A stretch of 64,000 nucleotides of DNA from Acetobacterium woodii DSM 1030 (GTDB taxonomy: Bacteria; Bacillota; Clostridia; Eubacteriales; Eubacteriaceae), in NCBI RefSeq assembly GCF_000247605.1, contig NC_016894.1, positions 1,849,732 through 1,913,731 on the forward strand. Direction: 5' to 3'. Shown here in pieces: positions 1-64,000 of this stretch. Every line of letters starts with the position of its first letter. The stretch's first letter is position 1. The translations under genes and the position numbers were made by a program. Under the pieces are notes generated by a model. It saw nothing but the letters and a program-made list of their open reading frames with translations. It did not search any database and was not told the DNA's origin.

Positions 1-2
1 AA

Positions 3-470
3 GGTAATACATGGGAAGTGGTAGGCCTTACCTGTGACAATAACGGTATTCCCAATGATGTGCAAACAAAATTGGATATTACCAAAAGCATGGTAGAAAA
101 AGCCGCTCAATATCAGATTACGCCAGATCGGATTCATATTGATCCATGTGTAATGGCACTTTCTACGGAAAATAATTCGATGTTGAATTTTCAACAGGAA
201 ATTAAAGCGATTAAGGAGCTCTATCCAACAATTCATGTAACCGGTGCCATAAGCAATATGTCGTTCGGATTGCCAGTACGTGCTCTTTTAAATAAAACGT
301 GTATGGCTTTTGCCATTCAGGCAGGGATGGATTCGGCGGTGATAGATCCAATGAATCGCGATATGATGGGTACTATTTTTGCAACATATGCACTTATGGG
401 TAAAGATAAACATTGCCGAAAATATAGTAAAGCGTATCGGTCTGGCCAGATCGGTCCGCTCGATAGATAA
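3..470 (+). CDS. Methyltetrahydrofolate:corrinoid methyltransferase, C-terminal part (partial at window edge)
   Basis: The reading frame is open from the first bases of the window, so the 5' end is missing. The residues just upstream of the first possible start (G-N-T-W-E-V) already read as family sequence, followed by VVGLTCDNNGIP. This is the pterin-binding (dihydropteroate-synthase-like TIM barrel) fold of AcsE, MtgA and MtvA-type enzymes, which move a methyl group between a corrinoid protein and tetrahydrofolate. The segments HIDPCVMALS, HVTGAISNMSFGLP and AGMDSAVIDPMN match the second half of that barrel. In acetogens such a gene is commonly the methyltransferase II of an O-demethylase or methylamine system, but its partners lie outside the window. 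A terminator follows directly. Confidence 0.85.
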   Translation, partial: GNTWEVVGLTCDNNGIPNDVQTKLDITKSMVEKAAQYQITPDRIHIDPCVMALSTENNSMLNFQQEIKAIKELYPTIHVTGAISNMSFGLPVRALLNKTCMAFAIQAGMDSAVIDPMNRDMMGTIFATYALMGKDKHCRKYSKAYRSGQIGPLDR

Positions 471-485
471 GAAACAATTAAAATT

Positions 486-533
486 AAACATATTGCCATT
501 GAATGTTGTATTTAATGGTAATATGTTTTTTTT
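486..533 (+). terminator. Rho-independent terminator after the methyltransferase gene
   Basis: Arms AACATATTGCCATT and AATGGTAATATGTT form a long stem with one bulge, followed by a run of eight T. Confidence 0.8.
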
Positions 534-598
534 ATAGGAATTAATGAATAGATTTATTTGGTAAAAAATTTATTTTCTTAAGATTAAAGGTAAAGCAA

Positions 599-627
599 TT
601 GACAATAAATGAATGATCGTTTACTAT
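599..627 (+). promoter_or_regulatory. Promoter of the TetR gene with a possible operator
   Basis: TTGACA (599-604), a 17-bp spacer and TACTAT (622-627). The spacer contains TGATCGTT (614-621). Its reverse complement AACGATCA recurs at 1293-1300 upstream of ftsH. This suggests, without proving it, a binding site for the TetR protein encoded here. Confidence 0.6.
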
Positions 628-644
628 AAAAATGAGGTGATCAG

Positions 645-1208
645 ATGAGAAAAAAAGATGATGAAAAAGAAAAAAACATAAAAGCAGCTGTCATTAAACT
701 GATCCTTCATGAAGGGTTTCACGGAACATCGATTTCTAAAATTGCTAAAGAGGCCGGCGTATCACCGGCGACACTTTATATTTATTTTGATAGCAAAGAA
801 ATGATGTTAAGGGATATTTATCAAGACTATGCGGAAGAGATTTATCATTATATGATAAATAGTATTCATCATGGAATGAATGGCAAGCAATTGATTGAAA
901 TTCTGATGCGAAGTTATTATGAATATATTCAGGAAAATGAAGAAATTTTTAATTTTGTCGAACAATTTTCTCACTGCCCGTCATTATCATGTGGTTGTGC
1001 TGGAATCCAAGGTATTTTTGATATCAACCATTTAGTTTCTGAACTTAAAGCGAATGAAGTGATCAGAGATTATTATAATGAAAATATCTTATCGATTATA
1101 TTTTATCCGGTTAAATCAATTGTAGTTGATCATGATAAATCAAGAAGTGAACAGGATGAATTACTTGAAGAAATGATAAGAATTATTCAAAACACATTGT
1201 TGAGATAA
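645..1208 (+). CDS. TetR/AcrR family transcriptional regulator
   Basis: A 187-residue protein with the usual TetR architecture. The N-terminal helix-turn-helix covers about residues 10-55 (GTSISKIAKEAGVSPATLY, then YFDSKEMML), and a helical ligand domain follows. ATG start after an AGGTGA Shine-Dalgarno-like site. The ligand domain carries three closely spaced cysteines at 111, 116 and 118 (HCPSLSCGC), which is unusual and could mean metal or thiol sensing. It lies between the methyltransferase gene and ftsH, and the same 8-mer occurs in its own promoter and upstream of ftsH. The target genes and the ligand are unknown. Confidence 0.85.
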   Translation: MRKKDDEKEKNIKAAVIKLILHEGFHGTSISKIAKEAGVSPATLYIYFDSKEMMLRDIYQDYAEEIYHYMINSIHHGMNGKQLIEILMRSYYEYIQENEEIFNFVEQFSHCPSLSCGCAGIQGIFDINHLVSELKANEVIRDYYNENILSIIFYPVKSIVVDHDKSRSEQDELLEEMIRIIQNTLLR

Positions 1209-1411
1209 ATGTCCGGATAAAAATGACGTGATTATTTTGGGAATTAGATTTTCGTGAAGTAATCACGTTAATTCTTAAAGAATAATTAAACGAACGATCA
1301 CTTTTAAAACAGTCGGGGTGATTGAGATAAACATTTTGTCAAAATTACATGTAAATAACAGTTTGGCAATTAAAATAAATTATATCTGATATACAAGAAG
1401 GAGGCATTACA

Positions 1412-3238
1412 TTGAAATATTTAAAAGGTTTTGGTGCGTACTTGCTTATTTTTATGATTTTGATTGGTGTTATTGGCTTTAATGCACTAAATGAAAAGCC
1501 GCAAAGTATGGATTACTCGCAGTTATTAACCGAAATTGAGGCGGGAAATGTTAAGAGTATCGCGCTTGAAAGTAATACCGCTACCATTGAATTGAACCAA
1601 GCTTTTGATGCAAATAGTGGAAATACAAAATATTCGGTAACGATTCCGCCAGACATTACCTCGGCTTCGGAACGTTTTACGCAGGCATTAGATAATAACT
1701 TGATTACAACCTATAGCATTACGCAGCCGTGGCAGGCACCGTGGTGGTTAATGTTAGTACCAACGGCTATTTTTATCATCATGATAGCAGTTTGGCTTGG
1801 TGCCAGCCAGAAACAGCAAAATGGCGGAATGGGCGGAAATCGAGCAATGGCATTTGGCAAAAGTAAGGCAAAAATGTCAGTTGATGGGCAGAATAAAGTA
1901 AATTTTGCTAATGTTGCCGGAGCCGATGAAGAAAAAGAAGAACTGGCAGAAATTGTCGAATTTTTGAAGGCTCCCAAAAAATTTGTTGATCTGGGTGCTA
2001 GAATTCCTAAGGGCGTTCTTTTAGTAGGACCTCCGGGAACAGGGAAAACATTGTTGGCAAAAGCAGTATCCGGTGAAGCCGGGGTGCCATTTTTTAGTAT
2101 CAGTGGTTCTGACTTTGTTGAAATGTTTGTCGGTGTTGGCGCTTCTCGCGTTCGTGATCTTTTTGAACAAGCTAAAAAAAATGCCCCATGTATCGTATTT
2201 ATTGATGAGATCGATGCAGTTGGTCGACATCGTGGCGCTGGTATGGGCGGTGGCAATGACGAACGAGAACAGACCTTAAATCAACTGCTAGTTGAAATGG
2301 ATGGTTTTGGCATTAATGAAGGCGTTATTCTGTTGGCGGCAACCAATCGTCCCGATGTACTTGATCCCGCTCTTTTAAGACCAGGACGTTTTGATCGTCG
2401 GGTGATTGTGGGATTGCCGGATATTAAAGGCCGAGAACAGATTTTAAAAGTTCATTCAGCGGGTAAACCATTTGACGAAGATGTTAAACTGGATGAAGTG
2501 GCACGAATCACACCGGGATTTACTGGTGCGGATTTGGAAAATTTGTTAAATGAAGCCGCTTTATTAACAGCGCGTGGAAATATGAAAAAAATTAATAATG
2601 ATGTCATTAAAGAAGCTGCCTTTAAGGTCATGATGGGTCCAGAAAAGAAAAGTCATGTGATGAGCGAAAAAGATAAAAAAGTAACCGCTTTTCATGAGGC
2701 CGGTCATGCGATTGCCATTAAACTTGTTTCGTCGAGCCAGAATGTCGATCGGGTGTCAATTATTCCATCGGGGATGGCTGGTGGTTACACGGCTAGCAGG
2801 CCATTAGAAGATCAAAGCTATCAAACAAAATCGCAACTGATTGAAGAAATAATCATTGCTTTGGGGGGCCGAGCCGCGGAAGAGATTATTCTCAATGAAG
2901 TAAGTACGGGGGCATCAAGTGATTTGAAAAAGGTTAACCAAATTGCCAGAAATATGGTGACGAAATATGGAATGAGTGATCAATTAACAAATATGATTTT
3001 TGGAAATGAAAATGATGAAGTCTTTTTAGGTCGAGATTTTACGCAAACACGAAATTATAGCGATGAGGTTGCCGGAATTATTGATCATGAAATAAAAAGC
3101 ATTATTGATCAGGCATATCAACGGACCTTGACGTTACTTAGAGAAAATATCGAAAAACTAAATCGTTTGGCAGAAACGCTGTTGCTTAAGGAAAAAGTCG
3201 AAGGTCGGGAGTTCGAAGAGATTTTTCAGGGAGCATAA
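1412..3238 (+). CDS. ftsH: ATP-dependent zinc metalloprotease FtsH
   Basis: Membrane-anchored AAA+ protease that degrades misfolded membrane proteins and short-lived regulators. 608 residues, normal length. Two N-terminal membrane segments (about 8-24 and 110-130) flank an extracytoplasmic domain. The AAA module has Walker A GPPGTGKT (206-213), Walker B FIDEID (about 263-268) and the second region of homology around [18 protein letters not shown]. The zinc protease motif is HEAGH (428-432). The start is TTG with a strong GGAGG site about 7 nt upstream. It is monocistronic, with a terminator right after the stop. Acetobacterium relatives may carry more than one ftsH; hpt or tilS, which often precede the housekeeping copy, are absent here. 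Confidence 0.97.
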
Positions 3239-3249
3239 TAAATTTAAAT

Positions 3250-3275
3250 AAAAAAGTGCCTTTGGTCACTTTTTT
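3250..3275. terminator. Bidirectional terminator between ftsH and padR
   Basis: A6-GTGCC and GGTCAC-T6 arms form a short hairpin with T runs readable from both sides. It lies between the convergent ends of ftsH and the padR gene. Confidence 0.7.
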
Positions 3276-3300
3276 ATTTATTCAATTTTTCGATCGATGA

Positions 3301-3846
3301 TCAAGATGTTTTGATTGCGTCAAGGCATTTGTACAGCCAGGCAATATATGAATCTTCTCTCATAACCGCGCCTAGTAAAACGGCATAATCACCAAATTCT
3401 TTTGTTCCATATTGAGGAATATTATTCCAAAACGCAGTTAAGGATTTTTCAAGAGATTCTTTTTTAGAATTATGTTTACTAAGCTGGCTATGTAAATGCT
3501 TTTCATAATCTGATAAAGACATAAAATCAGTGAAAAAAGTTCTTAATCGGAACACATCCTTTGGGGTTACACCCAAAGGCTCATCTCTTGATAACCATTT
3601 AACAAATTCTTCATGGCCCTTCGGAGTAATGGTATATAATTTTTTTTCCATTTTCTCTCCTTGAATAATCAATTCCACAGAAATGAGTTCTTCATCCAAT
3701 AAACGCTTTAATTCAGGGTACACCTGACTGTGTTTTGCATGCCAAAAATTTGCCATAATACGTTTTTCGAATTCTTTAGAAATATCATATCCAGTTATAG
3801 GTTCACGATTAATTAATCCGAGTAAAGCATATTTTAATGTTCTCAC
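3301..3846 (-). CDS. padR: PadR-type phenolic-acid-responsive repressor, likely regulator of the car operon
   Basis: 181 residues, the length of classical PadR rather than the short 105-110-residue subfamily. The winged helix spans about residues 1-85 (LKYALLGLINREPITGYDIS, FWHAKHSQVYPELKRL, KKLYTITPKGHEEF), followed by the C-terminal Vir_act_alpha_C coiled domain. From memory, the wording is very close to Bacillus subtilis PadR, which represses phenolic-acid decarboxylase and is released by p-coumarate, ferulate or caffeate. It is transcribed divergently from carABCDE, whose substrate is the phenolic acid caffeate. A perfect PadR-type operator lies in the shared intergenic region. The inferred role is a caffeate-responsive repressor of car; this is not shown experimentally here. 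Confidence 0.88.
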   Translation of the reverse strand: MRTLKYALLGLINREPITGYDISKEFEKRIMANFWHAKHSQVYPELKRLLDEELISVELIIQGEKMEKKLYTITPKGHEEFVKWLSRDEPLGVTPKDVFRLRTFFTDFMSLSDYEKHLHSQLSKHNSKKESLEKSLTAFWNNIPQYGTKEFGDYAVLLGAVMREDSYIAWLYKCLDAIKTS

Positions 3847-4048
3847 TGGTATTCCCCTTTCAAAGATTTGTGTTAATAACTAATACACAGTTAAATATTT
3901 TAACATAACTAAATAAAGATGGATAGAACTATATGTAAGTCTTTGAATAAAACACATGATTTAAAAGAAATTATGCGAAAAAGTTTTCGTAAAATATAAT
4001 TATAGTAAAAAATGACAATAATATCAAGCAAAAGGTGTAATACTTAAA

Positions 4049-4064
4049 ATGTTTAATACAACAT
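4049..4064 (+). promoter_or_regulatory. PadR-type operator ATGT-N8-ACAT upstream of carA
   Basis: ATGT (4049-4052), eight bases, ACAT (4061-4064): exactly the inverted repeat reported for PadR repressors of phenolic-acid genes. It sits 7 nt upstream of the likely carA -35 box. A further ACATG half-site overlaps the -35 region. Nearer padR, the dyad GTTAAATATTTTAAC (about 3882-3896) may serve the padR side. Confidence 0.7.
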
Positions 4065-4071
4065 GTAACTA

Positions 4072-4100
4072 TTGACATGATTTGCGAAGTGTGATAAATT
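4072..4100 (+). promoter_or_regulatory. Probable carA promoter
   Basis: TTGACA (4072-4077), 17-bp spacer, TAAATT (4095-4100). The -35 box is perfect and the -10 box weak. The transcript would begin about 70 nt upstream of the carA ATG. Confidence 0.55.
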
Positions 4101-4178
4101 AATAACATAAATATCTACAAAATTACTAAAAACTTTGGAATAAAATAGGGGTAATATTTTAGCAAGGAGGACAATTTT

Positions 4179-5753
4179 ATGGCTAAATTTATTTCAGCAA
4201 AAGAAGCAGCAAAGTTAATTCCAGATGGTTCAACAGTTGGTGTGGCTGGAATGGGGCTTGCAGGATGGCCAGAAGAAGTAGCAGTGGCAATTGCCGACAA
4301 CTTTAAAGAAACCGGACATCCCTGTAACTTGACAATGAAACAGGGAAGTGCAATGGGGGACTGGCGTGAAAGAGGAATGACCAGACTTGGGCTTGAGGGA
4401 TTAGTTACAAAATGGTCGGCTGCACACATTGGTTCGGCTTTTGCAATGAACGATCTCGTGCGGGCAGAAAAAATGGCATGCCATTGTTTACCGCAAGGTG
4501 TAATCGTTAATCTTTGGCGAGAAATTGCTGCTAAAAGACCAGGTCTGATTACCAAAGTCGGATTAGGTACTTTTGTAGATCCGCGCTTAGAAGGTGGGAA
4601 AATGAATAAAGTTACCACTGAAGATCTGGTCGAACTCATTGAATTCAACGGTGAAGAATACTTATTTTATAAATCTTTTAAATTAGACGTTGCTATGTTA
4701 CGGGGAACCACGGCAGATGAGAATGGTAACATCACCTTTGAAAATGAAGGTCCTATCAATGAAGGTCTGGCAGTCGCTCAAGCGGCTAAAAATAGTGGTG
4801 GGATTGTTATTGTTCAAGTGGAATATCAAGCACTAAAAAATACCTTGAAACCGAAAGATGTAAAGATTCCAGGTGCTCTGGTTGACTACGTCGTTGTCGC
4901 TACCGATAAAAATGCATGTTGGCAAACCGAAGGTGTGTATTATGAACCGGCTTTTGCTGGAAATTTGAGAAAACCATTGAGTGCTATTCCAATCTTGCCG
5001 CTAACCGAAAGAAAAGTGATGGCCAGACGTGCCGCAATGGAATTATCAAAAGGTGATTTAGTTAATCTTGGTGTTGGTATTCCTTCGGATGTCGCAAGTA
5101 TTGTATCAGAAGCTGGTTATATTGAGGAAATTACCATGACAACAGAAATTGGTGGTTTTGGTGGAATTCCTGCCAGCCTTCCAAATTTTGGCAGTTCATA
5201 TAATGCTGAAGCTAATATAGATCATGGTTCGATGTTTGATTTATATGATGGTGGCGGAATCGATGTTGCGGTTCTTGGTTTGGCGCAAGCAGATGAAGCG
5301 GGAAATATCAATGTCAGTAAATTTACCATTCCGGGTCTGGGTGATCGATTGACTGGTCCTGGGGGATTTATTAATATCACTCAGAGTACCCAAAAAGTTG
5401 TTTTTGCAGGTTCTTTCAATGCAAAATGTGAAGTGGAAATAAGCGATGGGAAACTGATTATTAAAAAAGAAGGTAGAGGCAAAAAATTATTAAAAGAAGT
5501 AGAACAAGTTACCTTTAGCGGAAAATACGCAGCAGAAAACGGTCAAGAAATCCTCTATGTTACGGAACGATGTGTATTTAAACTCATCAATGGAAAAATG
5601 ACTGTTATTGAAATAGCTCCTGGTATTGATCTTCAAAAAGATATTCTGGATCAGATGGATTTCACACCAGCGATTTCAGCTGATCTGAAAGAAATGGATT
5701 CAGGTTTATTTTCTGAAAAATGGGATGGACTTGATACAATAATGGGCAAGTAG
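4179..5753 (+). CDS. carA: CarA: hydrocaffeyl-CoA:caffeate CoA-transferase
   Basis: A 524-residue class I CoA-transferase with fused alpha and beta halves, like propionate/acetate CoA-transferases. The catalytic glutamate is Glu323 in TTEIGGFGG. It moves CoA from hydrocaffeyl-CoA to caffeate, so that steady-state caffeate activation needs no ATP. Strong AGGAGG site before the ATG. It is the first gene of the five-gene caffeate operon known from A. woodii (carABCDE), with the same gene order here. The name rests on that order: the domain alone would give only 'CoA-transferase'. Expression is probably PadR-controlled through the site at 4049-4064. Confidence 0.9.
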   Translation: MAKFISAKEAAKLIPDGSTVGVAGMGLAGWPEEVAVAIADNFKETGHPCNLTMKQGSAMGDWRERGMTRLGLEGLVTKWSAAHIGSAFAMNDLVRAEKMACHCLPQGVIVNLWREIAAKRPGLITKVGLGTFVDPRLEGGKMNKVTTEDLVELIEFNGEEYLFYKSFKLDVAMLRGTTADENGNITFENEGPINEGLAVAQAAKNSGGIVIVQVEYQALKNTLKPKDVKIPGALVDYVVVATDKNACWQTEGVYYEPAFAGNLRKPLSAIPILPLTERKVMARRAAMELSKGDLVNLGVGIPSDVASIVSEAGYIEEITMTTEIGGFGGIPASLPNFGSSYNAEANIDHGSMFDLYDGGGIDVAVLGLAQADEAGNINVSKFTIPGLGDRLTGPGGFINITQSTQKVVFAGSFNAKCEVEISDGKLIIKKEGRGKKLLKEVEQVTFSGKYAAENGQEILYVTERCVFKLINGKMTVIEIAPGIDLQKDILDQMDFTPAISADLKEMDSGLFSEKWDGLDTIMGK

Positions 5754-5782
5754 TTGGTGCTCGAGTTTAGGAAGTGATAAAT

Positions 5783-7351
5783 GTGGAACTTATAAGGCAT
5801 ACAATTAATTCTTTTTTTAACGAAAGAGTAAAAAAGACCCCAAATAAAGTTGCCATAGTATTTGGGGATGATGCTTACACATGGTTGGAGCTGGATCAGA
5901 TTTCAGATGGCATTGCATTGGAATTACTTAAATCCGATGTGAAAAAAGGAACCCATGTGGGAATTTGGAGTCTGAACAGTCCACTTTTTATGCTTTACTT
6001 TCTGGCATTGGCGAAAATTGGGGCAGTAACAGTACTGATCAATACTCGTTGTCATCTTTCAGAGCTAGAAGATTTGTTAGATTATGCTGATGTGACGGTC
6101 TTATGCTATGGAGAAGATTCGAATACACTTAAATTCTTGGAGACGATTGAACAGCTTGACAGAAAAAGACTTCTTTTAATGAAAAAAATAATTGCCATTG
6201 GAAAAAATAAAAAAGACATTCCGGCGCAATGTAAAAAGAAGCTAATTGAAGGTGATGATCTGAAGCTGATCGGCAACGCAAAAAAAGATGTCTTTCCAGA
6301 CGATGTGCTGGGTATTTTATTCACTTCCGGTACGACATCAGCGGCAAAAGGGGTCATGCTCAGTCATTTTGCAACGATTAATATTGCCATTGAAACAGTG
6401 ACACAAATGCATTGGAATGAAAATGATAAAAGCTGTCTGGGAATTCCGTTGTTTCATTGTTTTGGTCTTTCATCAGGGTTTATGGCCGGCATATATGCTG
6501 GCATCGAGATATATTTATTGGAAAACTATCAAACAATCCGGGTTTTGAAATGTGTTGAAACAAATCAATGTACCATTTTTAATGGTGTGCCAACGATGTT
6601 TATGGCGATGATCAAGCATCCCAGATTTAAAACCTACAATCTTAGTTTATTAAACAGTGGAATTATTGCAGGGTCTTATGTGAATGCAAATGACTATCTG
6701 TCTATCTGCAAAGAACTTAAAATGGAAAAACTTCAGATGTCTTACGGTCAGACGGAGGCATCGCCGAGTATTACTTTTTCTGATTATGAGGATACTATTC
6801 TCGATAAAAGCAGGTCAGTCGGAAAAGTGATTCCCCATGTTGACTTAAAAATATTGGTATCAAATCAGAATGAAATTTGCATTAAAGGTTATAATACGAT
6901 GTTAGGTTATTATAAACTAGATGAAGAAACAAAAAAGGCCATCGATAGTGAAGGTTGGCTTCATACCGGTGATTTGGGATATTTGGATGCGGATGGAAAT
7001 CTTTGCATTACCGGACGGCTAAAAGAAATGATTGTCCGTGGTGGTGAGAATATATCACCCTATGAAATTGAAAATCAGATTAAAAATTTTCCTTACGTTG
7101 CGGATGTCAAAGTCATTGGGATCGAGGAAGAAGTGTTACAGGAGGAAATTGCTGCTTGTATCGTCACGGATGGTCGGAAAAAATTAAACGAAACTGAAAT
7201 TCGAGAATTTTTAAGTCACTATCTTGCGGCATATAAAATACCTAAATATTTTATCTTTTTAAAAAAATTCCCGTTGAATGCCAGTGGGAAAATAATTCTG
7301 GCTGAACTGAAAGACCAGATTAAGATGATTATCAATACAAATAAAAATTAG
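5783..7351 (+). CDS. carB: CarB: ATP-dependent caffeyl-CoA synthetase
   Basis: Acyl-CoA synthetase of the ANL superfamily, about 522 residues. The P-loop is FTSGTTSAAKGVMLSH, with the A5-type motif MSYGQTEASP, A7 around GWLHTGDLGYLDADG and A8 around GRLKEMIVRGGENISPYE. The catalytic lysine sits near the C-terminus in PLNASGKI. It primes the pathway by activating caffeate with ATP. A GTG at 5774 is also in frame, but the AGGAAG site (5769-5774) is correctly spaced only for the GTG at 5783, which I chose. It follows carA by about 30 nt. Confidence 0.92.
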   Translation: MELIRHTINSFFNERVKKTPNKVAIVFGDDAYTWLELDQISDGIALELLKSDVKKGTHVGIWSLNSPLFMLYFLALAKIGAVTVLINTRCHLSELEDLLDYADVTVLCYGEDSNTLKFLETIEQLDRKRLLLMKKIIAIGKNKKDIPAQCKKKLIEGDDLKLIGNAKKDVFPDDVLGILFTSGTTSAAKGVMLSHFATINIAIETVTQMHWNENDKSCLGIPLFHCFGLSSGFMAGIYAGIEIYLLENYQTIRVLKCVETNQCTIFNGVPTMFMAMIKHPRFKTYNLSLLNSGIIAGSYVNANDYLSICKELKMEKLQMSYGQTEASPSITFSDYEDTILDKSRSVGKVIPHVDLKILVSNQNEICIKGYNTMLGYYKLDEETKKAIDSEGWLHTGDLGYLDADGNLCITGRLKEMIVRGGENISPYEIENQIKNFPYVADVKVIGIEEEVLQEEIAACIVTDGRKKLNETEIREFLSHYLAAYKIPKYFIFLKKFPLNASGKIILAELKDQIKMIINTNKN

Positions 7352-7371
7352 CCAAGCTAAGGAGGAAAAAA

Positions 7372-8511
7372 ATGTATTTCAGTGAACAAAATAAAATGAT
7401 TCGTAAGTTAGCAAGAGATTTTGCAGAAAAAGAATTAACAACCGAAATATTGGATGAAGTGGAAGAATCAGGTGAATTTCCCCAGGAGATTCTTGATAAA
7501 ATGGCGAAATTTGGATTTTTTGGGATTAAGATTCCAAAATCATTAGGCGGTTCTGGTGGAGATCATATGTCCTACGTTATTTGCATGGAAGAGTTTGCCC
7601 GGGTTAGTGGTGTGGCCAGTGTCTATTTGTCATCACCTAACTCACTAGCCGGGGGTCCCTTGCTGTTATCAGGAACTGAGGAACAAATCGAAAAATACCT
7701 AAAACCGATTATAACCGGGAAGAAAAAACTGGCCTTTGCGCTGACCGAACCGGGAGCTGGTTCGGATGCCGGTGGAATGTCAACGACTGCCGTGGATATG
7801 GGAGATTATTATCTCTTAAATGGCAGAAAAACATTTATTACGATGGCACCTCTTTGTGATGATGCAGTTATCTATGCTAAAACTGATATGTCAAAGGGTA
7901 CCCGAGGTATTTCAGCATTTATCGTTGACTTAAAATCCGAAGGGGTTTCGATGGGGAAAAATGAGCACAAGATGGGTCTGATTGGCTGTGCGACATCGGA
8001 CATTATTATGGAAGATGTGAAGGTACCCAAAGAAAATCGGTTGGGAGAAGTGAATAAAGGTTTTAGTAATGCTATGAAAACCTTGGACGTGGGAAGACTT
8101 GGGGTAGCCTCCCAATCGATTGGAGTAGCTCAGGGAGCTCTGGATGAAGCCATTAAATACGCGAAAGAACGAAAACAATTTGGAAAACGGATTGCCGATT
8201 TTCAGGCAATTGCTTTTATGATCGCTGATATGGCAACTAAGCTTGAAGCCGCAAAACTACTGGTCTATAATGCCGCCAGTTTAATGGATAATAAGAAGAA
8301 TGCTACGAAAGAAGCCTCTATGGCCAAGTTCTATGCTTCAGAAATTTGTAATGAAATTTGTGCCAAGGCGGTCCAGATTCACGGCGGTTATGGCTATATC
8401 AAAGAATACAAAGTCGAACGGATGTATCGGGATTGTCGGGTCTTCACTATTTACGAAGGCACCTCACAGGTTCAACAGATGGTTATTTCCGGAATGCTGT
8501 TGAAAAAATAA
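7372..8511 (+). CDS. carC: CarC: caffeyl-CoA reductase (acyl-CoA dehydrogenase family)
   Basis: A 379-residue flavoprotein of the acyl-CoA dehydrogenase family, full length. It contains FALTEPGAGSDAGG, the substrate/FAD-binding segment, and the C-terminal QIHGGYGYIKEY and YRDCRVFTIYEGTSQVQ, with the catalytic base region IYEGTS. In A. woodii, CarC forms a complex with CarD and CarE that reduces caffeyl-CoA to hydrocaffeyl-CoA with NADH and simultaneously reduces ferredoxin (flavin-based electron bifurcation). GGAGG site 7 nt before the ATG. By sequence alone it could be a butyryl-CoA-type dehydrogenase; the carAB context decides. Confidence 0.92.
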   Translation: MYFSEQNKMIRKLARDFAEKELTTEILDEVEESGEFPQEILDKMAKFGFFGIKIPKSLGGSGGDHMSYVICMEEFARVSGVASVYLSSPNSLAGGPLLLSGTEEQIEKYLKPIITGKKKLAFALTEPGAGSDAGGMSTTAVDMGDYYLLNGRKTFITMAPLCDDAVIYAKTDMSKGTRGISAFIVDLKSEGVSMGKNEHKMGLIGCATSDIIMEDVKVPKENRLGEVNKGFSNAMKTLDVGRLGVASQSIGVAQGALDEAIKYAKERKQFGKRIADFQAIAFMIADMATKLEAAKLLVYNAASLMDNKKNATKEASMAKFYASEICNEICAKAVQIHGGYGYIKEYKVERMYRDCRVFTIYEGTSQVQQMVISGMLLKK

Positions 8512-8575
8512 GATTGACATCAAAACTGAACGGACTAACGATATTTTTAGAGATCAAGAAAGGATATAAATTTAG

Positions 8576-9364
8576 ATGAGAATTCTAGTTTGTGCTAAAC
8601 AAGTTCCGGATACGAATGAGGTAAAAATCGATCCAAAAACAGGAACAATGATACGAGAAGGTGTACCCAGTATTTTAAATCCCGATGATGCCAATGCGTT
8701 AGAAGCAGCGCTAGTCATTAAAGACGAAAACCCGGGAACAGAAGTGATTGTAATGACCATGGGACCACCCCAGGCTTCAGAAATGTTGCGGGAATGTCTG
8801 GCGATGGGTGCTGATGAAGCTTATTTATTAAGTGATCGCGCTTTTGGTGGCGCCGATACCTGGGCAACCTCTGCAACCTTGGCAGCCGGGATTAAAAAAG
8901 TTAAAAAAGTAGATCTGGTATTAGCGGGAAGACAGGCTATCGATGGCGATACCGCTCAAGTTGGATCACAGATTGCGCAACGGTTAAAAATGCCAGTTGT
9001 TACCTATGTTGAAGATATTAAAATTGAAGATAAAAAAGCGATTGTTCATCGACAAATGGAAGACGGTTATGAAGTTATTGAAGTTCAGCTGCCTTGTTTG
9101 TTAACTTGTGTGAAAGAATTGAATGACCCACGATATATGAGTGTTGGAGGTATCATGGATGCCTATGAACAACCGATTACGATATGGAATCATGAAGATA
9201 TTGGGTTGTCACCAGAAGCTTGCGGTTTAAATGCATCGCCTACTCAGGTATTCCGTTCGTTCTCACCACCAGCTAAAGGTGGTGGTGAAATGATTACCGG
9301 GACCACCGTTAATGAAGTTGCTGGCAGCCTGGTTTCAAAGCTTAAAGAAAAGCATATAATTTAG
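8576..9364 (+). CDS. carD: CarD: electron-transfer flavoprotein beta subunit (EtfB)
   Basis: A 262-residue EtfB with the canonical start MRILVCAKQVPDTNEVK and the nucleotide-binding segments LAGRQAIDGDTAQVGSQIA and MGADEAYLLSDRAFGG. In the CarCDE complex it is the bifurcating Etf half that, in homologous structures, carries the FAD accepting electrons from NADH. It lies between carC and carE with short gaps and AAAGGA-type ribosome-binding sites, in one transcription unit. Confidence 0.93.
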   Translation: MRILVCAKQVPDTNEVKIDPKTGTMIREGVPSILNPDDANALEAALVIKDENPGTEVIVMTMGPPQASEMLRECLAMGADEAYLLSDRAFGGADTWATSATLAAGIKKVKKVDLVLAGRQAIDGDTAQVGSQIAQRLKMPVVTYVEDIKIEDKKAIVHRQMEDGYEVIEVQLPCLLTCVKELNDPRYMSVGGIMDAYEQPITIWNHEDIGLSPEACGLNASPTQVFRSFSPPAKGGGEMITGTTVNEVAGSLVSKLKEKHII

Positions 9365-9379
9365 AAAGGACAAATAAAA

Positions 9380-10570
9380 ATGGCAATTAAAGTTATCGAA
9401 GAAAAATGTATCGGATGTTCAAAATGTCAGAAAAGCTGTCCTTTTGATGCCATCACGATTGAAAATAAAATAGCGGTTATTGGTGACGCATGTACAAACT
9501 GTGGAACCTGTATTGATGTTTGTCCGACGGAAGCCATTCTTCAGGAAGGCACCGAAAAAATTGTTCGCGACTTGAGCATGTACAAAGGTGTTTGGGTTTT
9601 TGCAGAACAGCGTGAAGGAAAAATTATGCCGGTTGTTTTCGAACTGCTGGGTGAAGGTAAAAAGTTGGCCAATGAAATTGGCACGGAGCTATGTGCGATT
9701 CTTTGCGGTAGTAATGTCGCTGAACTTACCGATGAGTTGTTTGCCTATGGTGCCGATAAAGTGTATCTTGCGGATGCACCCGAACTTGAAAAATACACGA
9801 CCGATGGTTATTCCAAAATCATCAACGAAGCCATTGGTTTATACAAACCGGAAATTGTTTTATATGGTGCAACTCATATTGGTCGCGACCTGGCGCCTTG
9901 CCTGGCCGTTAAAGTCAACACCGGTTTAACAGCAGACTGTACCAAACTGGAAATTGACCCTGACGATAAAAAAATTAGACAAACGCGACCGGCCTTTGGC
10001 GGAAATCTGATGGCAACAATTGTTTGCCCGGGAAGCCGTCCGCAGATGTCAACAGTCAGACCTGGGGTTATGGATAAAGCAGCCTATGATCCATCTCAAA
10101 AAGGTGAAGTCATTAAACTGGACGCTACCTTTAATGAAGGTGATATCCGAACTAAAGTTTTAGAAATTGTTAAAACAACAACGGATAATATTTCAATTTC
10201 TGATGCTGATTTCATCGTATCCGGCGGAATGGGACTTGGAAAACCGGAAGGTTTTGAGCTGCTTAAGCAACTTGCTGATAAACTGGGTGGAACCGTAGCT
10301 ACATCAAGAGCCTGCGTGGATGCCGGATGGGCGGACCATGCCCAACAAGTAGGTCAAACCGGGACAACGGTTAAACCGCAGATTTATTTTGCTTGTGGAA
10401 TTTCGGGAGCAATTCAGCATATTGCCGGGATGCAAGATTCAGACATCATCATTGCGATTAACAAAAATGAAAACGCCCCTATTTTTGAAGTGGCCGATTA
10501 TGGTATTGTTGGAGACCTTTATAAAGTAATTCCAGCTATTATTGAGGAATTAGATAAAATTGGCAAATAA
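9380..10570 (+). CDS. carE: CarE: electron-transfer flavoprotein alpha subunit with N-terminal ferredoxin domain
   Basis: A 396-residue EtfA with an N-terminal extension of about 65 residues holding two [4Fe-4S] motifs ([12 protein letters not shown] and [12 protein letters not shown]). The EtfA body follows, with the FAD-binding C-terminal region ([44 protein letters not shown]). This extra ferredoxin domain is the hallmark of CarE and related acetogen Etfs, and is thought to form part of the path to soluble ferredoxin during bifurcation. It is the last gene of the operon, followed by a strong terminator. Reduced ferredoxin would feed the Rnf complex, which is not in this window. Confidence 0.94.
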
Positions 10571-10595
10571 GTAGCTCTAAATTATTTTCTCAAAA

Positions 10596-10632
10596 CAGCC
10601 GGTTACAGGTAGTTTATAACCGGCTGCTTTTT
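10596..10632 (+). terminator. Terminator of the car operon
   Basis: A 10-bp perfect stem, CAGCCGGTTA with TAACCGGCTG, followed by C and a run of five T. Confidence 0.9.
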
Positions 10633-10646
10633 ATGTGCTATAGTAG

Positions 10647-11045
10647 ATCATCAATGTTGCAGAAGGTCAAACCACTGAAAAATTAATGGGCGGCGGGATT
10701 AATACACTTGGTAATCTGACGATTGACCGTGGAACCTATAATATTACCGCTGTTGGCGGTGAAAGTACAGATTCCAGCTCAGCCGTAGGGATTTTAACAG
10801 GTTATAATGATGGGGATAATATTGTTGCAGGAGATCTTACTATCAATCGTGATGCTACCAGTCTATATCTCGAACCTTTTGTTGCTAAAACGTTCGAAAA
10901 AACGCATCAAAGTTCGGCCAATCCCAAAACTGGAGCAGATACTAGAACCTCAGATGTAGCTGTGGCGGGAGTGACTTTGTTATTGTTGATTGGAAATGTT
11001 TATGTATTGAGTTTACGAGAAGATAAGGCTTCCTTACAAAGATGA
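10647..11045 (+). pseudogene. Remnant of a sortase-anchored surface protein (C-terminal end only)
   Basis: Coding-like sequence is open from just after an in-frame TAG at 10644 to the stop at 11045, about 132 codons. The first ATG (10686) has no Shine-Dalgarno site. The first part (GGGINTLGNLTIDRGTYNIT) looks like a beta-helix or adhesin repeat. The end has NPKTG, a hydrophobic segment of about 18 residues (DVAVAGVTLLLLIGNVYVL) and a charged tail, which together form a cell-wall sorting signal with an unusual first residue. No signal peptide or promoter is visible, and the sequence starts right behind the car terminator. I read it as the stump of a larger deleted gene; a short expressed protein is less likely. 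Confidence 0.6.
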
Positions 11046-11253
11046 GGTATTGAATTAATAGCCATTGACATCGGAAAATGGTATTTTTAGCGCAGCTCTG
11101 TTAAACATTTTCGAAACCATCTAAAATATGACGCCTGTTAAGCGAACTTGCCGAAGTAGTTTGGTAAGCTCGCTTTTTGTTTGCAAATTTGTTGTTTGTA
11201 AAATAATGGCGTTATTTTTTGCTAAAAATTTTGATAGTGATCAATTAAACATA

Positions 11254-11913
11254 TCAATTGATAATAAAATATGGCTTGAATTCAAAATTGAGAGCAGCGA
11301 TGATCGATTTGCTGGCATTGATAATTTCAGCAATTCGATTTTCATCAATTCGCATAAATCGAAAAAGTAGCTCAATGGTATAGTCAAGACATTCTTCCAT
11401 AGAGCAGTTGAGTTCCTGATTTAAAAACCCCAAACGAATTGCCATTGAAGCGGCAAAGAATCCTCGTGCTAACAAACTGATTTCGTCGTTATCATGGTTG
11501 ATGTTCAATCCGTATTGGCGGTCATGTATTTTGAAAAAGCTTTTGTAATTGGAAAAATAGATGTCTTCAAAATTTCCATTAGCACTTTCCTGAACAAAAG
11601 ACTTCACTTTGGAATCGGTATAAGTCAGGGTATCCTGTAAGCGGATTTCTATGGCGGTGCTTAGTTGGAGATCATATTTTTGATGATTGAAATAGTCCTG
11701 ATATAATCTTAAGGCAATGTTGTTTTTATTACTTAAGGTATAACGCTCGGACACTTCTTGCGCGAGATGAGACTTTGATTTAAAATAATATGAAATCAGT
11801 GGTTTAGTAATGTTTAAATGGTCGGCGATTTGATAAAAATAAGTATTGTCATAACCCTGTTCATAAAATAACTGGGTTGCAACGATTAAGATGTTTTCAC
11901 GTTGATTAGCCAT
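11254..11913 (-). CDS. TetR family regulator, divergent from an MFS transporter
   Basis: 219 residues. The N-terminal TetR DNA-binding domain (ATQLFYEQGYDNTYFYQIAD, NITKPLISYYFKSKSHLAQE) covers about residues 5-55, with a long helical sensor domain after it. It is a clear paralogue of the regulator at 13431-14090: both share the start context, the NITKPLISY recognition helix and the C-terminal EFKPYF ending. It is divergent from the MFS gene at 12107. Two AACATGTT palindromes in the common promoter region are likely operators. The ligand is unknown. Confidence 0.85.
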   Translation of the reverse strand: MANQRENILIVATQLFYEQGYDNTYFYQIADHLNITKPLISYYFKSKSHLAQEVSERYTLSNKNNIALRLYQDYFNHQKYDLQLSTAIEIRLQDTLTYTDSKVKSFVQESANGNFEDIYFSNYKSFFKIHDRQYGLNINHDNDEISLLARGFFAASMAIRLGFLNQELNCSMEECLDYTIELLFRFMRIDENRIAEIINASKSIIAALNFEFKPYFIIN

Positions 11914-11970
11914 CAGATATTCTCCTGAGAATTGAAATTTAATTAATTATATCAGATTAAGTGAAAATTG

Positions 11971-12040
11971 AACATGTTAAATTTTGATTGACAGAAAATT
12001 ATAGACATAATATAATAAAATATGTCTAATTTAACATGTT
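11971..12040 (+). promoter_or_regulatory. MFS promoter with two TetR-type operators
   Basis: TTGACA (11988-11993), 17-bp spacer, TATAAT (12011-12016). Identical palindromes AACATGTT lie at 11971-11978, 9 nt upstream of the -35, and at 12033-12040, downstream of the -10. Both are extended by TTAAA-like flanks. This is a typical layout for repression by the divergent TetR protein. Confidence 0.7.
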
Positions 12041-12106
12041 AAAATTTGGATTGATCTAAATCATTGGCAAAGTTAAAAAAAGAGAAATATGTGAGGAGAA
12101 CGAATT

Positions 12107-13282
12107 TTGGAAAAAAAGAAAATCAAAGTTGCAATATTGTCAATGGCATCGCTATTGATGATATCAATGACAGCTTCAGCTATTTTGGCTGATATTCAAC
12201 GCTATTTTGACGGGGTCAATCCATCACTTATTCAAATGGTATTGACTTTACCGGCTTTAGTGGGATTGGTATTTGCGTTTGCATCCGGTCCTCTTTCATT
12301 ACGATTGCCGAAAAAAAGCTTGGTTATTTTTGCATTAACCAGTGGTCTTATTGGGGGAATAATTGCTTTAGTATTTGGTTCGGCAAACATTTACATCTTG
12401 TTGTTTTGCAGTATGCTGATTGGAATTGCGCAGGGAATTAACTCAACGATGTCGATGGCTTTGATTGCAGATTATTTTGTGGGTGCGGAAAGTAGTGCTT
12501 TAATGGGTTTACAATCGGCATTTGTCAATGGCGGAAGTATGGTACTGCTCTTTACTTCGGGGATGTTAGCTGGTATTCAATGGCAATGGTCTTATCTTGT
12601 TTATTTTATTTTTATTCCCGTAATTGTGATTGTTATGAAAAATTTACCTAAAGATAATCCCGTGGCAGAGGTTTCGGAAAAACACTTGGAAGTAGGTGCA
12701 AAACTTAATAGTCGCGTTTATCTAACGGCTTTGGTGATGTTTTTATTCGGGATTTTCCTGTTCGTTTTTCAAACAAATGTTGCTTTATATGTCGCCAGTC
12801 GCGGATTTGGGGATGCATCAATTAGTGGTATTATTAATACGGTAATGTCTGGTGCCGGTATGCTTACGGGGATCTTTTTTGGCCAGATTCAACGTATTTT
12901 AAAAAAGATGATTATTCCTGTGGCTTTGATTGTTGCTGGGATGGGAATGTTAATAATTTTTACGGTTGGAAATCTACCGTCCTTATTTGTGGCTGCAATT
13001 TGCTGTGGATTTGGTTTGGCTTCGGTTACTCCGGCCGGGACGTTTTTAGCTGCAAATTCGGTTAATCCTTCGATTAGCTCTTTAGCGATTGCAATTGTAA
13101 CGGCGGCCACAAACTTGGGAATTTTTGTGTCGCCAATTCTTTCAAATGCAGTGGCTAATGCTAATGGGGGAGATATTGCAATCAAATTTATGATGGGATC
13201 ACTAGGTCTGTTTGGAGCTGGTGTTCTGGCTTGGATTGGCAATATGCTTCTAGACAAAAAAAACCAAATCAGTCATAGTTAA
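12107..13282 (+). CDS. Major facilitator superfamily transporter
   Basis: 391 residues with about 12 hydrophobic segments, cytoplasmic N-terminus (MEKKKIKVAI) and a shortened charged central loop. The start is TTG with a GAGGAG site 8 nt upstream. This fits an MFS drug-or-metabolite carrier; the substrate cannot be read from the sequence. The divergent TetR gene suggests induction by its substrate. It is related in family and setting to the MFS gene at 16249. A strong terminator follows. Confidence 0.85.
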   Translation: MEKKKIKVAILSMASLLMISMTASAILADIQRYFDGVNPSLIQMVLTLPALVGLVFAFASGPLSLRLPKKSLVIFALTSGLIGGIIALVFGSANIYILLFCSMLIGIAQGINSTMSMALIADYFVGAESSALMGLQSAFVNGGSMVLLFTSGMLAGIQWQWSYLVYFIFIPVIVIVMKNLPKDNPVAEVSEKHLEVGAKLNSRVYLTALVMFLFGIFLFVFQTNVALYVASRGFGDASISGIINTVMSGAGMLTGIFFGQIQRILKKMIIPVALIVAGMGMLIIFTVGNLPSLFVAAICCGFGLASVTPAGTFLAANSVNPSISSLAIAIVTAATNLGIFVSPILSNAVANANGGDIAIKFMMGSLGLFGAGVLAWIGNMLLDKKNQISHS

Positions 13283-13320
13283 ACGTGCTGTGTATATCGG
13301 TGATGTTGCTAGGTAAAAAG

Positions 13321-13360
13321 ACCTCCGCGATTAAGATAATTTAATCGCGGAGGTCTTTTT
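13321..13360. terminator. Bidirectional terminator
   Basis: ACCTCCGCGATTAA pairs perfectly with its complement across a 6-nt loop, with T5 after it and A4 before it. It separates the convergent MFS gene (+) and TetR gene (-). Confidence 0.9.
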
Positions 13361-13430
13361 GATTTTATATTTAACCGATAAACTTTGAGCAGTTTAGAAA
13401 AACGTTTGTTTAATTCAATGTTAGACGTTT

Positions 13431-14090
13431 TTACTCAATTTGAAAATAAGGCTTAAATTCAAATTGAACTTGTTCTAAAACAAGTTTGCTTTCGGCAAGA
13501 ATGGCATCAATGCGATTTTCGTCAATATGCATGAGGACAAAATTGAGGCGAGTAATATAATCCAGGCAATCATCCACTGAGCAGCTAAAGCTACCTTGAT
13601 CGTAAGCCCAGAGAATTGAGAAACTAGAAGCCCAGGCAGCGGTGGTAATCATCGCTATTTCATCTGAATTTTGATGGAGATCCAAATGATAATGACGATC
13701 ATGCATTTTATAAAGACGGAAACTTTCAACGCTGAATAAATCCTCATATTTGTCATTGGCCAACTCTTTAAGAAAACGCATGGCTTTAGCGTCAGTTAGA
13801 AATAAACGGTTATACAGGTGAATTTCTACCGCAGTGCTGACCTGCAGATCAAATTTTTTGTTTTTAAAATAGTTATGATAAAGCTTTAATGCAATTTTAT
13901 TTTTAAAATCAAAAAGGAAAGTATCATTCACAGCTCGAGCTAAACTGGATTTAGATTTATAATGATAAGAAATAAGGGGCTTGGTAATGTTACAAATTTT
14001 GGCAATTTGATCCAGATAGGTTAGTTTGTAACCTTGTTCATAAAATAATTGCGTTGCTGTTTGAAGGATGTTTTCTTTTTGATTTTTCAT
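13431..14090 (-). CDS. TetR family regulator of the downstream corrinoid/methyltransferase operon (inferred)
   Basis: 219 residues from the ATG at 14090; an in-frame ATG at 14105 would add five residues (MKEIA). I prefer 14090 because the protein then lines up end to end with the paralogue at 11254-11913 (MKNQKENIL against MANQRENIL). Helix-turn-helix NITKPLISYHYKSKSSLA; C-terminal VQFEFKPYF. It is divergent from the methyltransferase operon at 14416, and palindromes related to AACCGGTT lie in the shared region. The ligand is probably a substrate of that operon, but this is unproven. Confidence 0.85.
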   Translation of the reverse strand: MKNQKENILQTATQLFYEQGYKLTYLDQIAKICNITKPLISYHYKSKSSLARAVNDTFLFDFKNKIALKLYHNYFKNKKFDLQVSTAVEIHLYNRLFLTDAKAMRFLKELANDKYEDLFSVESFRLYKMHDRHYHLDLHQNSDEIAMITTAAWASSFSILWAYDQGSFSCSVDDCLDYITRLNFVLMHIDENRIDAILAESKLVLEQVQFEFKPYFQIE

Positions 14091-14181
14091 AGCGATCTCT
14101 TTCATGCTGAATTCTATTGTTTTTTATCTTACCCTTTTTTATCGATAGATGCAAGTCTATTTTGTTGCGTAATTTAAATTA

Positions 14182-14263
14182 AATCGGTTTAAAAATGATT
14201 GACAATTCGTAAAAAAACGATTACAATACAAATACTGAACCGGTTAAATAATATTAACCGAAA
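14182..14263 (+). promoter_or_regulatory. Promoter-operator region of the corrinoid/methyltransferase operon
   Basis: TTGACA (14199-14204), 17-bp spacer, TACAAT (14222-14227). Three related motifs flank it: AATCGGTT (14182-14189), 9 nt upstream of the -35; AACCGGTT (14238-14245), starting 11 nt after the -10; and a half-like AACCGAAA (14256-14263). The same promoter and the AACCGGTT site at identical spacing recur at 29389-29435. The long leader to 14416 (about 180 nt) holds no other clear signal. Confidence 0.7.
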
Positions 14264-14415
14264 AGATTATTTTAATAAACTAATCAAAAAAATCAATACA
14301 ATGCTTATTTAATAGGAGAGATAGCATTTATAAAAATAAGTCTTGGATATTTTTGAAATTATTAAACTAATCTTGTTTCGTAAAAAAAACAAAATTCATT
14401 TAACAGGAGGAAAAA

Positions 14416-15048
14416 ATGTCAAAAATCGAAGAAGTCAAAGCTAAGGTTGAAGCGGGAAAATCAAAATTGGTACCGGGGCTCGTTCAGGAAGCATTGGATT
14501 CAGGGGCTACACCTGCTGAGATTCTACAGGCCATGGTAGATTCAATGAGTGTAGTTGGTGAAAAATTCTCTTCAGGAGAAATCTTTGTGCCAGAAATGTT
14601 GATCGCTGCTAAAGCGATGTCAAAAGGCGTTGATGTATTAAAACCTTTAATGGTTGGTGACGGTTCGACCTCGCTGGGTACTTGTGTAATCGGAACGGTT
14701 GCCGGAGATTTACATGATATTGGAAAAAATCTGGTGGCAATGATGATTGAAAGTGCTGGATTTGATATGGTAGATCTAGGTGTAGACGTTCCGGCAGATG
14801 GTTTTGTTCAAGCGATTAAAAATAATACTAATGTAAAATTAGTGGCCTGTTCCGGATTGTTAACAACAACAATGCCGTCATTAAAAGAAGCTGTGCAAAC
14901 GATTAAAGCAGCATGTCCGGAAGTAAAAGTGATTGTAGGCGGAGCACCAGTAACGCCTGAATATGCAGCTGAAATAGGGGCAGATGGATATGCGCCGGAT
15001 GCCGGTAGTGCGGCGGTAAAAGCAAAAGAACTGGCGTCTGCCAAATAA
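14416..15048 (+). CDS. Corrinoid (cobalamin-binding) protein of a methyltransferase system
   Basis: 210 residues. The N-terminal helical cap (about 1-85) is followed by a Rossmann-like B12 domain with the base-off ligand motif DLHDIGKN (98-105, His100 as cobalt ligand) and the SGLLTTTMP and GGAPVT segments. Members of this family (MtaC, MtvC, MttC) carry the methyl group between a substrate-specific methyltransferase I and a methyl-THF methyltransferase II. AGGAGG site 6 nt before ATG. It is co-transcribed with a UroD-fold methyltransferase 32 nt downstream, the usual partner arrangement. The substrate is likely a methoxylated aromatic or another methyl donor, but cannot be fixed from sequence. 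Confidence 0.92.
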   Translation: MSKIEEVKAKVEAGKSKLVPGLVQEALDSGATPAEILQAMVDSMSVVGEKFSSGEIFVPEMLIAAKAMSKGVDVLKPLMVGDGSTSLGTCVIGTVAGDLHDIGKNLVAMMIESAGFDMVDLGVDVPADGFVQAIKNNTNVKLVACSGLLTTTMPSLKEAVQTIKAACPEVKVIVGGAPVTPEYAAEIGADGYAPDAGSAAVKAKELASAK

Positions 15049-15080
15049 ATGAATGCGCAACACCATTAGGAGGGATAAAG

Positions 15081-16058
15081 ATGTTAACAAAAAAACAGAA
15101 CTTATTAGAAACCATTAATGGGGGAAATCCTGATCGCTTTGTTAATCAATATGAATTTTTGAATATTATTATGGAAACTCCTACCGGGATAGAGTTTCGA
15201 TATGGGGAAACTTGGGTCGATCATTGGGGTATCACATGGCAGTGGCCTGAAGGTCAGTTGGGAATGTTCCCGGTTCATCATGATGGTAAAGCGGTTATAC
15301 AAGATATCACAAAATGGAAAGATGTTTTGAAAAAACCTGAAATTTTGACATCGGATGAAGCATGGGCAGCAGCGGTAGCTCACGCTAACGCGGTTGATCG
15401 CAATGAAGAATATGTCGCCGGTTTTTTTGCTCCCGGAATATTTGAAATGACGCATCACCTCATGGGTATGGAAAATGCGTTGATGGCTCTTTATGAAGAA
15501 CCGGAAGCGATGCAGGAATTGATTGATTTTTTAGTCAGTTATGAACTGGATTTTGCTCAGGTAATGGTTGATAAAATCCACCCGGATTGTATTTTTCACC
15601 ACGATGATTGGGGGAGCCAGATTTCTTCTTTTGTTTCGCCAGACATGTTTGAAGAATTTTTCTTGCCTGCTTACAAAAAGATCTATGGTTTTTACAAAGC
15701 TAATGGGATTGAATTGGTGGTCCATCATAGTGATAGTTATGCCGCTAACCTGGTACCGTTCATGATCGAAATGGGTATTGATATTTGGCAAGGCGTCATG
15801 AATACCAATAATATTCCTGAATTGATCAAAACATATGGTGAAAAAATTTCATTTATGGGAGGCATCCATAGTGGCTTAGTGGATTTCCCGGCTTGGACGC
15901 CAGAAATTGTAGCAGAAAACGTTGAAAAAGCCTGTCGCGAAAATGGTAAGTTATATTTTATTCCTTGCCAGACCTCTGGTTTACCGATGGATAACTTTGA
16001 AGGAGTTTACGAAACAATCAATAAAGAAATCGATCGGATGAGCAAAGAACTTTTCTAA
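15081..16058 (+). CDS. UroD-fold methyltransferase I (substrate:corrinoid methyltransferase)
   Basis: 325 residues of the uroporphyrinogen-decarboxylase/MtaA-MtvB superfamily, a TIM barrel. Seen: FHHDDWGSQISSFVSP in the middle, VVHHSDSYAANLVPFMIE where zinc-type members have H-x-C, and FIPCQTSG near the end. Together with the corrinoid protein upstream it should demethylate a methylated or methoxylated substrate. True uroporphyrinogen decarboxylases keep different N-terminal arginines, and no haem genes are nearby. GGAGG site before the ATG. No methyl-THF methyltransferase is encoded here, so the module depends on one elsewhere, possibly a gene like that at the left edge. Confidence 0.85.
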   Translation: MLTKKQNLLETINGGNPDRFVNQYEFLNIIMETPTGIEFRYGETWVDHWGITWQWPEGQLGMFPVHHDGKAVIQDITKWKDVLKKPEILTSDEAWAAAVAHANAVDRNEEYVAGFFAPGIFEMTHHLMGMENALMALYEEPEAMQELIDFLVSYELDFAQVMVDKIHPDCIFHHDDWGSQISSFVSPDMFEEFFLPAYKKIYGFYKANGIELVVHHSDSYAANLVPFMIEMGIDIWQGVMNTNNIPELIKTYGEKISFMGGIHSGLVDFPAWTPEIVAENVEKACRENGKLYFIPCQTSGLPMDNFEGVYETINKEIDRMSKELF

Positions 16059-16248
16059 ACGGGGTTATAACTATTTAGAGGGTTGATAGTTTCTGGATGG
16101 TAACTAAAAATAACGCGATTCGGTTCGAATAATAAAAATTTATAAGAAGGATTTAATACAGAAATTTTGATCTGTCAATCAAAAGTCAGAAATCAAGGTT
16201 ACAATGGTTTCACTAATATCAAACATTTAACCAATATGGAGGATAAAA

Positions 16249-17415
16249 ATGAATCAAACAGTAAAACCTATCTCAGCGTTTACAATATTAGCGTTGGCGT
16301 TTTTTGGAATGGGCGTTGGGACCATCACCCCAGCCCTTAATGCAATATTTGTTCAATTTAGTGATTTGCCGATAACGACTCTTTTACTTGTCTCTACCTT
16401 ACCTTCGTTAGCTGTTATTCCAGCTTCAATTATAGCAGGTAGCGTTGCTGGGAGTAAAGTTAAATACCGAACGTTGGCAATATTAGGGATGGCGCTTTTT
16501 GTTTTAGGCGGTGTTGCTCCTTATTTTGCAAATGACTTTACCGTTATTTTACTTGAACGGGCGATTTTTGGGATTGGCCTTGGGATTATATCACCACTAG
16601 CTAATTCATTGGTTATGGGGGTTTACGAAGGCGACAAAGTCGCAACCATGACTGGAATCGTTACCCTTTCAATGAATATTGGGGGAATGGTCCTTCAATT
16701 TATGGGTGGTTTTTTAGCAGGAGTTGGCTGGAATTACGCTTTTCTTCCACATGGATTAGGTATTATTTCGTTAATCTTAGTTATCTTTTTCTTGCCGGAA
16801 CCTCATCAAGCTCCTGTTTCAACTGAAACTCAAGTTTTACCCAAAGAAAAATTGCCTTTAAAAGTCTGGATTACCGTGTTGGTTTATGGGATTTTCACAT
16901 TGTGTATTTATCCAATGCTCGTCAATATGTCAACCCTTATCGTTGAACGTGGCTTAGGGACGACTGCCACAGCTGGAGTTGTTTTGTCATTTTTAACAAT
17001 TGGCGGGATGGTTGCTGGTTCTGTTTTTGGAAAAGTATTTAAGATTTCAGGGCGATTTATTCTGGCCTTTGGCTTTGCGGTTGGAGTTATTGGTCTGGGA
17101 ATTGTAGTGATCGCTCAAAACATTGTTTTATTAACCGTTGGAGCATTTCTTGTCGGTGTAGCCATGTCGACCTTGATTCCAGCCAGTATGATGATTATTT
17201 CGATGTCAACTAAGCCGACTCAAATGGCATTTTCGGTGTCTTTGTTTATGGCTGGAATGAATTTGTTTGGATTCTTGTCCACTTATTGGATTGGCGCGAT
17301 TGCAGCCATCACCGGTGACGCTGTCACCACTCCGATAGCTGTCGGTGCCGTCGTTTCCGGAATCTTTTGTATTTTATATCTGGTTGTTAATCCGCTTAAG
17401 CCAAAAGCTGAATAA
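16249..17415 (+). CDS. Major facilitator superfamily transporter, probably for the methyltransferase substrate
   Basis: 388 residues, about 12 transmembrane segments, with the MFS-type loop GSKVKYRTLA after TM2. It follows the corrinoid/UroD pair by 190 nt with no terminator between, so it is probably in the same transcript; GGAGG site before the ATG. The position suggests uptake of the methyl donor or export of the demethylated product. The specificity cannot be read from the sequence. Confidence 0.85.
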   Translation: MNQTVKPISAFTILALAFFGMGVGTITPALNAIFVQFSDLPITTLLLVSTLPSLAVIPASIIAGSVAGSKVKYRTLAILGMALFVLGGVAPYFANDFTVILLERAIFGIGLGIISPLANSLVMGVYEGDKVATMTGIVTLSMNIGGMVLQFMGGFLAGVGWNYAFLPHGLGIISLILVIFFLPEPHQAPVSTETQVLPKEKLPLKVWITVLVYGIFTLCIYPMLVNMSTLIVERGLGTTATAGVVLSFLTIGGMVAGSVFGKVFKISGRFILAFGFAVGVIGLGIVVIAQNIVLLTVGAFLVGVAMSTLIPASMMIISMSTKPTQMAFSVSLFMAGMNLFGFLSTYWIGAIAAITGDAVTTPIAVGAVVSGIFCILYLVVNPLKPKAE

Positions 17416-17452
17416 GAGCTGTGTGCTTGATGGATGGTAACACATCTTTAAA

Positions 17453-17482
17453 CCCCCCATTTCGTTAGAAATGGGGGGCTTT
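17453..17482 (+). terminator. Terminator of the methyltransferase-MFS operon
   Basis: CCCCCCATTTC pairs perfectly with GAAATGGGGGG across a 4-nt loop, followed by C and four T. Confidence 0.92.
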
Positions 17483-17552
17483 TGGCATCTAAGAAGTGGT
17501 AAAATAGACTAGTGGAAATTATTATGTTGCTTTAAATGTCGGATAATAAGCT

Positions 17553-18290
17553 TTATTTTGATGTGTATATGGCAATAGCATCGCTCATAAACTGAGCCAG
17601 TCCGGGGGCGTGTTCATCAATATTGGTTTTAAAACGCTCATCACAGGAGTACATAAGGCCTAGTCCTGCCAGAATTTCTTTGGTACATTCGTAGTAGTAC
17701 TTAGTGATGTGCCCCTGCCACTGGGCAACCAAATCCTGGACGGTTAAGTCGGCGGCATTTTTATTCATATTATTGACAAAACCGGCATAAATAGCTTCAG
17801 CTTCGTTGTGGATGGCCTCCCAAACTTCGGGACTATAGTGATTTGTTTTTTGCTCGCTTTGATGATAAGCATCGGAATTTCCCCATCGTTCTGAGACTTC
17901 GGATTTGTACTTCATTTTGTTTTCTTCAATTTCTTTCATATCAAATGGCTTAAAGTTCATGGTCATTTCTCCTTGTATTTTATTTTCCAACAGCGCAATG
18001 AGTTTGTCAAGACGGCTTCGTTTGAGCATCAGCAGATGGCGCTGTTTTTTAAACGAATTTATTTCGTCATAGTTGGGATCGGCTAAAATACGTTTGATTT
18101 CCTGGATCGAAAAATCCAGTTCTCGTAAAAATAATATCGTGTGAAGTAATTTAAGATTTTCTTCATTATAATAGCGATATTTGTTTTCAGAGATTTCACT
18201 GGGAATTAGAATTCCTTCACGGTGATAATAGTGAAGGGTGCGCACACTGATTCCAGTGAGAGTAGCAACTTCTTTAACCGTCATTTTCAT
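17553..18290 (-). CDS. MerR family regulator with TipAS ligand domain
   Basis: 245 residues. The MerR helix-turn-helix is at about 1-75 (MTVKEVATLTGISVRTLHYY, NKYRYYNEEN, LDFSIQEIKRIL), then a coiled dimerisation helix. The C-terminal TipAS-like domain covers about 125-240 (YAGFVNNMNKNAADLTVQ, CDERFKTNIDEHAPGLAQFM). TipAL-type proteins bind peptide antibiotics and activate their own promoter. A promoter with the MerR-type 19-bp spacer lies just upstream, so autoregulation is likely. Confidence 0.9.
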   Translation of the reverse strand: MKMTVKEVATLTGISVRTLHYYHREGILIPSEISENKYRYYNEENLKLLHTILFLRELDFSIQEIKRILADPNYDEINSFKKQRHLLMLKRSRLDKLIALLENKIQGEMTMNFKPFDMKEIEENKMKYKSEVSERWGNSDAYHQSEQKTNHYSPEVWEAIHNEAEAIYAGFVNNMNKNAADLTVQDLVAQWQGHITKYYYECTKEILAGLGLMYSCDERFKTNIDEHAPGLAQFMSDAIAIYTSK

Positions 18291-18354
18291 CAGGGACCTC
18301 CTTGCTGTTGGGATCGGATCAGATCGAATTGTCGTTTAATCTGACCATGATTTA

Positions 18355-18385
18355 AGGATAAGCTATGACCTTAGGTGAGAGTCAA
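18355..18385 (-). promoter_or_regulatory. MerR-type promoter with 19-bp spacer
   Basis: On the minus strand TTGACT (18385-18380), a 19-bp spacer centred on ACCTTAGGT, and TATCCT (18360-18355). The over-long spacer with an internal dyad is the standard MerR target. Confidence 0.65.
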
Positions 18386-18412
18386 GAGAAATATTTAAAA
18401 TGTTTTTTTATT

Positions 18413-19463
18413 TTAGATGAGAAGTTTTTTTATGATTTCAATCATTTTTGATGATTCTTCAAAAATTGGGCTATGAGCAGATTCTTCAAAGCTAAAAAAA
18501 ACTTTTTTAAGGTGCTTGAATGTCATCCAGATAGATTTCTGAAAGGTAATGGTTAACGGTATAGTCATAAATACCTGAAAAAAAGTAGACTGGAAGATCT
18601 AAACGAAGGATTGTATCACCTAGATTACAATGCCGATATTCCTGATTAAGGATAGTATGTTTTGAAAAGGCCTTGCCTTGCCAGATTTTTATTTTTTCTA
18701 ACAGTCGATATTCGCGATTTTTCATGACATTCATAAAAATTCCGGTATATACTGAATACATATTATGAATCGTGCCAATACCAGCCTGATGCATCACCCG
18801 ATCACGGAGCCGTTCATAAGCGAAGGTACCATAGGGAGCTTTAATTAATTGTTTCAGTGTTTTTTTATCATTAGCATTTTTATAAAAATCAAGCATGAAG
18901 TCATAAGCCAATTCTTCAGAAAGTTCGGGGTTGACAACTTGAGCAATGCCGAAATAAGCATGATATAGGTTTGGTGCTTGGGCTACTGTTTTTATACCAA
19001 TATAAGTACCAAATGAATGGGCCATCAAATAAATTTTATCTTGATGAAATCGTTTTTGCAGATAGTGCGTAACTGCGATGGTATCGCTTATGAATTGATC
19101 GGTGGTCATGCTATCAGGAGCGATTTTAGCATGGTAGGATAAACCAGATCCACGCTGATCCCACCATACGACTGTAAAAATATCTTCAAGATGGCTGGGG
19201 TACGGTTTGTTAAGCCAATATTCCGGCATTCCGGGGCCACCATGAATAAACAATAACACCGGATTGTTATTGTTGTGGGATTTTATGATCATGCCAATTT
19301 CCACACCATTAATTTCGACCCATATTTTTTCCGAAATACTGTCACGTAAAACCGTGCCATCTTCATTTGTGAAAGGGATCGGTTTTCCCGGACTCCAGAC
19401 AATAAGGAGGCAAAAAGAAAGAATGAAAATGAAAAAGATAATATATAAAAGAAATATAAACAT
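18413..19463 (-). pseudogene. Alpha/beta hydrolase (proline-iminopeptidase-like) with a C-terminal frameshift
   Basis: The start at 19463 has an AGAAAGG site and gives an N-terminal membrane anchor (FIFLLYIIFFIFILSF); a longer open frame upstream would overlap the next gene and has no support. The hydrolase core shows FIHGGPGMPEYW (oxyanion/HGGPG motif), WWDQRGSG and the nucleophile elbow MAHSFGTY. The frame stops at 18507 after DIQAP. In the next frame, from 18511 to 18413, the family's end continues without a gap: LKKVFFSFEESAHSPIFEE, including the catalytic His in SAHS. So one +1 shift at CCT-TAA would restore a full enzyme. Either the gene is broken, or it is recoded, or there is a sequence error. 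Confidence 0.8.
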
Positions 19464-19620
19464 TAGATTTACCTTTCTGGTAAGCCGATAATTAATTTTG
19501 AGAGTATAGTCATTAACTTGATAAATAATTGGTTTGGCTAGGTTAAGGTTTATTATCGCGATAATCTCGACAAACAGAGAGTATAAGGCAAGTTTATGAA
19601 ATACTGATTTAGAATTTAAA

Positions 19621-20418
19621 CTATAATGTTTCGATAAAATCGGATAGAAGGGTATTGAAGACCTCAGGATTATCGACATTTGAGTTGTGACCTGCGTATG
19701 GAACAATGCGAAGTGGATAGCCAGTTCGTTGTGTCCAAGCATGATTATATTTGCGTACTTTTCCAATTTTATCATATTCTCCCAGTATTAAAAGAACCGG
19801 GAATTTAAAAGCGGTGTTTTTATTTTCGCTTAAAAAGCTGGAATAGGCAATCCCCATCATTTTACAGAGTTCCTTTTTATGATAGGGTTTAAGCATGGTA
19901 ATCATATTACGATAAGCTTCAGGAGTGTGAGTGGCGGCGCGAGCAATGCTTTTTACCAAAAAATCGTAAGGGTAACAAAGTGAAAGCCATTCGACTTGTC
20001 GCAGCCAGAAGCGATCCAGAAAGGAATAATAAATGAGGCCTAAAGGGGAAGTGTCAACCCCGATAAAAGCCAAAACTTTTTCCGGAAAATCAACAGCAAA
20101 CTGTTGGCAGACATATCCGCCCAGCGACTGGCCAATTAGTATTGTCGAATTAATCGATTCTTGGATCAGAATAGCATTTAGATCCTGTGCTGAGTGATGA
20201 TAGGAAAAATTATTATAAGGTCGGGATAACCCATGCATGGGAAGATCCCAGGTGATAATCGTGTAATGCTGTTTAAAATAGGAAACTTGATGTTCAAACA
20301 TCTGGTGATTGGCAGTCAGTCCGTGGGTAAACACCAGACATTTTGCCTGAGGGTTCCAATGTTTAATAATCCAATAATGGACAGTACCTCGAGAGGTGAT
20401 AATTGTTTTTTCCAGCAC
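19621..20418 (-). CDS. Alpha/beta hydrolase
   Basis: 265 residues from the GTG at 20418, which has a well-spaced AGAAGG site; an upstream TTG at 20436 lies in the leader. Motifs: FTHGLTANHQMFEHQ (HG oxyanion motif), WDLPMHG, nucleophile LIGQSLGGYV, acid region ILGEYDKIG and catalytic His in YAGHNSNVDNPE. Probably a soluble esterase/lipase-like hydrolase; the substrate is unknown. It precedes the frameshifted hydrolase on the same strand, about 158 nt apart, possibly in one transcript. Confidence 0.85.
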   Translation of the reverse strand: MLEKTIITSRGTVHYWIIKHWNPQAKCLVFTHGLTANHQMFEHQVSYFKQHYTIITWDLPMHGLSRPYNNFSYHHSAQDLNAILIQESINSTILIGQSLGGYVCQQFAVDFPEKVLAFIGVDTSPLGLIYYSFLDRFWLRQVEWLSLCYPYDFLVKSIARAATHTPEAYRNMITMLKPYHKKELCKMMGIAYSSFLSENKNTAFKFPVLLILGEYDKIGKVRKYNHAWTQRTGYPLRIVPYAGHNSNVDNPEVFNTLLSDFIETL

Positions 20419-20586
20419 GATTCGACCTTCTTTCAATTATAAATTCAGGATTGGAAAATCAGTTTAGATAATTGTAATGATCACTATTGCAGTTAAGATC
20501 ATGTTTTTTAGTTTAGCGATTAAAAAAAGATAAGTCAATGGAAAACGGGATAAATTTAATGCCGAATCAATAGTTTTTTTAAATGA

Positions 20587-20612
20587 AAAGAAACTCTTCG
20601 AAAAGAGCTTCT
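20587..20612. terminator. Weak hairpin between the hydrolase and OsmC genes
   Basis: AAGAA-CTCTT and AAGAG-TTCTT arms around a CGAA loop, with a poor T run. It may be an accessory terminator or processing site for the OsmC transcript. Confidence 0.4.
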
Positions 20613-20637
20613 TAAATAATTGGGTAGAATAAATATT

Positions 20638-20683
20638 AATAAACTCGGAATCAGATGACTTTTTTGTTAATTCCGAGTTTATT
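20638..20683 (-). terminator. Terminator of the OsmC gene
   Basis: Arms AATAAACTCGGAAT and ATTCCGAGTTTATT pair perfectly over 14 bp around an 18-nt loop, directly behind the osmC stop codon. Confidence 0.8.
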
Positions 20684-20688
20684 GATAT

Positions 20689-21123
20689 TTATTTTGTTTT
20701 AACAGTGATCGGGGTAATATTTCCTAAATTATCGCTCACTGGACATCGACTTTTGACAAGCTTGACCCATTTTTCGATGGTTTCTTCATCAGCATCACAT
20801 TCAGGTTTCAAGACCACATCAATGGAGCGGAAACCAGGCCTTTCAGCATCAGAAACACCAAGAAGATTGTCAACATTGATATCGCCACGCATTTCGATTT
20901 TTAAACTTTTTAGTTCGAAATTCATTTCTTTTGCAATCAAATGGCCGACAACATTTAAACAACCGGCAAAAGCACCTAATAAATATTCGACGGGGCTTAA
21001 ACCTTCATTGGTACCCCCCAAGGTATCAGGTTCATCAACGATGAAACTAAAGCCCCTGGCTTTAACAACGGTTTTTGTTGGGTTTTCACTCTGAGCGCGT
21101 ACACAAAATTTTGCATCTGGCAT
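20689..21123 (-). CDS. OsmC family thiol peroxidase-like protein
   Basis: 144 residues, normal length. The two redox cysteines of the OsmC/Ohr family are present in GAFAGCLNVVGHL and SRCPVSDNL. The family reduces organic hydroperoxides; this member resembles the YhfA/OsmC-like branch more than Ohr. AGGAGG site before ATG. It is divergent from a MarR regulator, and a dyad overlaps its -35 box, so MarR-controlled expression (as with OhrR) is plausible. Confidence 0.9.
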   Translation of the reverse strand: MPDAKFCVRAQSENPTKTVVKARGFSFIVDEPDTLGGTNEGLSPVEYLLGAFAGCLNVVGHLIAKEMNFELKSLKIEMRGDINVDNLLGVSDAERPGFRSIDVVLKPECDADEETIEKWVKLVKSRCPVSDNLGNITPITVKTK

Positions 21124-21156
21124 AATAGATAGCCTCCTAATAATTAGTATAAAATT

Positions 21157-21199
21157 ATATTAGCATGGCAAATAAAGTTTGTCAATGTGAATTATTTGC
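21157..21199 (-). promoter_or_regulatory. OsmC promoter with inverted-repeat operator
   Basis: On the minus strand TTGACA (21185-21180), 17-bp spacer, TAATAT (21162-21157). The inverted repeat GCAAATAA (21168-21175) / TTATTTGC (21192-21199) straddles the -35 box, a likely MarR site. Confidence 0.6.
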
Positions 21200-21295
21200 T
21201 CAATAATCGCAATTAAATATGTTATAATTAGTTAAAAATAAGATTGAATGATGAATTGGTAAAAATAACACGGATAAGTTGGGGGAGGTGACAAC

Positions 21296-21724
21296 ATGTT
21301 TGAACTTGAAAATTGTGCGGCTTATATCGCGACAAATGCTGGAAAAATTTTGGCAGAAGGATTTGAAAAAAATTTGAAAAAAGTGGGAGTCTCACGGGTT
21401 CAGTGGTCGGTGCTTTACTATTTGGCAAAACCCGACTGCAACAGCCAAAAAGAATTAGTGGAACGCTTAAAAACAAAGGGATCTTCGACGACCCGTTTGC
21501 TGGATCGGATGGTTCGTGATGGTTGGGTCGAACGACATTTAAATCCCCGTGATCGTCGTGAAATGTTATTGACGCTAACAGAAAAAGGCTATGAGTTGCG
21601 GGAGAAATGCTTACCGATTGGCCAGGCATATAGCGACAAAATTACCGCCGATATCTCAGAAGCAGATCTGAATATATTTTATACAGTAATGGAGCAATTG
21701 ATTCAGAATGTGTTAAAAGAGTAG
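21296..21724 (+). CDS. MarR family transcriptional regulator
   Basis: 142 residues with the winged-helix fold: VSRVQWSVLYYLAKPDCNSQ, KELVERLKTKGSSTTRLLDR (recognition helix), then the wing RHLNPRDRREMLLTLTEKG. A single Cys lies in the first part (ENCAAY), a position that recalls one-Cys OhrR proteins, and two more follow. ATG after GGGGGAGG. It is divergent from OsmC, which suggests peroxide- or thiol-dependent control of that gene, but this is inference. Confidence 0.88.
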   Translation: MFELENCAAYIATNAGKILAEGFEKNLKKVGVSRVQWSVLYYLAKPDCNSQKELVERLKTKGSSTTRLLDRMVRDGWVERHLNPRDRREMLLTLTEKGYELREKCLPIGQAYSDKITADISEADLNIFYTVMEQLIQNVLKE

Positions 21725-21912
21725 TTTTAGATTTAAAACGAGGATACTTAAGAACCTGTTTTGTTTACTAGATATGGGATCGAGTAAATTTTATACGATG
21801 AGTTAAAATTAAGTTGGTCAGAAAAAATTATCGGCAATTTTATGAAGGCATCTAGTTATAGCGGTAATGCTTAAAGGCGAATATTGGAGTCATTTGTTTG
21901 AGTTATATTGTT

Positions 21913-21923
21913 GATGAATTAAG
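21913..21923 (+). repeat. Left 11-bp flanking direct repeat (target-site duplication)
   Basis: GATGAATTAAG directly before the element at 21924; the identical 11-mer follows it at 22095-22105. Confidence 0.8.
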
Positions 21924-22094
21924 TAGGTAATTGTGAAAATGCTGTGAGCTTTGAGTCCAGTTTCGCATGAAACAATTTCTACACGGTACGGCGGACAGTT
22001 CGATGAACGGTTCGCCGACACGTTACAAAATTGTTTGTGGAAACTGCCCCCAAAGCAACCATTGTTCGATGTTTTTTAACTTCACAATTACCTA
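21924..22094 (+). mobile_element. Small non-coding palindromic element (MITE-like), full copy
   Basis: 171 bp with perfect 14-bp terminal inverted repeats (TAGGTAATTGTGAA at 21924-21937 and TTCACAATTACCTA at 22081-22094), flanked by 11-bp direct repeats. The interior is one long imperfect palindrome. CAGTTTC pairs with GAAACTG, AAACAATTT with AAATTGTTT, CGGCG with CGCCG, and GTTC with GAAC at the tip. It carries no open frame, so it would depend on a transposase elsewhere. It ends 26 nt upstream of the SGNH hydrolase start and just before its Shine-Dalgarno site, so it is transcribed as 5' leader if the promoter lies upstream. Related ends occur at five other places in the window. Confidence 0.8.
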
Positions 22095-22105
22095 GATGAA
22101 TTAAG
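22095..22105 (+). repeat. Right 11-bp flanking direct repeat (target-site duplication)
   Basis: GATGAATTAAG, identical to 21913-21923. Confidence 0.8.
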
Positions 22106-22120
22106 AATAAGGAGTAAGTT

Positions 22121-22696
22121 GTGAAAATTATTTGTTTAGGTGATAGCCTGACTTTTGGATATCAAGTGCCCCGGGAATTAAAATGGCACGTGATCGCCGC
22201 AAGAAAAACTGGAATCCAGTTAGTCAATCGCGGCATTAGCGGGGAGACTACCGATGGCATGTTAGTACGAATAAAAAGACAGGTGTTTGATGCAAAACCC
22301 GAGGGGGTAATTATTATGGGAGGCTATAATGATATTTTCTTTAATCGTTCATGGGAGCGAGCGGCAGAAAATATGAAAACAATGGTTGCCCAGTCCAGAG
22401 TGCAAAAAATACAGGTATATGTCGCTATTCCGCCACCAATTCTGTTGCCAATTGCCTTTAATGAAGGAGGTGCAGAGATGGTTGATTTTGAAAAATCGGC
22501 ATTGATGATTGAAGATTATTGTCAATGGTTAAAAGATTTTACCATCACATCGCAAATACCCGCCTTGGATTTCAGAGCCGATATTGATTGGAGTGCTCAC
22601 GATTTATATCTGGATGGCATTCATCAAAGTCCTGAAGGGCATCGACGGATGGCAGAGCGACTGATTGAATTCCTGAAACAACAATCATGTTTATAA
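22121..22696 (+). CDS. SGNH/GDSL-type hydrolase
   Basis: 191 residues, GTG start 8 nt after AAGGAG. Block I CLGDSLTFGY holds the catalytic Ser, block III is GGYNDIFFN, and block V DGIHQSPEGH holds the Asp-His pair. No signal peptide, so it is probably a cytoplasmic esterase or lysophospholipase-like enzyme (TesA/YpmR-like). The MITE-like element lies in its 5' leader. Confidence 0.88.
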   Translation: MKIICLGDSLTFGYQVPRELKWHVIAARKTGIQLVNRGISGETTDGMLVRIKRQVFDAKPEGVIIMGGYNDIFFNRSWERAAENMKTMVAQSRVQKIQVYVAIPPPILLPIAFNEGGAEMVDFEKSALMIEDYCQWLKDFTITSQIPALDFRADIDWSAHDLYLDGIHQSPEGHRRMAERLIEFLKQQSCL

Positions 22697-22770
22697 ATTG
22701 TAGATGTCATTTCTATTAATTAGTTGGAATTAGAAAGCGTTATACTTCACTTGTTTAATAGGAGGTTAAA

Positions 22771-23286
22771 GTGAATAATTATAACATTCGTGAAATAAAA
22801 CGAACAGAAATCCCGATTCTTTCAGAGTTTTTATATGAGGCTATTTTTCAACCAAACGACCAATATCTGTTGCCACGAGATGTAATTCAGAAACCCGAAC
22901 TTCAGGTGTTTATTGAAGATTTCGGCAGAAAAGATGATTATTGCCTTATCGCTGAATGTGATGAAAAAATAATCGGAGCAGTCTGGTCTCGAATATTGGC
23001 AGGTACCATTAAGGGATATGGAAATGTGGATGGTACAACGCCGGAATTAGCGATTTCGCTTTATCAGGAATATCGAAATAGGGGCATCGGAACAGAACTT
23101 ATGAAAAGGATGATGCACTTGTTAAAATCATCCGGCTATGCTCAAGTTTCGCTGGCAGTTCAGAAAGATAACTATGCGTTGAGAATGTATCAGGCGATGG
23201 GGTTTTCAATTATTGAAGAACTGGAACAGGAATATCTGATGCTTTGTCAGTTAATGGATGATTTTGATAGGGTAAGATCTATTTAA
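22771..23286 (+). CDS. GNAT family N-acetyltransferase
   Basis: 171 residues, GTG start after AGGAGG. The acetyl-CoA-binding motif A is visible as YQEYRNRGIGTELMKRMM, followed by SGYAQVSLAVQKDN and ALRMYQAMGF, the usual GNAT core. The acceptor substrate is unknown. It lies 75 nt after the SGNH gene on the same strand. Confidence 0.88.
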   Translation: MNNYNIREIKRTEIPILSEFLYEAIFQPNDQYLLPRDVIQKPELQVFIEDFGRKDDYCLIAECDEKIIGAVWSRILAGTIKGYGNVDGTTPELAISLYQEYRNRGIGTELMKRMMHLLKSSGYAQVSLAVQKDNYALRMYQAMGFSIIEELEQEYLMLCQLMDDFDRVRSI

Positions 23287-23340
23287 AATTTAAATAGGTG
23301 ATATAAAAAACTTATAAAATCAATAATCTGAAAAGGTAAC

Positions 23341-24060
23341 TCAGACGGGAAAAAAATCAATGCCGGCTTTTTTAGCTTGTTGATGTTGAAGTTCCCGTTT
23401 TATTTGGTAGAGTCGTCCGTCTTTGACAAACTTTGCTCCAGTTTGTTTAAAATGAAAGGGAATGTTTTTTTGTATGCATTGCCTGCGAATATCGAGAATC
23501 CAATTGTAATTACAGATTCGGGCATTGCTACCAGATTCGCCACCCACTGTTACCGTTTCTATTGAAGATGATAGCCAGGGTGAAAGATCGATCTTTTCCA
23601 ATAAAGGTTCGCAGATAATGGCTTTGTGCTTAATTGGTAATTCTAAAAATATTGGTAGCCGATAATTAGTCCGATCTTGATTTTCACAGGTTGAACAAAT
23701 GGTCACATGCTCATAGCCGTCGTGCCAATCGGACGGAAGATTGACATGGAAACGATCAATACGCTTAGTGATAATAAAAAAATGCAGATCGCTTCTCAAG
23801 CGAATCATCTTCCAGGCTTCAATACGCCAATCATCGGCTTGATCAAGAAAAAAATCGGAGCTGAAACAGGTGTAGATCGTTTCTCCGGGTGTTAATTTGT
23901 ATTCTCCTTTACGAGTCTTTTTTATGGGCAAGTTAAAGTTAGCGGTTTTTTTTACAATTGAAGCATCCCGGTCAAATAGTGCATCCATTCGATAGACATA
24001 ACAATTTTGACAGCCAGAGCTTATTTTGTGACAACCATGCCACGGATTCCATTGAGCCAT
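23341..24060 (-). CDS. DUF5131 (phage Gp37/Gp68-like) family protein
   Basis: 239 residues. The start MAQWNPWHGCHKISSGCQNC with a three-cysteine cluster, then CFSSDFFLD, RLRSDLHFFIITKRIDRF and TVGGESGSNAR, are the conserved blocks of the Gp37/Gp68 family, a radical-SAM-like fold of unsettled function found in phages and bacteria. AGGAGC site before the ATG. It lies alone, with a degraded palindromic-element end immediately upstream of its ribosome-binding site. Confidence 0.8.
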   Translation of the reverse strand: MAQWNPWHGCHKISSGCQNCYVYRMDALFDRDASIVKKTANFNLPIKKTRKGEYKLTPGETIYTCFSSDFFLDQADDWRIEAWKMIRLRSDLHFFIITKRIDRFHVNLPSDWHDGYEHVTICSTCENQDRTNYRLPIFLELPIKHKAIICEPLLEKIDLSPWLSSSIETVTVGGESGSNARICNYNWILDIRRQCIQKNIPFHFKQTGAKFVKDGRLYQIKRELQHQQAKKAGIDFFPV

Positions 24061-24079
24061 CGATTTGCTCCTTCTAATA

Positions 24080-24108
24080 TTCGATGTTTTTTAATTTTGC
24101 AATTACCG
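24080..24108 (+). repeat. Degraded end of the palindromic element (same orientation as 22094)
   Basis: TTCGATGTTTTTTAA is identical to 22066-22080 of the full element, followed by TTTTGCAATTACCGA against TTCACAATTACCTA. The matching left end is not found nearby. It lies in the 5' leader of the DUF5131 gene. Confidence 0.65.
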
Positions 24109-24308
24109 ATTAGTTTTGTTTGATCATTGCGAAATTGATCGAATCGTTTATGGTGTTTTGCGCTGATCAAAGATAGCGATACTTTTATTATAATTCAGAA
24201 TAGCAAAATTTCCCATACAAATCTGGGTACTTTTTAAATCGTTTTGTTAAAGGTTACGGAATAACAATTATATTTTAATTTGGCACAACTCCTACAATGT
24301 AAAGTGGA

Positions 24309-24348
24309 TAGGAAATTGCGAAATTTAAAATATCAAACAATGGCTGCA
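24309..24348 (-). repeat. Degraded end of the palindromic element in reverse orientation
   Basis: TAGGAAATTGCGAA, a T/A-rich stretch and AAACAATGG-TGC align with about four fifths identity over 40 nt to the reverse complement of 22055-22094. Together with 24080-24108 it forms two outward element ends facing each other across about 200 bp. The rest of the 24061-24417 gap shows nothing recognisable. Confidence 0.5.
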
Positions 24349-24417
24349 GCTAATACAGAGGTTTTGTTTAGTGAGCCATAGTTGACTTTTATGCTTTTTA
24401 CACCGGCTTTAGTGTAT

Positions 24418-25647
24418 TTATGATATGGATTTATATAATGCCTGAATGGAATCGTTGGGTAATTGGTTAAGCTCTTTGAGTAGCAATTTTTTTAAATGGT
24501 CATAATGTCGAGCAAAAGAAACGTAATCATCGTTAAATAGAAAGACTTTTAGTAGAAGTTCATGGTATTTTTCGTTGAGATTATCTATTTCTAGAAGTTT
24601 TTTTAAAACTCTTTTTGTTGACGAATAATCATGATTAAAAAAATAATGACGGGCCAGATCAAAAGCGTATTTTTCAAACTGAAACTTTAAATAATTAGTC
24701 TGAGTGGTAGCCCAACGATAACCATTTTCAGCTAGAAAATCCCCTTCATATAATAAAAGAGCACGCTCAATTTCCTGAATTGTTGCGGTATCAATTGTGT
24801 CAAAAGAAGTAACGTTGGTTTTGATTAAGTATTTTAATTCGTTAAGGTCTGAATAAAAAGTTTGCGTATCATAACAATAAAAACCATTAATAAGCTCCAT
24901 TTTAAAGTCAATATTTACTGATTTCAGGTCTTTTTTCAAATTGTAAAGCGTCGTGTGCAGATATTTTAATGCTTTATCCAACTCAAGATCCGGCCAGAGA
25001 GCTTCTAATATTTTATCTTTCGAAACATACGGTTTTTCTTTCTCCAATAAAAACGCAAATAGCTCTTCAGTTTTGGAAGTCCGCCACTTTAAGGGCTTTT
25101 TAAAATCACTTTTAAATACTCTGAATTTTCCAAAAAAATAAAGATACAGTTCAGCGCTACTGCCATCGTTGACTGATTTATATTCTTTGATAATTTTGTG
25201 TTGATTTCTAATAGTATCAATTAATTTTTTTTCATATAACTTTCGTTTAGTTATATCTCTAATGATACCAATTACAACGATATGATTGGTGTCATAATTG
25301 ACATCGAAGCGGGTTGAGAGCTCAATATGTTTTATTGAACCATCTTTGCAAGCGTGCTGGTACTCACTGACATCATTAATAATGTCTTCATTTCGTTCAC
25401 CGTTAAGAAAGCGTTGATAGCGGTGAAGGCAGGAGTTTATTATTTTTTGCAGCGGTTCGATGGTCAAAATATCTTCTGCTTTTTTTAGGATGGCATTTTC
25501 ACCGGATAATTCCTTTAGCTTAAAAATGGAAGGGCTGATATACAAAAACTTATTCTTATCGAAGTCAAAGATCCAGATACATTCGTTGATTTTTTCCATT
25601 AGAACCTGAAAATCGATTGTCTGATCATGGATCAAATTTTTACTCAT
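24418..25647 (-). CDS. PAS-domain transcriptional regulator with SARP/BTAD output
   Basis: 409 residues. The PAS sensor lies at about 12-135 (ECIWIFDFDKNKFLYISPSI through IIRDITKRK). A winged-helix OmpR/SARP-type domain follows at about 165-245 (FFGKFRVF, WRTSKTEELFAFLLEKEKP, KILEALWPDL, LHTTLYNLKKDL), then the bacterial transcriptional activator (BTAD) helical repeat (LLLYEGDFLAENGYRWA, RVLKKLLEIDNLNEKYHELL). A cytosolic PAS-SARP fusion is uncommon but known from Clostridia. It is divergent from the large chemoreceptor gene. Confidence 0.85.
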   Translation of the reverse strand: MSKNLIHDQTIDFQVLMEKINECIWIFDFDKNKFLYISPSIFKLKELSGENAILKKAEDILTIEPLQKIINSCLHRYQRFLNGERNEDIINDVSEYQHACKDGSIKHIELSTRFDVNYDTNHIVVIGIIRDITKRKLYEKKLIDTIRNQHKIIKEYKSVNDGSSAELYLYFFGKFRVFKSDFKKPLKWRTSKTEELFAFLLEKEKPYVSKDKILEALWPDLELDKALKYLHTTLYNLKKDLKSVNIDFKMELINGFYCYDTQTFYSDLNELKYLIKTNVTSFDTIDTATIQEIERALLLYEGDFLAENGYRWATTQTNYLKFQFEKYAFDLARHYFFNHDYSSTKRVLKKLLEIDNLNEKYHELLLKVFLFNDDYVSFARHYDHLKKLLLKELNQLPNDSIQALYKSIS

Positions 25648-25894
25648 ATAGTCACTACCTCCATCATAATTGAACTAAATATGGTTGTTTAGAATTTGTT
25701 GATTCGAATATAGTATAATCATAAGCATTGTGGCTTACAAGATAAAAGTAATAATAAACATAATGATAATTATTTACAATTCAACATAATAGCAATAACA
25801 AGCAATTAAAATAAATTATATTGCATTATCAGTGGACAATAATGTTGAAAAGAACAAAACTTGGCTGCAAGAAAATATGAAAGGAGCATGAAGT

Positions 25895-28800
25895 ATGAAG
25901 ACAGTACGAAATGATTCGGAAGATAATCAGAATGGGGGTGATGCATTTTCGATAAAAATACATTTAACCACAAAGCTTGTTCTCTTAACAGTTTTAACGC
26001 TGATTGCAGCGATTGTTATTTTGGGCATTTTAGTTGTTAACGCTGGGGCTGCGATTATTAATGAAAAAAGTGAAACCGACGCATTAGAATATGTAGCGGA
26101 ATCAGCCAGTCATATAAGCGAAGTAATTACCGGGAATTTAGATATGTTAAATGAAATTGCTGATCGGGAAGCAACAATCGGCATGAATTTTGATACCCAG
26201 GTAAAATCCGTTTCTGGTGAGGTGGAAAAATTGGGATATCAGGATATGGCAGTGATTGATACGAATGGTCATGGAAAATATATTATCAGTGGTGGTGAGT
26301 TTGATGCCTCTGATCAAACCTGGTATCAGGCAGCATTGACAGGGAACCCCTATATTTCAGATGTTTCGGTTAGTCAGGTGACCAAGCAGCCGGCAGTTTT
26401 TGAGGTAACCCCGATTAAAAAAGGTAACCAGATCGTTGGGGTACTCATGGGTAGGCGAGATGCCAATTTTTTAAGTGCGATTACCAATACTTTTGGTGAT
26501 GGTAAAAATAAATACAGCTATGTGATTAGCGCTAGCGGTGGCATAATGGCTCACCCCGATGAACAAATCGTTTTAGCTCAGAATAATGTATTTGATAACA
26601 TTGAAAACGATGGGCCCAATGGTTTTGGCGCAACTTTTAAAGGCCTTGGTTCAAACAAATTGGCAAACTTTAAATATGAATATAGCGGGGCCACTAAAAT
26701 AGCTTATGTGGCTCCCATTCCCAAAACAGATTGGACCTTAGTTTTAACCGAATCAGAAGATTATTTACTGGCACCGATTATAGAATTACGTAACACCATT
26801 ATCATCTTTGCATTGGGGATTTTGGCTGTTGGAGCAGTTATTTCTTTGATCGTTTCCAAACGCATTGCTAAACCGGTGATTGCCGCTAATCGGATGATTA
26901 AAGAAATCAATCGGGGACATTTGAGCAACCGTTTGGAAATTGTTTCTCATGATGAAGTGGGAGAAATGACACAATCGCTTAATCATTTAGCGGACAACCT
27001 ACAGAATGAGATTATCGATCTGATGAAAAAAATATCTCAGGGTGATGTATCAACAGATATTGAAGTAGATGATTCAGAAGATGAAATTACGCCAGTATTG
27101 AAACAAACCGTCGAAATAATTCATAACCTGATCAGCGAAGCAACGCTGCTTTCTAACGCAGCATTAGCGGGAAAGTGGCAAACGCGTGCAGACGAAAATG
27201 CTTTTGAAGGTGGTTTCAAAGAGATTATTAAGGGCGTTAATGCGACCCTTGACACCGTTGTCGATAAGATGGTTTGGTATGAAGCCATCATTGATTCTGT
27301 GCCATTTCCATTGCATGTAACGGATAATGATATGAAATGGGCATTTATGAATAGGGCATTCGAAGCGTTGATGATTGAAAACAACGTGATCACGGATAGA
27401 AAATCGGCGGTTGGGATGGACTGCTGGCATGCCGGAGCCGATATTTGTCAAACAGAAGGCTGTGGGATCCGACGTTTAGTTGATCAGGGAATTGGAGAAA
27501 GCTATTTTGAGTGGTGTGGTCGGAACAATAAACAGGATACCGCATATTTAAAAAATAGCAAAGGCGAAAATGTTGGTTTTGTTGAACTTGTTACCGATTT
27601 GACACCGATGATTCGGGTCAGCAATTATACCAAAACCGAAGTGGATCGGTTAGCTAATAACCTTACTGGTTTAGCTCAAGGAGATCTGTTATTTGATCTA
27701 AAAATTGGAGAAGTGGATGAATATACTACGGAAGTCTGTGCTCAATTTGCTGAAATCCGGAACAGTTTAGCTGAGGTGAAAGACTCAGTTGACAATCTCA
27801 TCAGCGATACTACTATGCTGGCTCAAGCAGGGATTGACGGACAACTCAATACAAGAGCCGATTCAAACCGTCATCAAGGTGATTTTGCTAAAATTGTGGA
27901 TGGAATTAATGCCACGATGGATGCGGTAGTGGCACCAATTCAGGAAGCTTCGAGCACCTTGAATGAACTGGCGCAAGGAAATCTTAACACTGGTATGGTC
28001 GGAAACTATAATGGCGATTATACTCAGATTAAAGAAGATATGAATCGAACCATCACTTTTCTTAAACGTTATGTAGATGAAATTTCTTTTACTTTGAAGG
28101 AAGTGGGGAGCGGCAATTTGGATCTGGAAATTACCGGAGAATATCTCGGCGACTTTTTAGCGATTAAAACAGCCCTGAATGACATTACCTCAAATCTCAG
28201 TTTGACGATGTCAGATATCAATGAAGCGGCTGGACAGGTTGAAGCCGGAGCTATCCAAATTTCAGATGGGGGACAGGCATTATCGCAAGGAACAACCGAA
28301 CAAGCAAGTGCCATTCAGGAATTAACAGCGTCAATAGAGGAAGTAGCCAGTGAAACAAAGCAAAATGCGATTAATGCCAATAATGCCAATGAATTGGCCA
28401 CAGAAGTTAAAATAAATGCTGAAGTTGGCAATAAACAAATGGCAGAAATGGTCGCAGCCATGATCGAAATTAATGACGCTTCCAAAAATATTTCGAAAAT
28501 TATTAAAGTCATTGATGACATTGCTTTCCAAACGAATATTCTGGCATTAAATGCAGCGGTTGAAGCTGCCAGAGCCGGACAGCATGGTAAGGGTTTTGCC
28601 GTTGTAGCTGAAGAAGTACGAACTTTGGCGGCAAGAAGTGCCGAAGCGGCAAAAGAGACAACAGCCATGATCGAGGGTTCCATTACCAAAACGGAAGCTG
28701 GGACTAAAATCGCTGATTTGACAGCAGAAAGTCTGAAAGATATTTTAGACGAGATCGATAAAGTAACCGGATTGGTCGGAAACATTGCCCTGGCATCCAA

Positions 28801-28975
28801 TGATCAGGCATCAGAGATTGCGCAAATTAATCAGGGAATTGAACAGGTTTCTCAGGTCGTCCAAACTAATTCGGCGACGGCTGAAGAAAGTGCCGCAGCC
28901 AGTGAAGAATTGTCCGGGCAGGCGGAAATCCTCAAACAGATGGTTGGGACGTTTAATTTAAAAGAAAATCGTTAG
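25895..28975 (+). CDS. Large methyl-accepting chemotaxis protein with dCache and cysteine-rich PAS domains
   Basis: 1026 residues. TM1 about 28-50; extracellular dCache sensor about 55-295 ([23 protein letters not shown]); TM2 about 300-320; HAMP about 322-376. The PAS-like domain is at about 455-570 with Cys510, 518, 523 and 541. HAMP-like repeats surround it: two copies of a module ending NATLDTVV / NATMDAVV at about 420-456 and 644-679. The MCP signalling domain follows, with the conserved tip [20 protein letters not shown] at about 873-892. The dCache ligand could be a carboxylate or aromatic, given the neighbouring demethylase genes, but that is only a guess. AAAGGAG site; terminator downstream. 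Confidence 0.95.
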
Positions 28976-29085
28976 ACCATTAGAAAATAGTAGAAAAATC
29001 GAGCAACTGTTAGTAAAAATAAAATAATTACTAAAAAGTTAAATTATCAACATCAGAAAAATAATAAGAAAGGGGATGCTCTTTC

Positions 29086-29120
29086 AAAAAATAGCGATCG
29101 AAGTGATTGCTATTTTTTTT
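29086..29120 (+). terminator. Terminator of the chemoreceptor gene
   Basis: AAAAATAGCGATC / GATTGCTATTTTT hairpin with a GAAGT loop and eight T. Confidence 0.8.
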
Positions 29121-29388
29121 GTTTGCAGGTAATGTAAGCTGCTCATAGTGTTAGTGTCTGGTAATTGTCGAATACTATATTAATCAACATTGGTTTGGCA
29201 TCCCTATACAGGGATGCATTTAAAACGGCGTTTTGAACGATTAACATTCTAAAAAATGGTTTTGACTTGCCTCAGATTAACTTATTTAAAACACGACTAA
29301 ATATTCGTTGTATTTTTATTAAAAGAAATGGATTGATACGTTTTATGACAAGAAAAGCAAGAAAGTTTGTTTTATTGCCAAAAAAGCA

Positions 29389-29435
29389 TTGACATTAAAA
29401 TCGTAAAACAATACAATAATATAAATTAACCGGTT
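29389..29435 (+). promoter_or_regulatory. Promoter-operator of the second UroD-fold methyltransferase
   Basis: TTGACA (29389-29394), 17-bp spacer, TACAAT (29412-29417), then AACCGGTT (29428-29435) starting 11 nt after the -10. All four elements and their spacings equal those at 14199-14245, and TCGTAAAA occurs in both spacers. The remaining sequence between 29121 and 29388 shows nothing clear, apart from GGTAATTGTCGAA near 29161, which weakly recalls the palindromic element. Confidence 0.7.
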
Positions 29436-29545
29436 AAGTTAAATTGCAAATTAAATATATTTAATAAACACATAACGTGATTACTCAAATGGAAGATGTG
29501 AAGAACAGCAAACAAAATTTTAGTTGAAAGTTGGAGGTTATGGTA

Positions 29546-30628
29546 GTGGAAAAAATACCTTTTGACCCGAAAGAGCTGCAGATTGTTGGAGAGATACCAA
29601 ATATGTTTGGCGTGCCCGATCCGATTTATGATTTTCCAATAACAATGAAGGAAAATTACTTGTTAACGATGCAAAAAGAACCAGTTTGGGAAAGTCTGGG
29701 AAATGAGTCGGGATTGTTTTGCCCCAGCGTTGTGCCGGATAATATTGCGAGAGCTTTTGTTTTTGAAGCAAATATGATGCCACCGCAAGACGGGATTGAT
29801 ATGTTTGGAATTCCTTGGGAATATGTACCTGATGCGCAAGGCTCAATGGTGAGACCGGGGAATCATATTCTAAAGGATGCTAATGACTGGAAGTCGGTCA
29901 TAAAATTTCCCGATATTGACAGCTGGGATTGGGCTGGTAGTGCAAAAGCTAATAATGGAACTTTTTTAAACGGAGATACCTTTGTATTGGCTTGGCAGAT
30001 TAACGGATGGTGGTTCGAACGGTTGATCTCTTTTATGGGATTTGAAGGCGCAGCGGAGGCTCTAATTGACGAAGATCAACAAGCGGCGGTTAAAGAAATA
30101 TTTGAAGCAACTACTGATCTAGCCTGCCGAATCGTCGATAAATTTGTTGAAAATTTTGACTACATTAGCGGTTTTACTGTTCATGATGATTGGGGTTCAC
30201 AGCGATCACCGTTTTTTTCGGAAGCGACAGCACAGGAAATGATTGTGCCCTACATGAAAAAATTGACTGATCATATTCACGCAAAGGGACTTTGGGCAGA
30301 TTTACATAGCTGTGGCCATATTGAATCCCGAATTCAGTGTATCTTGGATGCTGGTTGGGATTCATGGAGCCCGCAGAATATGAACGATACGATCAAACTT
30401 TTTGAAAAATATGGCGATCAAATTTGTATTGGGTTGATACCGGAAGTATTTGATCCATTAACAACGAGTGAAGACGATCAACGTGAATATGCGAAAAAAT
30501 TTGCCGAAAAAGTCTGTATTCCCGGGAAATCCTCGTTTATCAGTGTTTATGCGCTGATTGCTGGAATCATGACACCGGTATTTCGGGAAGAACTGTATAA
30601 ACAGTCGCGAATTCTTTATAGTAAGTAG
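29546..30628 (+). CDS. UroD-fold methyltransferase (MtaA/MtvB superfamily)
   Basis: 361 residues from the GTG at 29546, which is correctly spaced from GGAGG (29533-29537); the ATG at 29540 is too close to that site. TIM-barrel signature segments are FTVHDDWGSQRSPFFS, ADLHSCGHIESRIQCIL (an H-x-C zinc-type motif) and WDSWSPQNMNDTIKLFEKYG. A relative of the protein at 15081, but with HSC in place of HHSD. It stands alone: no corrinoid protein or methyltransferase II is adjacent, so it must share partners, perhaps the corrinoid protein at 14416, whose promoter looks the same. Demethylation of an aromatic methyl ether is plausible. Confidence 0.85.
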   Translation: MEKIPFDPKELQIVGEIPNMFGVPDPIYDFPITMKENYLLTMQKEPVWESLGNESGLFCPSVVPDNIARAFVFEANMMPPQDGIDMFGIPWEYVPDAQGSMVRPGNHILKDANDWKSVIKFPDIDSWDWAGSAKANNGTFLNGDTFVLAWQINGWWFERLISFMGFEGAAEALIDEDQQAAVKEIFEATTDLACRIVDKFVENFDYISGFTVHDDWGSQRSPFFSEATAQEMIVPYMKKLTDHIHAKGLWADLHSCGHIESRIQCILDAGWDSWSPQNMNDTIKLFEKYGDQICIGLIPEVFDPLTTSEDDQREYAKKFAEKVCIPGKSSFISVYALIAGIMTPVFREELYKQSRILYSK

Positions 30629-30757
30629 CGGCGATGTTAATAAATAAAGTTAAACGTTTGCGACGAAAAATGAAATGAATTAAAACAATGGTTTTATTGG
30701 TTAAAAGCGTTATTTGAAACCGGGAAAATGCACCTGAAATTTCAGCTCAAAAGATTT

Positions 30758-30816
30758 AAATGCCCCATAGAAATGACTTGTTTATTTTAAATGAGTTAAT
30801 TTTTATGGGGCATTTT
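30758..30816 (+). terminator. Terminator after the methyltransferase
   Basis: AAATGCCCCATA and TATGGGGCATTT pair perfectly around a 34-nt AT-rich loop; the right arm ends in T4. Confidence 0.8.
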
Positions 30817-31008
30817 ACGCGTTTATCAACGATCATAAAAGGAGCGACTATTGTCATCTAAACAACATACCTATGTCATCCATTTTTTTGCCCGGCGGTG
30901 TTTATTGATTACATAATATTTTGTAAATGTGTAGTTGTCCATTCATAACAATTCACTAAGGATGCTAAATTTAACGTCAGCGGCAGATTGCTATTTATGA
31001 TATAATTT

Positions 31009-31061
31009 ATTGCAAAATGAGCCCAAAGCTCATGGCATATGGCACGTTCGCAATTGCCTAA
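31009..31061 (+). repeat. Short palindromic element in the 5' leader, flanked by 10-bp direct repeats
   Basis: An ATTGC...GCAAT outer pair and a perfect ATGAGC-CCAAA-GCTCAT inner hairpin, then GGCA and TTCGCAATTGCCTA. GATATAATTT occurs on both sides (30999-31008 and 31062-31071), as after an insertion. Related to the copies at 50947 and 55641. It ends 30 nt before the ATG of the next gene. Confidence 0.7.
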
Positions 31062-31090
31062 GATATAATTTTACGAATAAGGAGAAAATC

Positions 31091-32416
31091 ATGTTAGGTG
31101 CAATTATTGGGGACATTGTGGGTTCCCGTTTTGAGTTCAATAATCATCGGAGTAAAGCGTTTGACTTGTTCACAGATAATTGTCGAATCACCGATGATAC
31201 GATTATGACCTTGGCTGTAGCCAGCGCGATCATGGAAGCGGAAGAGCAGCTGGAATCAGCTGCCGAAATTGGCGATAATAATCGTGAGTATTACCGTTTG
31301 GTTGAGGTTCTAGCAGTGAAGACGATGCAGAATTTAGGTCGAAGTTATCCTAATTATGGGTATGGAGACAGGTTTGCACAGTGGCTTTCTAGTGATCAAC
31401 CCAAGCCATACAATAGTTTTGGAAATGGTGCTGCGATGCGGATTAGTCCGGCGGGCTTTGCTGCTAAGACAGAAACAGAAGCCCGGATATTGTCGGAAGT
31501 GATCACCCGGGTGAGCCATAATCATCCAGAAGGCCTTAAGGGCGCTGAAGCAACCGTGATGGCCATTTATATGGCCAGGAATGGCGCGGACAAACAAGCC
31601 ATTCGTGATCGGATTAATGGTTACTTTTATACGCTTGATTTTACCATTGATGGGATCAGAGATACCTACCGGTTTAATGAAACTTGTCAGGAAACAGTTC
31701 CCCAGGCAATAACTGCTTTTCTGGAGTCAACATCATTTGAGGATGCCATCCGAACGGCTATTTCGGTGGGTGGTGACAGCGACACTTTGGCAGCCATAAC
31801 CGGAGCTATTGCCGAAGCGTATTATGGAATCCCGGAAAACATTAAAGAAAAAGCGCTGACTTACCTGGATACCAATTTGCAGGCAATATATGAGGCCTGG
31901 CAGGAATTCAAAAAGAAGCGGTCAATGAATATAACTTTCAGACCGGCTAAGCTGCAGGAACGCGAAATTCTGTTTCGTGAAGGTTATCGGGAATGGCCTA
32001 AAAATAGAACGTTTGAAGAGTATTGTAGCGATAATGCCAAAGAAGACGAATACGGAATTCGGTATATTATGGCAATCGATGATGAAATTCTCAGCTCGGT
32101 TATTCTCTTGGAATTAAAATCAATCATGGGAAAAAAGGTTTATGGAATCGGTTCCGTATTAACACCTCAAAATCATACCGGGAAAGGTTATGCAACGACA
32201 TTACTACGTAAATGCCTCCAACAAATCGAAAACAATGATCCGTTGATTTTTTTATATTCGGATATCAATCCAGCTTTTTATCAAAGACTTAGTTTTAGAA
32301 TCTTACCTTTAGAATTTCAAAAAGTTAAAAAAAGCACTTGTATGGTGAGGTGTCGTGATGAAAATTGGGAGGCACTATTAAAAAGTTCAGTTGCGTTAAT
32401 TCCCGATTACTTTTAG
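31091..32416 (+). CDS. ADP-ribosylglycohydrolase fused to a GNAT acetyltransferase domain
   Basis: 441 residues from the ATG at 31091 with AAGGAG upstream; a longer open frame only translates the repeat element. Residues 1 to about 278 form an ADP-ribosylglycohydrolase/DraG-like domain with the metal-binding blocks GDIVGSRFEFNN, TDDTIMT and GGDSDTLAAITGAIAEAYYG. Residues 279-441, beginning with Met-Asn-Ile, form a GNAT-like domain (GSVLTPQNHTGKGYATTLLR as acetyl-CoA loop). There is no stop codon and no ribosome-binding site between them, so it is a genuine fusion in this sequence. It could remove ADP-ribose from proteins and acetylate a second site or substrate; no target is known. Confidence 0.85.
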   Translation: MLGAIIGDIVGSRFEFNNHRSKAFDLFTDNCRITDDTIMTLAVASAIMEAEEQLESAAEIGDNNREYYRLVEVLAVKTMQNLGRSYPNYGYGDRFAQWLSSDQPKPYNSFGNGAAMRISPAGFAAKTETEARILSEVITRVSHNHPEGLKGAEATVMAIYMARNGADKQAIRDRINGYFYTLDFTIDGIRDTYRFNETCQETVPQAITAFLESTSFEDAIRTAISVGGDSDTLAAITGAIAEAYYGIPENIKEKALTYLDTNLQAIYEAWQEFKKKRSMNITFRPAKLQEREILFREGYREWPKNRTFEEYCSDNAKEDEYGIRYIMAIDDEILSSVILLELKSIMGKKVYGIGSVLTPQNHTGKGYATTLLRKCLQQIENNDPLIFLYSDINPAFYQRLSFRILPLEFQKVKKSTCMVRCRDENWEALLKSSVALIPDYF

Positions 32417-32433
32417 TCAATGCGAGACAGGCT

Positions 32434-32461
32434 TTTACACGATCAAAGAATATGTTATAAT
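32434..32461 (+). promoter_or_regulatory. Promoter of the ABC-F gene
   Basis: TTTACA (32434-32439), 16-bp spacer, TATAAT (32456-32461), upstream of the leader hairpin. Confidence 0.6.
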
Positions 32462-32471
32462 TTAGAAATAA

Positions 32472-32501
32472 ATGTCATTAGTTATAAAAAACACTTCCTG
32501 A
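32472..32501 (+). CDS. Putative leader peptide of the ABC-F attenuator (MSLVIKNTS)
   Basis: Nine codons and a TGA, starting within a few bases of the expected transcript start, so translation would be near-leaderless. Codons 6-9 exactly cover the left arm of the terminator hairpin, so a ribosome stalled there would prevent the hairpin. That fits antibiotic-sensing leaders of ABC-F genes, but the short frame could be chance. Confidence 0.4.
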   Translation: MSLVIKNTS

Positions 32502-32529
32502 CAAACACTATTAATCTGGAAGTGTTTTT
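32487..32529 (+). terminator. Conditional terminator (attenuator) in the ABC-F leader
   Basis: AAAAACACTTCC (32487-32498) pairs perfectly over 12 bp with GGAAGTGTTTTT (32518-32529). Only 28 nt separate it from the ABC-F start codon, too little for a promoter, so transcription of the gene must pass through it. Confidence 0.75.
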
Positions 32530-32557
32530 AATTGAAAAAATAAGAAATGGAGAATGA

Positions 32558-34114
32558 ATGAGTATTTTAAATGTCGAGAATCTTTCTCACGGCTTTGGGG
32601 ATCGGGCGATTTACAAGCAGGTTTCCTTTCGCTTGTTAAAAGGTGAACATATCGGATTAATTGGTCCTAATGGAGAAGGTAAATCGACTTTCATGAATAT
32701 CGTAACCGGAAAGCTGATGCCTGATGAAGGCAAGGTGGAATGGTCAAAAAATGTCCGGGTTGGTTATCTGGATCAACATGCGATGTTGGCAAAAGGAATG
32801 ACTGTTCGGGATGTATTAACCTCGGCTTTTGATTTTTTGCTGGAGATGGAGAGTCGGATTGGCTTACTTTATGAAAAAATGGGTGAAGATACACCGGAAG
32901 AACTGGAAAAAGATTTAGAAGAAGTCGGCGATTTACAGGAATTATTAGATTTTCACGATTTCTATCTGGTCGATTCAAAAGTAGAAGAAATTGCCAAGGC
33001 ATTGGGACTAAACGAGATTGGCCTGGATAAAGATATTACTGAATTAAGTGGTGGTCAGCGGACCAAAGTTTTGCTGGGAAAACTATTACTCGAAAAACCG
33101 GATATTTTATTATTAGATGAACCAACAAATTATCTGGATGAACAACATATTGAGTGGTTAAAGCGTTATTTAAATGATTATGAAAATGCCTTTATTTTAA
33201 TTTCACATGATTTGCCATTTGTTAATGAAGTCATCAATATTATTTATCATATGGATAATCAGAAATTGACCCGTTATGTTGGCGACTATGAAAAATTTAA
33301 AGAAGTACTTGAAGCAAAAAAAGCCCAGGAGCAAGCGGCTTACAATCGCCAGCAAAATGAAATTGCCGATTTAAAAGATTTTGTTGCCAGAAATAAAGCC
33401 CGGGTAGCAACTCGAAATATGGCGATGTCGAGACAAAAAAAGCTGGATAAAATGGATATCATTGAGTTAGCATCCGAAAAACCCAAACCGCGATTTAATT
33501 TTAAGGAAGCTGGTTCAACCGGCCGGCGGGTTTTTGAAACTGAGGAGTTAGTGATTGGTTATCATGAACCTTTATCAAAACCCTTGAATTTAGTCATGGA
33601 ACGAAAGCAAAAAATCGTTTTAAAAGGGACAAATGGGATTGGAAAAACAACCTTGCTTAAAAGTATTCTGGGATTAATTCCCCCCCTTTCAGGCACGATT
33701 GAAAAAGGTGAAAAACTCGAAATTGGCTATTATGAACAGGAAATGGATCAAAATATCGGGACGAGCTGTATTGACGAAGTATGGAATGAGTTTCCCTCGC
33801 TTAATCAAAAAGAAGTTCGTTCGGCGCTGGCCCAATGCGGACTGACCCGGAAGCATATTGAGAGTATGGTTAAGGTGCTTAGCGGGGGAGAACAAGCCAA
33901 AGTGCGGTTATGTAAACTGATCAACCGCTCAAGTAATATATTGGTTCTTGATGAACCAACCAATCACTTGGATGCTGAAGCAAAAGCTGAATTGCAACGT
34001 GCCTTAGAAGCCTATGGCGGCGGTATTTTGATGGTTTGCCATGAACCCGAATTTTATGAAAGTTTTGTCAGTGAAGTTTGGGATTGTTCGCAATGGACGA
34101 CTAAAGTATTTTAA
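32558..34114 (+). CDS. ABC-F family ATPase (ribosome-associated translation factor, YkpA/YbiT-like)
   Basis: 518 residues, two ABC domains in tandem and no membrane segment. Walker A GPNGEGKST and GTNGIGKTT; signatures LSGGQRTKVLL and LSGGEQAKVRL; Walker B ILLLDEPTNYLD and ILVLDEPTNHLD. The linker between the domains (about 235-300) is charged and helical, as in ABC-F proteins that reach into the ribosomal E site. Some members protect ribosomes from antibiotics, others are housekeeping factors. The apparent attenuator in its leader would fit drug-induced expression. GGAGA site before the ATG. Confidence 0.92.
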   Translation: MSILNVENLSHGFGDRAIYKQVSFRLLKGEHIGLIGPNGEGKSTFMNIVTGKLMPDEGKVEWSKNVRVGYLDQHAMLAKGMTVRDVLTSAFDFLLEMESRIGLLYEKMGEDTPEELEKDLEEVGDLQELLDFHDFYLVDSKVEEIAKALGLNEIGLDKDITELSGGQRTKVLLGKLLLEKPDILLLDEPTNYLDEQHIEWLKRYLNDYENAFILISHDLPFVNEVINIIYHMDNQKLTRYVGDYEKFKEVLEAKKAQEQAAYNRQQNEIADLKDFVARNKARVATRNMAMSRQKKLDKMDIIELASEKPKPRFNFKEAGSTGRRVFETEELVIGYHEPLSKPLNLVMERKQKIVLKGTNGIGKTTLLKSILGLIPPLSGTIEKGEKLEIGYYEQEMDQNIGTSCIDEVWNEFPSLNQKEVRSALAQCGLTRKHIESMVKVLSGGEQAKVRLCKLINRSSNILVLDEPTNHLDAEAKAELQRALEAYGGGILMVCHEPEFYESFVSEVWDCSQWTTKVF

Positions 34115-34218
34115 CCCTAACTTTGGTTGGTTTAGCGGTGAAATCGGATAAGTTTAAAAGAGAAGGGAGTTAGTGTTGACTTGTGATCATATCATTCGCA
34201 AATTAATGCTAAAAATAA

Positions 34219-34965
34219 ATGATGATTACATATATTCATGAAACAGAATTACACAAAGGTATTGAAGCAGCGATGAAAGCTTTAAATAAGGCAGATATTG
34301 TTGCCGGTAAAAATCAGGATCGCGAAGATCAGTTAAAAGAAATTCATCTGCTGATGGATATTGATAATGTTCAGGAGATAAAAATTACGATGGCGATGCC
34401 AACCGGGGTGGAAACGCTTGTTGATTATGTCTTGGAAATTGTCGAAGGAACAAAAGATTTTGAAAAAGATTTGTATGGTTACACTTATCATGATTTATTT
34501 TCCAAAAACCTGGACTTTGTGATCAGTAAATTAAAAGAAGATCCGATAACCAGACAAGCGACGTTACATGTGGCAAATCAGGAAGCGGCAAAGTTGGACC
34601 ACCCACCATGTCTACAACTGATTCATTACACGATTAAAGACGGTAAACTGAATACCGATGTGGTTTTTCGGAGCAATGATGGCGTAAAAGCGGTGGCGAT
34701 GAATGTTTTTGCTTTGCTTGAATTGTCGCGATACATCGCCAAAAAGGTTGGCATCAACGAACTGGGTTCCTATTCGCATCATGCCTTGAGTTTCCATGCC
34801 TATAGCAGAGATTGGAAAGCTCTTGAGGGATATTGTAAAATGTTTGATGAGCGAGATTGTATTATTGACTATGAAGATTATTTGGAAGCTTATGCGGATT
34901 ACGCTGATGACTGTCGAGAAAAAAGCAAACAATTACAAATCAAACAGGAAAGCAAGCTAAAATAA
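34219..34965 (+). CDS. Thymidylate-synthase-like protein
   Basis: 248 residues. The C-terminal half reads like the thymidylate synthase core: PPCLQLIHY with the catalytic-type Cys131, VVFRSNDGVKAVAMNVFALL with RSND and the conserved Asn, and a late SFHAYSRDW where synthases have a H-x-Y motif. The His that follows the catalytic Cys in most synthases is Leu here, and the N-terminal half shows no typical folate/dUMP loop. It may be a divergent nucleotide-modifying enzyme of the TS/dCMP-hydroxymethylase fold or a non-catalytic relative. No good ribosome-binding site is visible; an in-frame stop lies just before the first ATG. Confidence 0.6.
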   Translation: MMITYIHETELHKGIEAAMKALNKADIVAGKNQDREDQLKEIHLLMDIDNVQEIKITMAMPTGVETLVDYVLEIVEGTKDFEKDLYGYTYHDLFSKNLDFVISKLKEDPITRQATLHVANQEAAKLDHPPCLQLIHYTIKDGKLNTDVVFRSNDGVKAVAMNVFALLELSRYIAKKVGINELGSYSHHALSFHAYSRDWKALEGYCKMFDERDCIIDYEDYLEAYADYADDCREKSKQLQIKQESKLK

Positions 34966-34980
34966 TCAGAAAATGAAGAA

Positions 34981-35030
34981 TTGACAGAATCTAAAAAAAG
35001 TGCTAGTCTTTACCTAGGAATCCTAAGTAA
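34981..35030 (+). promoter_or_regulatory. Promoter and dyad operator of the PadR/HAAS operon
   Basis: TTGACA (34981-34986), 17-bp spacer, TAGTCT (35004-35009). The near-perfect dyad TTACCTAGG-AAT-CCTAAGTAA (35010-35030) sits between the promoter and the GGAGG site, a likely autoregulatory PadR site. Confidence 0.7.
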
Positions 35031-35041
35031 GGAGGCAAATA

Positions 35042-35365
35042 ATGCAAAATCAGGAATTATTAAAAGGTAGTGCCCAAATTCTGATCTTGAAAATGCTTGA
35101 AAATGAACCAATGTATGGGTATCAAATGATTAAAAATATGGAAGAACGATCGCAGCACACCTTTCATTGGAAAGAAGGGAGCTTGTATCCAATTCTTTAT
35201 AGTATGGAAAAAAAAGAATTAATTCTGGCTTATTGGGAAGAAAAACCACGTAAACGAAAATACTATCAGATCACTTCAAAAGGTAAAAAAGAACTGCTCA
35301 AACTTGAGGATGACTGGCGAATCTTCAGCCGGTCGATGAATCATTTGTTGGGCGGTGCGTTATGA
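35042..35365 (+). CDS. Short PadR family transcriptional regulator
   Basis: 107 residues, the short PadR-like type (winged helix only): LKMLENEPMYGYQMIKNMEE, HWKEGSLYPILYSMEKK, then the wing KRKYYQITSKGKKEL. It overlaps the next gene by four bases (ATGA), the common PadR/HAAS arrangement in Firmicutes. These repressors usually control their own membrane-protein operon in response to envelope stress or antibiotics. GGAGG site. Confidence 0.92.
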   Translation: MQNQELLKGSAQILILKMLENEPMYGYQMIKNMEERSQHTFHWKEGSLYPILYSMEKKELILAYWEEKPRKRKYYQITSKGKKELLKLEDDWRIFSRSMNHLLGGAL

Positions 35366-36219
35366 AAAATAGTTATGATACTTATGTTGAGACGGTACTT
35401 CAATCGGTGTTGGACGAAAAAAGACATCAGGAAATAAAAGATGAATTAATGGATCATTTGCAGTCCCGCGAAGAAGAACTGAGCGAAGATGAGCTTGATC
35501 CATCAGAAATTGAATTTCAGGTGCTGCAGGATATGGGATCACCGGAAGAACTGGGAAAAAACTTGAACCGGATTTATGGCATGAATCAAAAACCATTATG
35601 GGCGATCGGAATTAGTTCATCTTTATTGGCAGTTTTTAATGGTTATCTGATGATCCACGCGGGGATGTCAAACCTAAGCCAAGTTGTGATGGTGGCGCTT
35701 GGTTTAATCGTGAACTTAATGTGCATTTATGTGGTTGTAAAAACGAAAAAAAATTTGGACAAGGTCCGGGAAGAACGAATTTATTTTTCAGGGGATATTA
35801 AAACATATATTAAAAAATTGACAGATAAAATTTTGATCAGAGGGTTTTGTTTCCTGGTTGTCTTGATGATTGTTCTCGGTCTATTTGATTATTTTATGGA
35901 TGATTTTGAAAATAATTTATTAATAATAGGCTTTTTTTACGCTAGTTATTTATTTTTTTCCATTTTAAACAGTTATTATCCTAAAATGATTTTTTCTGAA
36001 ACTGGCGTTTATATTATGCATGATCTGCCAACGTTTAAGAGCTGGGAAGAAGTTGAGGGGTATGAGTGGCAACAAAAATTAAGCAATTATCAACTGCGTT
36101 TAAAAAACAAAAGATGGTTTAGTAAGATCCATATCGGATTTAATTCGAAAGAAAAAGATTTAGTAGATGACTTTTATAAAAAACATCAAAAATCTGAACA
36201 TCCTAAAACGCTCCAGTAA
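35362..36219 (+). CDS. HAAS-domain (DUF1700/DUF1129-like) membrane protein
   Basis: 285 residues. The N-terminal HAAS signalling helix pair is at about 1-70 (VLQSVLDEKRHQEIKDELMD, LQDMGSPEELGKNLNRIYG), followed by four hydrophobic segments at about 80-100, 105-125, 165-185 and 190-210. The cytoplasmic tail includes YEWQQKLSNYQLRLKNKRW, a PH-like pattern seen in YcxB/DUF5673 proteins. It is translationally coupled to the PadR gene and presumably works with it as a sensor or effector; the biochemical role is unknown. Confidence 0.8.
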   Translation: MKNSYDTYVETVLQSVLDEKRHQEIKDELMDHLQSREEELSEDELDPSEIEFQVLQDMGSPEELGKNLNRIYGMNQKPLWAIGISSSLLAVFNGYLMIHAGMSNLSQVVMVALGLIVNLMCIYVVVKTKKNLDKVREERIYFSGDIKTYIKKLTDKILIRGFCFLVVLMIVLGLFDYFMDDFENNLLIIGFFYASYLFFSILNSYYPKMIFSETGVYIMHDLPTFKSWEEVEGYEWQQKLSNYQLRLKNKRWFSKIHIGFNSKEKDLVDDFYKKHQKSEHPKTLQ

Positions 36220-36255
36220 TGATTAATGTGGGAATAATATTGTTTTTTAATTATT

Positions 36256-37011
36256 TTGTCAAGATTGAATTTGGGGGTGACGGAGATTAAAGAATTTTTT
36301 ATTAAAAAGCTTGCTCTAAGCAGTACCTTGGGACTCGATGAATATTTGCTTGAGTTGCCTGTTGTAAAGGCTTTGGCACGAGGTGCAACGATTGATTTTC
36401 AACAATCGGTGACTTTTTTAGTCGGTGAAAATGGGACCGGAAAATCAACTTTAATGGAAGCTTTGGCCATTGCGCTGGGTTTCAATGAAGAAGGCGGATC
36501 AAAAAACTTTCGTTTTTCAGCAGCTGCGACTGTGTCTAATTTATCGGACCAATTGGTGGTTTCAAAATTTATCTTACCAGATGATGGCTTCTTTTTGCGG
36601 GCTGAAAGTTTTTATAATTTGGCGACGAAGGTTGATGAATTAGGTGTTAGTGGATATGGCAATCGGTCCCTGCATAATCAGTCTCATGGCGAAAGCTTCT
36701 TAACACTGGTTGAAGAGCGTTTTCGTGGAAATGGGCTTTATCTGTTGGATGAACCGGAAGCAGCATTGTCACCGATGCGAATTTTATCATTAATGGTACA
36801 GCTTGATCGCTTAGTGAAAGCAAAATCCCAGGTGATCATTGCAACCCATTCGCCAATTCTGATGACTTATCCCGGGGCAACCATTTATTCCCTGGATTAT
36901 GATGGAATAAAGAAGGTAAATTATCAAGAAACAGAGCATTTTAAACTGACTAAAGAATTTCTTAATGAGCCGTCACGGATGCTACATTACTTATTAGACG
37001 ATCCAGAATGA
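36256..37011 (+). CDS. AAA/ABC-type ATPase (predicted ATPase, COG3910-like)
   Basis: Up to 251 residues. Walker A FLVGENGTGKSTLMEALAIA; a signature-like region HNQSHGESFLTLVEERF; Walker B GLYLLDEPEAALSPMRILS; H-loop IIATHSPILM. These are stand-alone SMC/Rad50-like ATPases without coiled coil, role unclear, sometimes linked to phage defence or DNA transactions. The start is uncertain: TTG codons at 36256 and 36265 and a GTG at 36277 are in frame, none with a well-spaced Shine-Dalgarno site. Confidence 0.8.
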   Translation: MSRLNLGVTEIKEFFIKKLALSSTLGLDEYLLELPVVKALARGATIDFQQSVTFLVGENGTGKSTLMEALAIALGFNEEGGSKNFRFSAAATVSNLSDQLVVSKFILPDDGFFLRAESFYNLATKVDELGVSGYGNRSLHNQSHGESFLTLVEERFRGNGLYLLDEPEAALSPMRILSLMVQLDRLVKAKSQVIIATHSPILMTYPGATIYSLDYDGIKKVNYQETEHFKLTKEFLNEPSRMLHYLLDDPE

Positions 37012-37065
37012 AACGATAATTAAGGTGCAGGATTAAATTTAAAGATCAATAAACGAGGTGAAAAA

Positions 37066-37527
37066 ATGAAAAAAAGATGGTTTGCAGTGGTTTGTATTGC
37101 TTTGTTATTATTTTGTATTACAGGATGTGATCAACTAACGGAAGCGAAAAATAAGGCAGAAGATTTATATGCCTCAAAGGTTGAGCTGATCGGGGATAAT
37201 TCGGCTGTTTCGCATTTAATTGAAAAAATTGGGTTGGGAAATATCACCAATTACACCATTGAATTAAAAACTGAAAAAGAGCCATATGGTTTAATCATCA
37301 ACGTTAAAGAAATGGACGGATCGTTTGCTGAAAATGATTTCTCAGCAACTGCAGTGGAATTGCTCGGTCTGATTAAAAATCTCGATTATGTGGAGATTAC
37401 CAATGGTCAGGATTCTTACAAGTTAACCGAAGCAGAAGCATCGGCGATGATTAATGAAAATGTCAAAACGTTGGGTGAGTCACAAGAAAAATTAAAAACG
37501 GTTATTGATCAATTAACAAATAAGTAA
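37066..37527 (+). CDS. Small lipoprotein of unknown function
   Basis: 153 residues. Lipoprotein signal peptide: KKR, a hydrophobic run to residue 19 and a lipobox-like ITGC with Cys21 as the lipidated residue. The rest is an alpha/beta domain (NITNYTIELKTEKEPYGLII, LGLIKNLDYVEITNGQDSY) of a kind seen as DUF4825-like in Clostridia. AGGTGA site before the ATG. The product would be exposed on the outer face of the membrane. No neighbour explains its role. Confidence 0.8.
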   Translation: MKKRWFAVVCIALLLFCITGCDQLTEAKNKAEDLYASKVELIGDNSAVSHLIEKIGLGNITNYTIELKTEKEPYGLIINVKEMDGSFAENDFSATAVELLGLIKNLDYVEITNGQDSYKLTEAEASAMINENVKTLGESQEKLKTVIDQLTNK

Positions 37528-37565
37528 ACCAGTGGGAACAAAAAAATCGATTTAGAAAGTAGGCA

Positions 37566-37835
37566 ATGATGCTAAAACAAGATTATCTTCAAGCCCAAAT
37601 TGTTATGAAACAGGCTCAAATTGATTTAGAGAATATTTTTAATACTACAAAACCAGAAAGTGCTGAAGATCAGGAGGCCCATAATAGTTTATTAAAGCTC
37701 ATTGATCAATTAAAGAGTATTGATGCTTATTACGATCATCTGAAAATCACAAAAATCGAAGCATTGTCTCCCAATGAAAAACTTTTTGTCAATCTCATCA
37801 AACTTAATAAAGAGCAAGTTAATCAGAAGTTCTGA
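37566..37835 (+). CDS. Hypothetical protein, 89 residues
   Basis: Small, helical, charged protein without cysteines or membrane segments. ATG at 37566 (a second Met follows at once) with an AAAGTAGG-type site a few bases upstream. It lies 39 nt behind the lipoprotein gene in the same orientation. I do not recognise the family; a helical-hairpin protein is likely from the regular leucine/isoleucine spacing. Confidence 0.6.
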   Translation: MMLKQDYLQAQIVMKQAQIDLENIFNTTKPESAEDQEAHNSLLKLIDQLKSIDAYYDHLKITKIEALSPNEKLFVNLIKLNKEQVNQKF

Positions 37836-37965
37836 TTGGCTCTGATGAGATAAGCAAACATGACTATTTAATTTAATCATAATGTTTAAATTAGGCGATT
37901 AATTAACGATTCGGTTGAGTTCGGAAAGACCGATAATGATCAATCAAATGGATTTAACGGAGTCG

Positions 37966-38559
37966 TTAATATTTAGAAAATTCGTTTTGAACACCATTGG
38001 TTGTAACGGCAATAAGCAGTTCTAAAAATTGTTCAGTCGGTAGATCTTTGCCATTTATGTACCACTTTGAAACGGTACTGAGGATCGCAGCACTTTGATA
38101 TTCCATTAAATATTTCACTTTTAGCAATTCTTCATGTGTTAGCTGTTGGTACATAGAAAGCACCGATGGCGTTAATTTTGTTAAGACTTTTAGTCTAAAA
38201 TTGGGGTCACCATTTTCACTTAATAAAACAGGCAGATAAGTTTTGTTTTTTTCAAAAAATTCAAGAATTGATTGTAAAACAAAACTTTTTTCTTGACGGT
38301 TAAAATAGTTACCATCAAAAACATTCTTAAGAATAATTTTTTCAAAATCTTCGATAGTAATAGTTTGTGTTTCAATATCATCTAAAATATCGTAAACATC
38401 TTTAAAATAAACATAAAAAGTTGAGCGATTGTAACCAGCCAGTTCACAAACTTCTTTTACAGTAATTTTTTCAATTCTTTTTTTACAATATAATTTCCAA
38501 AACGAATCAATTAAATTCTGCCGCGTAATTTGCGTGGTCGATGATAACGGTGTGTCCAT
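37966..38559 (-). CDS. TetR family regulator of the divergent ABC exporter
   Basis: 197 residues. N-terminal helix-turn-helix (RQNLIDSFWKLYCKKRIEKI, VKEVCELAGYNRSTFYVYF), then a TetR_C-type helical domain, of the group found beside YhgE or ABC exporters. GAGGT site before the ATG. It is divergent from the ABC ATPase/permease pair at 38720 with an 18-bp dyad between, so it probably represses that pair until a substrate drug is present. Confidence 0.87.
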   Translation of the reverse strand: MDTPLSSTTQITRQNLIDSFWKLYCKKRIEKITVKEVCELAGYNRSTFYVYFKDVYDILDDIETQTITIEDFEKIILKNVFDGNYFNRQEKSFVLQSILEFFEKNKTYLPVLLSENGDPNFRLKVLTKLTPSVLSMYQQLTHEELLKVKYLMEYQSAAILSTVSKWYINGKDLPTEQFLELLIAVTTNGVQNEFSKY

Positions 38560-38575
38560 ATAATAATGACCTCAT

Positions 38576-38593
38576 TGATAAAATAGTTTATCA
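38576..38593. promoter_or_regulatory. Dyad operator in the TetR-ABC intergenic region
   Basis: TGATAAA-ATAG-TTTATCA, a perfect 7-bp inverted repeat just upstream of the TetR Shine-Dalgarno site. Confidence 0.6.
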
Positions 38594-38719
38594 TAATTAT
38601 AAACGAATTAAACAGAATTAACAAGATAATCCAACAGATGTCAATGGTTTGTTGGTTGCAATTGAACGAGGTTCGAACTAAAATTAGGATAGTTAAAAAT
38701 AAAGAAGAGGAAATGTCAA

Positions 38720-39451
38720 ATGAAAATAGAAGTTAATAACGTTGATAAATCATTCAAAAAACAACAGGTTCTGAATCAGATCACGTTAACCATTGATTCA
38801 GGTCACATTTTTTGTTTGTTAGGCGCATCAGGTTCTGGAAAAACAACATTGCTAAGAATCATAATGGGGGCAATACCAGCTGATAATGGTACAGTCACAA
38901 TTGGTGATCGATTCGTTCCAAATAAACAGTTACTTGCAAAAATGGGTTATATGCCACAAAGCGAAGCCTTATACGACGAATTATCGGGTTGGGAAAATCT
39001 TGAATTTTTTTCAGGACTCCATCATCAAAGTCGAAAAAACTTTGAACAAAAAGCCAACGAATTGCTGGAAATTGTCGATATGGTTTGCGATAAAGATAAG
39101 TTGATCCGGGATTGTTCCGGCGGGATGAAAAAACGAATATCTCTGGCAGTTGCCTTGATTCATCAACCAAAACTGCTTTTATTGGATGAACCAACTGTCG
39201 GGGTAGATCCGGTTTTGCGACGCCAAATTTGGAAATATTTAAGAAGATTAAAAGACGAAGGGACTACGATTTTGGTGACGACCCATGTTATGGATGAGGT
39301 TATCTGGTGTGATGATGCGGCATTGCTTCGTAATGGTCAGATCATCGCTAAAGATACGGTAAAAAACTTAATTGATCGAACTCCAAATGGAAACATCGAG
39401 GATTTGTTTTTTATGGATAACCAGTTAAAACAGGAGGGTGAATCATGTTAA
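38720..39451 (+). CDS. ABC transporter ATP-binding protein (DrrA/NatA-like exporter)
   Basis: 243 residues, one nucleotide-binding domain: Walker A LLGASGSGKTTLLR, Q-loop MGYMPQSEALYDELS, signature DCSGGMKKRISLA, Walker B LLLLDEPTVGVDP, H-loop VTTHVMDEV. The Q-loop and GVDP variant match ABC-2 type exporters. Its stop overlaps the start of the permease gene by 7 nt. The TetR gene upstream suggests a drug or toxic-metabolite efflux pump. Confidence 0.92.
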   Translation: MKIEVNNVDKSFKKQQVLNQITLTIDSGHIFCLLGASGSGKTTLLRIIMGAIPADNGTVTIGDRFVPNKQLLAKMGYMPQSEALYDELSGWENLEFFSGLHHQSRKNFEQKANELLEIVDMVCDKDKLIRDCSGGMKKRISLAVALIHQPKLLLLDEPTVGVDPVLRRQIWKYLRRLKDEGTTILVTTHVMDEVIWCDDAALLRNGQIIAKDTVKNLIDRTPNGNIEDLFFMDNQLKQEGESC

Positions 39452-40455
39452 GCATAATTAAACGGATACTTGGTCAAATAAAAAATGACAAACGTTCACT
39501 GGGATTACTCTTATTTGCGCCACTTCTGGTGTTAACCTTACTGTATTTTATTTTGGGTGACGCTAATTATATTCCCCAGATTGCCGTATTTGATATGAAT
39601 GAAAAGTTTGTGACTGAGCTTGAAAAAAATGCTGATGTTATTGAAGAAAATGAAAAACCATTAGGTATAGATTTTTTAGAAACCAATGGAATTGATGCGT
39701 TCATATGGTCGGACACAAAAGGAATACACATCGAGATGCTCGAGCAGAATTCAAAGTCAGCAGCAGTCATAACAGCGGTCCAAAATACCATCAAGGTTTT
39801 ACAACCGGCTCAAAATGAATTAATTATCGACTATGTCTACGATACCGCCAGCGATAACCAAATGGATTCTTTAGCTTATGTTTTTTTAGGTGTTATATCA
39901 TTTTTCTTTGTGTTTATTCTTTCCGGAATGTCATTTGTGAGGGAACGTTTTGGACAGACCCTAGAACGGATGCTGATGACACCGATTAGTCGAGTTGATG
40001 TTATTGGCGGCTATACAATTGGTTATGGATTGATGGCGGCAATACAAAGTGTTGTGATTATTTTGTATTCTGTTTATGTACTTCGGCTTCATGTTGAAGG
40101 TTCAGTGGCTTTATGTATAGCAGTTATGATTTTAATGGCTTTTTCAGCGGTATCCATTGGAGCATTGGTTTCTATTTTCGCCAATAACGAATTACAACTG
40201 GTTCAGTTTATTCCGGTGATTGTAATTCCACAGATCTTTTTTACCGGTCTGATCCCTCTTGATACAATTCCCTTTGGATTAGGAAATCTATGCTATTTAA
40301 CACCTATTTATTATGGTTGCACGGCCTTGGAAATGATCATGATTCAAGGAAAGGGATTTTGGGAGATCTGGCCCTGGTTAGCTGGATCAAGTGCGTTTAT
40401 CGGAATATTATTTTTAGTGAATGTGATGGCATTAAAAAAATATCGAAGACTTTAA
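39445..40455 (+). CDS. ABC-2 type exporter permease
   Basis: 336 residues. One N-terminal membrane segment (about 18-36), an extracytoplasmic domain (about 40-145), then five membrane segments to the end, the usual ABC-2/YhgE-like layout (SFVRERFGQTLERMLMTPIS between TM2 and TM3). Coupled to the ATPase gene by overlap. AGGAGGG site inside the ATPase coding end. Confidence 0.9.
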   Translation: MLSIIKRILGQIKNDKRSLGLLLFAPLLVLTLLYFILGDANYIPQIAVFDMNEKFVTELEKNADVIEENEKPLGIDFLETNGIDAFIWSDTKGIHIEMLEQNSKSAAVITAVQNTIKVLQPAQNELIIDYVYDTASDNQMDSLAYVFLGVISFFFVFILSGMSFVRERFGQTLERMLMTPISRVDVIGGYTIGYGLMAAIQSVVIILYSVYVLRLHVEGSVALCIAVMILMAFSAVSIGALVSIFANNELQLVQFIPVIVIPQIFFTGLIPLDTIPFGLGNLCYLTPIYYGCTALEMIMIQGKGFWEIWPWLAGSSAFIGILFLVNVMALKKYRRL

Positions 40456-40537
40456 TAAAAAGCGTTATCGAAATAGCTGCTAATGAGTTGTTTATAATAA
40501 AATGATAATAGTTTATGGCAATAAGCAATCGTTTATT

Positions 40538-40574
40538 AAAAAATCTCTTTGGTATTTGCCAAAGGGATTTTTTT
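40538..40574 (+). terminator. Terminator of the ABC exporter operon
   Basis: AAATCTCTTTGG and CCAAAGGGATTT arms around TATTTG, followed by a T run. Confidence 0.85.
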
Positions 40575-40594
40575 CAGATTTACGAACATAAAAA

Positions 40595-40626
40595 AATCTC
40601 CTAAAAACCAAAGGCTTTAGGAGATT
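40595..40626. terminator. Terminator of the polyferredoxin gene (minus strand), possibly bidirectional
   Basis: AATCTCCTAAA and TTTAGGAGATT pair perfectly over 11 bp. On the minus strand the T run after it is formed by A6 at 40591-40596. Confidence 0.8.
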
Positions 40627-40647
40627 AAAGGTTGGTTAGTTTTTAAA

Positions 40648-42027
40648 TTACTGCAAGGATTCTTTTACTTGTTGAAAATCATAACCCGGTGAAACCGTAG
40701 ATATTTCTTTTAAAAGTGTTTGTGCAGGGACATTTTCGGGAATTTTGAAAAGGGTATAAAAGGTCGGGGCATCCATCGCTAAAGTATCCATCGCCTCCTG
40801 AATGCTCATGGAACCTTTAATACCACTGACATCGACTAGCCCGGTGGCATTTTCTGATGAGGACGGTGTTTCAGTCAGCGTTGTTTTACTGCTAGATTCA
40901 CCGCCGGCCTTCTCTTTAGCCGCATCAAATGCAAATTCCGGGAATTCAGCGGAGATATCTTTGAATTTTGTACTTTTTGAAACGCCGGCAGGGATGCCTA
41001 ATTGCTGATAGACCTCTTCCAATGAAAGTCCTGTTTTAACTGCGGCATCTTCAATGGTATCATAACCTTTTACTTCATAAATGGGAATGATTTCGCCTTG
41101 TTCGAGGGCCTTGGGCAGCACTTCAAAATTGCCAGTTAACTGAGCGATGAAAATTGTACCGAAAAATAAACCAACGACCATTAAAAGCATTACCATCGGG
41201 TGAATTGTTTTTTTGGCGGTTTTGATTTCGAGGGCTCCTTTAACCGGACAGGCCAGAACACATTCATTACAATTGAGACATTCAGCAGTAGTTACTTGAT
41301 CTAGCTTTTCAACTTCAATATTGACCGGACAAGATTTGTCACATTTTTTGCAATGGACGCAAAGATTGTCATCACGTTTTATTTTTGTCGGACTTATTTT
41401 ACCGATGATGGCGTAGAAAGCCCCGGCCGGACACAAATATTTACAGAAAAATCGATCATATAGAAAAGAACCAATCAGGGTAATCGCTAATAAGACAAAA
41501 CCAATAATGGTAAAGGGATCTTCTTCAATCGAACCTGCGGCAGAAGATAAATGCGAGTAGGCTGAATAGGGATCATAGGGAGACATCCAAAGTGAGCCAT
41601 AATACCAGGCCATGCCAATTGTCAGCACCAGTATAAAATATTTGAGATAACGGGCGACCTTATCAACTTGGGGAGGGATGATAAAACGTTTTTTGAATAA
41701 TTTCTGTCTAATTTTCCCAAATAGTTCCTGTAATGCACCGAAGGGACAAAGTAGTCCACAGAAACTTCGGCGAAAAAGAATGCCCAGCGTTACGGTTAAT
41801 GCCAGTAAAACAACCGTGCCGGAATAAATTTTTTTAATAAAGCTACCAGTAAAGAGCAGTGCATAAAGACTTTCTAAGGCGCCATAGGGACATAACGCAT
41901 GGATCGAGGGGGCTTTCCCACCACCTAAAACCTGATGCATATATGACTCATAAGTAACCCATAGGAGTAGGCCGACCAATATCAGGAGTCTTGACCACTT
42001 TGAAACTTTTTTCCAATTCACATTCAT
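40648..42027 (-). CDS. Membrane-bound 4Fe-4S polyferredoxin (NapH-like) with duplicated C-terminal domain
   Basis: 459 residues. Five to six membrane segments in the first 300 residues carry two CxxxCP motifs of the NapH/RdxA family (CGLLCPFGA at about 90, CKYLCPAGA at about 195). Two classical [4Fe-4S] sites follow (CVHCKKCDKSCP at 223-234 and CLNCNECVLACP at 250-261). After a last membrane segment, two copies of a roughly 55-residue domain occur (319-374 and 403-457), joined by a Ser/Thr-rich linker. Each has an x-K-G start, a central IP and a later KDIS or KEIS. It probably moves electrons across or along the membrane between ferredoxin and an extracytoplasmic acceptor; the partner is unknown. 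Confidence 0.85.
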   Translation of the reverse strand: MNVNWKKVSKWSRLLILVGLLLWVTYESYMHQVLGGGKAPSIHALCPYGALESLYALLFTGSFIKKIYSGTVVLLALTVTLGILFRRSFCGLLCPFGALQELFGKIRQKLFKKRFIIPPQVDKVARYLKYFILVLTIGMAWYYGSLWMSPYDPYSAYSHLSSAAGSIEEDPFTIIGFVLLAITLIGSFLYDRFFCKYLCPAGAFYAIIGKISPTKIKRDDNLCVHCKKCDKSCPVNIEVEKLDQVTTAECLNCNECVLACPVKGALEIKTAKKTIHPMVMLLMVVGLFFGTIFIAQLTGNFEVLPKALEQGEIIPIYEVKGYDTIEDAAVKTGLSLEEVYQQLGIPAGVSKSTKFKDISAEFPEFAFDAAKEKAGGESSSKTTLTETPSSSENATGLVDVSGIKGSMSIQEAMDTLAMDAPTFYTLFKIPENVPAQTLLKEISTVSPGYDFQQVKESLQ

Positions 42028-42172
42028 TTGTAATACCTCTCTGGATAAAATTTAATTGTTTTGGCAGTTGTTTAACAACCATGATTTGACTAAGATGATT
42101 CATTTTGTTGGTTTAGATCTTTTGTTTCAAAAATAATGGCGGGTAAAGAGTTGGATTTAAAACTAAGTTTAT

Positions 42173-42214
42173 TTAAAAAAACAATGATGTCAATAAAATA
42201 GCAATCAATTTCAT
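42173..42214 (-). other. Possible 13-residue hydrophobic peptide ORF (MKLIAILLTSLFF)
   Basis: An ATG at 42214 stands 6 nt behind a perfect AGGAGGG site on the minus strand, but the frame ends after 13 codons. It lies 146 nt upstream of the polyferredoxin gene, so it could be a leader peptide or a decayed start. The rest of the 42028-42395 gap shows only the terminator at 42321. Confidence 0.3.
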
Positions 42215-42320
42215 GTGAACCCTCCTATATTCGCTTTTGCTAATTTTATTTTCTGAAGGAATTGTACAGTTGTTATGTGTCATTATTGTGTCAAAATTTT
42301 AAGAGAACAGCGGCAGAAAT

Positions 42321-42354
42321 AAAAAAAGCCTTGATCAAAAAAGACCAAAGCTTT
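42321..42354 (-). terminator. Terminator of the hypothetical gene at 42396
   Basis: On the minus strand AAAGCTTTGGTC and GATCAAGGCTTT pair with one mismatch and one wobble around T6, followed by a T run. Confidence 0.7.
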
Positions 42355-42395
42355 CATTATTAATTTGGAAAAATAAATTATCGGGAGATCCGGAA

Positions 42396-42785
42396 TTAAT
42401 GAACGATATTATTATCCCAGTGAGGTGGATTTTCTAGCAACTCATCTAAATCAGATTCGTTTAGGTGTTCTTCAAATGCTTTGGCATAGATTTTTAACAT
42501 CGCATTAATCTGAGTCGTATATAACCAGTTCAGATCTTTTAAAACATTAAGAATCGCAAGGGTGTCAGCGATAATCGTTGCCTGTGTTTTATAGATTAAG
42601 AGGGCTTCATAATCGTCAGGATTTTTTTTGCCATTGGACTCAAAAACGATGCCTTCTTCGGGTCCGTTGGGATTAGTGTTAACGGAAGATTTATACAATT
42701 CAAAGCCATTGTAAAATTCTTCATGGGTTAGCTTTTTTAATTGATCAATCGTTTCTTTGATCTTGGTGACGGCTTCTAAACTCAT
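42396..42785 (-). CDS. Hypothetical protein, 129 residues
   Basis: Soluble, acidic, mostly helical (IKETIDQLKKLTHEEFYNGF at the start, ADTLAILNVLKDLNWLYTTQ in the middle, an Asp/Glu-rich end). No cysteines and no membrane segment. A clear start: ATG at 42785 after a GAGGTAA-type site; a terminator follows. I do not recognise the family. It stands alone between the polyferredoxin gene and the divergent MBL gene. Confidence 0.7.
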   Translation of the reverse strand: MSLEAVTKIKETIDQLKKLTHEEFYNGFELYKSSVNTNPNGPEEGIVFESNGKKNPDDYEALLIYKTQATIIADTLAILNVLKDLNWLYTTQINAMLKIYAKAFEEHLNESDLDELLENPPHWDNNIVH

Positions 42786-42954
42786 TTATTTACCTCAATT
42801 TCAGTTTCAATTTTAAACTAATCATAATAATAAATAAAATTAACGTCAAGATAAAAAAATATTTATCAACCAAATCAAATATATTGCATCTCGGAGTGGG
42901 AGCAGTTACAATAAAATTAAAGGATAAATATTAGTTAAAATGGGGAGAATATCA

Positions 42955-43761
42955 ATGCGTCTGAAAGTTGTTGTTGATAATAATACTTATATCGATGAAT
43001 ATTATTGGGGGGAACCGGGGGTTTCTTATTATATTGAAGATGGATCGGATAGCTTGCTTTTTGATGTGGGTTATACAAATTTATTTTTAATTAATGCCGA
43101 AGCCATGAATATTAAGCTAAAAAAAATAGCAAGCGTTATTTTGTCCCATGGTCACGACGATCATACAAGAGGTCTGATTAGTTTATTTGAAAGAGACTGG
43201 GATAAGCCGCTTCAGGTCATCGCACATCCAGATGTTTTTAACTACAAAGAAGTTGAACGGCTAAAAATATCGGCACCTTATTCCCGCGCGGAAATGGAAA
43301 CACGGTGTGATTTGAAACTCACCCGGGAACCGATGAAAGTAACCAAGAATATCATATTTCTGGGAGAAATCCCTCGTACTCAGATATTTGAAAAGCCTGA
43401 ACCAATTGGTCAGCAATGGGTCCGGGATAAAATGGAGGATGATTATCTTTTAGATGACTCGGCACTTGTTTATCAGTCTGACAAAGGGATTTATATTATC
43501 ACCGGATGTTCGCACAGTGGAATCTGTAATATTATTGAATATGCCAAAGTGGTAACCGGAGATCAACGGATTTGTGGCGTTATTGGAGGATTCCATTTAT
43601 TTGACGTGACCGCTCGGGTGGAACAGACGATCGCATATTTTGTAAACAATGGCATTCGTGAAATTTATCCCTGTCATTGTACCTCCTTTGCGGTAAAAGC
43701 GGCCTTTCATCAAGTTATTCCGGTTCACGAAGTTGGCGTTGGGTTGACCTTAGACTGGTAG
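42955..43761 (+). CDS. MBL-fold metallohydrolase (7,8-dihydropterin-6-yl-methyl-4-aminobenzenesulfonate 5'-phosphate synthase-like)
   Basis: 268 residues from the ATG at 42955, whose GGGGAGAA site lies inside a longer open frame starting at 42940. Metal ligands: SHGHDDHTRGL (HxHxDH), GCSHSGICN and GGFHLFD, with CHCTS near the end. The family (COG1237) hydrolyses phosphodiesters and includes methanogen enzymes acting on pterin or related substrates; in acetogens the role is open. The GHDDH pattern suggests two zinc or iron ions. Terminator downstream. Confidence 0.85.
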   Translation: MRLKVVVDNNTYIDEYYWGEPGVSYYIEDGSDSLLFDVGYTNLFLINAEAMNIKLKKIASVILSHGHDDHTRGLISLFERDWDKPLQVIAHPDVFNYKEVERLKISAPYSRAEMETRCDLKLTREPMKVTKNIIFLGEIPRTQIFEKPEPIGQQWVRDKMEDDYLLDDSALVYQSDKGIYIITGCSHSGICNIIEYAKVVTGDQRICGVIGGFHLFDVTARVEQTIAYFVNNGIREIYPCHCTSFAVKAAFHQVIPVHEVGVGLTLDW

Positions 43762-43849
43762 GTGTATTGAGAACGGATTAATTAAAGATGGCGGACGAAT
43801 CTTAAGTTATAAAGTTTGAACAGAATTTGATTGTAGATGAAAAAAGCGA

Positions 43850-43888
43850 AAATCCCGAAGCTGTTTAATCAACTTTCGGGATTTTTTT
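43850..43888. terminator. Bidirectional terminator
   Basis: AAATCCCGAA and TTCGGGATTT pair around a 15-nt loop, with T7 to the right and A5 to the left. It separates the convergent MBL and dehydrogenase genes. Confidence 0.87.
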
Positions 43889-43900
43889 GATTTTTAGATA

Positions 43901-44890
43901 TTAGAGACCATTAACAATATTAATGGGGCGTTCGCCATTTGCAAACGCTAAAAAATTTGACCAAACCGTTTTGTGCATTTTTTCAAACGCCTGTTTCGTT
44001 GTGCCCGCAATGTGTGGGGTGAAAAGGAGTTTGAACTGGCAGTCCTCAGGCAGGTGAAGGAGCGGATTATCAAAGGTAACGGGTTCGGGATACATTGTGT
44101 CAAGACCGGCACCAGCAAGTTTTCCATCAACTAGCGCAGAGACCAGATCCTCTTGAACAATCAGTTCACCTCTGGCAGTATTAATCAGCAAGGTGGTTGG
44201 TTTCATCAAAGAGAAGCGATCTTTATTAAATAAACCAGTTGTTTCAGCAGTTACCGGCAAATGGAGGCTGATAATGTCACATTGTTGACAAAGCGCATCC
44301 AAAGGCTTGTAGGTCAGTTCTAATTGATTTTCAGCTTGCGTTTTTCGGGAGCGGCTAAAATAACTGAGCTTTGAACCAAATGATTTTAGGCGTTTGGCAG
44401 TTTCTAGGGCGATGGAACCCATGCCGACGAGACCAATATGACAAGAACCCAGTTCAGGAATACCATTTAAAATAAATTGTCCTTTAGCTTGGATTTGCAA
44501 ACCGTTTCGGACCATTTGGTCGCCTTCCAAAATCCGTCGTTGCAGACCCAGCATTAGCAAGATAGTATGTTCGGCAACGGCAGCGGAGTTTGCTGCGGTA
44601 TTGTTGCAGACATAAATTCCTTTTTTCTTAGCGGTATCCCCATCAATTTTATTAAAACCGACGCCTTCGGAATGGATCAGTTTAAGGTTGGGTAAGTTAT
44701 CAATAAGGGTTTTGCTGACTTCGCGGACAGCGTCAGCGAAAATAAAATCGGCATCGTTAGCAGCGTCAATCACAGCATCATCGCTATTTAAATGTTCGCC
44801 ATAAATAAGTTCCCAGTCTCCCGGGAGAACGGATAAATCAGAAAATTTTTCGATGCGTTTTTGTGATGTTAAAATTAGGACCTTTTTCAT
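43901..44890 (-). CDS. D-2-hydroxyacid dehydrogenase, NAD-dependent
   Basis: 329 residues. The Rossmann motif is GLVGMGSIALETAKRL; the catalytic Arg is in INTARGELIVQ, the Glu region in LDTMYPEPVTFDN and the His in LFTPHIAGTTKQA. The family covers phosphoglycerate, glycerate and lactate dehydrogenases; no ACT domain is present, so serine-pathway SerA is unlikely. The substrate cannot be fixed from sequence. GGAGG-like site before the ATG; single gene. Confidence 0.9.
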   Translation of the reverse strand: MKKVLILTSQKRIEKFSDLSVLPGDWELIYGEHLNSDDAVIDAANDADFIFADAVREVSKTLIDNLPNLKLIHSEGVGFNKIDGDTAKKKGIYVCNNTAANSAAVAEHTILLMLGLQRRILEGDQMVRNGLQIQAKGQFILNGIPELGSCHIGLVGMGSIALETAKRLKSFGSKLSYFSRSRKTQAENQLELTYKPLDALCQQCDIISLHLPVTAETTGLFNKDRFSLMKPTTLLINTARGELIVQEDLVSALVDGKLAGAGLDTMYPEPVTFDNPLLHLPEDCQFKLLFTPHIAGTTKQAFEKMHKTVWSNFLAFANGERPINIVNGL

Positions 44891-45200
44891 AGGGGAACCT
44901 CCATAATGTTGATACGTTTCATTATATAATGGCGGCGGATCAAGTACAACCGGATTTATTGTGATTATTGAGTCACAAAAGGTAACAAAATCAGGTGACC
45001 ATCCTAAAAAATGGTGAAATTATTTTAAAATGAAATATTAAAATAACAGAATATTCGTGAAGTTAAAGAAAATCAAGAAAAAAGCAAATGGGTATGGTAT
45101 AATTTAAATACAATAGCCGTAGGCGGAAGCAATCTGATTCCAATTCGGGGACGAGAATGATCGTGCCAGACTGTTGTGGTCGTAAAGAACAGGAGAATAT
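44891..45200. other. Intergenic region with promoter and structured leader
   Basis: Near 45097 a TATAAT box stands about 100 nt before the next start. The leader between is richer in G+C than its surroundings and can fold locally (GGAA-GCAATCTGA-TTCC at about 45125-45141). No known riboswitch motif was recognised. Confidence 0.35.
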
Positions 45201-46238
45201 ATGATTGAACTAGGAAAAGCAACGGTAAACCATAAAACATTTGGTAAGGGAAGCATTAAAAAAGTCGAAAATGGCCTCGTTGTTATTTTATTTAAAGATG
45301 ATGATACCAATGAAATCAATGAAAAAAAGTTTGTCTATCCAGATGCGTTCAGAAATTTTCTGAAGATTAACGATCCAGCTATTGCAAAACAGGTTGACTC
45401 GTTGATAAAAATTAAAGACGTTGAAGAAGAAAAAAAGCAAAAACTGGAAGAGCAGGAAAAACGGGAAAAAAGAATCGCCCATTTGAAAGCACTGGAGGAA
45501 GCAAAGATTAAAAAGCCTGTTAAGTCAAAGGCAAATAAGGCAAATGTGCGAAAAAACATTGCGTTTAAACTAAACTTTTGTGATGGTGGGCAATCCTCCG
45601 ACCAGATTGGGTTTAATGGTATCTGTAGTGATGCACTTATAAAATATAATATTGAAAAAGAAAAACGGATCAGTTGTACGAATGATGAAGGTCAATGCTG
45701 TCAATATTTTAATGGGACGATAAATCGTGAGACATTGGATGATCGGGAAAAGATCGAAAATGACGTTTGTTATGAAAGTCAGTTATTGAAAAACTGGACG
45801 GTTTTGGCAGGAGAAGCCAGCGATGGAAAAACACGAAAGATTAAGAGTGCACGGCGTAATAGTCTGGCCGTACTTACGACACGGTTGCCGAGCACAAAAG
45901 AAGCGGAGCGCATTATTTTTGGCGTGTTTTTAATTGATGAGGTTTTTGAAGGGAATGATAAAGAGTCCGGTTATGTCACGGCACAATTGTCATCAAAAAT
46001 GATCCTGAATCTTGAGGAAGCTAAAAAAATGAATTTCTGGAAATACTATGCGAATGCAGATGGTAAAGTGGTGGCAAAATGGGGTTCCGGTTTATTTCGC
46101 TACATGGATGAGTCTAAAGCCATTGCGCTTTTAAAAGATCTCGAGATTGTCCTGCAAAACACCCCGGATGCACAATTAGCAAAAGATCTTTTGGAAACAT
46201 ATTGTAAAAACAATTTAATTAATTTGAGTGCAATATAA
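45201..46238 (+). CDS. Hypothetical protein with N-terminal SH3/Tudor-like domain and coiled coil
   Basis: 345 residues. Residues 1-50 (VNHKTFGKGSIKKVENGLVV) resemble the small Tudor/SH3-like domain found at the C-terminus of UvrD/PcrA helicases. A charged coiled coil follows at about 70-115 (IKDVEEEKKQKLEEQEKREK), with a Lys/Ala-rich stretch. The C-terminal domain contains six cysteines in FCDGG, GICSD, RISCTNDEGQCCQYF and NDVCYESQLL. It may bind metal. I do not recognise a named family; related uncharacterised proteins occur in Clostridia. AGGAG site before the ATG. Confidence 0.65.
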   Translation: MIELGKATVNHKTFGKGSIKKVENGLVVILFKDDDTNEINEKKFVYPDAFRNFLKINDPAIAKQVDSLIKIKDVEEEKKQKLEEQEKREKRIAHLKALEEAKIKKPVKSKANKANVRKNIAFKLNFCDGGQSSDQIGFNGICSDALIKYNIEKEKRISCTNDEGQCCQYFNGTINRETLDDREKIENDVCYESQLLKNWTVLAGEASDGKTRKIKSARRNSLAVLTTRLPSTKEAERIIFGVFLIDEVFEGNDKESGYVTAQLSSKMILNLEEAKKMNFWKYYANADGKVVAKWGSGLFRYMDESKAIALLKDLEIVLQNTPDAQLAKDLLETYCKNNLINLSAI

Positions 46239-46589
46239 AAAATAAAAAGGGTAGGAATACGTTTTGTTTGTTGCTTCAGCCAGATATTAAATAATAGACT
46301 GCTGAGTAATTTAAATGCTTAATTTGATAAGATTTATGAATTGTGGATAACACCGACAATTAAATTCGGTTTTATCGACTTTATCTGGGTATAAATATTA
46401 ATATAAAGTTGTGAAAGTAGCCATATGTATTATATTCTATTTTGTTAATATCTGCTTGCTATCGCGGAATTTACGGTATTTTGGATAATCATTGAGATTA
46501 CGTTGTTTGGAATGATGCGGTTAAAACAATAGACAAATCAATTAGATTAATTTAAAATAATGATATTCAAAGAAACAAGAGGATCGATC
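46239..46589. other. AT-rich intergenic region, nothing recognised
   Basis: About 350 nt without an open frame, repeat or clear hairpin. A promoter for the diguanylate cyclase presumably lies here, but no convincing -35/-10 pair stands out. Confidence 0.3.
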
Positions 46590-48215
46590 ATGTCAAGTGA
46601 AAACGCAAAAGCACTATTAAAATATGTTAAAGCTGTTTTAATAAATGAAAATCTGGAAGATGATATCCCGGAGCTTTTTAATCATGATGATGATTTTGAC
46701 GAACTGAACGAAATAATGCTGGCGATTCGAAATTTTTCGCTGGCATTAGCCAAAGGAGATCTATCTGAAGATGTTCAGGGTAACGGCATTATTTTGAAAT
46801 CGCTGGAAACATTTCAGCAGCGATTTAAAGCTTTAGAAATAAACGCATATGATAGAGTTCCGCGGAATTTTTTTACTGGCACTGAGACGGTCTTTGATCT
46901 TAATAATATTTTTGATAGTATGAGCAAACAGATTGAATACTCAACGGTAATAATAAATGAAGTGTATAGAAATTTTGAGATGATTTTTTGTAATATTCCC
47001 GATCCGGCACTTGTTATCAGTATGGATGAAAAGAAAGTTGTCGCCAGCAATCAGATGTTTTTAGAAATGTCTGGTTTAACTGAAAAAGAAGTCATCAATG
47101 AAGTCAGCAGTAATCTTCAATTGGAAATAATTGATGAACGATTTATGAAGAAACATAAAAATTTTGACCCTCAGCTTTTTTATAATAATATTGAAACAGT
47201 TTATCGAAATAAACAAGATAAAATTCTTTTCTGGAATGCATCATTAAAGGTAATTAGCATTGATGGAATAAATTATTTGCTAATGGTCATTAGAGATGTT
47301 ACTGATGTTAAAAAATTGGAACAGAAACTTATCGAAAGTGAAAGCAGATATCGTTTATTAGTCGATAATGCCAGCGACATTATATCTACGGTAAATTTAG
47401 AAGGGGATTTTACCTATATTAGTCCATCGGTAGAAAAAATTACCGGTTATACGGTTGAGGAAGTGAAAAATAAATATTTGGAAATTAATTATTTTTCACC
47501 CAAGATGCTAAAAAAAATGGAAAAAATATTAAAATGCGCGAATGAACAGATAATGAGTGATCAGTATTTTGAGCCAATCCACTTAGAGGAACTTCAATAT
47601 CGCAAGGATGGGAGTGTATTTTGGTCTGATACAATTTTATCAGGAATTTATGACGATGAAAATCAATTAAAAGGCCTAATGGGCGTGACGCGAGATATTA
47701 CAGAAAAAGTAAAACTTCAAGACGAAATCATCAAACTTTCAGAAACCGATAAGTTGACACAGCTTTACAATCGATTAAAACTCGATGATGTGCTTGATTC
47801 AGAATTTATTCGCGCCAAGCAAAATAGGGGAAAATTTGCTGTTATTCTGCTGGATATTGATTATTTTAAAGAAACTAATGATAAATATGGGCATCAAGTT
47901 GGGGATAAGGTATTAATTGAATTGGCAAAACTATTCAGAGCGAGTATCCGGGCTACCGATAGTGTTGGCCGATGGGGCGGAGAAGAATTTGTTTTCATTT
48001 TACCAGATACAGATAAAGCTGGAGCAATGCAATTAGCGGAAAAAATCAGAATCCGCATCAGAGAAAAAATTTTTATAAAACAGATACGGATGACAGGAAG
48101 TTTGGGTGTTGCTGTTTATCATGGCGATTCTTCCGTAAATGTTATGATGTCGCGGGCAGACAAGGCGATGTATGTGGCCAAAAAAAAGGGGCGCGATCAG
48201 GTTCAGTTCATTTAA
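46590..48215 (+). CDS. PAS-PAS-GGDEF diguanylate cyclase
   Basis: 541 residues from the ATG at 46590, which has AGAGGA 6 nt upstream. A helical N-terminal part (about 1-125) is followed by two PAS domains at about 135-245 (IFCNIPDPALVISMDEKKVV) and 255-370 (LLVDNASDIISTVNLEGDF, DGSVFWSDTILSG, TRDITEKVK). The GGDEF domain lies at about 380-540 with an intact active site (GRWGGEEFVFILPD) and the nucleotide loop YNRLKLDD. It makes cyclic di-GMP. An upstream RxxD inhibitory site is not obvious (RASIRATDSVGRWGG). No EAL domain and no membrane segment, so it is a soluble sensor enzyme. Confidence 0.93.
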   Translation: MSSENAKALLKYVKAVLINENLEDDIPELFNHDDDFDELNEIMLAIRNFSLALAKGDLSEDVQGNGIILKSLETFQQRFKALEINAYDRVPRNFFTGTETVFDLNNIFDSMSKQIEYSTVIINEVYRNFEMIFCNIPDPALVISMDEKKVVASNQMFLEMSGLTEKEVINEVSSNLQLEIIDERFMKKHKNFDPQLFYNNIETVYRNKQDKILFWNASLKVISIDGINYLLMVIRDVTDVKKLEQKLIESESRYRLLVDNASDIISTVNLEGDFTYISPSVEKITGYTVEEVKNKYLEINYFSPKMLKKMEKILKCANEQIMSDQYFEPIHLEELQYRKDGSVFWSDTILSGIYDDENQLKGLMGVTRDITEKVKLQDEIIKLSETDKLTQLYNRLKLDDVLDSEFIRAKQNRGKFAVILLDIDYFKETNDKYGHQVGDKVLIELAKLFRASIRATDSVGRWGGEEFVFILPDTDKAGAMQLAEKIRIRIREKIFIKQIRMTGSLGVAVYHGDSSVNVMMSRADKAMYVAKKKGRDQVQFI

Positions 48216-48231
48216 GTGCCCAAAAAAGAGC

Positions 48232-48268
48232 CTTCCAGTGGTTACAAACCAGTGGAAGACTTTTTTTT
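48232..48268. terminator. Terminator of the diguanylate cyclase gene
   Basis: CTTCCAGTGGTT and AACCAGTGGAAG pair with one mismatch around a short loop; T8 follows. Confidence 0.85.
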
Positions 48269-48270
48269 AA

Positions 48271-49215
48271 TTAGCTGTCTGAACTTACTGAACCCAGACT
48301 GGCGAAGTTATTTGGTCGGGTAATGGAAGTACCAGTCATGGTAAATAAACCAGCGTTGTCATAAACATAAACGTGAACATCGTAATTGCTCAATTCATTG
48401 TTATGGTCACTATAAGGAATATAACAACTGGCAACATTACCTTCGACGGTTCCTTCATACCAGATGAGATCATCTTGGCCGTCTTTTTCTGTCCATGTCG
48501 GAAAGTAAACATGCCCAACGCCGCTTAAGTCGTCGGCAACCACGGCCGTAACGTGGAGTCCTTTACCTTCGTAATCAGTAACCAGGACATCAGATAGTGT
48601 TGGCGGTGTTGTATCCGAGGCCGCATCAATATAATCACCGATATAGATATAACCCTGAAAATCGCCAACTGAAGTGGCATCTTCATTTCCGATTGTATAG
48701 GTATAGTTTTGAAAGTAGATTCCACTATAAGTCGATTCTGAAAGGGTGACGGTGTCGCCATTGATGGCTTCGACGATTGCAACATGCCCGTCAGAACTGC
48801 CGCCCCAGCAGATTACGGCACCCAGTTTAGGTGTTGATCCATAGGGATAATAGCCATTGCTTAAATTATAATCCCACCAGGAATTAGCATTGCCTGAACA
48901 CAGATTTGGTTTTGTTCCTAATATTTCATAGGCCCGCCCCCAGGCGTAAGCGGTACAGTTTGGCATTCCATATCCGCCAAGAGCATAAACGTTATTGGCA
49001 TAAAAATAAGGATTATCAGAACTTGGTGCTGTCATTCGAGCTGAATACATATTGGGTAGCGATATCGCTGATTCCGCCTGAGCAGTCTCGACAGCTTGGG
49101 CAATATGGGTTATATCCACTGGTGCTGCTTCTGCCTTGACGACATTTTGTGTCATTCCGATCGAAAAAACAAAAGCAAGGCTGATACACGCGATTTTTAT
49201 TAAATCTTTTTTCAT
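48271..49215 (-). CDS. Secreted CHAP-domain protein (peptidoglycan amidase) with Bsp-like C-terminal domain
   Basis: 314 residues. The Sec signal peptide (MKKDLIKIACISLAFVFSIG) probably ends near VKAEAA. The CHAP amidase/endopeptidase domain is at about 70-195 with the nucleophile in MPNCTAYAWGRAYE, the His in GHVAIVEAI and the late TLSESTYSG block. The C-terminal domain (about 205-300, TPPTLSDVLVTDYEGKGLHV) resembles the GBS Bsp-like repeat. Likely an extracellular cell-wall hydrolase. The gene faces the diguanylate cyclase across a shared terminator. Confidence 0.87.
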   Translation of the reverse strand: MKKDLIKIACISLAFVFSIGMTQNVVKAEAAPVDITHIAQAVETAQAESAISLPNMYSARMTAPSSDNPYFYANNVYALGGYGMPNCTAYAWGRAYEILGTKPNLCSGNANSWWDYNLSNGYYPYGSTPKLGAVICWGGSSDGHVAIVEAINGDTVTLSESTYSGIYFQNYTYTIGNEDATSVGDFQGYIYIGDYIDAASDTTPPTLSDVLVTDYEGKGLHVTAVVADDLSGVGHVYFPTWTEKDGQDDLIWYEGTVEGNVASCYIPYSDHNNELSNYDVHVYVYDNAGLFTMTGTSITRPNNFASLGSVSSDS

Positions 49216-50020
49216 TTGACCTCCGTTATTTATTCAAAATAGCAGCTACAATATTGATAATAACGTTAATAGCTTACTATTTGTTGCAGCTTGTTTACAA
49301 GTTAGCAATACGAATAATACAATAAGTGCTAAAAATTGGCAAGCATGATGTTAAATGTATTTAAGAATGTCAAAATGGCGCTCAGTATTGAGTAGCGTAG
49401 AAATATTTAGAAATGGCATAATAAGTTAGAAAAACACCGCTGAGCAAAAGAAAATTGTATAAATCGGATGGAATGAACCATTTTGATGGGTTAATCTGAG
49501 TTTAAGTTAATGTGAATTAAGTTAATAATCGATGAAAGTAATAGATATTAATTCGTTATGATGACGTTTGCTTTTTCAATTAAGGCCATTAATTTATCAA
49601 TCAATGTTTTTGAAAAAAACATATCTAAAGAAAAGTTGTTTATAACGCTAATATAAATGACTAATAAAGATAATTAGGTGTATCAATATGTATTAAAATT
49701 GATTAAAAATAAAATTATAAATTTAGTAGACTGACGGGTACAAGCGATTGATTTGTCTTAAAAGCTAATTTGAAATGTATTTATCAGAATTGGATGAAGG
49801 ATAAAATCAGAAATATTTGCGAAAAAAATCATATGAAGCTATAATTGAATAGAATCTCAAAAAAGCGATTGAGTAATCTGTAAAGAATGTTTTTACAAGC
49901 GAATCAGTGATCAAGGACTTCACGTGGGATAGAATTAAGGGTATAATACTTAAATTAAGAGGCGAAGCGGATAAGAACGAGACGGACTTAGCTAAATTGG
50001 TTGAAAACGAAAGGAATTGA
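49216..50020. other. Long AT-rich intergenic region upstream of rsmA
   Basis: About 800 nt with no credible open frame. The only recognisable signal is near the right end: TTCACG (49919-49924), 17-bp spacer, TATAAT (49942-49947), a plausible rsmA promoter. The usual neighbours of rsmA (tatD, rnmV) are missing, so an old rearrangement or a decayed gene is possible, but no remnant was recognised. Confidence 0.4.
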
Positions 50021-50911
50021 ATGAATAAACTAACATCACCTCGAGTCATTGAAACACTATTAAAGAAATATGATCTTCATTTCAATAAACGATTTGGTCA
50101 AAATTTCCTCACTGATGAGAATATTGTCCAAAAAATAGTCAGAGCTGCGGATATTGGCGAAGCAGATCTGGTATTGGAAATCGGTCCTGGGATCGGGACT
50201 ATGACCCAAGCGCTCAGCGAATCTGCCGGTAAAATAGTCACGGTCGAAATTGATAAAAAATTGATACCGGTTCTTCACGAGACCCTAAATGATTGTGATA
50301 ACGTTACAATTGTTCAAGGCGATATTCTGAAAACAAATGTCAAAGAAATATTGGGGGAAGACTTGTTAACCATGCCCCTTAAAATTGTGGCAAATTTACC
50401 TTATTACATTACCACGCCGATTATTATGGGGTTTTTGGAATCAGATTTGCCAATTGAAAGCATGACTTTTTTAATCCAAAAAGAGGTTGGGGAGCGTTTA
50501 TGCGGAGTTCCAAGTACGAAGTCATATGGTTCACTGAGTATTGTCGCTCAATTTTATGCAGATATTTCCATTGATTTCGAGGTCCCGGCCCATGTATTTA
50601 TGCCTAAACCCAAGGTTGATTCAATCGTTGTCACGTTAAAAAAATTGACAAAACCTAAAATCGTACTGGAAAATAAAGATTTGTTTTTAGCAGTTGTCAA
50701 AGCCAGTTTTTTGAATCGAAGAAAAACGTTGATTAATGGTCTGACAATGAATACCCCGTTTGATAAGGAAGTGTTATTAGAAGTTCTGGAGGCCTGCGAA
50801 ATATCACCTGGGATACGCGGTGAAGCCTTAACGGGAGCGGATTTTGGCAGAATCGCTAATGCGTTGAGTCAACGAGTCGATCAGAGCGTGAGATCGACCG
50901 ATAATTATTAA
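50021..50911 (+). CDS. rsmA: 16S rRNA dimethyladenosine transferase RsmA (KsgA)
   Basis: Dimethylates A1518 and A1519 in the 3'-terminal hairpin of 16S rRNA with S-adenosylmethionine, a late step of 30S assembly. 296 residues, normal length. N-terminal signature FNKRFGQNFLTDENIVQKIV; SAM motif I VLEIGPGIGTMTQAL; catalytic motif IV NLPYYITTPIIM; C-terminal SFLNRRKTLINGL. ATG after AAAGGAA. Its loss gives kasugamycin resistance in other bacteria. Confidence 0.97.
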   Translation: MNKLTSPRVIETLLKKYDLHFNKRFGQNFLTDENIVQKIVRAADIGEADLVLEIGPGIGTMTQALSESAGKIVTVEIDKKLIPVLHETLNDCDNVTIVQGDILKTNVKEILGEDLLTMPLKIVANLPYYITTPIIMGFLESDLPIESMTFLIQKEVGERLCGVPSTKSYGSLSIVAQFYADISIDFEVPAHVFMPKPKVDSIVVTLKKLTKPKIVLENKDLFLAVVKASFLNRRKTLINGLTMNTPFDKEVLLEVLEACEISPGIRGEALTGADFGRIANALSQRVDQSVRSTDNY

Positions 50912-50946
50912 ACGTTGGTAGATCCCAGGATTAGATTAAAAATATT

Positions 50947-50993
50947 TTGCGAGAAACTGGGCCCAAAGCTCATGGCATTTTCGCAATTACCTA
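50947..50993 (+). repeat. Short palindromic element in the 5' leader of the ABC operon
   Basis: The outer TTGCGA-AAA / TTTTCGCAA stem encloses GGGC-CCAAA-GCTC (with wobble) and ends CAATTACCTA. Imperfect direct repeats AAATATTTTG and AAATAATTTTG flank it. Related to 31009 and 55641. It ends 28 nt before the ATG at 51022. Confidence 0.65.
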
Positions 50994-51021
50994 AATAATT
51001 TTGTTGGTTAAGGAGAAAAAA

Positions 51022-51996
51022 ATGATTGAGATCAATGATGTTACTTTTAAATACTCAAATACCAAAGGGATTTTCAATTTGAATTTAAAAATTGAAAAAG
51101 GAGAGGTATTTGGTTATGTAGGCCCAAATGAGTCAGGAAAAACGACCACCATTCGAATGCTCATGGGATTTATCCGAGCTGGCAAAGGAAGTGCAAAAAT
51201 TGACGGATTAAACTGTTTTTTTAAAGCGGCGGCAATCCAGCGATATCTGGGTTATGTGCCGGAAGATATCACTCTTTTTGAAAATATGCGGGTAAAAGAA
51301 TACCTCAATTTTGTTAATCAAATGCGCGGGTCTTATAGTAGCCAGGAGACGCGACTGCGAGATGAATTAATTGAACGATTTGAAGTTGAAACGCGAGGGA
51401 AAATTGAATCACTGTCAACCGGGATGAAAAAAAGACTGGCGATTGTAGCGGCGTTAATGCATGATCCGCAAACATTGGTATTAGATGAACCGACCAGTGG
51501 TTTAGACCCGCTGATGCAGTCTCGATTGTTAGATCTTATTGTTGAAGAAAAACGTCGCGGAAAAACGGTTTTACTTTCAACGCATCGGTTTGAAGAAGTC
51601 GAACGAACTTGCGATCGGGTAGGGGTATTGAAAGAAGGACACCTCGTCGAAGATTTGGATATAGTTAGTCTTCGCGCCGAAGAAACGAAAGCATATTTGG
51701 TTAAATTTGCAGCGCCTCCCAATTTGGAACAAATAAAAAAATATGGTTTTGAATATCAACAGTTTTCACAGAGTGATTTTGAAATCTTTTCTTCCGGTGA
51801 TCGGATTGATGTATTAATGAAAGTGTTGTCGCATGAAAAAGTACTGGTATTCAATTCTAAAAATCAATCGCTCGAAGAAATCTTTCAAAAGCATTATCGG
51901 AAAGAAATAAATCATATCCCAACCAAAAAAGAAGCAATGAGTAATTTTTTAAACGGCAGAAAGAAAAAAACAGATAAGGAGATAAAAAAAATATGA
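51022..51996 (+). CDS. ABC transporter ATP-binding protein
   Basis: 324 residues from the ATG at 51022 with AAGGAG upstream; an in-frame TTG at 51001 lies before that site. Walker A GYVGPNESGKTTTIRM, signature SLSTGMKKRLAIV, Walker B LVLDEPTSGLDP, H-loop LLSTHRFEEV. The Walker A has Glu-Ser instead of the usual Gly-x-Gly (NESGKT). A C-terminal extension of about 100 residues follows, as in NatA/BcrA-type exporters. It overlaps the permease gene by four bases. Confidence 0.9.
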   Translation: MIEINDVTFKYSNTKGIFNLNLKIEKGEVFGYVGPNESGKTTTIRMLMGFIRAGKGSAKIDGLNCFFKAAAIQRYLGYVPEDITLFENMRVKEYLNFVNQMRGSYSSQETRLRDELIERFEVETRGKIESLSTGMKKRLAIVAALMHDPQTLVLDEPTSGLDPLMQSRLLDLIVEEKRRGKTVLLSTHRFEEVERTCDRVGVLKEGHLVEDLDIVSLRAEETKAYLVKFAAPPNLEQIKKYGFEYQQFSQSDFEIFSSGDRIDVLMKVLSHEKVLVFNSKNQSLEEIFQKHYRKEINHIPTKKEAMSNFLNGRKKKTDKEIKKI

Positions 51997-52793
51997 GTAT
52001 TCCATTATTTTTGAAGAATATTAAAAATAATACCCTATTGTTGCTTGTTTTTATGGGATTGATGTCAATTTATCTTGCTGTTATAATTTATATGTACAAC
52101 CCTAATGGGATTGGCGCATTCGTCGATATGTTATCCATTTTACCAGTTACTTTGGTAAACGCAATGGGCTTTGCGACAATCGACAGTGGTCTGACAGGAT
52201 TTGTTGCGAGTATGTTTTATGGTTTTCTGATTTATCTTTTTCCGATGGTTTATTGCATTATTTTGGCCAATCGGCTGGTTGCGAAAATGGTGTATGAAGG
52301 AACGATGATCAATATATTAGGGACACCAAACAGTCGGGTTAAAATTATCATTACTCAAGGGGTCTATTTGCTGAGCTCCATCGCGGTTTTATTTGCAGTA
52401 TTGTTTCTGGTGGGATATGGAATGAGCGAGCAATTTTTTCCGGGGTTGCTTGATGTGAAAATATTTATGAAACTGAATCTTGGAGCTTGTTTGATGACGA
52501 TGACCATTGGTATGTTTTGTTTTTTCTTTTCCTGTTTATTTAATAGTACTAAACCATCACTTTTTTTTGGCGCAATGATTCCGATTATTTTCTTTATTTT
52601 TAATACTTTAAGCAAATTATCGGAAAAGACTGTTTTTTTAGGCAAATTCTCGCTTTACAATGTTTTTGACGGGCTTGCCATTGTTAATGGGGAAAGCAGT
52701 ATCATGTTAGTGAGTGGCGGATTTATTTTTTTCATTTTATTTTTATTTTTAGTATCGGTTGGCGTGTTTAGTTTGAAACGTTTGCCGGCATAA
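51993..52793 (+). CDS. ABC-2 type transporter permease
   Basis: 266 residues with six hydrophobic segments (first at about 14-34, last at about 240-260) and a PNSRVKIIITQGVYLL-type cytoplasmic loop between TM2 and TM3, as in ABC-2 permeases. Start overlaps the ATPase stop (ATGA), so the pair is translationally coupled and forms one exporter. The substrate is unknown; the family includes bacitracin- and sodium-export proteins. Confidence 0.83.
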   Translation: MSIPLFLKNIKNNTLLLLVFMGLMSIYLAVIIYMYNPNGIGAFVDMLSILPVTLVNAMGFATIDSGLTGFVASMFYGFLIYLFPMVYCIILANRLVAKMVYEGTMINILGTPNSRVKIIITQGVYLLSSIAVLFAVLFLVGYGMSEQFFPGLLDVKIFMKLNLGACLMTMTIGMFCFFFSCLFNSTKPSLFFGAMIPIIFFIFNTLSKLSEKTVFLGKFSLYNVFDGLAIVNGESSIMLVSGGFIFFILFLFLVSVGVFSLKRLPA

Positions 52794-52820
52794 CTCGTTT
52801 AATGGCATGTTTATCGGATA

Positions 52821-52863
52821 AAAAAAGCCAGCACGGTTACCAAAAATTGTGCTGGCTTTTTTT
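52821..52863. terminator. Bidirectional terminator
   Basis: AAAAAAGCCAGCAC and GTGCTGGCTTTTTT form a long perfect stem around a 14-nt loop, between the convergent ABC permease and FAH genes. Confidence 0.92.
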
Positions 52864-52865
52864 AT

Positions 52866-53759
52866 TTATTCGATCGTATTTCTTAGGATTCCAATTTTTT
52901 CAATTTCAGCTTCGATCACATCACCATGTTTTAAAAATTGGGGTGGATCTAGCGCAAATCCAACTCCGGCGGGCGTTCCAGTCAAAATAATGTCGCCCGG
53001 TAGAAGGGTCATGCCCTGAGATAAGTCGGCGATAATGGCAGGAATGTCAAAAATCATCCGGCTAGTATGGGAATGTTGCCGTTCCTCGCCGTTAACCCGG
53101 CAGGTAATTGCAAGGTCAAAGGGAAGCCTTAAATCATTTTTATGGAGGATTCGGGGTCCAAGCGGACAAAAAGTATCAAGACTTTTACCTTTATACCATT
53201 GTGAATGCTTTTTTTGCAGATCTCTAGCCGTGATATCATTGGCGATTGTATAGCCGAAAATATAATCTTCAGCATTTTCTTTAGCAATATCAGTGCCCTC
53301 TTTTCCGATTATAATAGCCAGTTCAGCTTCATAGTCAATTTGTTTCGTCGCTTTGGCATGAGATAAAATAACCGTATCGGGGCCGGTAATCGAAGTTGGC
53401 AGTTTGGAGAAATAAATCGGGTTTTCGGGAATATTACCCATTGACGGAATATTTTTTATTTCTTGGGCATGATCAGCATAGTTTTTTCCCAGACAGAAAA
53501 CATTTCTTGGTGGCTTGGGAATTGGCGCCAACAGTTTAACTAAATTTAAATGAATGCCTAAATTTGAATGTTCGGTCATGACTTTTTTGATCGCTAATAA
53601 AAGATCATCAGTGGCCATGGGGATAAAGTCGATCAGACGTTCGGGAAATTTTAGACCCATCAGTTTTCCAATCGTAGTGATCGGTAAAACTTTATTTTCA
53701 TCGGCGGTCAGAATGCCACCTTCACTAAAGGCGTTATATTGATAGGTTACAAAATACAT
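52866..53759 (-). CDS. Fumarylacetoacetate hydrolase family protein
   Basis: 297 residues from the ATG at 53759 (MYFVTYQYNAFSEGG), which has GAGGA 8 nt upstream; the longer open frame starts inside the leader. Metal and catalytic blocks: NVFCLGKNYADHAQEI, DYEAELAIIIGKEG, GYTIANDITARDLQ and ILTGTPAGVGFALDPP. The family includes acylpyruvases, oxaloacetate tautomerases and 2-hydroxyhepta-2,4-diene-dioate isomerases. In an organism handling aromatics, ring-cleavage chemistry is not expected, so oxaloacetate tautomerase or acylpyruvase activity is a fair guess. Confidence 0.88.
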   Translation of the reverse strand: MYFVTYQYNAFSEGGILTADENKVLPITTIGKLMGLKFPERLIDFIPMATDDLLLAIKKVMTEHSNLGIHLNLVKLLAPIPKPPRNVFCLGKNYADHAQEIKNIPSMGNIPENPIYFSKLPTSITGPDTVILSHAKATKQIDYEAELAIIIGKEGTDIAKENAEDYIFGYTIANDITARDLQKKHSQWYKGKSLDTFCPLGPRILHKNDLRLPFDLAITCRVNGEERQHSHTSRMIFDIPAIIADLSQGMTLLPGDIILTGTPAGVGFALDPPQFLKHGDVIEAEIEKIGILRNTIE

Positions 53760-54014
53760 ATAAAATTCCTCGCTTTTTTCTCTTATCATACCATTTTATA
53801 AGACGTAATTCCAGCTAAATTGAAGAACAACAATGTAAGTACAAAAACTTAATGGACATTTTAATGATGGGTTGTAATCTGTCCGGGTAAATTATTTTTG
53901 TGAACGTTTCGATTAGAAATTAGGAAAGGGACGAAATCATCATGATGGATAAATTACTTTTGGAAAAAAACAAAATAATATCTTAAGATAACGGTTTCTT
54001 TTAAGCGAAGAGCA

Positions 54015-54043
54015 TTGACAATTTTCACTAATTAAATTATGAT
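54015..54043 (+). promoter_or_regulatory. Promoter of the pyr operon
   Basis: TTGACA (54015-54020), 17-bp spacer, TATGAT (54038-54043). The transcript would start near 54050, giving a leader of about 165 nt before pyrB. Confidence 0.7.
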
Positions 54044-54056
54044 TACTTTAATTAAG

Positions 54057-54168
54057 TATGCAGGCTTTTGTAAGCGAGGCATAAACGTGCAAAAGAAACG
54101 ATACATTTTATGAAGGATAATGCCTGTTAGAAAGTATGCCGCTATTTTTATAAAGCGGCTTGTTTTTT
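54057..54168 (+). promoter_or_regulatory. Attenuator-like leader of the pyr operon
   Basis: First hairpin TATGC-aGGCTT-ttgt-AAGC-gag-GCATA (54057-54083). The terminator is GCCGCT (54138-54143) with AGCGGC (54154-54159), then TTGTTTTTT. GGCATA of the first hairpin (54078-54083) could instead pair with TATGCC (54135-54140) at the base of the terminator, so the two folds exclude each other. I see no convincing PyrR-binding loop (consensus around CNGNGAGG), so the sensor is uncertain. Confidence 0.6.
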
Positions 54169-54169
54169 G

Positions 54170-54197
54170 CCCATAATTGTATTCCCATAATTGTATT
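54170..54197 (+). repeat. Tandem 14-bp duplication upstream of pyrB
   Basis: CCCATAATTGTATT occurs twice in direct succession between the leader terminator and the pyrB ribosome-binding site. Confidence 0.85.
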
Positions 54198-54215
54198 TAT
54201 GATAGGAGAAACTAT

Positions 54216-55142
54216 ATGTTAAAAGGAAGACATTTAATCGAGCCTGGAGACTTTGAATTGGATGAAATTGAATCGATTATGCAGCTGGCTGATAATATTA
54301 TTGCAGACCCGGAGGGTTATTCTTTGGTTTGTAAGGGAAAATTATTGGCCAGCCTTTTTTATGAGCCCTCCACCCGGACTCGATTCAGTTTTGAAGCGGC
54401 GATGCTTCGTTTAGGCGGCGAAATCATTGGATTTGACGATCCTAATAATTCATCAGTTTCAAAAGGCGAAAGTTTAGGCGATACCATCCGCACCATTGAA
54501 TGTTATTCAGATATTGCAGTGATCAGACATCCGCGCGAAGGAACCGCCCGGCTGGTTTCTAAATTTGCTAACGAAATGCCGATTATTAATGCCGGAGACG
54601 GCGGACACGAACATCCAACTCAAACGTTAACTGATTTGTTGACAATTAGAAAATATAAAGGGAGTTGTGACAATCATGTGGTTGGCGTTTGCGGCGATTT
54701 ACTTTTCGGCCGAACGATTCATTCGTTAGTCAAAACGCTGAATCGCTACCAAGGGGTAAAATTTGTGTTTATCTCACCTCAGGAACTTAAAATGCCGGCA
54801 CATATTTTGCATCAACTGGATTCCCAAAATTATCAGGAAACAACCAGCTTGGACGAGGTCATTGGTGATTTGGATATCCTTTATATGTCTCGGGTTCAAC
54901 GAGAACGGTTTGTGAGTGAAGAAGAGTACTTACGACTGAAAAATTATTATATACTTGATCGAAAAAAGATGAAGGGTGCCAAAGAAGACATGATTGTAAT
55001 GCATCCCCTCCCGCGCGTGAATGAAATCGCCACTGAAGTGGATGAAGACCCAAGAGCCGTTTACTTTAATCAGGCAAAATATGGAATGTATGTCAGAATG
55101 GCACTGATTGCCAAACTTTTGGGAGTGGAGGATAAAAAATGA
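54216..55142 (+). CDS. pyrB: Aspartate carbamoyltransferase catalytic subunit
   Basis: Condenses carbamoyl phosphate with aspartate, the first committed pyrimidine step. 308 residues from the ATG at 54216, with AGGAG upstream. Carbamoyl-phosphate loop [43 protein letters not shown]. It overlaps pyrI by four bases, so catalytic and regulatory chains are made together. Confidence 0.97.
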
Positions 55143-55573
55143 TTAATGTATCAAAACTGAAAAAAGGGATTATCATCGATCATATTGAAGCTGGTCACGG
55201 TTTTGAAATTTATAAAGAACTGCATCTCAATGACATTGATGATGTGGTGGTGTTGCTAAAAAACATTCCCAGTAAAAAAATGAAGCAAAAAGATTTAATT
55301 AAAATTGAAACAGACATGCAGATTGATATGACCGTATTGGGTCTGATCGATCCCAACGTCACCATTAACTTTGTCAAAAATGGCGAATTATGTAAAAAAA
55401 TAAGTTTAACTTTGCCGACAGTTGTGAACGGGATTATGACATGCAAAAATCCTCGTTGTATTACCCAATATGAAGATGTCAAAGAGATAAAATTTTATCT
55501 GGTAAATGAAGAAAAAAAGCAATATCGATGTGAATATTGTGATGCTTATACAACCTTTATTGAAGAAACGTAA
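55139..55573 (+). CDS. pyrI: Aspartate carbamoyltransferase regulatory subunit
   Basis: 144 residues. An N-terminal allosteric nucleotide domain ([20 protein letters not shown]) and a C-terminal zinc domain with four cysteines in CKNPRCI and YRCEYCD. It binds CTP/ATP and gives feedback control of PyrB, as in the E. coli-type holoenzyme. Start codon overlaps the end of pyrB. Confidence 0.96.
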
Positions 55574-55640
55574 AAAAGGCTGAAGCGGTCGCCCGGATGA
55601 TTGCGTTTAGCCTGTCCGCCTACAGTTAGAAACTGTTTTG

Positions 55641-55684
55641 TGCGAAACTGAACCCAAAGTTCACGGCACTTTCGCAATTACCTA
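55641..55684 (+). repeat. Short palindromic element between pyrI and pyrC
   Basis: TGCGAAA and TTTCGCA form the outer stem and TGAAC-CCAAA-GTTCA the inner one; the end is CAATTACCTA. Compared with the copies at 31009 (TGAGC/GCTCA) and 50947 (TGGGC/GCTCA), the inner stem differs on both sides, so that pairing is kept. It ends 25 nt before the pyrC start. The DNA between pyrI and it (55574-55640) can also fold, but no terminator T run follows. Confidence 0.7.
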
Positions 55685-55709
55685 TTCTGAAATAATAAAA
55701 GGAGGAAAG

Positions 55710-56882
55710 ATGAGAACCTTAATTAGAAATGTTGAAATAGTTGATGCCACGGGGAGTCGATTTGGGAAAGTATTAATTGAAAACGGTAAAATTAAAAAAG
55801 TATATAAAGAAAAAGGAAATGTTAAATCGGCTTATGATCAGGAAATTGATGGCCAGGGTTTTGTGCTGATGCCTGGTTTTATCGATATGCACTGTCATTT
55901 GCGAGATCCCGGTTATGAATATAAAGAAACGATGGAAACCGGAATGGCAGCGGCTTTAAAAGGAGGTTATACAACGCTGGTAGCAATGGCGAACACCAAT
56001 CCGGTTATCGATAATGCGGTTGTTCTGAAAGCGAATTTGGATAAAGCCGAAGCTTTGGATCAATGTACTTTGATTCAGGTCTCAGCCGTAACCAAAGACT
56101 TTGGCGACTCGGAATTGGTTGAGTTTGAAACGGTACGACCATTAACCAGGGTCTTTTCCAATGATGGTGTTTCAATCTTAAACCCGGAGATTATGATCCA
56201 AGGCCTAAAAGCATCAACAAAGCTGGACTTTTTACTGTTGACTCATTGTCAGCCGGAAACTGCACTGGTGCAGCGGGACATAGCCTTATTGGAAGAAAAT
56301 GGCGGACATCTTCATGTCTGTCACATCAGTAAAAAAGACACCCTGGATTTGATTCGCGAAGCTAAGAAAAAAGATCTGGACATTAGCTGTGAGGTTACTC
56401 CGCATCATATTTTTGCCTCAGCGATGGATTATAAGGTTAATCCGCCGTTTCGTACCTATCCGGATCGACGAGCATTGATCGATGGTATTAAAGATGGTGT
56501 GATTGATATCTGTGGGACTGATCATGCGCCCCATTCGGAGGAAGACAAATTAAAAGGGGCTCCGGGAATCAATAATTTTGAAATGGCCTTTGCGATGTAT
56601 CACACGGTTTTTGAACAAAACGGGATTGAGCTGGAAAAACTCAGTGAGATGATGAGTGATGCTCCAGCCAAACGGTTGGGCCTTAAGGCCGGCCTGATCA
56701 AGGAACGGTACCCGGCGGATCTGGTTCTTGTTGATCTGAAATGGGAAGGTAAAATCAATCCTAAAGATTTTATTTCAAAAAGTAAAAATAATCCCTTTGG
56801 TGGTGAGACCTTAAAAGGTAAAGTTTTAATGACGATGGTGAAGGGAGAAGTTAAATATGATGTTAATGGACCGGCTCTATAA
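55710..56882 (+). CDS. pyrC: Dihydroorotase
   Basis: Cyclises carbamoyl aspartate to dihydroorotate. 390 residues from the ATG at 55710 with GGAGG upstream; the longer frame from 55638 only translates the repeat element. Zinc ligands in IDMHCHLRDPGYEYKE and the later DHAPHSEED; type I dihydroorotase (PyrC of Firmicutes). Its 3' end overlaps pyrF by 26 bases. Confidence 0.96.
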   Translation: MRTLIRNVEIVDATGSRFGKVLIENGKIKKVYKEKGNVKSAYDQEIDGQGFVLMPGFIDMHCHLRDPGYEYKETMETGMAAALKGGYTTLVAMANTNPVIDNAVVLKANLDKAEALDQCTLIQVSAVTKDFGDSELVEFETVRPLTRVFSNDGVSILNPEIMIQGLKASTKLDFLLLTHCQPETALVQRDIALLEENGGHLHVCHISKKDTLDLIREAKKKDLDISCEVTPHHIFASAMDYKVNPPFRTYPDRRALIDGIKDGVIDICGTDHAPHSEEDKLKGAPGINNFEMAFAMYHTVFEQNGIELEKLSEMMSDAPAKRLGLKAGLIKERYPADLVLVDLKWEGKINPKDFISKSKNNPFGGETLKGKVLMTMVKGEVKYDVNGPAL

Positions 56883-57717
56883 TGAGGCTGTAAAAAAAGG
56901 ACCAATTTGTGTGGGGTTAGATACAACGATGAAGTTTTTACCGAAGTATCTCTTGGATAAGGACTGGTCGGATGGTGAAAAAATAACCGAATTTAATAAA
57001 AAAATCATAGATGTCACCGCAGATCTGGCGGCGGCTTATAAGGTGCAAATTGCCTGTTACGAATCGCTGGGGCTGGATGGACTAAAAGCGTATCGCGATA
57101 CGGTAAAATATGCCCGCAGTAAAAATATTGTCGTAATTGGCGATGTCAAACGTGGCGATATTGCCTCAACTGGAGATCAATATGCCAAAGGTCACTTTAC
57201 TGGCGACTTTGAGGTCGATATCATGACCGTTAACGCTTATATGGGTGAAGATGCCGTATCACCTTATTACAAATATATTAAGGAAAATGATAAAGGAATT
57301 TTTATTCTCCAGCGGACTTCCAATCCATCGGCTGTTGATCTTCAAAATCTGATCGTCGGAGATGAAACGGTTTATGAAGTGATGGGGGATAAAATTAAAA
57401 AATGGGGGAGCGCTTTTATTGGAGAAAATGGTTTTTCAGCGATTGGTTCAGTGGTTGGTTTGACGCGCCCGGACGAATTTGAAGCCATTCGCGAACGCTG
57501 TCCGCAGACGTTTTTTTTAGTGCCGGGTTACGGGGCACAAGGCGGAACGGGTGAAGATATTGCCAAGATTCTTAAAAAATCCCGCTGTGCCATTGTCAAT
57601 TCATCACGAGGGTTGATTACTGGTCATCAAAAAGCTGGCTGTGAAGACGAAGGTTTTGCCAATTACGTCAGAAAAGCAACTCTGGCAATGCAGGAGGACA
57701 TTCTTAAATGGCTGTAA
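56857..57717 (+). CDS. pyrF: Orotidine 5'-phosphate decarboxylase
   Basis: 286 residues, the longer type-2 OMP decarboxylase. Signature VIGDVKRGDIASTGDQYAKG with catalytic Asp-Lys-Asp; also FFLVPGYGAQGGTGEDI. Makes UMP. The ATG at 56857 follows GGGAGAAG inside the end of pyrC; a further Met at 56866 is possible. Overlaps pyrK by 10 bases. Confidence 0.96.
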   Translation: MMLMDRLYNEAVKKGPICVGLDTTMKFLPKYLLDKDWSDGEKITEFNKKIIDVTADLAAAYKVQIACYESLGLDGLKAYRDTVKYARSKNIVVIGDVKRGDIASTGDQYAKGHFTGDFEVDIMTVNAYMGEDAVSPYYKYIKENDKGIFILQRTSNPSAVDLQNLIVGDETVYEVMGDKIKKWGSAFIGENGFSAIGSVVGLTRPDEFEAIRERCPQTFFLVPGYGAQGGTGEDIAKILKKSRCAIVNSSRGLITGHQKAGCEDEGFANYVRKATLAMQEDILKWL

Positions 57718-58409
57718 TTCAAAGTAATACGGCTGTCATTCCGGGAATTTATAAAATGTGTGTGGACTTTTCCGGGGAGGTCAAACCAGGACAGTTTTTT
57801 ATGTTACGAGCCTGGGATAAAGATCCGTTATTATCCCGTCCCATTAGTGTTCATGACTATCAGTCCGGGCAACTCACTTTTTTATATCAGGTAGTAGGTA
57901 AAGGAACAGAAATTTTAGCGACTTTGTTACCGGGAAATGAGGTCACAATCCAAGGCCCATATGGTAACGGGTTTCCGCAAGTTAACACCGATTTGTGTGT
58001 CGTTGGTGGGGGGATTGGGACCGCTCCGTTATATTATTTGATCCGAAAATTCAAGGCCGAGAACCCTAATAAAAAGTGTCGTATTTATCTCGGTTTTCGC
58101 GATTATCCTTATGGCGTAGATGAATTTGCGGCGGTGGCAGATGAAGTTATTTTAGATGTTGGCGGCATCATCACTGACAAGCTTTCGGTTTTGCCGGAAG
58201 AAACGGTAATTACCTGTGGTCCTGAAATTATGATGACGGCGGTTGCTAAAGTGGTGCCACCGGAAAATACTGTTTATGTATCGTTGGAAGCACATATGGC
58301 TTGTGGGATCGGCGCCTGTCTTGGTTGCACCTGCGAAACAAAAGCGGGGAATAAGAAAGTCTGTAAGGATGGTCCGGTGTTTGAGAGAGGGGTGGTTTTT
58401 AATGTCTGA
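57708..58409 (+). CDS. pyrK: Dihydroorotate dehydrogenase B electron-transfer subunit
   Basis: 233 residues. FAD-binding barrel (RPISVHDYQSGQLTFLYQVV), NAD-binding domain (VVGGGIGTAPLYYLIRKF) and the C-terminal [2Fe-2S] site in ACGIGACLGCTCET with VCKDGPVF. It passes electrons from dihydroorotate oxidation to NAD+ together with PyrD. GGAGG upstream inside pyrF; overlaps pyrD by eight bases. Confidence 0.96.
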   Translation: MAVIQSNTAVIPGIYKMCVDFSGEVKPGQFFMLRAWDKDPLLSRPISVHDYQSGQLTFLYQVVGKGTEILATLLPGNEVTIQGPYGNGFPQVNTDLCVVGGGIGTAPLYYLIRKFKAENPNKKCRIYLGFRDYPYGVDEFAAVADEVILDVGGIITDKLSVLPEETVITCGPEIMMTAVAKVVPPENTVYVSLEAHMACGIGACLGCTCETKAGNKKVCKDGPVFERGVVFNV

Positions 58410-59307
58410 ATGTTTAACAACTAAGTTTAACGACATCCTTTTTAAAAATCCGGTTATTCCGGCTTCGGGAACTTTTGGATTCGGACGCGAGTACGAGGCC
58501 TTTTATGATTTGGCGAAACTGGGCGGACTTTGTTCAAAGGGTTTAACACTGGAGCCAAAAGCTGGGAATAAGGGGCTGCGCCTTTGGGAGACACCAGCAG
58601 GGTTGATGAATAGTATTGGGCTTGAAAATCCGGGAATCGATGCTTTTATCAATAATGAATGGCCCCATTTAAAAGAACTGGATACGGTTACCATTGTGAA
58701 TGTTGGCGGAAAGGATGAAGAATCCTATCTCACCGCGATTGAAAAACTCAATGCTATTGATATCAAGCTGATTGAACTTAATATCTCCTGCCCAAATGTA
58801 AAAGCGGGGGGGATGGCTTATGGAATCAAAGCCGAAACGGCGGCGGATATTACCAAAAAAGTTGTTGAAATTTCACGCCATCCGATCATGGTAAAATTGT
58901 CGCCCAATGGCGAAGCGCTTGTCGATATAGCCTTAGCTTGTGAGGCGGCTGGAGCACAGGGAATTTCGTTAATCAATACCCTTTTAGGGATGGCCATTGA
59001 TTATAAAAAGAAAGCGGCCGTATTTGACAATCAGTATGCCGGCTTATCAGGTCCAGCGGTCAAACCAATTGCCCTGCGAATGACTCATCAGGTTTGTCAG
59101 GCGGTTGATATCCCGGTTATGGCGATGGGGGGGATTAGCAACTGGGAAGATGCGTTGGAATTTATTATGGCCGGGGCTACCTGCATTCAGGTCGGGACCA
59201 TTAATTTCAATAACCCAATGGCGCCAATTGATATTATCGCCGGACTGGAAGCTTATTGTGTTCGCGAAAAACTTGATAATATTGATCAAATTCGGGGCAT
59301 TATTTAA
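58402..59307 (+). CDS. pyrD: Dihydroorotate dehydrogenase B catalytic subunit (class 1B)
   Basis: 301 residues from the ATG at 58402 (MSECLTTKFNDILFKNPVI); a longer frame from 58243 lies within pyrK. FMN enzyme with the class 1 active-site cysteine in LNISCPNVKAGG and phosphate loops AMGGISNWEDALEFIMAGA. It oxidises dihydroorotate to orotate and pairs with PyrK. Confidence 0.96.
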   Translation: MSECLTTKFNDILFKNPVIPASGTFGFGREYEAFYDLAKLGGLCSKGLTLEPKAGNKGLRLWETPAGLMNSIGLENPGIDAFINNEWPHLKELDTVTIVNVGGKDEESYLTAIEKLNAIDIKLIELNISCPNVKAGGMAYGIKAETAADITKKVVEISRHPIMVKLSPNGEALVDIALACEAAGAQGISLINTLLGMAIDYKKKAAVFDNQYAGLSGPAVKPIALRMTHQVCQAVDIPVMAMGGISNWEDALEFIMAGATCIQVGTINFNNPMAPIDIIAGLEAYCVREKLDNIDQIRGII

Positions 59308-59333
59308 TCTAAAAGATAGAAATGAGGAATAAG

Positions 59334-59909
59334 ATGAATCAGGAAATATTAGAAATTTTAAAAGAAACAGACGCTTTTTTGGAAGGCCATTTTTTATTGT
59401 CATCAGGAAAGCATAGTGATCAATATGTGCAATGTGCAAAAGTTTTGCGTTTTCCCGATCAGGCCGCCAAAGTGTTGGCACCAGTTGTTGAACAACTAAA
59501 AGCTTTAGAAATTGATAAGGTTGTTGGACCAGCAATGGGCGGGGTCATTGTTTCTTATGAAATCGGCCGTCAGCTTGGCAAAGAATCCATTTTTACGGAA
59601 CGAAAAGATGGAATTATGGAACTGCGTCGGGGTTTTGAAATCAAACCGGGTGAAAAAGTTATTATTACGGAAGATGTTGTTACGACTGGAAAATCCACCA
59701 TTGAAACAAAAAAAGTATTGGAAGAAATGGGCGCCGTAGTTTTAGGCGTCGCCTGTATTGCCGACCGCCGAGCCGCCGGGGTTGAAATAAACATGCCCAT
59801 TTATTCAGCCATTAAATTGGAAATTACGGCTTGGGATAAAGACGATTGCCCGGTTTGTCAAGCGGGTAAGATCGCCTTGGTAAAACCCGGTTCCAGAGGA
59901 AATGCCTAA
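59334..59909 (+). CDS. pyrE: Orotate phosphoribosyltransferase
   Basis: 191 residues from the ATG at 59334, well spaced from GAGGA; an in-frame ATG at 59322 overlaps that site's leader. PRPP loop [16 protein letters not shown] and [17 protein letters not shown]. Converts orotate to OMP; last gene of pyrBICFKDE. The operon lacks carAB and pyrR, which must lie elsewhere if present. Confidence 0.96.
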
Positions 59910-60028
59910 GTTAAAGAGCACGTAAACGGTGGTTAAAAGGATGGGTTCTGAGATTGGTAAATTTAGGTGTTGGCAACCGTTATCACGATTGCTTGATGCT
60001 ATAAATAATTTAACAGGAGGAAAACACG

Positions 60029-60550
60029 ATGAAAAACAAAAAGATTATCGCATTGATTAGTAATGATTTTGAAGATCTGGAATTGTGGTACCCGGTTTTA
60101 CGTCTTCGGGAAGAAGGGGTAACGGTCGATGTTGTGGGAGCCGAGGCAGGCAAAAAATATATTGGTAAATACGGTGTGCCTTGTGTTTCAGATTTTGCTT
60201 TTGATGACATTGATCCTAATCAATATGATGGAATTTTGGTACCTGGCGGTTGGGCGCCTGACGCGCTCCGTCGATTCCCGGTGGTGCTCGAGATGATTCG
60301 CAATCTGGATCAACGGAAATGCATTATAGGTCAGATCTGTCATGCTGGCTGGGTGCTTATATCAGCAGGGATTCTTAATGGCATTCATGTTACCAGCACC
60401 CCCGGAATTAAAGACGATATGGCCAATGCCGGGGCGATCTGGCATGATGTCCCCTCCATTATTGATGGACACATTGTTTCTAGTCGACGTCCGCCAGATC
60501 TGCCAGAATATATGATTGATTATATTAAGGTATTAAAAGAGCAGCTTTAA
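60029..60550 (+). CDS. DJ-1/PfpI family protein (deglycase/protease-like)
   Basis: 173 residues of the DJ-1/ThiJ/PfpI superfamily. The nucleophile elbow IGQICHAGWVLISAG holds the conserved Cys, and a Glu/Asp patch lies in SNDFEDLELWYPVLRL. The His-containing AGAIWHDVPSIIDGH completes the usual triad. Such proteins act as Hsp31-like chaperones, deglycases or peptidases. AGGAGG site; single gene. Confidence 0.9.
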   Translation: MKNKKIIALISNDFEDLELWYPVLRLREEGVTVDVVGAEAGKKYIGKYGVPCVSDFAFDDIDPNQYDGILVPGGWAPDALRRFPVVLEMIRNLDQRKCIIGQICHAGWVLISAGILNGIHVTSTPGIKDDMANAGAIWHDVPSIIDGHIVSSRRPPDLPEYMIDYIKVLKEQL

Positions 60551-60578
60551 TCTGTTTATTTATTTAATGATGAGCATG

Positions 60579-60632
60579 CCGATATCTGTTTAGTTTGTGC
60601 CGTAGGCATAAAACAAATAGGTATCGGTTTTA
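60579..60632 (+). terminator. Stem-loop after the PfpI gene
   Basis: CCGATATCTGTTT can pair with AAACAAATAGGTATCGG through two wobble pairs and a bulge; a short T run follows. A weak terminator or processing hairpin. Confidence 0.45.
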
Positions 60633-60696
60633 AAGTAATAATTAAAATATATTGACAGAACAGAATAGCGATAAAAAAGAAAACCGAGGAATTGTC

Positions 60697-61818
60697 ATGA
60701 AGATTAACGATTTTGAATTGGAAGTATTTTTTGAAAAATATGAGTTTAATGCGCCTTACCTGTTGGCTCAATCGGATTGTGAGTCGATGACAATTGGTGA
60801 TTTGTTAGCTTTGGAGCCAGGTGCAAAAGAAGCGTTTTTAAGTCATAGATTAAGTTATACGGAAGTTTGTGGCAATCCAGAACTGCGTCAGTTGATTGCC
60901 AATTTATATACGACAATGACTTCCGAAGATATTATTGTCCATGCAGGCGCTCAAGAGGTTATTTTCAACTACATGAATGTTTTGTTAGATTCTGGTGATC
61001 ATATTATTTGTCAATTTCCTACTTATCAGTCACTTTTTGAGGTTGCTGATGCCATTGGTGCTGAGATGTCGCAGTGGTTAATTGAATCAGATGAAAATGG
61101 ATGGCGAATGGATTTAAAAAAACTTGAAGCGTTGATTCAGCCAAATACTAAATTGATTGTTATAAATAGCCCCAACAATCCGACGGGATTTACGTTTACA
61201 AAAGAAGAAATCGACGAGATTGTTCGTATTGCCAGGAAACACGATCTTTATGTTTTTTGTGATGAAGTGTATATGGATCTCGACTTGGATCGGTTAAAAC
61301 GACCCCGGTTTGCGGATTGTTATGAAAAAGGGGTATCACTTGGGGTCATGTCAAAAGCATATGGTTTGGCTGGTCTGCGGATTGGTTGGTCGGCAACCCA
61401 TGATCAGGAATTAGCCAAACGATTGACTAAAATGAAACATTACACCACGATTTGTAGCAGCGGTTCTTCGGAATTCTTGGCCATAGTCGCTTTAAAACAT
61501 GGAGAGGAAATTTTACAGCGAAATATTACGATTATTCAGGATAACATTAAGTATGCAAAACAATTTTTTGCGCGTTTTCCGAATTTGTTTGAGTTCATTC
61601 CGCCAATGGCTGGTCCGATTGCGTTCGTAAAGGTAAATGTTGATAAACCGATTGTCGAATATTGCGAGTCTTTGGTTGCTGAGTCCGGTGTTTTGTTATT
61701 GCCAGGGTCGGTATATGGCGTAGATGGGCCGTATGTGAGAATGGGTTTTGGTCGGGCCGACTTTATCGATAATATAAAACAATACGAGGAATTTTTGATT
61801 GAAAAAAAGAGGTCGTAA
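60697..61818 (+). CDS. Aminotransferase class I/II, PLP-dependent
   Basis: 373 residues from the ATG at 60697 with GAGGA upstream; the TTG at 60652 overlaps a TTGACA box and is not a start. Fold-type I motifs: INSPNNPTGFTF, VFCDEVYMDL and the PLP lysine in MSKAYGLAGLRIGW. The substrate cannot be fixed; the sequence resembles capreomycidine-synthase-like and aspartate/tyrosine-type aminotransferases. Terminator follows. Confidence 0.9.
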   Translation: MKINDFELEVFFEKYEFNAPYLLAQSDCESMTIGDLLALEPGAKEAFLSHRLSYTEVCGNPELRQLIANLYTTMTSEDIIVHAGAQEVIFNYMNVLLDSGDHIICQFPTYQSLFEVADAIGAEMSQWLIESDENGWRMDLKKLEALIQPNTKLIVINSPNNPTGFTFTKEEIDEIVRIARKHDLYVFCDEVYMDLDLDRLKRPRFADCYEKGVSLGVMSKAYGLAGLRIGWSATHDQELAKRLTKMKHYTTICSSGSSEFLAIVALKHGEEILQRNITIIQDNIKYAKQFFARFPNLFEFIPPMAGPIAFVKVNVDKPIVEYCESLVAESGVLLLPGSVYGVDGPYVRMGFGRADFIDNIKQYEEFLIEKKRS

Positions 61819-61830
61819 CTCAATAAAATA

Positions 61831-61883
61831 AAAAAGCAACTTCTTGACGTTTTTTAATAAAATATATCAAGTTGTTGCTTTTT
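61831..61883. terminator. Terminator of the aminotransferase gene, possibly bidirectional
   Basis: AAAAAGCAAC and GTTGCTTTTT pair perfectly, with inner TTGA/TCAA pairs and an AT-rich loop. Confidence 0.82.
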
Positions 61884-61942
61884 AGATGAAACGAAGAGTA
61901 ATGTGTTTAAGTGAAAATAATGCAATAAAACAGAACGGATAC

Positions 61943-63061
61943 TTACAGTTCAACAAAATCAACGATAATTTCGATCAGTTCCATCGCAAATTTATTATAG
62001 CGATCGCCGGTTAAATCGTCGGTTCCAGAATAAATCAGGACAAAAGATTTGGCATTAAGGCCAACACCGATTTTGATGCGAGGTTTATTCTTAAAAATTT
62101 CCGGGATATTGTCATTCCTCAAGGTGATATATATTTTTTCTTTATCAGCAAAAAGCTTAACTAAAGTCCGGCCATCTTCAGCTTTGATGCTGTACGATCC
62201 GTTAAAAGTAATAACTTTGCTGGTTGTTAGGCGGTCCCCTAAAGAAACTAAAAATTCTTCCAGATTTAGTTTTAATTCAGGGTCCCATTGATCTAAAACA
62301 ATGGTTCTGACGGTAGGGTCATTATTACTGGCACCGGCTTCAGCGGGCAGATGCAAGATGTTGTTTTTAGCAAGGGCGTAATATCCTTTTTGCGGATTAA
62401 CCAGTTTTTGTTTTTCTAACATTTCAAAGGAAATAAGCCCAAAGGATTGTTTGGCAGCACGCCAACCACTGACGCCGATCGGGGGAAAAAAATTAGCATT
62501 TTTAAAGGGTTGAATCTCAGCCGGATCATTGGTTAAAGCGACAAACAAAAAATCCGGATTATAACCGAACTGATCAATACAGAGTTTGATTAGAGCAGGT
62601 TTTTTAAGGACTTTAGGGACATCATGGTAAAGCTTGCGAGCTTCGTCTAAATCTTCGATAAATCCGCCATCGTTCTGATGATGATAGGCTTTAGCCAGAC
62701 GATACATAAGGGCTAAACGGATGTTTAGTTTGGCCGAAATACCTTTATAATTATTGGGAAAAAGTTTGATATTTAATTTTTCTGATGCGTCATCATAGGC
62801 AGAAATTTTAGATTCAATAAAAATAACATGCCGTTGGAGGCTTTTTTCTTCAGCGATGATAATCAGATTGGGTTTGCCAAACTGGCCTAGCGCCGGTTCG
62901 GCGATAAAACTTATTTTTACAATATCCGGCAGCCATTCGGGTTTAAAGTCATCGGTAAATTTAATAGTATTTAAAAATTCTAGTTGTTTTTCAAAATCGG
63001 CTTCCATATCAAGGATGATGCTGTTCACAACACCTTGGTTACCGTAGAATGTGGTTGTCAT
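61943..63061 (-). CDS. Hypothetical protein with a PD-(D/E)XK-nuclease-like N-terminal domain
   Basis: 372 residues from the ATG at 63061 (MTTTFYGNQGVVNS) with GGAGG 7 nt upstream. The segment LIIIAEEKSLQRHVIFIESK fits the hydrophobic-D/E-x-K beta strand of PD-(D/E)XK nucleases, but the other catalytic acid is not certain. A helical middle part (LIKLCIDQFGYNPDFLFVAL) and a C-terminal alpha/beta domain (TLVKLFADKEKIYITLRNDN) follow. I do not recognise a named family. It is a single gene on the minus strand, not beside any methylase or defence gene. Confidence 0.6.
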   Translation of the reverse strand: MTTTFYGNQGVVNSIILDMEADFEKQLEFLNTIKFTDDFKPEWLPDIVKISFIAEPALGQFGKPNLIIIAEEKSLQRHVIFIESKISAYDDASEKLNIKLFPNNYKGISAKLNIRLALMYRLAKAYHHQNDGGFIEDLDEARKLYHDVPKVLKKPALIKLCIDQFGYNPDFLFVALTNDPAEIQPFKNANFFPPIGVSGWRAAKQSFGLISFEMLEKQKLVNPQKGYYALAKNNILHLPAEAGASNNDPTVRTIVLDQWDPELKLNLEEFLVSLGDRLTTSKVITFNGSYSIKAEDGRTLVKLFADKEKIYITLRNDNIPEIFKNKPRIKIGVGLNAKSFVLIYSGTDDLTGDRYNKFAMELIEIIVDFVEL

Positions 63062-63158
63062 AAAAAATCCTCCATATTTATTAAATTTAGTATAACATGA
63101 GAAGCCCATAATAAAAAGGATTTTGATGCATCAAATGACTAAAAATTGGCGTTGTAAA

Positions 63159-64000
63159 TTAATAAAGCGATGAAATTAGCGTTTTTATGCTATCAACAAC
63201 GAAGTCGATATCCGCCGCAGTGACTCCGTGATTAGTGACAAATCGATAGGCTCCATCCTCTTGACCGCTGATTTTTATATTTTTATCCAACAGATACGTA
63301 ACTAGCGTTTCCTCGGTGATCCGTGATTCTGCCAGCGTGAAAAAGACCATATTAATATCTAAACGGTCCTGATAAACATGACAAGCGTCAATTTCCTCAA
63401 GACGGTTGGCAAGGTATTGCGCATTATGATGATCCTCTTCCAGGCGGGTAACCATTTCATTTAAGGCAATGATCCCAGCTGCGGCAAGAATTCCAGCTTG
63501 ACGGAGACCGCCACCCATAAGCTTTCTGTTTTTACGAGCGTGGCTGATAAAACTTTTAGTCCCGAGTAAAAGTGAACCGACCGGGGCACAAAGTCCCTTG
63601 GAGAGACAGACATTAACGGAATCTCCTTGAGCCGCAATCTCTCGGGCCGTCACGCCAAGAGCGATGGCAGCATTAAAAATTCGGGCACCATCGATATGAA
63701 CCGGAATATTTTTGGACTGCGCTAAGGAATAAACATCCTGCATGTTTTTTAATGGAATGACCATTCCTGATGATTGGGCATTTTCCATGCAAATCAGACC
63801 CGTATCCGGGTAATGAATGTCATTTCCACGGATCATCCCTTTTAGTCGGTCAAGATCAACACCATCAGCATTAACCGGGAAGGTTCGGGTTTGAACTCCG
63901 GAAAGTACGGCGGCGGCACCGACTTCGTGAATCAGAATATGGCAGTCTTCGCCAACTAATATTTCATTACCCCGTTGAGTATGGGTCATGATCGCTACTT
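63159..64000 (-). CDS. Low-specificity L-threonine aldolase (partial at window edge)
   Basis: About 280 residues are visible; the frame stays open to the window end (V-A-I before MTHTQRGNEI), so the start lies outside. PLP-dependent fold-type I: HIDGARIFNAAIALG, and the PLP lysine in VCLSKGLCAPVGSLL. Cleaves L-threonine (and allo-threonine) to glycine and acetaldehyde. The alternating LMGGGLRQAGILAAAG block is typical of the GlyA-independent aldolase family (ltaE/ltaA). No operon partner in view. Confidence 0.92.
   Translation of the reverse strand, partial: VAIMTHTQRGNEILVGEDCHILIHEVGAAAVLSGVQTRTFPVNADGVDLDRLKGMIRGNDIHYPDTGLICMENAQSSGMVIPLKNMQDVYSLAQSKNIPVHIDGARIFNAAIALGVTAREIAAQGDSVNVCLSKGLCAPVGSLLLGTKSFISHARKNRKLMGGGLRQAGILAAAGIIALNEMVTRLEEDHHNAQYLANRLEEIDACHVYQDRLDINMVFFTLAESRITEETLVTYLLDKNIKISGQEDGAYRFVTNHGVTAADIDFVVDSIKTLISSLY

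What the first reader, a model, noticed from the sequence alone, without database searches (positions are those of the whole stretch)
31009..55684. Family of hairpin elements placed just before ribosome-binding sites, with compensatory changes
Copies at 31009-31061, 50947-50993 and 55641-55684 share CCCAAAG in the loop and a CGCAATTACCTA-like end. The inner stem reads TGAGC/GCTCA, TGGGC/GCTCA and TGAAC/GTTCA, so both sides change while pairing is kept. All three end 25-30 nt before a start codon, in the same orientation as the gene. The first has 10-bp flanking direct repeats. They look like mobile elements that became, or behave as, translation-leader RNA structures.
Basis: partly seen in the sequence, partly recalled or inferred. 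Interest (0 to 1): 0.8.

Follow-up and report, generated by a model that had tools for sequence, protein, structure and literature searches.

The report
Transposons that target Shine-Dalgarno boxes
The three hairpins are remnants of a small transposon that has spread through this bacterium by inserting about 15 bases in front of ribosome-binding sequences, and larger transposons with the same kind of ends do likewise in other Firmicutes.

Summary
The hairpins are real but are not shown to be a leader-RNA family. They are a minimal copy and two right-end fragments of a 171-bp MITE with a 15-bp terminal repeat (TAGGYRWTTGCGAAA) and target duplications of about 10-13 bp. The genome (Acetobacterium, probably A. 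woodii) holds 139 right ends, control 0. The window has a fourth, full-length copy at 21924-22094. An IS with the same ends and a DUF772/IS1182-like transposase is the likely source; its only full-length copy here is frameshifted.

The position before genes is target specificity. 94 of 101 two-ended copies have an AGGAGG-like box (>=4/6) 13-19 nt from one edge, 71 of 101 at >=5/6, against 24% and 4% of intergenic positions. The box, not the start codon, is the anchor. Related IS copies have it on the left at >=5/6 in 29 of 33, on the right in 0 of 29; more distant ones on the left in 10 of 10 delimited. Two IS copies lie inside reading frames at internal GGAGG.

The compensatory-change claim fails: 3 double changes in 1066 cells; slid controls 1-9. 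My paper searches found no report of SD-targeted transposition.

The parts
21924..22094 (-).
   Evidence: 91% identity to the reference copy over 164 positions
22110..22115 (+). SD-like box AGGAGT, 15 nt beyond the element's left edge; GTG at 22121 opens a frame of 191 codons
30999..31008 (.). Target-site duplication, left copy (GATATAATTT)
31009..31060 (+). Minimal (about 52 bp) MITE copy, right end intact
31062..31071 (.). Target-site duplication, right copy (GATATAATTT)
31080..31084 (+). SD box AGGAG of the next gene (looks like an ADP-ribosylglycohydrolase; name recalled, no search made); ATG at 31091
50939..50993 (+). Right-end fragment of the MITE (reference positions 117-171), left part lost
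51011..51015 (+). SD box AGGAG of the next gene (looks like an ABC-transporter ATPase; name recalled); ATG at 51022
55612..55684 (+). Right-half fragment of the MITE (reference positions 97-171), left half lost
55700..55705 (+). SD box AGGAGG of the next gene (looks like dihydroorotase, pyrC; name recalled); ATG at 55710

Best explanation
The hairpins are pieces of a MITE mobilised in trans by the DDE transposase of a DUF772/IS1182-like insertion sequence with the same ends. The transposition complex chooses targets by a purine box equivalent to the Shine-Dalgarno sequence (GGAGG type) and joins the element about 15 nt upstream of it, duplicating about 10-13 AT-rich bases and leaving a few bases between duplication and box. 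Because most such boxes in these AT-rich genomes are SD sequences (assumed, not counted), nearly every insertion falls just upstream of an SD, so SD, start codon and coding sequence survive: a safe-harbour strategy. Full IS copies insert with the left end towards the box, so the transposase gene points away from the host gene; the MITE, whose two ends are alike, inserts either way. Shown from sequence: family, ends, duplications, fixed spacing, orientation rule, spread, sites without the element. Inferred: that this transposase moves the MITE, that it reads the box directly as DNA, that end asymmetry sets orientation, that the elements are transcribed in leaders, and that safe insertion is the benefit.
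For: 139 right ends in the genome, control 0; 275 terminal repeats at <=1 mismatch, control 12; duplications in 35 of 46 exact copies. IS with the same TIRs, 1677 bp, duplication GAACACCAGT, at G000:C1:1106821-1108497; DUF772 49.6 bits. Box at 13-19 nt: >=4/6 in 94 of 101 two-ended MITEs (intergenic null 24.1%), >=5/6 in 71 of 101 (4.0%), 6/6 in 19 of 101 (0.5%); same place on the opposite strand 15, 4 and 0 of 101. Correlation of edge-to-box with box-to-start 0.002 (n 65, boxes >=5/6); standard deviation of edge-to-box 1.07 against edge-to-start 1.95 nt; with boxes >=4/6, n 82, 1.45 against 2.12. Replication in six other same-genus genomes: >=4/6 in 39 of 40 copies, >=5/6 in 26, start and ORF in 37. 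IS copies: left side >=4/6 in 32 of 33, >=5/6 in 29 of 33; right side 5 and 0 of 29. More distant IS: 10 of 10 delimited copies >=5/6 on the left. Two IS insertions at internal GGAGG in frames open for 396 and 291 codons across the site; one MITE beside what looks by eye like an intrinsic terminator whose stem begins AAGGAG. Orthologous sites with the SD and without the MITE: 17 of 17 same-genus loci at the pyrC-like gene (14 with nothing inserted, 3 with another repeat), 13 of 14 examined at the ABC gene.
Against: The box is degenerate: 7 of 101 MITEs have nothing >=4/6 at 13-19 nt, and >=4/6 alone occurs by chance at 24%. L098, L127 and one of the two L001 copies have no convincing box (L127 and that L001 copy show no duplication); L191 is the one IS exception among 33. 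My spacing figures come from a box searched only 11-20 nt from the edge, which limits the spread that can be seen, and the purine-only positions come from copies selected for a box. The two intragenic IS cases have the box on the sense strand, so they do not by themselves separate DNA reading from a mechanism using transcript or ribosome. MITEs whose left end begins TAGGCG, as the IS left end does, face the box with the right end in 11 of 16 cases, so the terminal bases alone do not set orientation. The only full-length IS in this genome is frameshifted. The structural match of the transposase to Tn5 and piggyBac is weak (TM about 0.33-0.35, five matches at E <= 0.001; model pLDDT 74). No transposition was observed.
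Confidence: 0.88

Rival explanations
1. Random insertion followed by selection: elements land anywhere but survive only in the harmless gap upstream of the SD.
For: In 82 of 101 two-ended copies a start codon with an ORF of at least 40 codons follows the box; leader insertions should be mild.
Against: Survival does not fix spacing at about 15 nt with a spread of 1-1.5 nt; random intergenic positions give 4.0% at >=5/6 against 71 of 101 observed; two IS copies inside reading frames still sit at GGAGG; IS orientation is one-sided.
Confidence: 0.04
2. One reading: structured leader RNAs of mobile origin kept because they regulate translation of the next gene.
For: Copies adjoin SDs; predicted SD openness in 71 full-length copies is higher with the element than in a reconstructed empty leader (mean 0.54 against 0.40, p 3e-5; more open by >0.2 in 25, less in 4).
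Against: No covariation beyond controls, either orientation, absent at two orthologous genes in nearly all relatives examined. The openness comparison assumes that the whole upstream stretch is transcribed, and 60 nt of downstream sequence alone gives 0.59.
Confidence: 0.06
3. The complex finds translation-initiation or promoter context (transcript, ribosome or RNA polymerase) rather than the DNA box.
For: Most boxes look like genuine SDs of genes; both intragenic boxes are on the sense strand.
Against: Box-to-start distance is independent of edge-to-box distance; intragenic and terminator-side boxes are used; the L024 copy has a weak GAAAGG on the antisense strand of a coding end; copies occur at genes that look operon-internal, such as the pyrC-like one.
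Confidence: 0.1

Closest known systems
IS1182 family, including IS1272
   Same: Transposase with DUF772; the NCBIfam IS1182 model matches (43.8 bits) below its cut-off of 270; terminal inverted repeats
   Different: IS1272 is reported to target inverted repeats and replace them (PMC5678879, passages); here a purine SD box lies outside a duplication of about 10-13 bp
TnGBS / ISLre2 / some ISKra4 (Mutator-like transposases)
   Same: Fixed offset of 15-17 bp to an expression signal, oriented insertion attributed to unequal ends, signals on both sides where the ends are almost perfectly complementary (PMC3942029, passages)
   Different: They target upstream of the -35 of sigma-A promoters and use Mutator-like transposases; here the signal is the SD box and the transposase is DUF772/IS1182-like
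Bacterial MITEs near genes (for example Correia)
   Same: Short, palindromic, non-autonomous, many copies; Correia lies mostly just upstream of genes (PMC10969869, passages)
   Different: That review has no occurrence of 'Shine' or 'ribosome binding' in its main text; here the spacing to the SD is fixed

Membership tests
MITE (non-autonomous derivative of an IS) | Short, terminal inverted repeats, target duplications, no transposase gene, ends shared with an autonomous IS | tested here: met
   171 bp, 15-bp TIR, duplications in 35 of 46 exact copies; same ends on a 1677-bp IS
IS1182 family (NCBIfam NF033551) | Transposase reaches the curated equivalog cut-off | tested here: not met
   43.8 and 37.3 bits against 270 for two pieces; an IS5 model also matched below its cut-off, 20.8 against 140: a relative, not a member by that rule
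IS1182 family (NCBIfam NF033551) | DUF772 domain and DDE catalytic core | tested here: met
   PF05598 49.6 bits, cut-off 23.1, in the full-length piece; none in the C-terminal piece; D149, D290 and E428 invariant in 14 sequences (their catalytic role is inferred); weak Tn5/piggyBac match of the model
IS1272-type palindrome targeting | Target is an inverted repeat replaced on insertion | tested here: not met
   Targets are AT-rich stretches that are duplicated; no palindrome search of the targets was run
Structured cis-regulatory RNA | Match to a known Rfam family | tested here: not met
   No match at gathering score in the window
Structured cis-regulatory RNA | Compensatory base-pair changes beyond controls | tested here: not met
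   3 of 1066 cells; slid controls 1-9
TnGBS/ISLre2 promoter-targeting elements | Mutator-type transposase | tested here: not met
   Pfam scan at E <= 0.001 returned only DUF772

The most novel reading that the evidence does not exclude
A transposition system that finds its target through the translation machinery: the transposase or its complex is guided by the ribosome, by 16S rRNA anti-SD pairing, or by the nascent transcript at SD sequences, not by reading the DNA box.
Probability: 0.06. Interest if true: 0.95.

Novelty: new variant of a known kind. Interest (0 to 1): 0.78.

Why it matters
Few bacterial transposons are known to aim at gene-expression signals (my knowledge; TnGBS/ISLre2 is one case). 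An IS lineage that uses the Shine-Dalgarno box as its address would explain how a MITE can reach about 139 copies in one genome while largely sparing coding sequence. It would offer a natural system for putting DNA into 5' leaders, and it makes a clean biochemical question testable: how a DDE complex reads GGAGG at a fixed distance. It also warns against annotating such insertions as leader RNAs from position and hairpin alone.

Tried and rejected
Known RNA family: the Rfam scan of the window gave nothing at gathering score. Leader-RNA covariation: rejected. Leader peptide inside the hairpin: considered by eye only. A -10 box as target: some duplications contain TATAAT, but apparently operon-internal and intragenic copies speak against it; not tested formally. 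A GGAGG homing site is mentioned in PMC4227781 (passages), but for a group I intron, not for this kind of IS.

Rows dropped. Two-ended counts: 101 of 120 distinct right ends; the other 19 had no recognised left end. The 120 were found at <=5 mismatches in the stretches I had fetched, the 139 were counted at <=3 mismatches in the whole genome; I did not reconcile the two lists. Covariation: 8 of 120 rows failed an alignment rule. IS: of 50 loci, 33 were counted; 17 were left out (5 duplicates L188, L194-L197; tandem copies L171, L182; Ns L204; no motif L219; unclear ends L220, which scored 3/6; no usable left flank L193, L201, L208, L214-L216, L218). Distant IS: of 30 loci (seven pairs) were examined and 10 had a definable left end; the pairs L273/L290 and L275/L291 had none; the other 16 were not examined. 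Replication: the 40 copies were picked by me from a capped list, and four pairs of loci, perhaps five, are the same insertion in sister species. ABC locus: L240-L253 were examined, the weaker matches L254-L268 were not. Two plasmid copies were fetched but not analysed.
Full report
What is there. The three sequences are as described, but each is only the right end, or a shortened copy, of something larger. The window lies in one contig of 4,044,777 bases. This is the size of the Acetobacterium woodii DSM 1030 chromosome as I recall it; that the genus is Acetobacterium is supported by IS copies in same-genus genomes whose flanks are identical to those on contigs named A. fimetarium and A. wieringae. 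In this genome the strict pattern occurs 46 times and a looser right-end pattern 139 times, control 0. Reading outwards shows a 171-bp element bounded by TAGGYRWTTGCGAAA and its inverse, with direct repeats at the boundary in 35 of the 46 exact copies. It is a long imperfect palindrome. Three copies have an inverted interior by eye (L013, L032, L046), and some are only about 50-70 bp long. The window holds a fourth, full-length copy at 21924-22094.

Source. Loci with apparently unpaired terminal repeats gave a 1677-bp IS with the same ends and the duplication GAACACCAGT. Its protein has DUF772 and resembles IS1182 transposases below the curated cut-off. In this genome the only full-length copy matches the family model in two overlapping pieces in different frames, that is, it is frameshifted; the second copy is truncated. 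Frames of 485-486 codons were read in four sister genomes, and one genome, G013, has ten copies. The MITE itself is found at E <= 1e-4 in the own genome and in 16 of 18 same-genus genomes, and in 0 of 21 genomes of other genera of the family; G013, with ten IS copies, has no MITE by this search. That this transposase moves the MITE is inferred from the shared ends.

Position. I read 120 distinct right ends, 101 with both ends. GGAGG read outwards from the element lies at 14-17 nt in 24 right and 15 left flanks of 101; on the opposite strand it occurs 4 times in 80 nt of right flanks and 0 times in left flanks. An AGGAGG match of at least 4/6 at 13-19 nt on either side occurs in 94 of 101, at least 5/6 in 71, and 6/6 in 19. 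Control windows further out average 27.6, 3.4 and 0.2 of 101; the same place on the opposite strand gives 15, 4 and 0. 22,695 intergenic positions sampled from the same loci give 24.1%, 4.0% and 0.5%. In 82 of 101 a start codon with an ORF of at least 40 codons follows; in 13 there is a box of at least 4/6 but no such start under my rule; in 6 the chosen side scored below 4/6. With boxes of at least 5/6 and a start (n 65), the distance from edge to box is independent of that from box to start (correlation 0.002) and tighter than that to the start codon (1.07 against 1.95 nt); with boxes of at least 4/6 (n 82) the figures are 1.45 and 2.12. The box is therefore the anchor, with the caution that it was searched only 11-20 nt from the edge.

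Replication. Forty copies from six other same-genus genomes (G010, G018, G016, G017, G003, G001), picked from a capped list and including at least four pairs of shared insertions, give at least 4/6 in 39, at least 5/6 in 26, 6/6 in 7, and a start with ORF in 37 of 40. IS copies from named contigs of Clostridia, Halanaerobium and others and from same-genus genomes were delimited by their ends: of 33 distinct copies the left, transposase-5' side has a box of 4/6 or better in 32, 5/6 or better in 29 and 6/6 in 16; the right side has 4/6 in 5 and 5/6 in 0 of 29; control windows on the left flank give 27%, 4.3% and 0.2%. A survey of 398 genomes of the phylum, the own one included, found relatives at E <= 1e-40 in 18; ten copies from five genomes could be delimited on the left and all ten have a box of at least 5/6 at 14-18 nt. 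The Halanaerobium relatives delimited here are 48-49% identical to the query.

Motif or gene start. Two IS copies in G013 lie in frames that stay open across the site for 396 and 291 codons within the stretch examined, each at an internal GGAGG. One MITE stands beside what looks like an intrinsic terminator whose stem begins with AAGGAG, and several stand at boxes without a recognised gene. These cases favour a sequence motif over gene position and speak against survival as the cause. Both intragenic boxes are on the sense strand, so guidance by ribosome or transcript is not strictly excluded.

Mobility. At the pyrC-like gene none of 17 same-genus loci has the MITE in the 230 bases shown: 14 have nothing inserted and 3 (L222, L224, L225) have another palindromic repeat, whose relation to this MITE I did not test. 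At the ABC-transporter gene 13 of 14 loci examined lack the MITE and one (L253, G003) has its own degraded copy before the same SD. Some other insertions are shared by sister species, so copies differ in age.

RNA reading. The hairpin folds, and its pairs are kept in 92% of cells, but 82 distinct right ends show only 3 double changes in 1066 pair cells against 1-9 in slid structures. In 71 full-length copies the SD is predicted somewhat more open with the element than in a reconstructed empty leader (mean 0.54 against 0.40), with 0.59 for the downstream sequence alone. The element thus does not seem to hide the SD; whether it matters in the cell is unknown.

Comparison. IS1272 of the IS1182 family is reported to target and replace inverted repeats (PMC5678879, passages). 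TnGBS and ISLre2 insert 15-17 bp upstream of sigma-A promoters in an orientation attributed to unequal ends, and relatives with nearly equal ends show promoters on both sides (PMC3942029, passages). The same logic fits here: the IS inserts in one orientation, the MITE in both. One observation does not fit simply: MITEs whose left end begins like the IS left end still face the box mostly with the right end (11 of 16), so deeper end sequence must matter if the idea is right. I found no report of SD targeting in paper searches (listings; one search returned nothing), nor in passages of PMC10969869, PMC4227781, PMC12056078 and PMC9208149. The library is open-access only, and ISfinder could not be searched.

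Verdict. An ordinary-looking MITE with an unusual address. The finding as given is explained; the targeting rule is the interesting result.

Noticed in passing
window 24080-24102 and 24316-24347: Two decayed left-end pieces of the same MITE family, facing away from each other.
   Followed up: partly
L171, L182, L183 (G013:C1:1019124-1023833): Three IS copies in tandem, separated by the same short sequence TTTAATTTTAA.
   Followed up: no
L013, L032, L046: MITE copies whose interior looks inverted between intact ends, perhaps by recombination between the two arms.
   Followed up: no
L222, L224, L225 (upstream of the pyrC-like gene in G010, G018, G017): Another palindromic repeat, with different ends, stands upstream of the gene; its relation to this MITE was not tested.
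   Followed up: no
window 31010-31090 and 55638-55709: TTG-started reading frames run from inside the element into the host gene in frame; they could mislead start-codon annotation.
   Followed up: no
L308/L321, L304/L317, L323/L329, L324/L330: MITE insertions with the same flanks in two sister species, so some copies are old.
   Followed up: no
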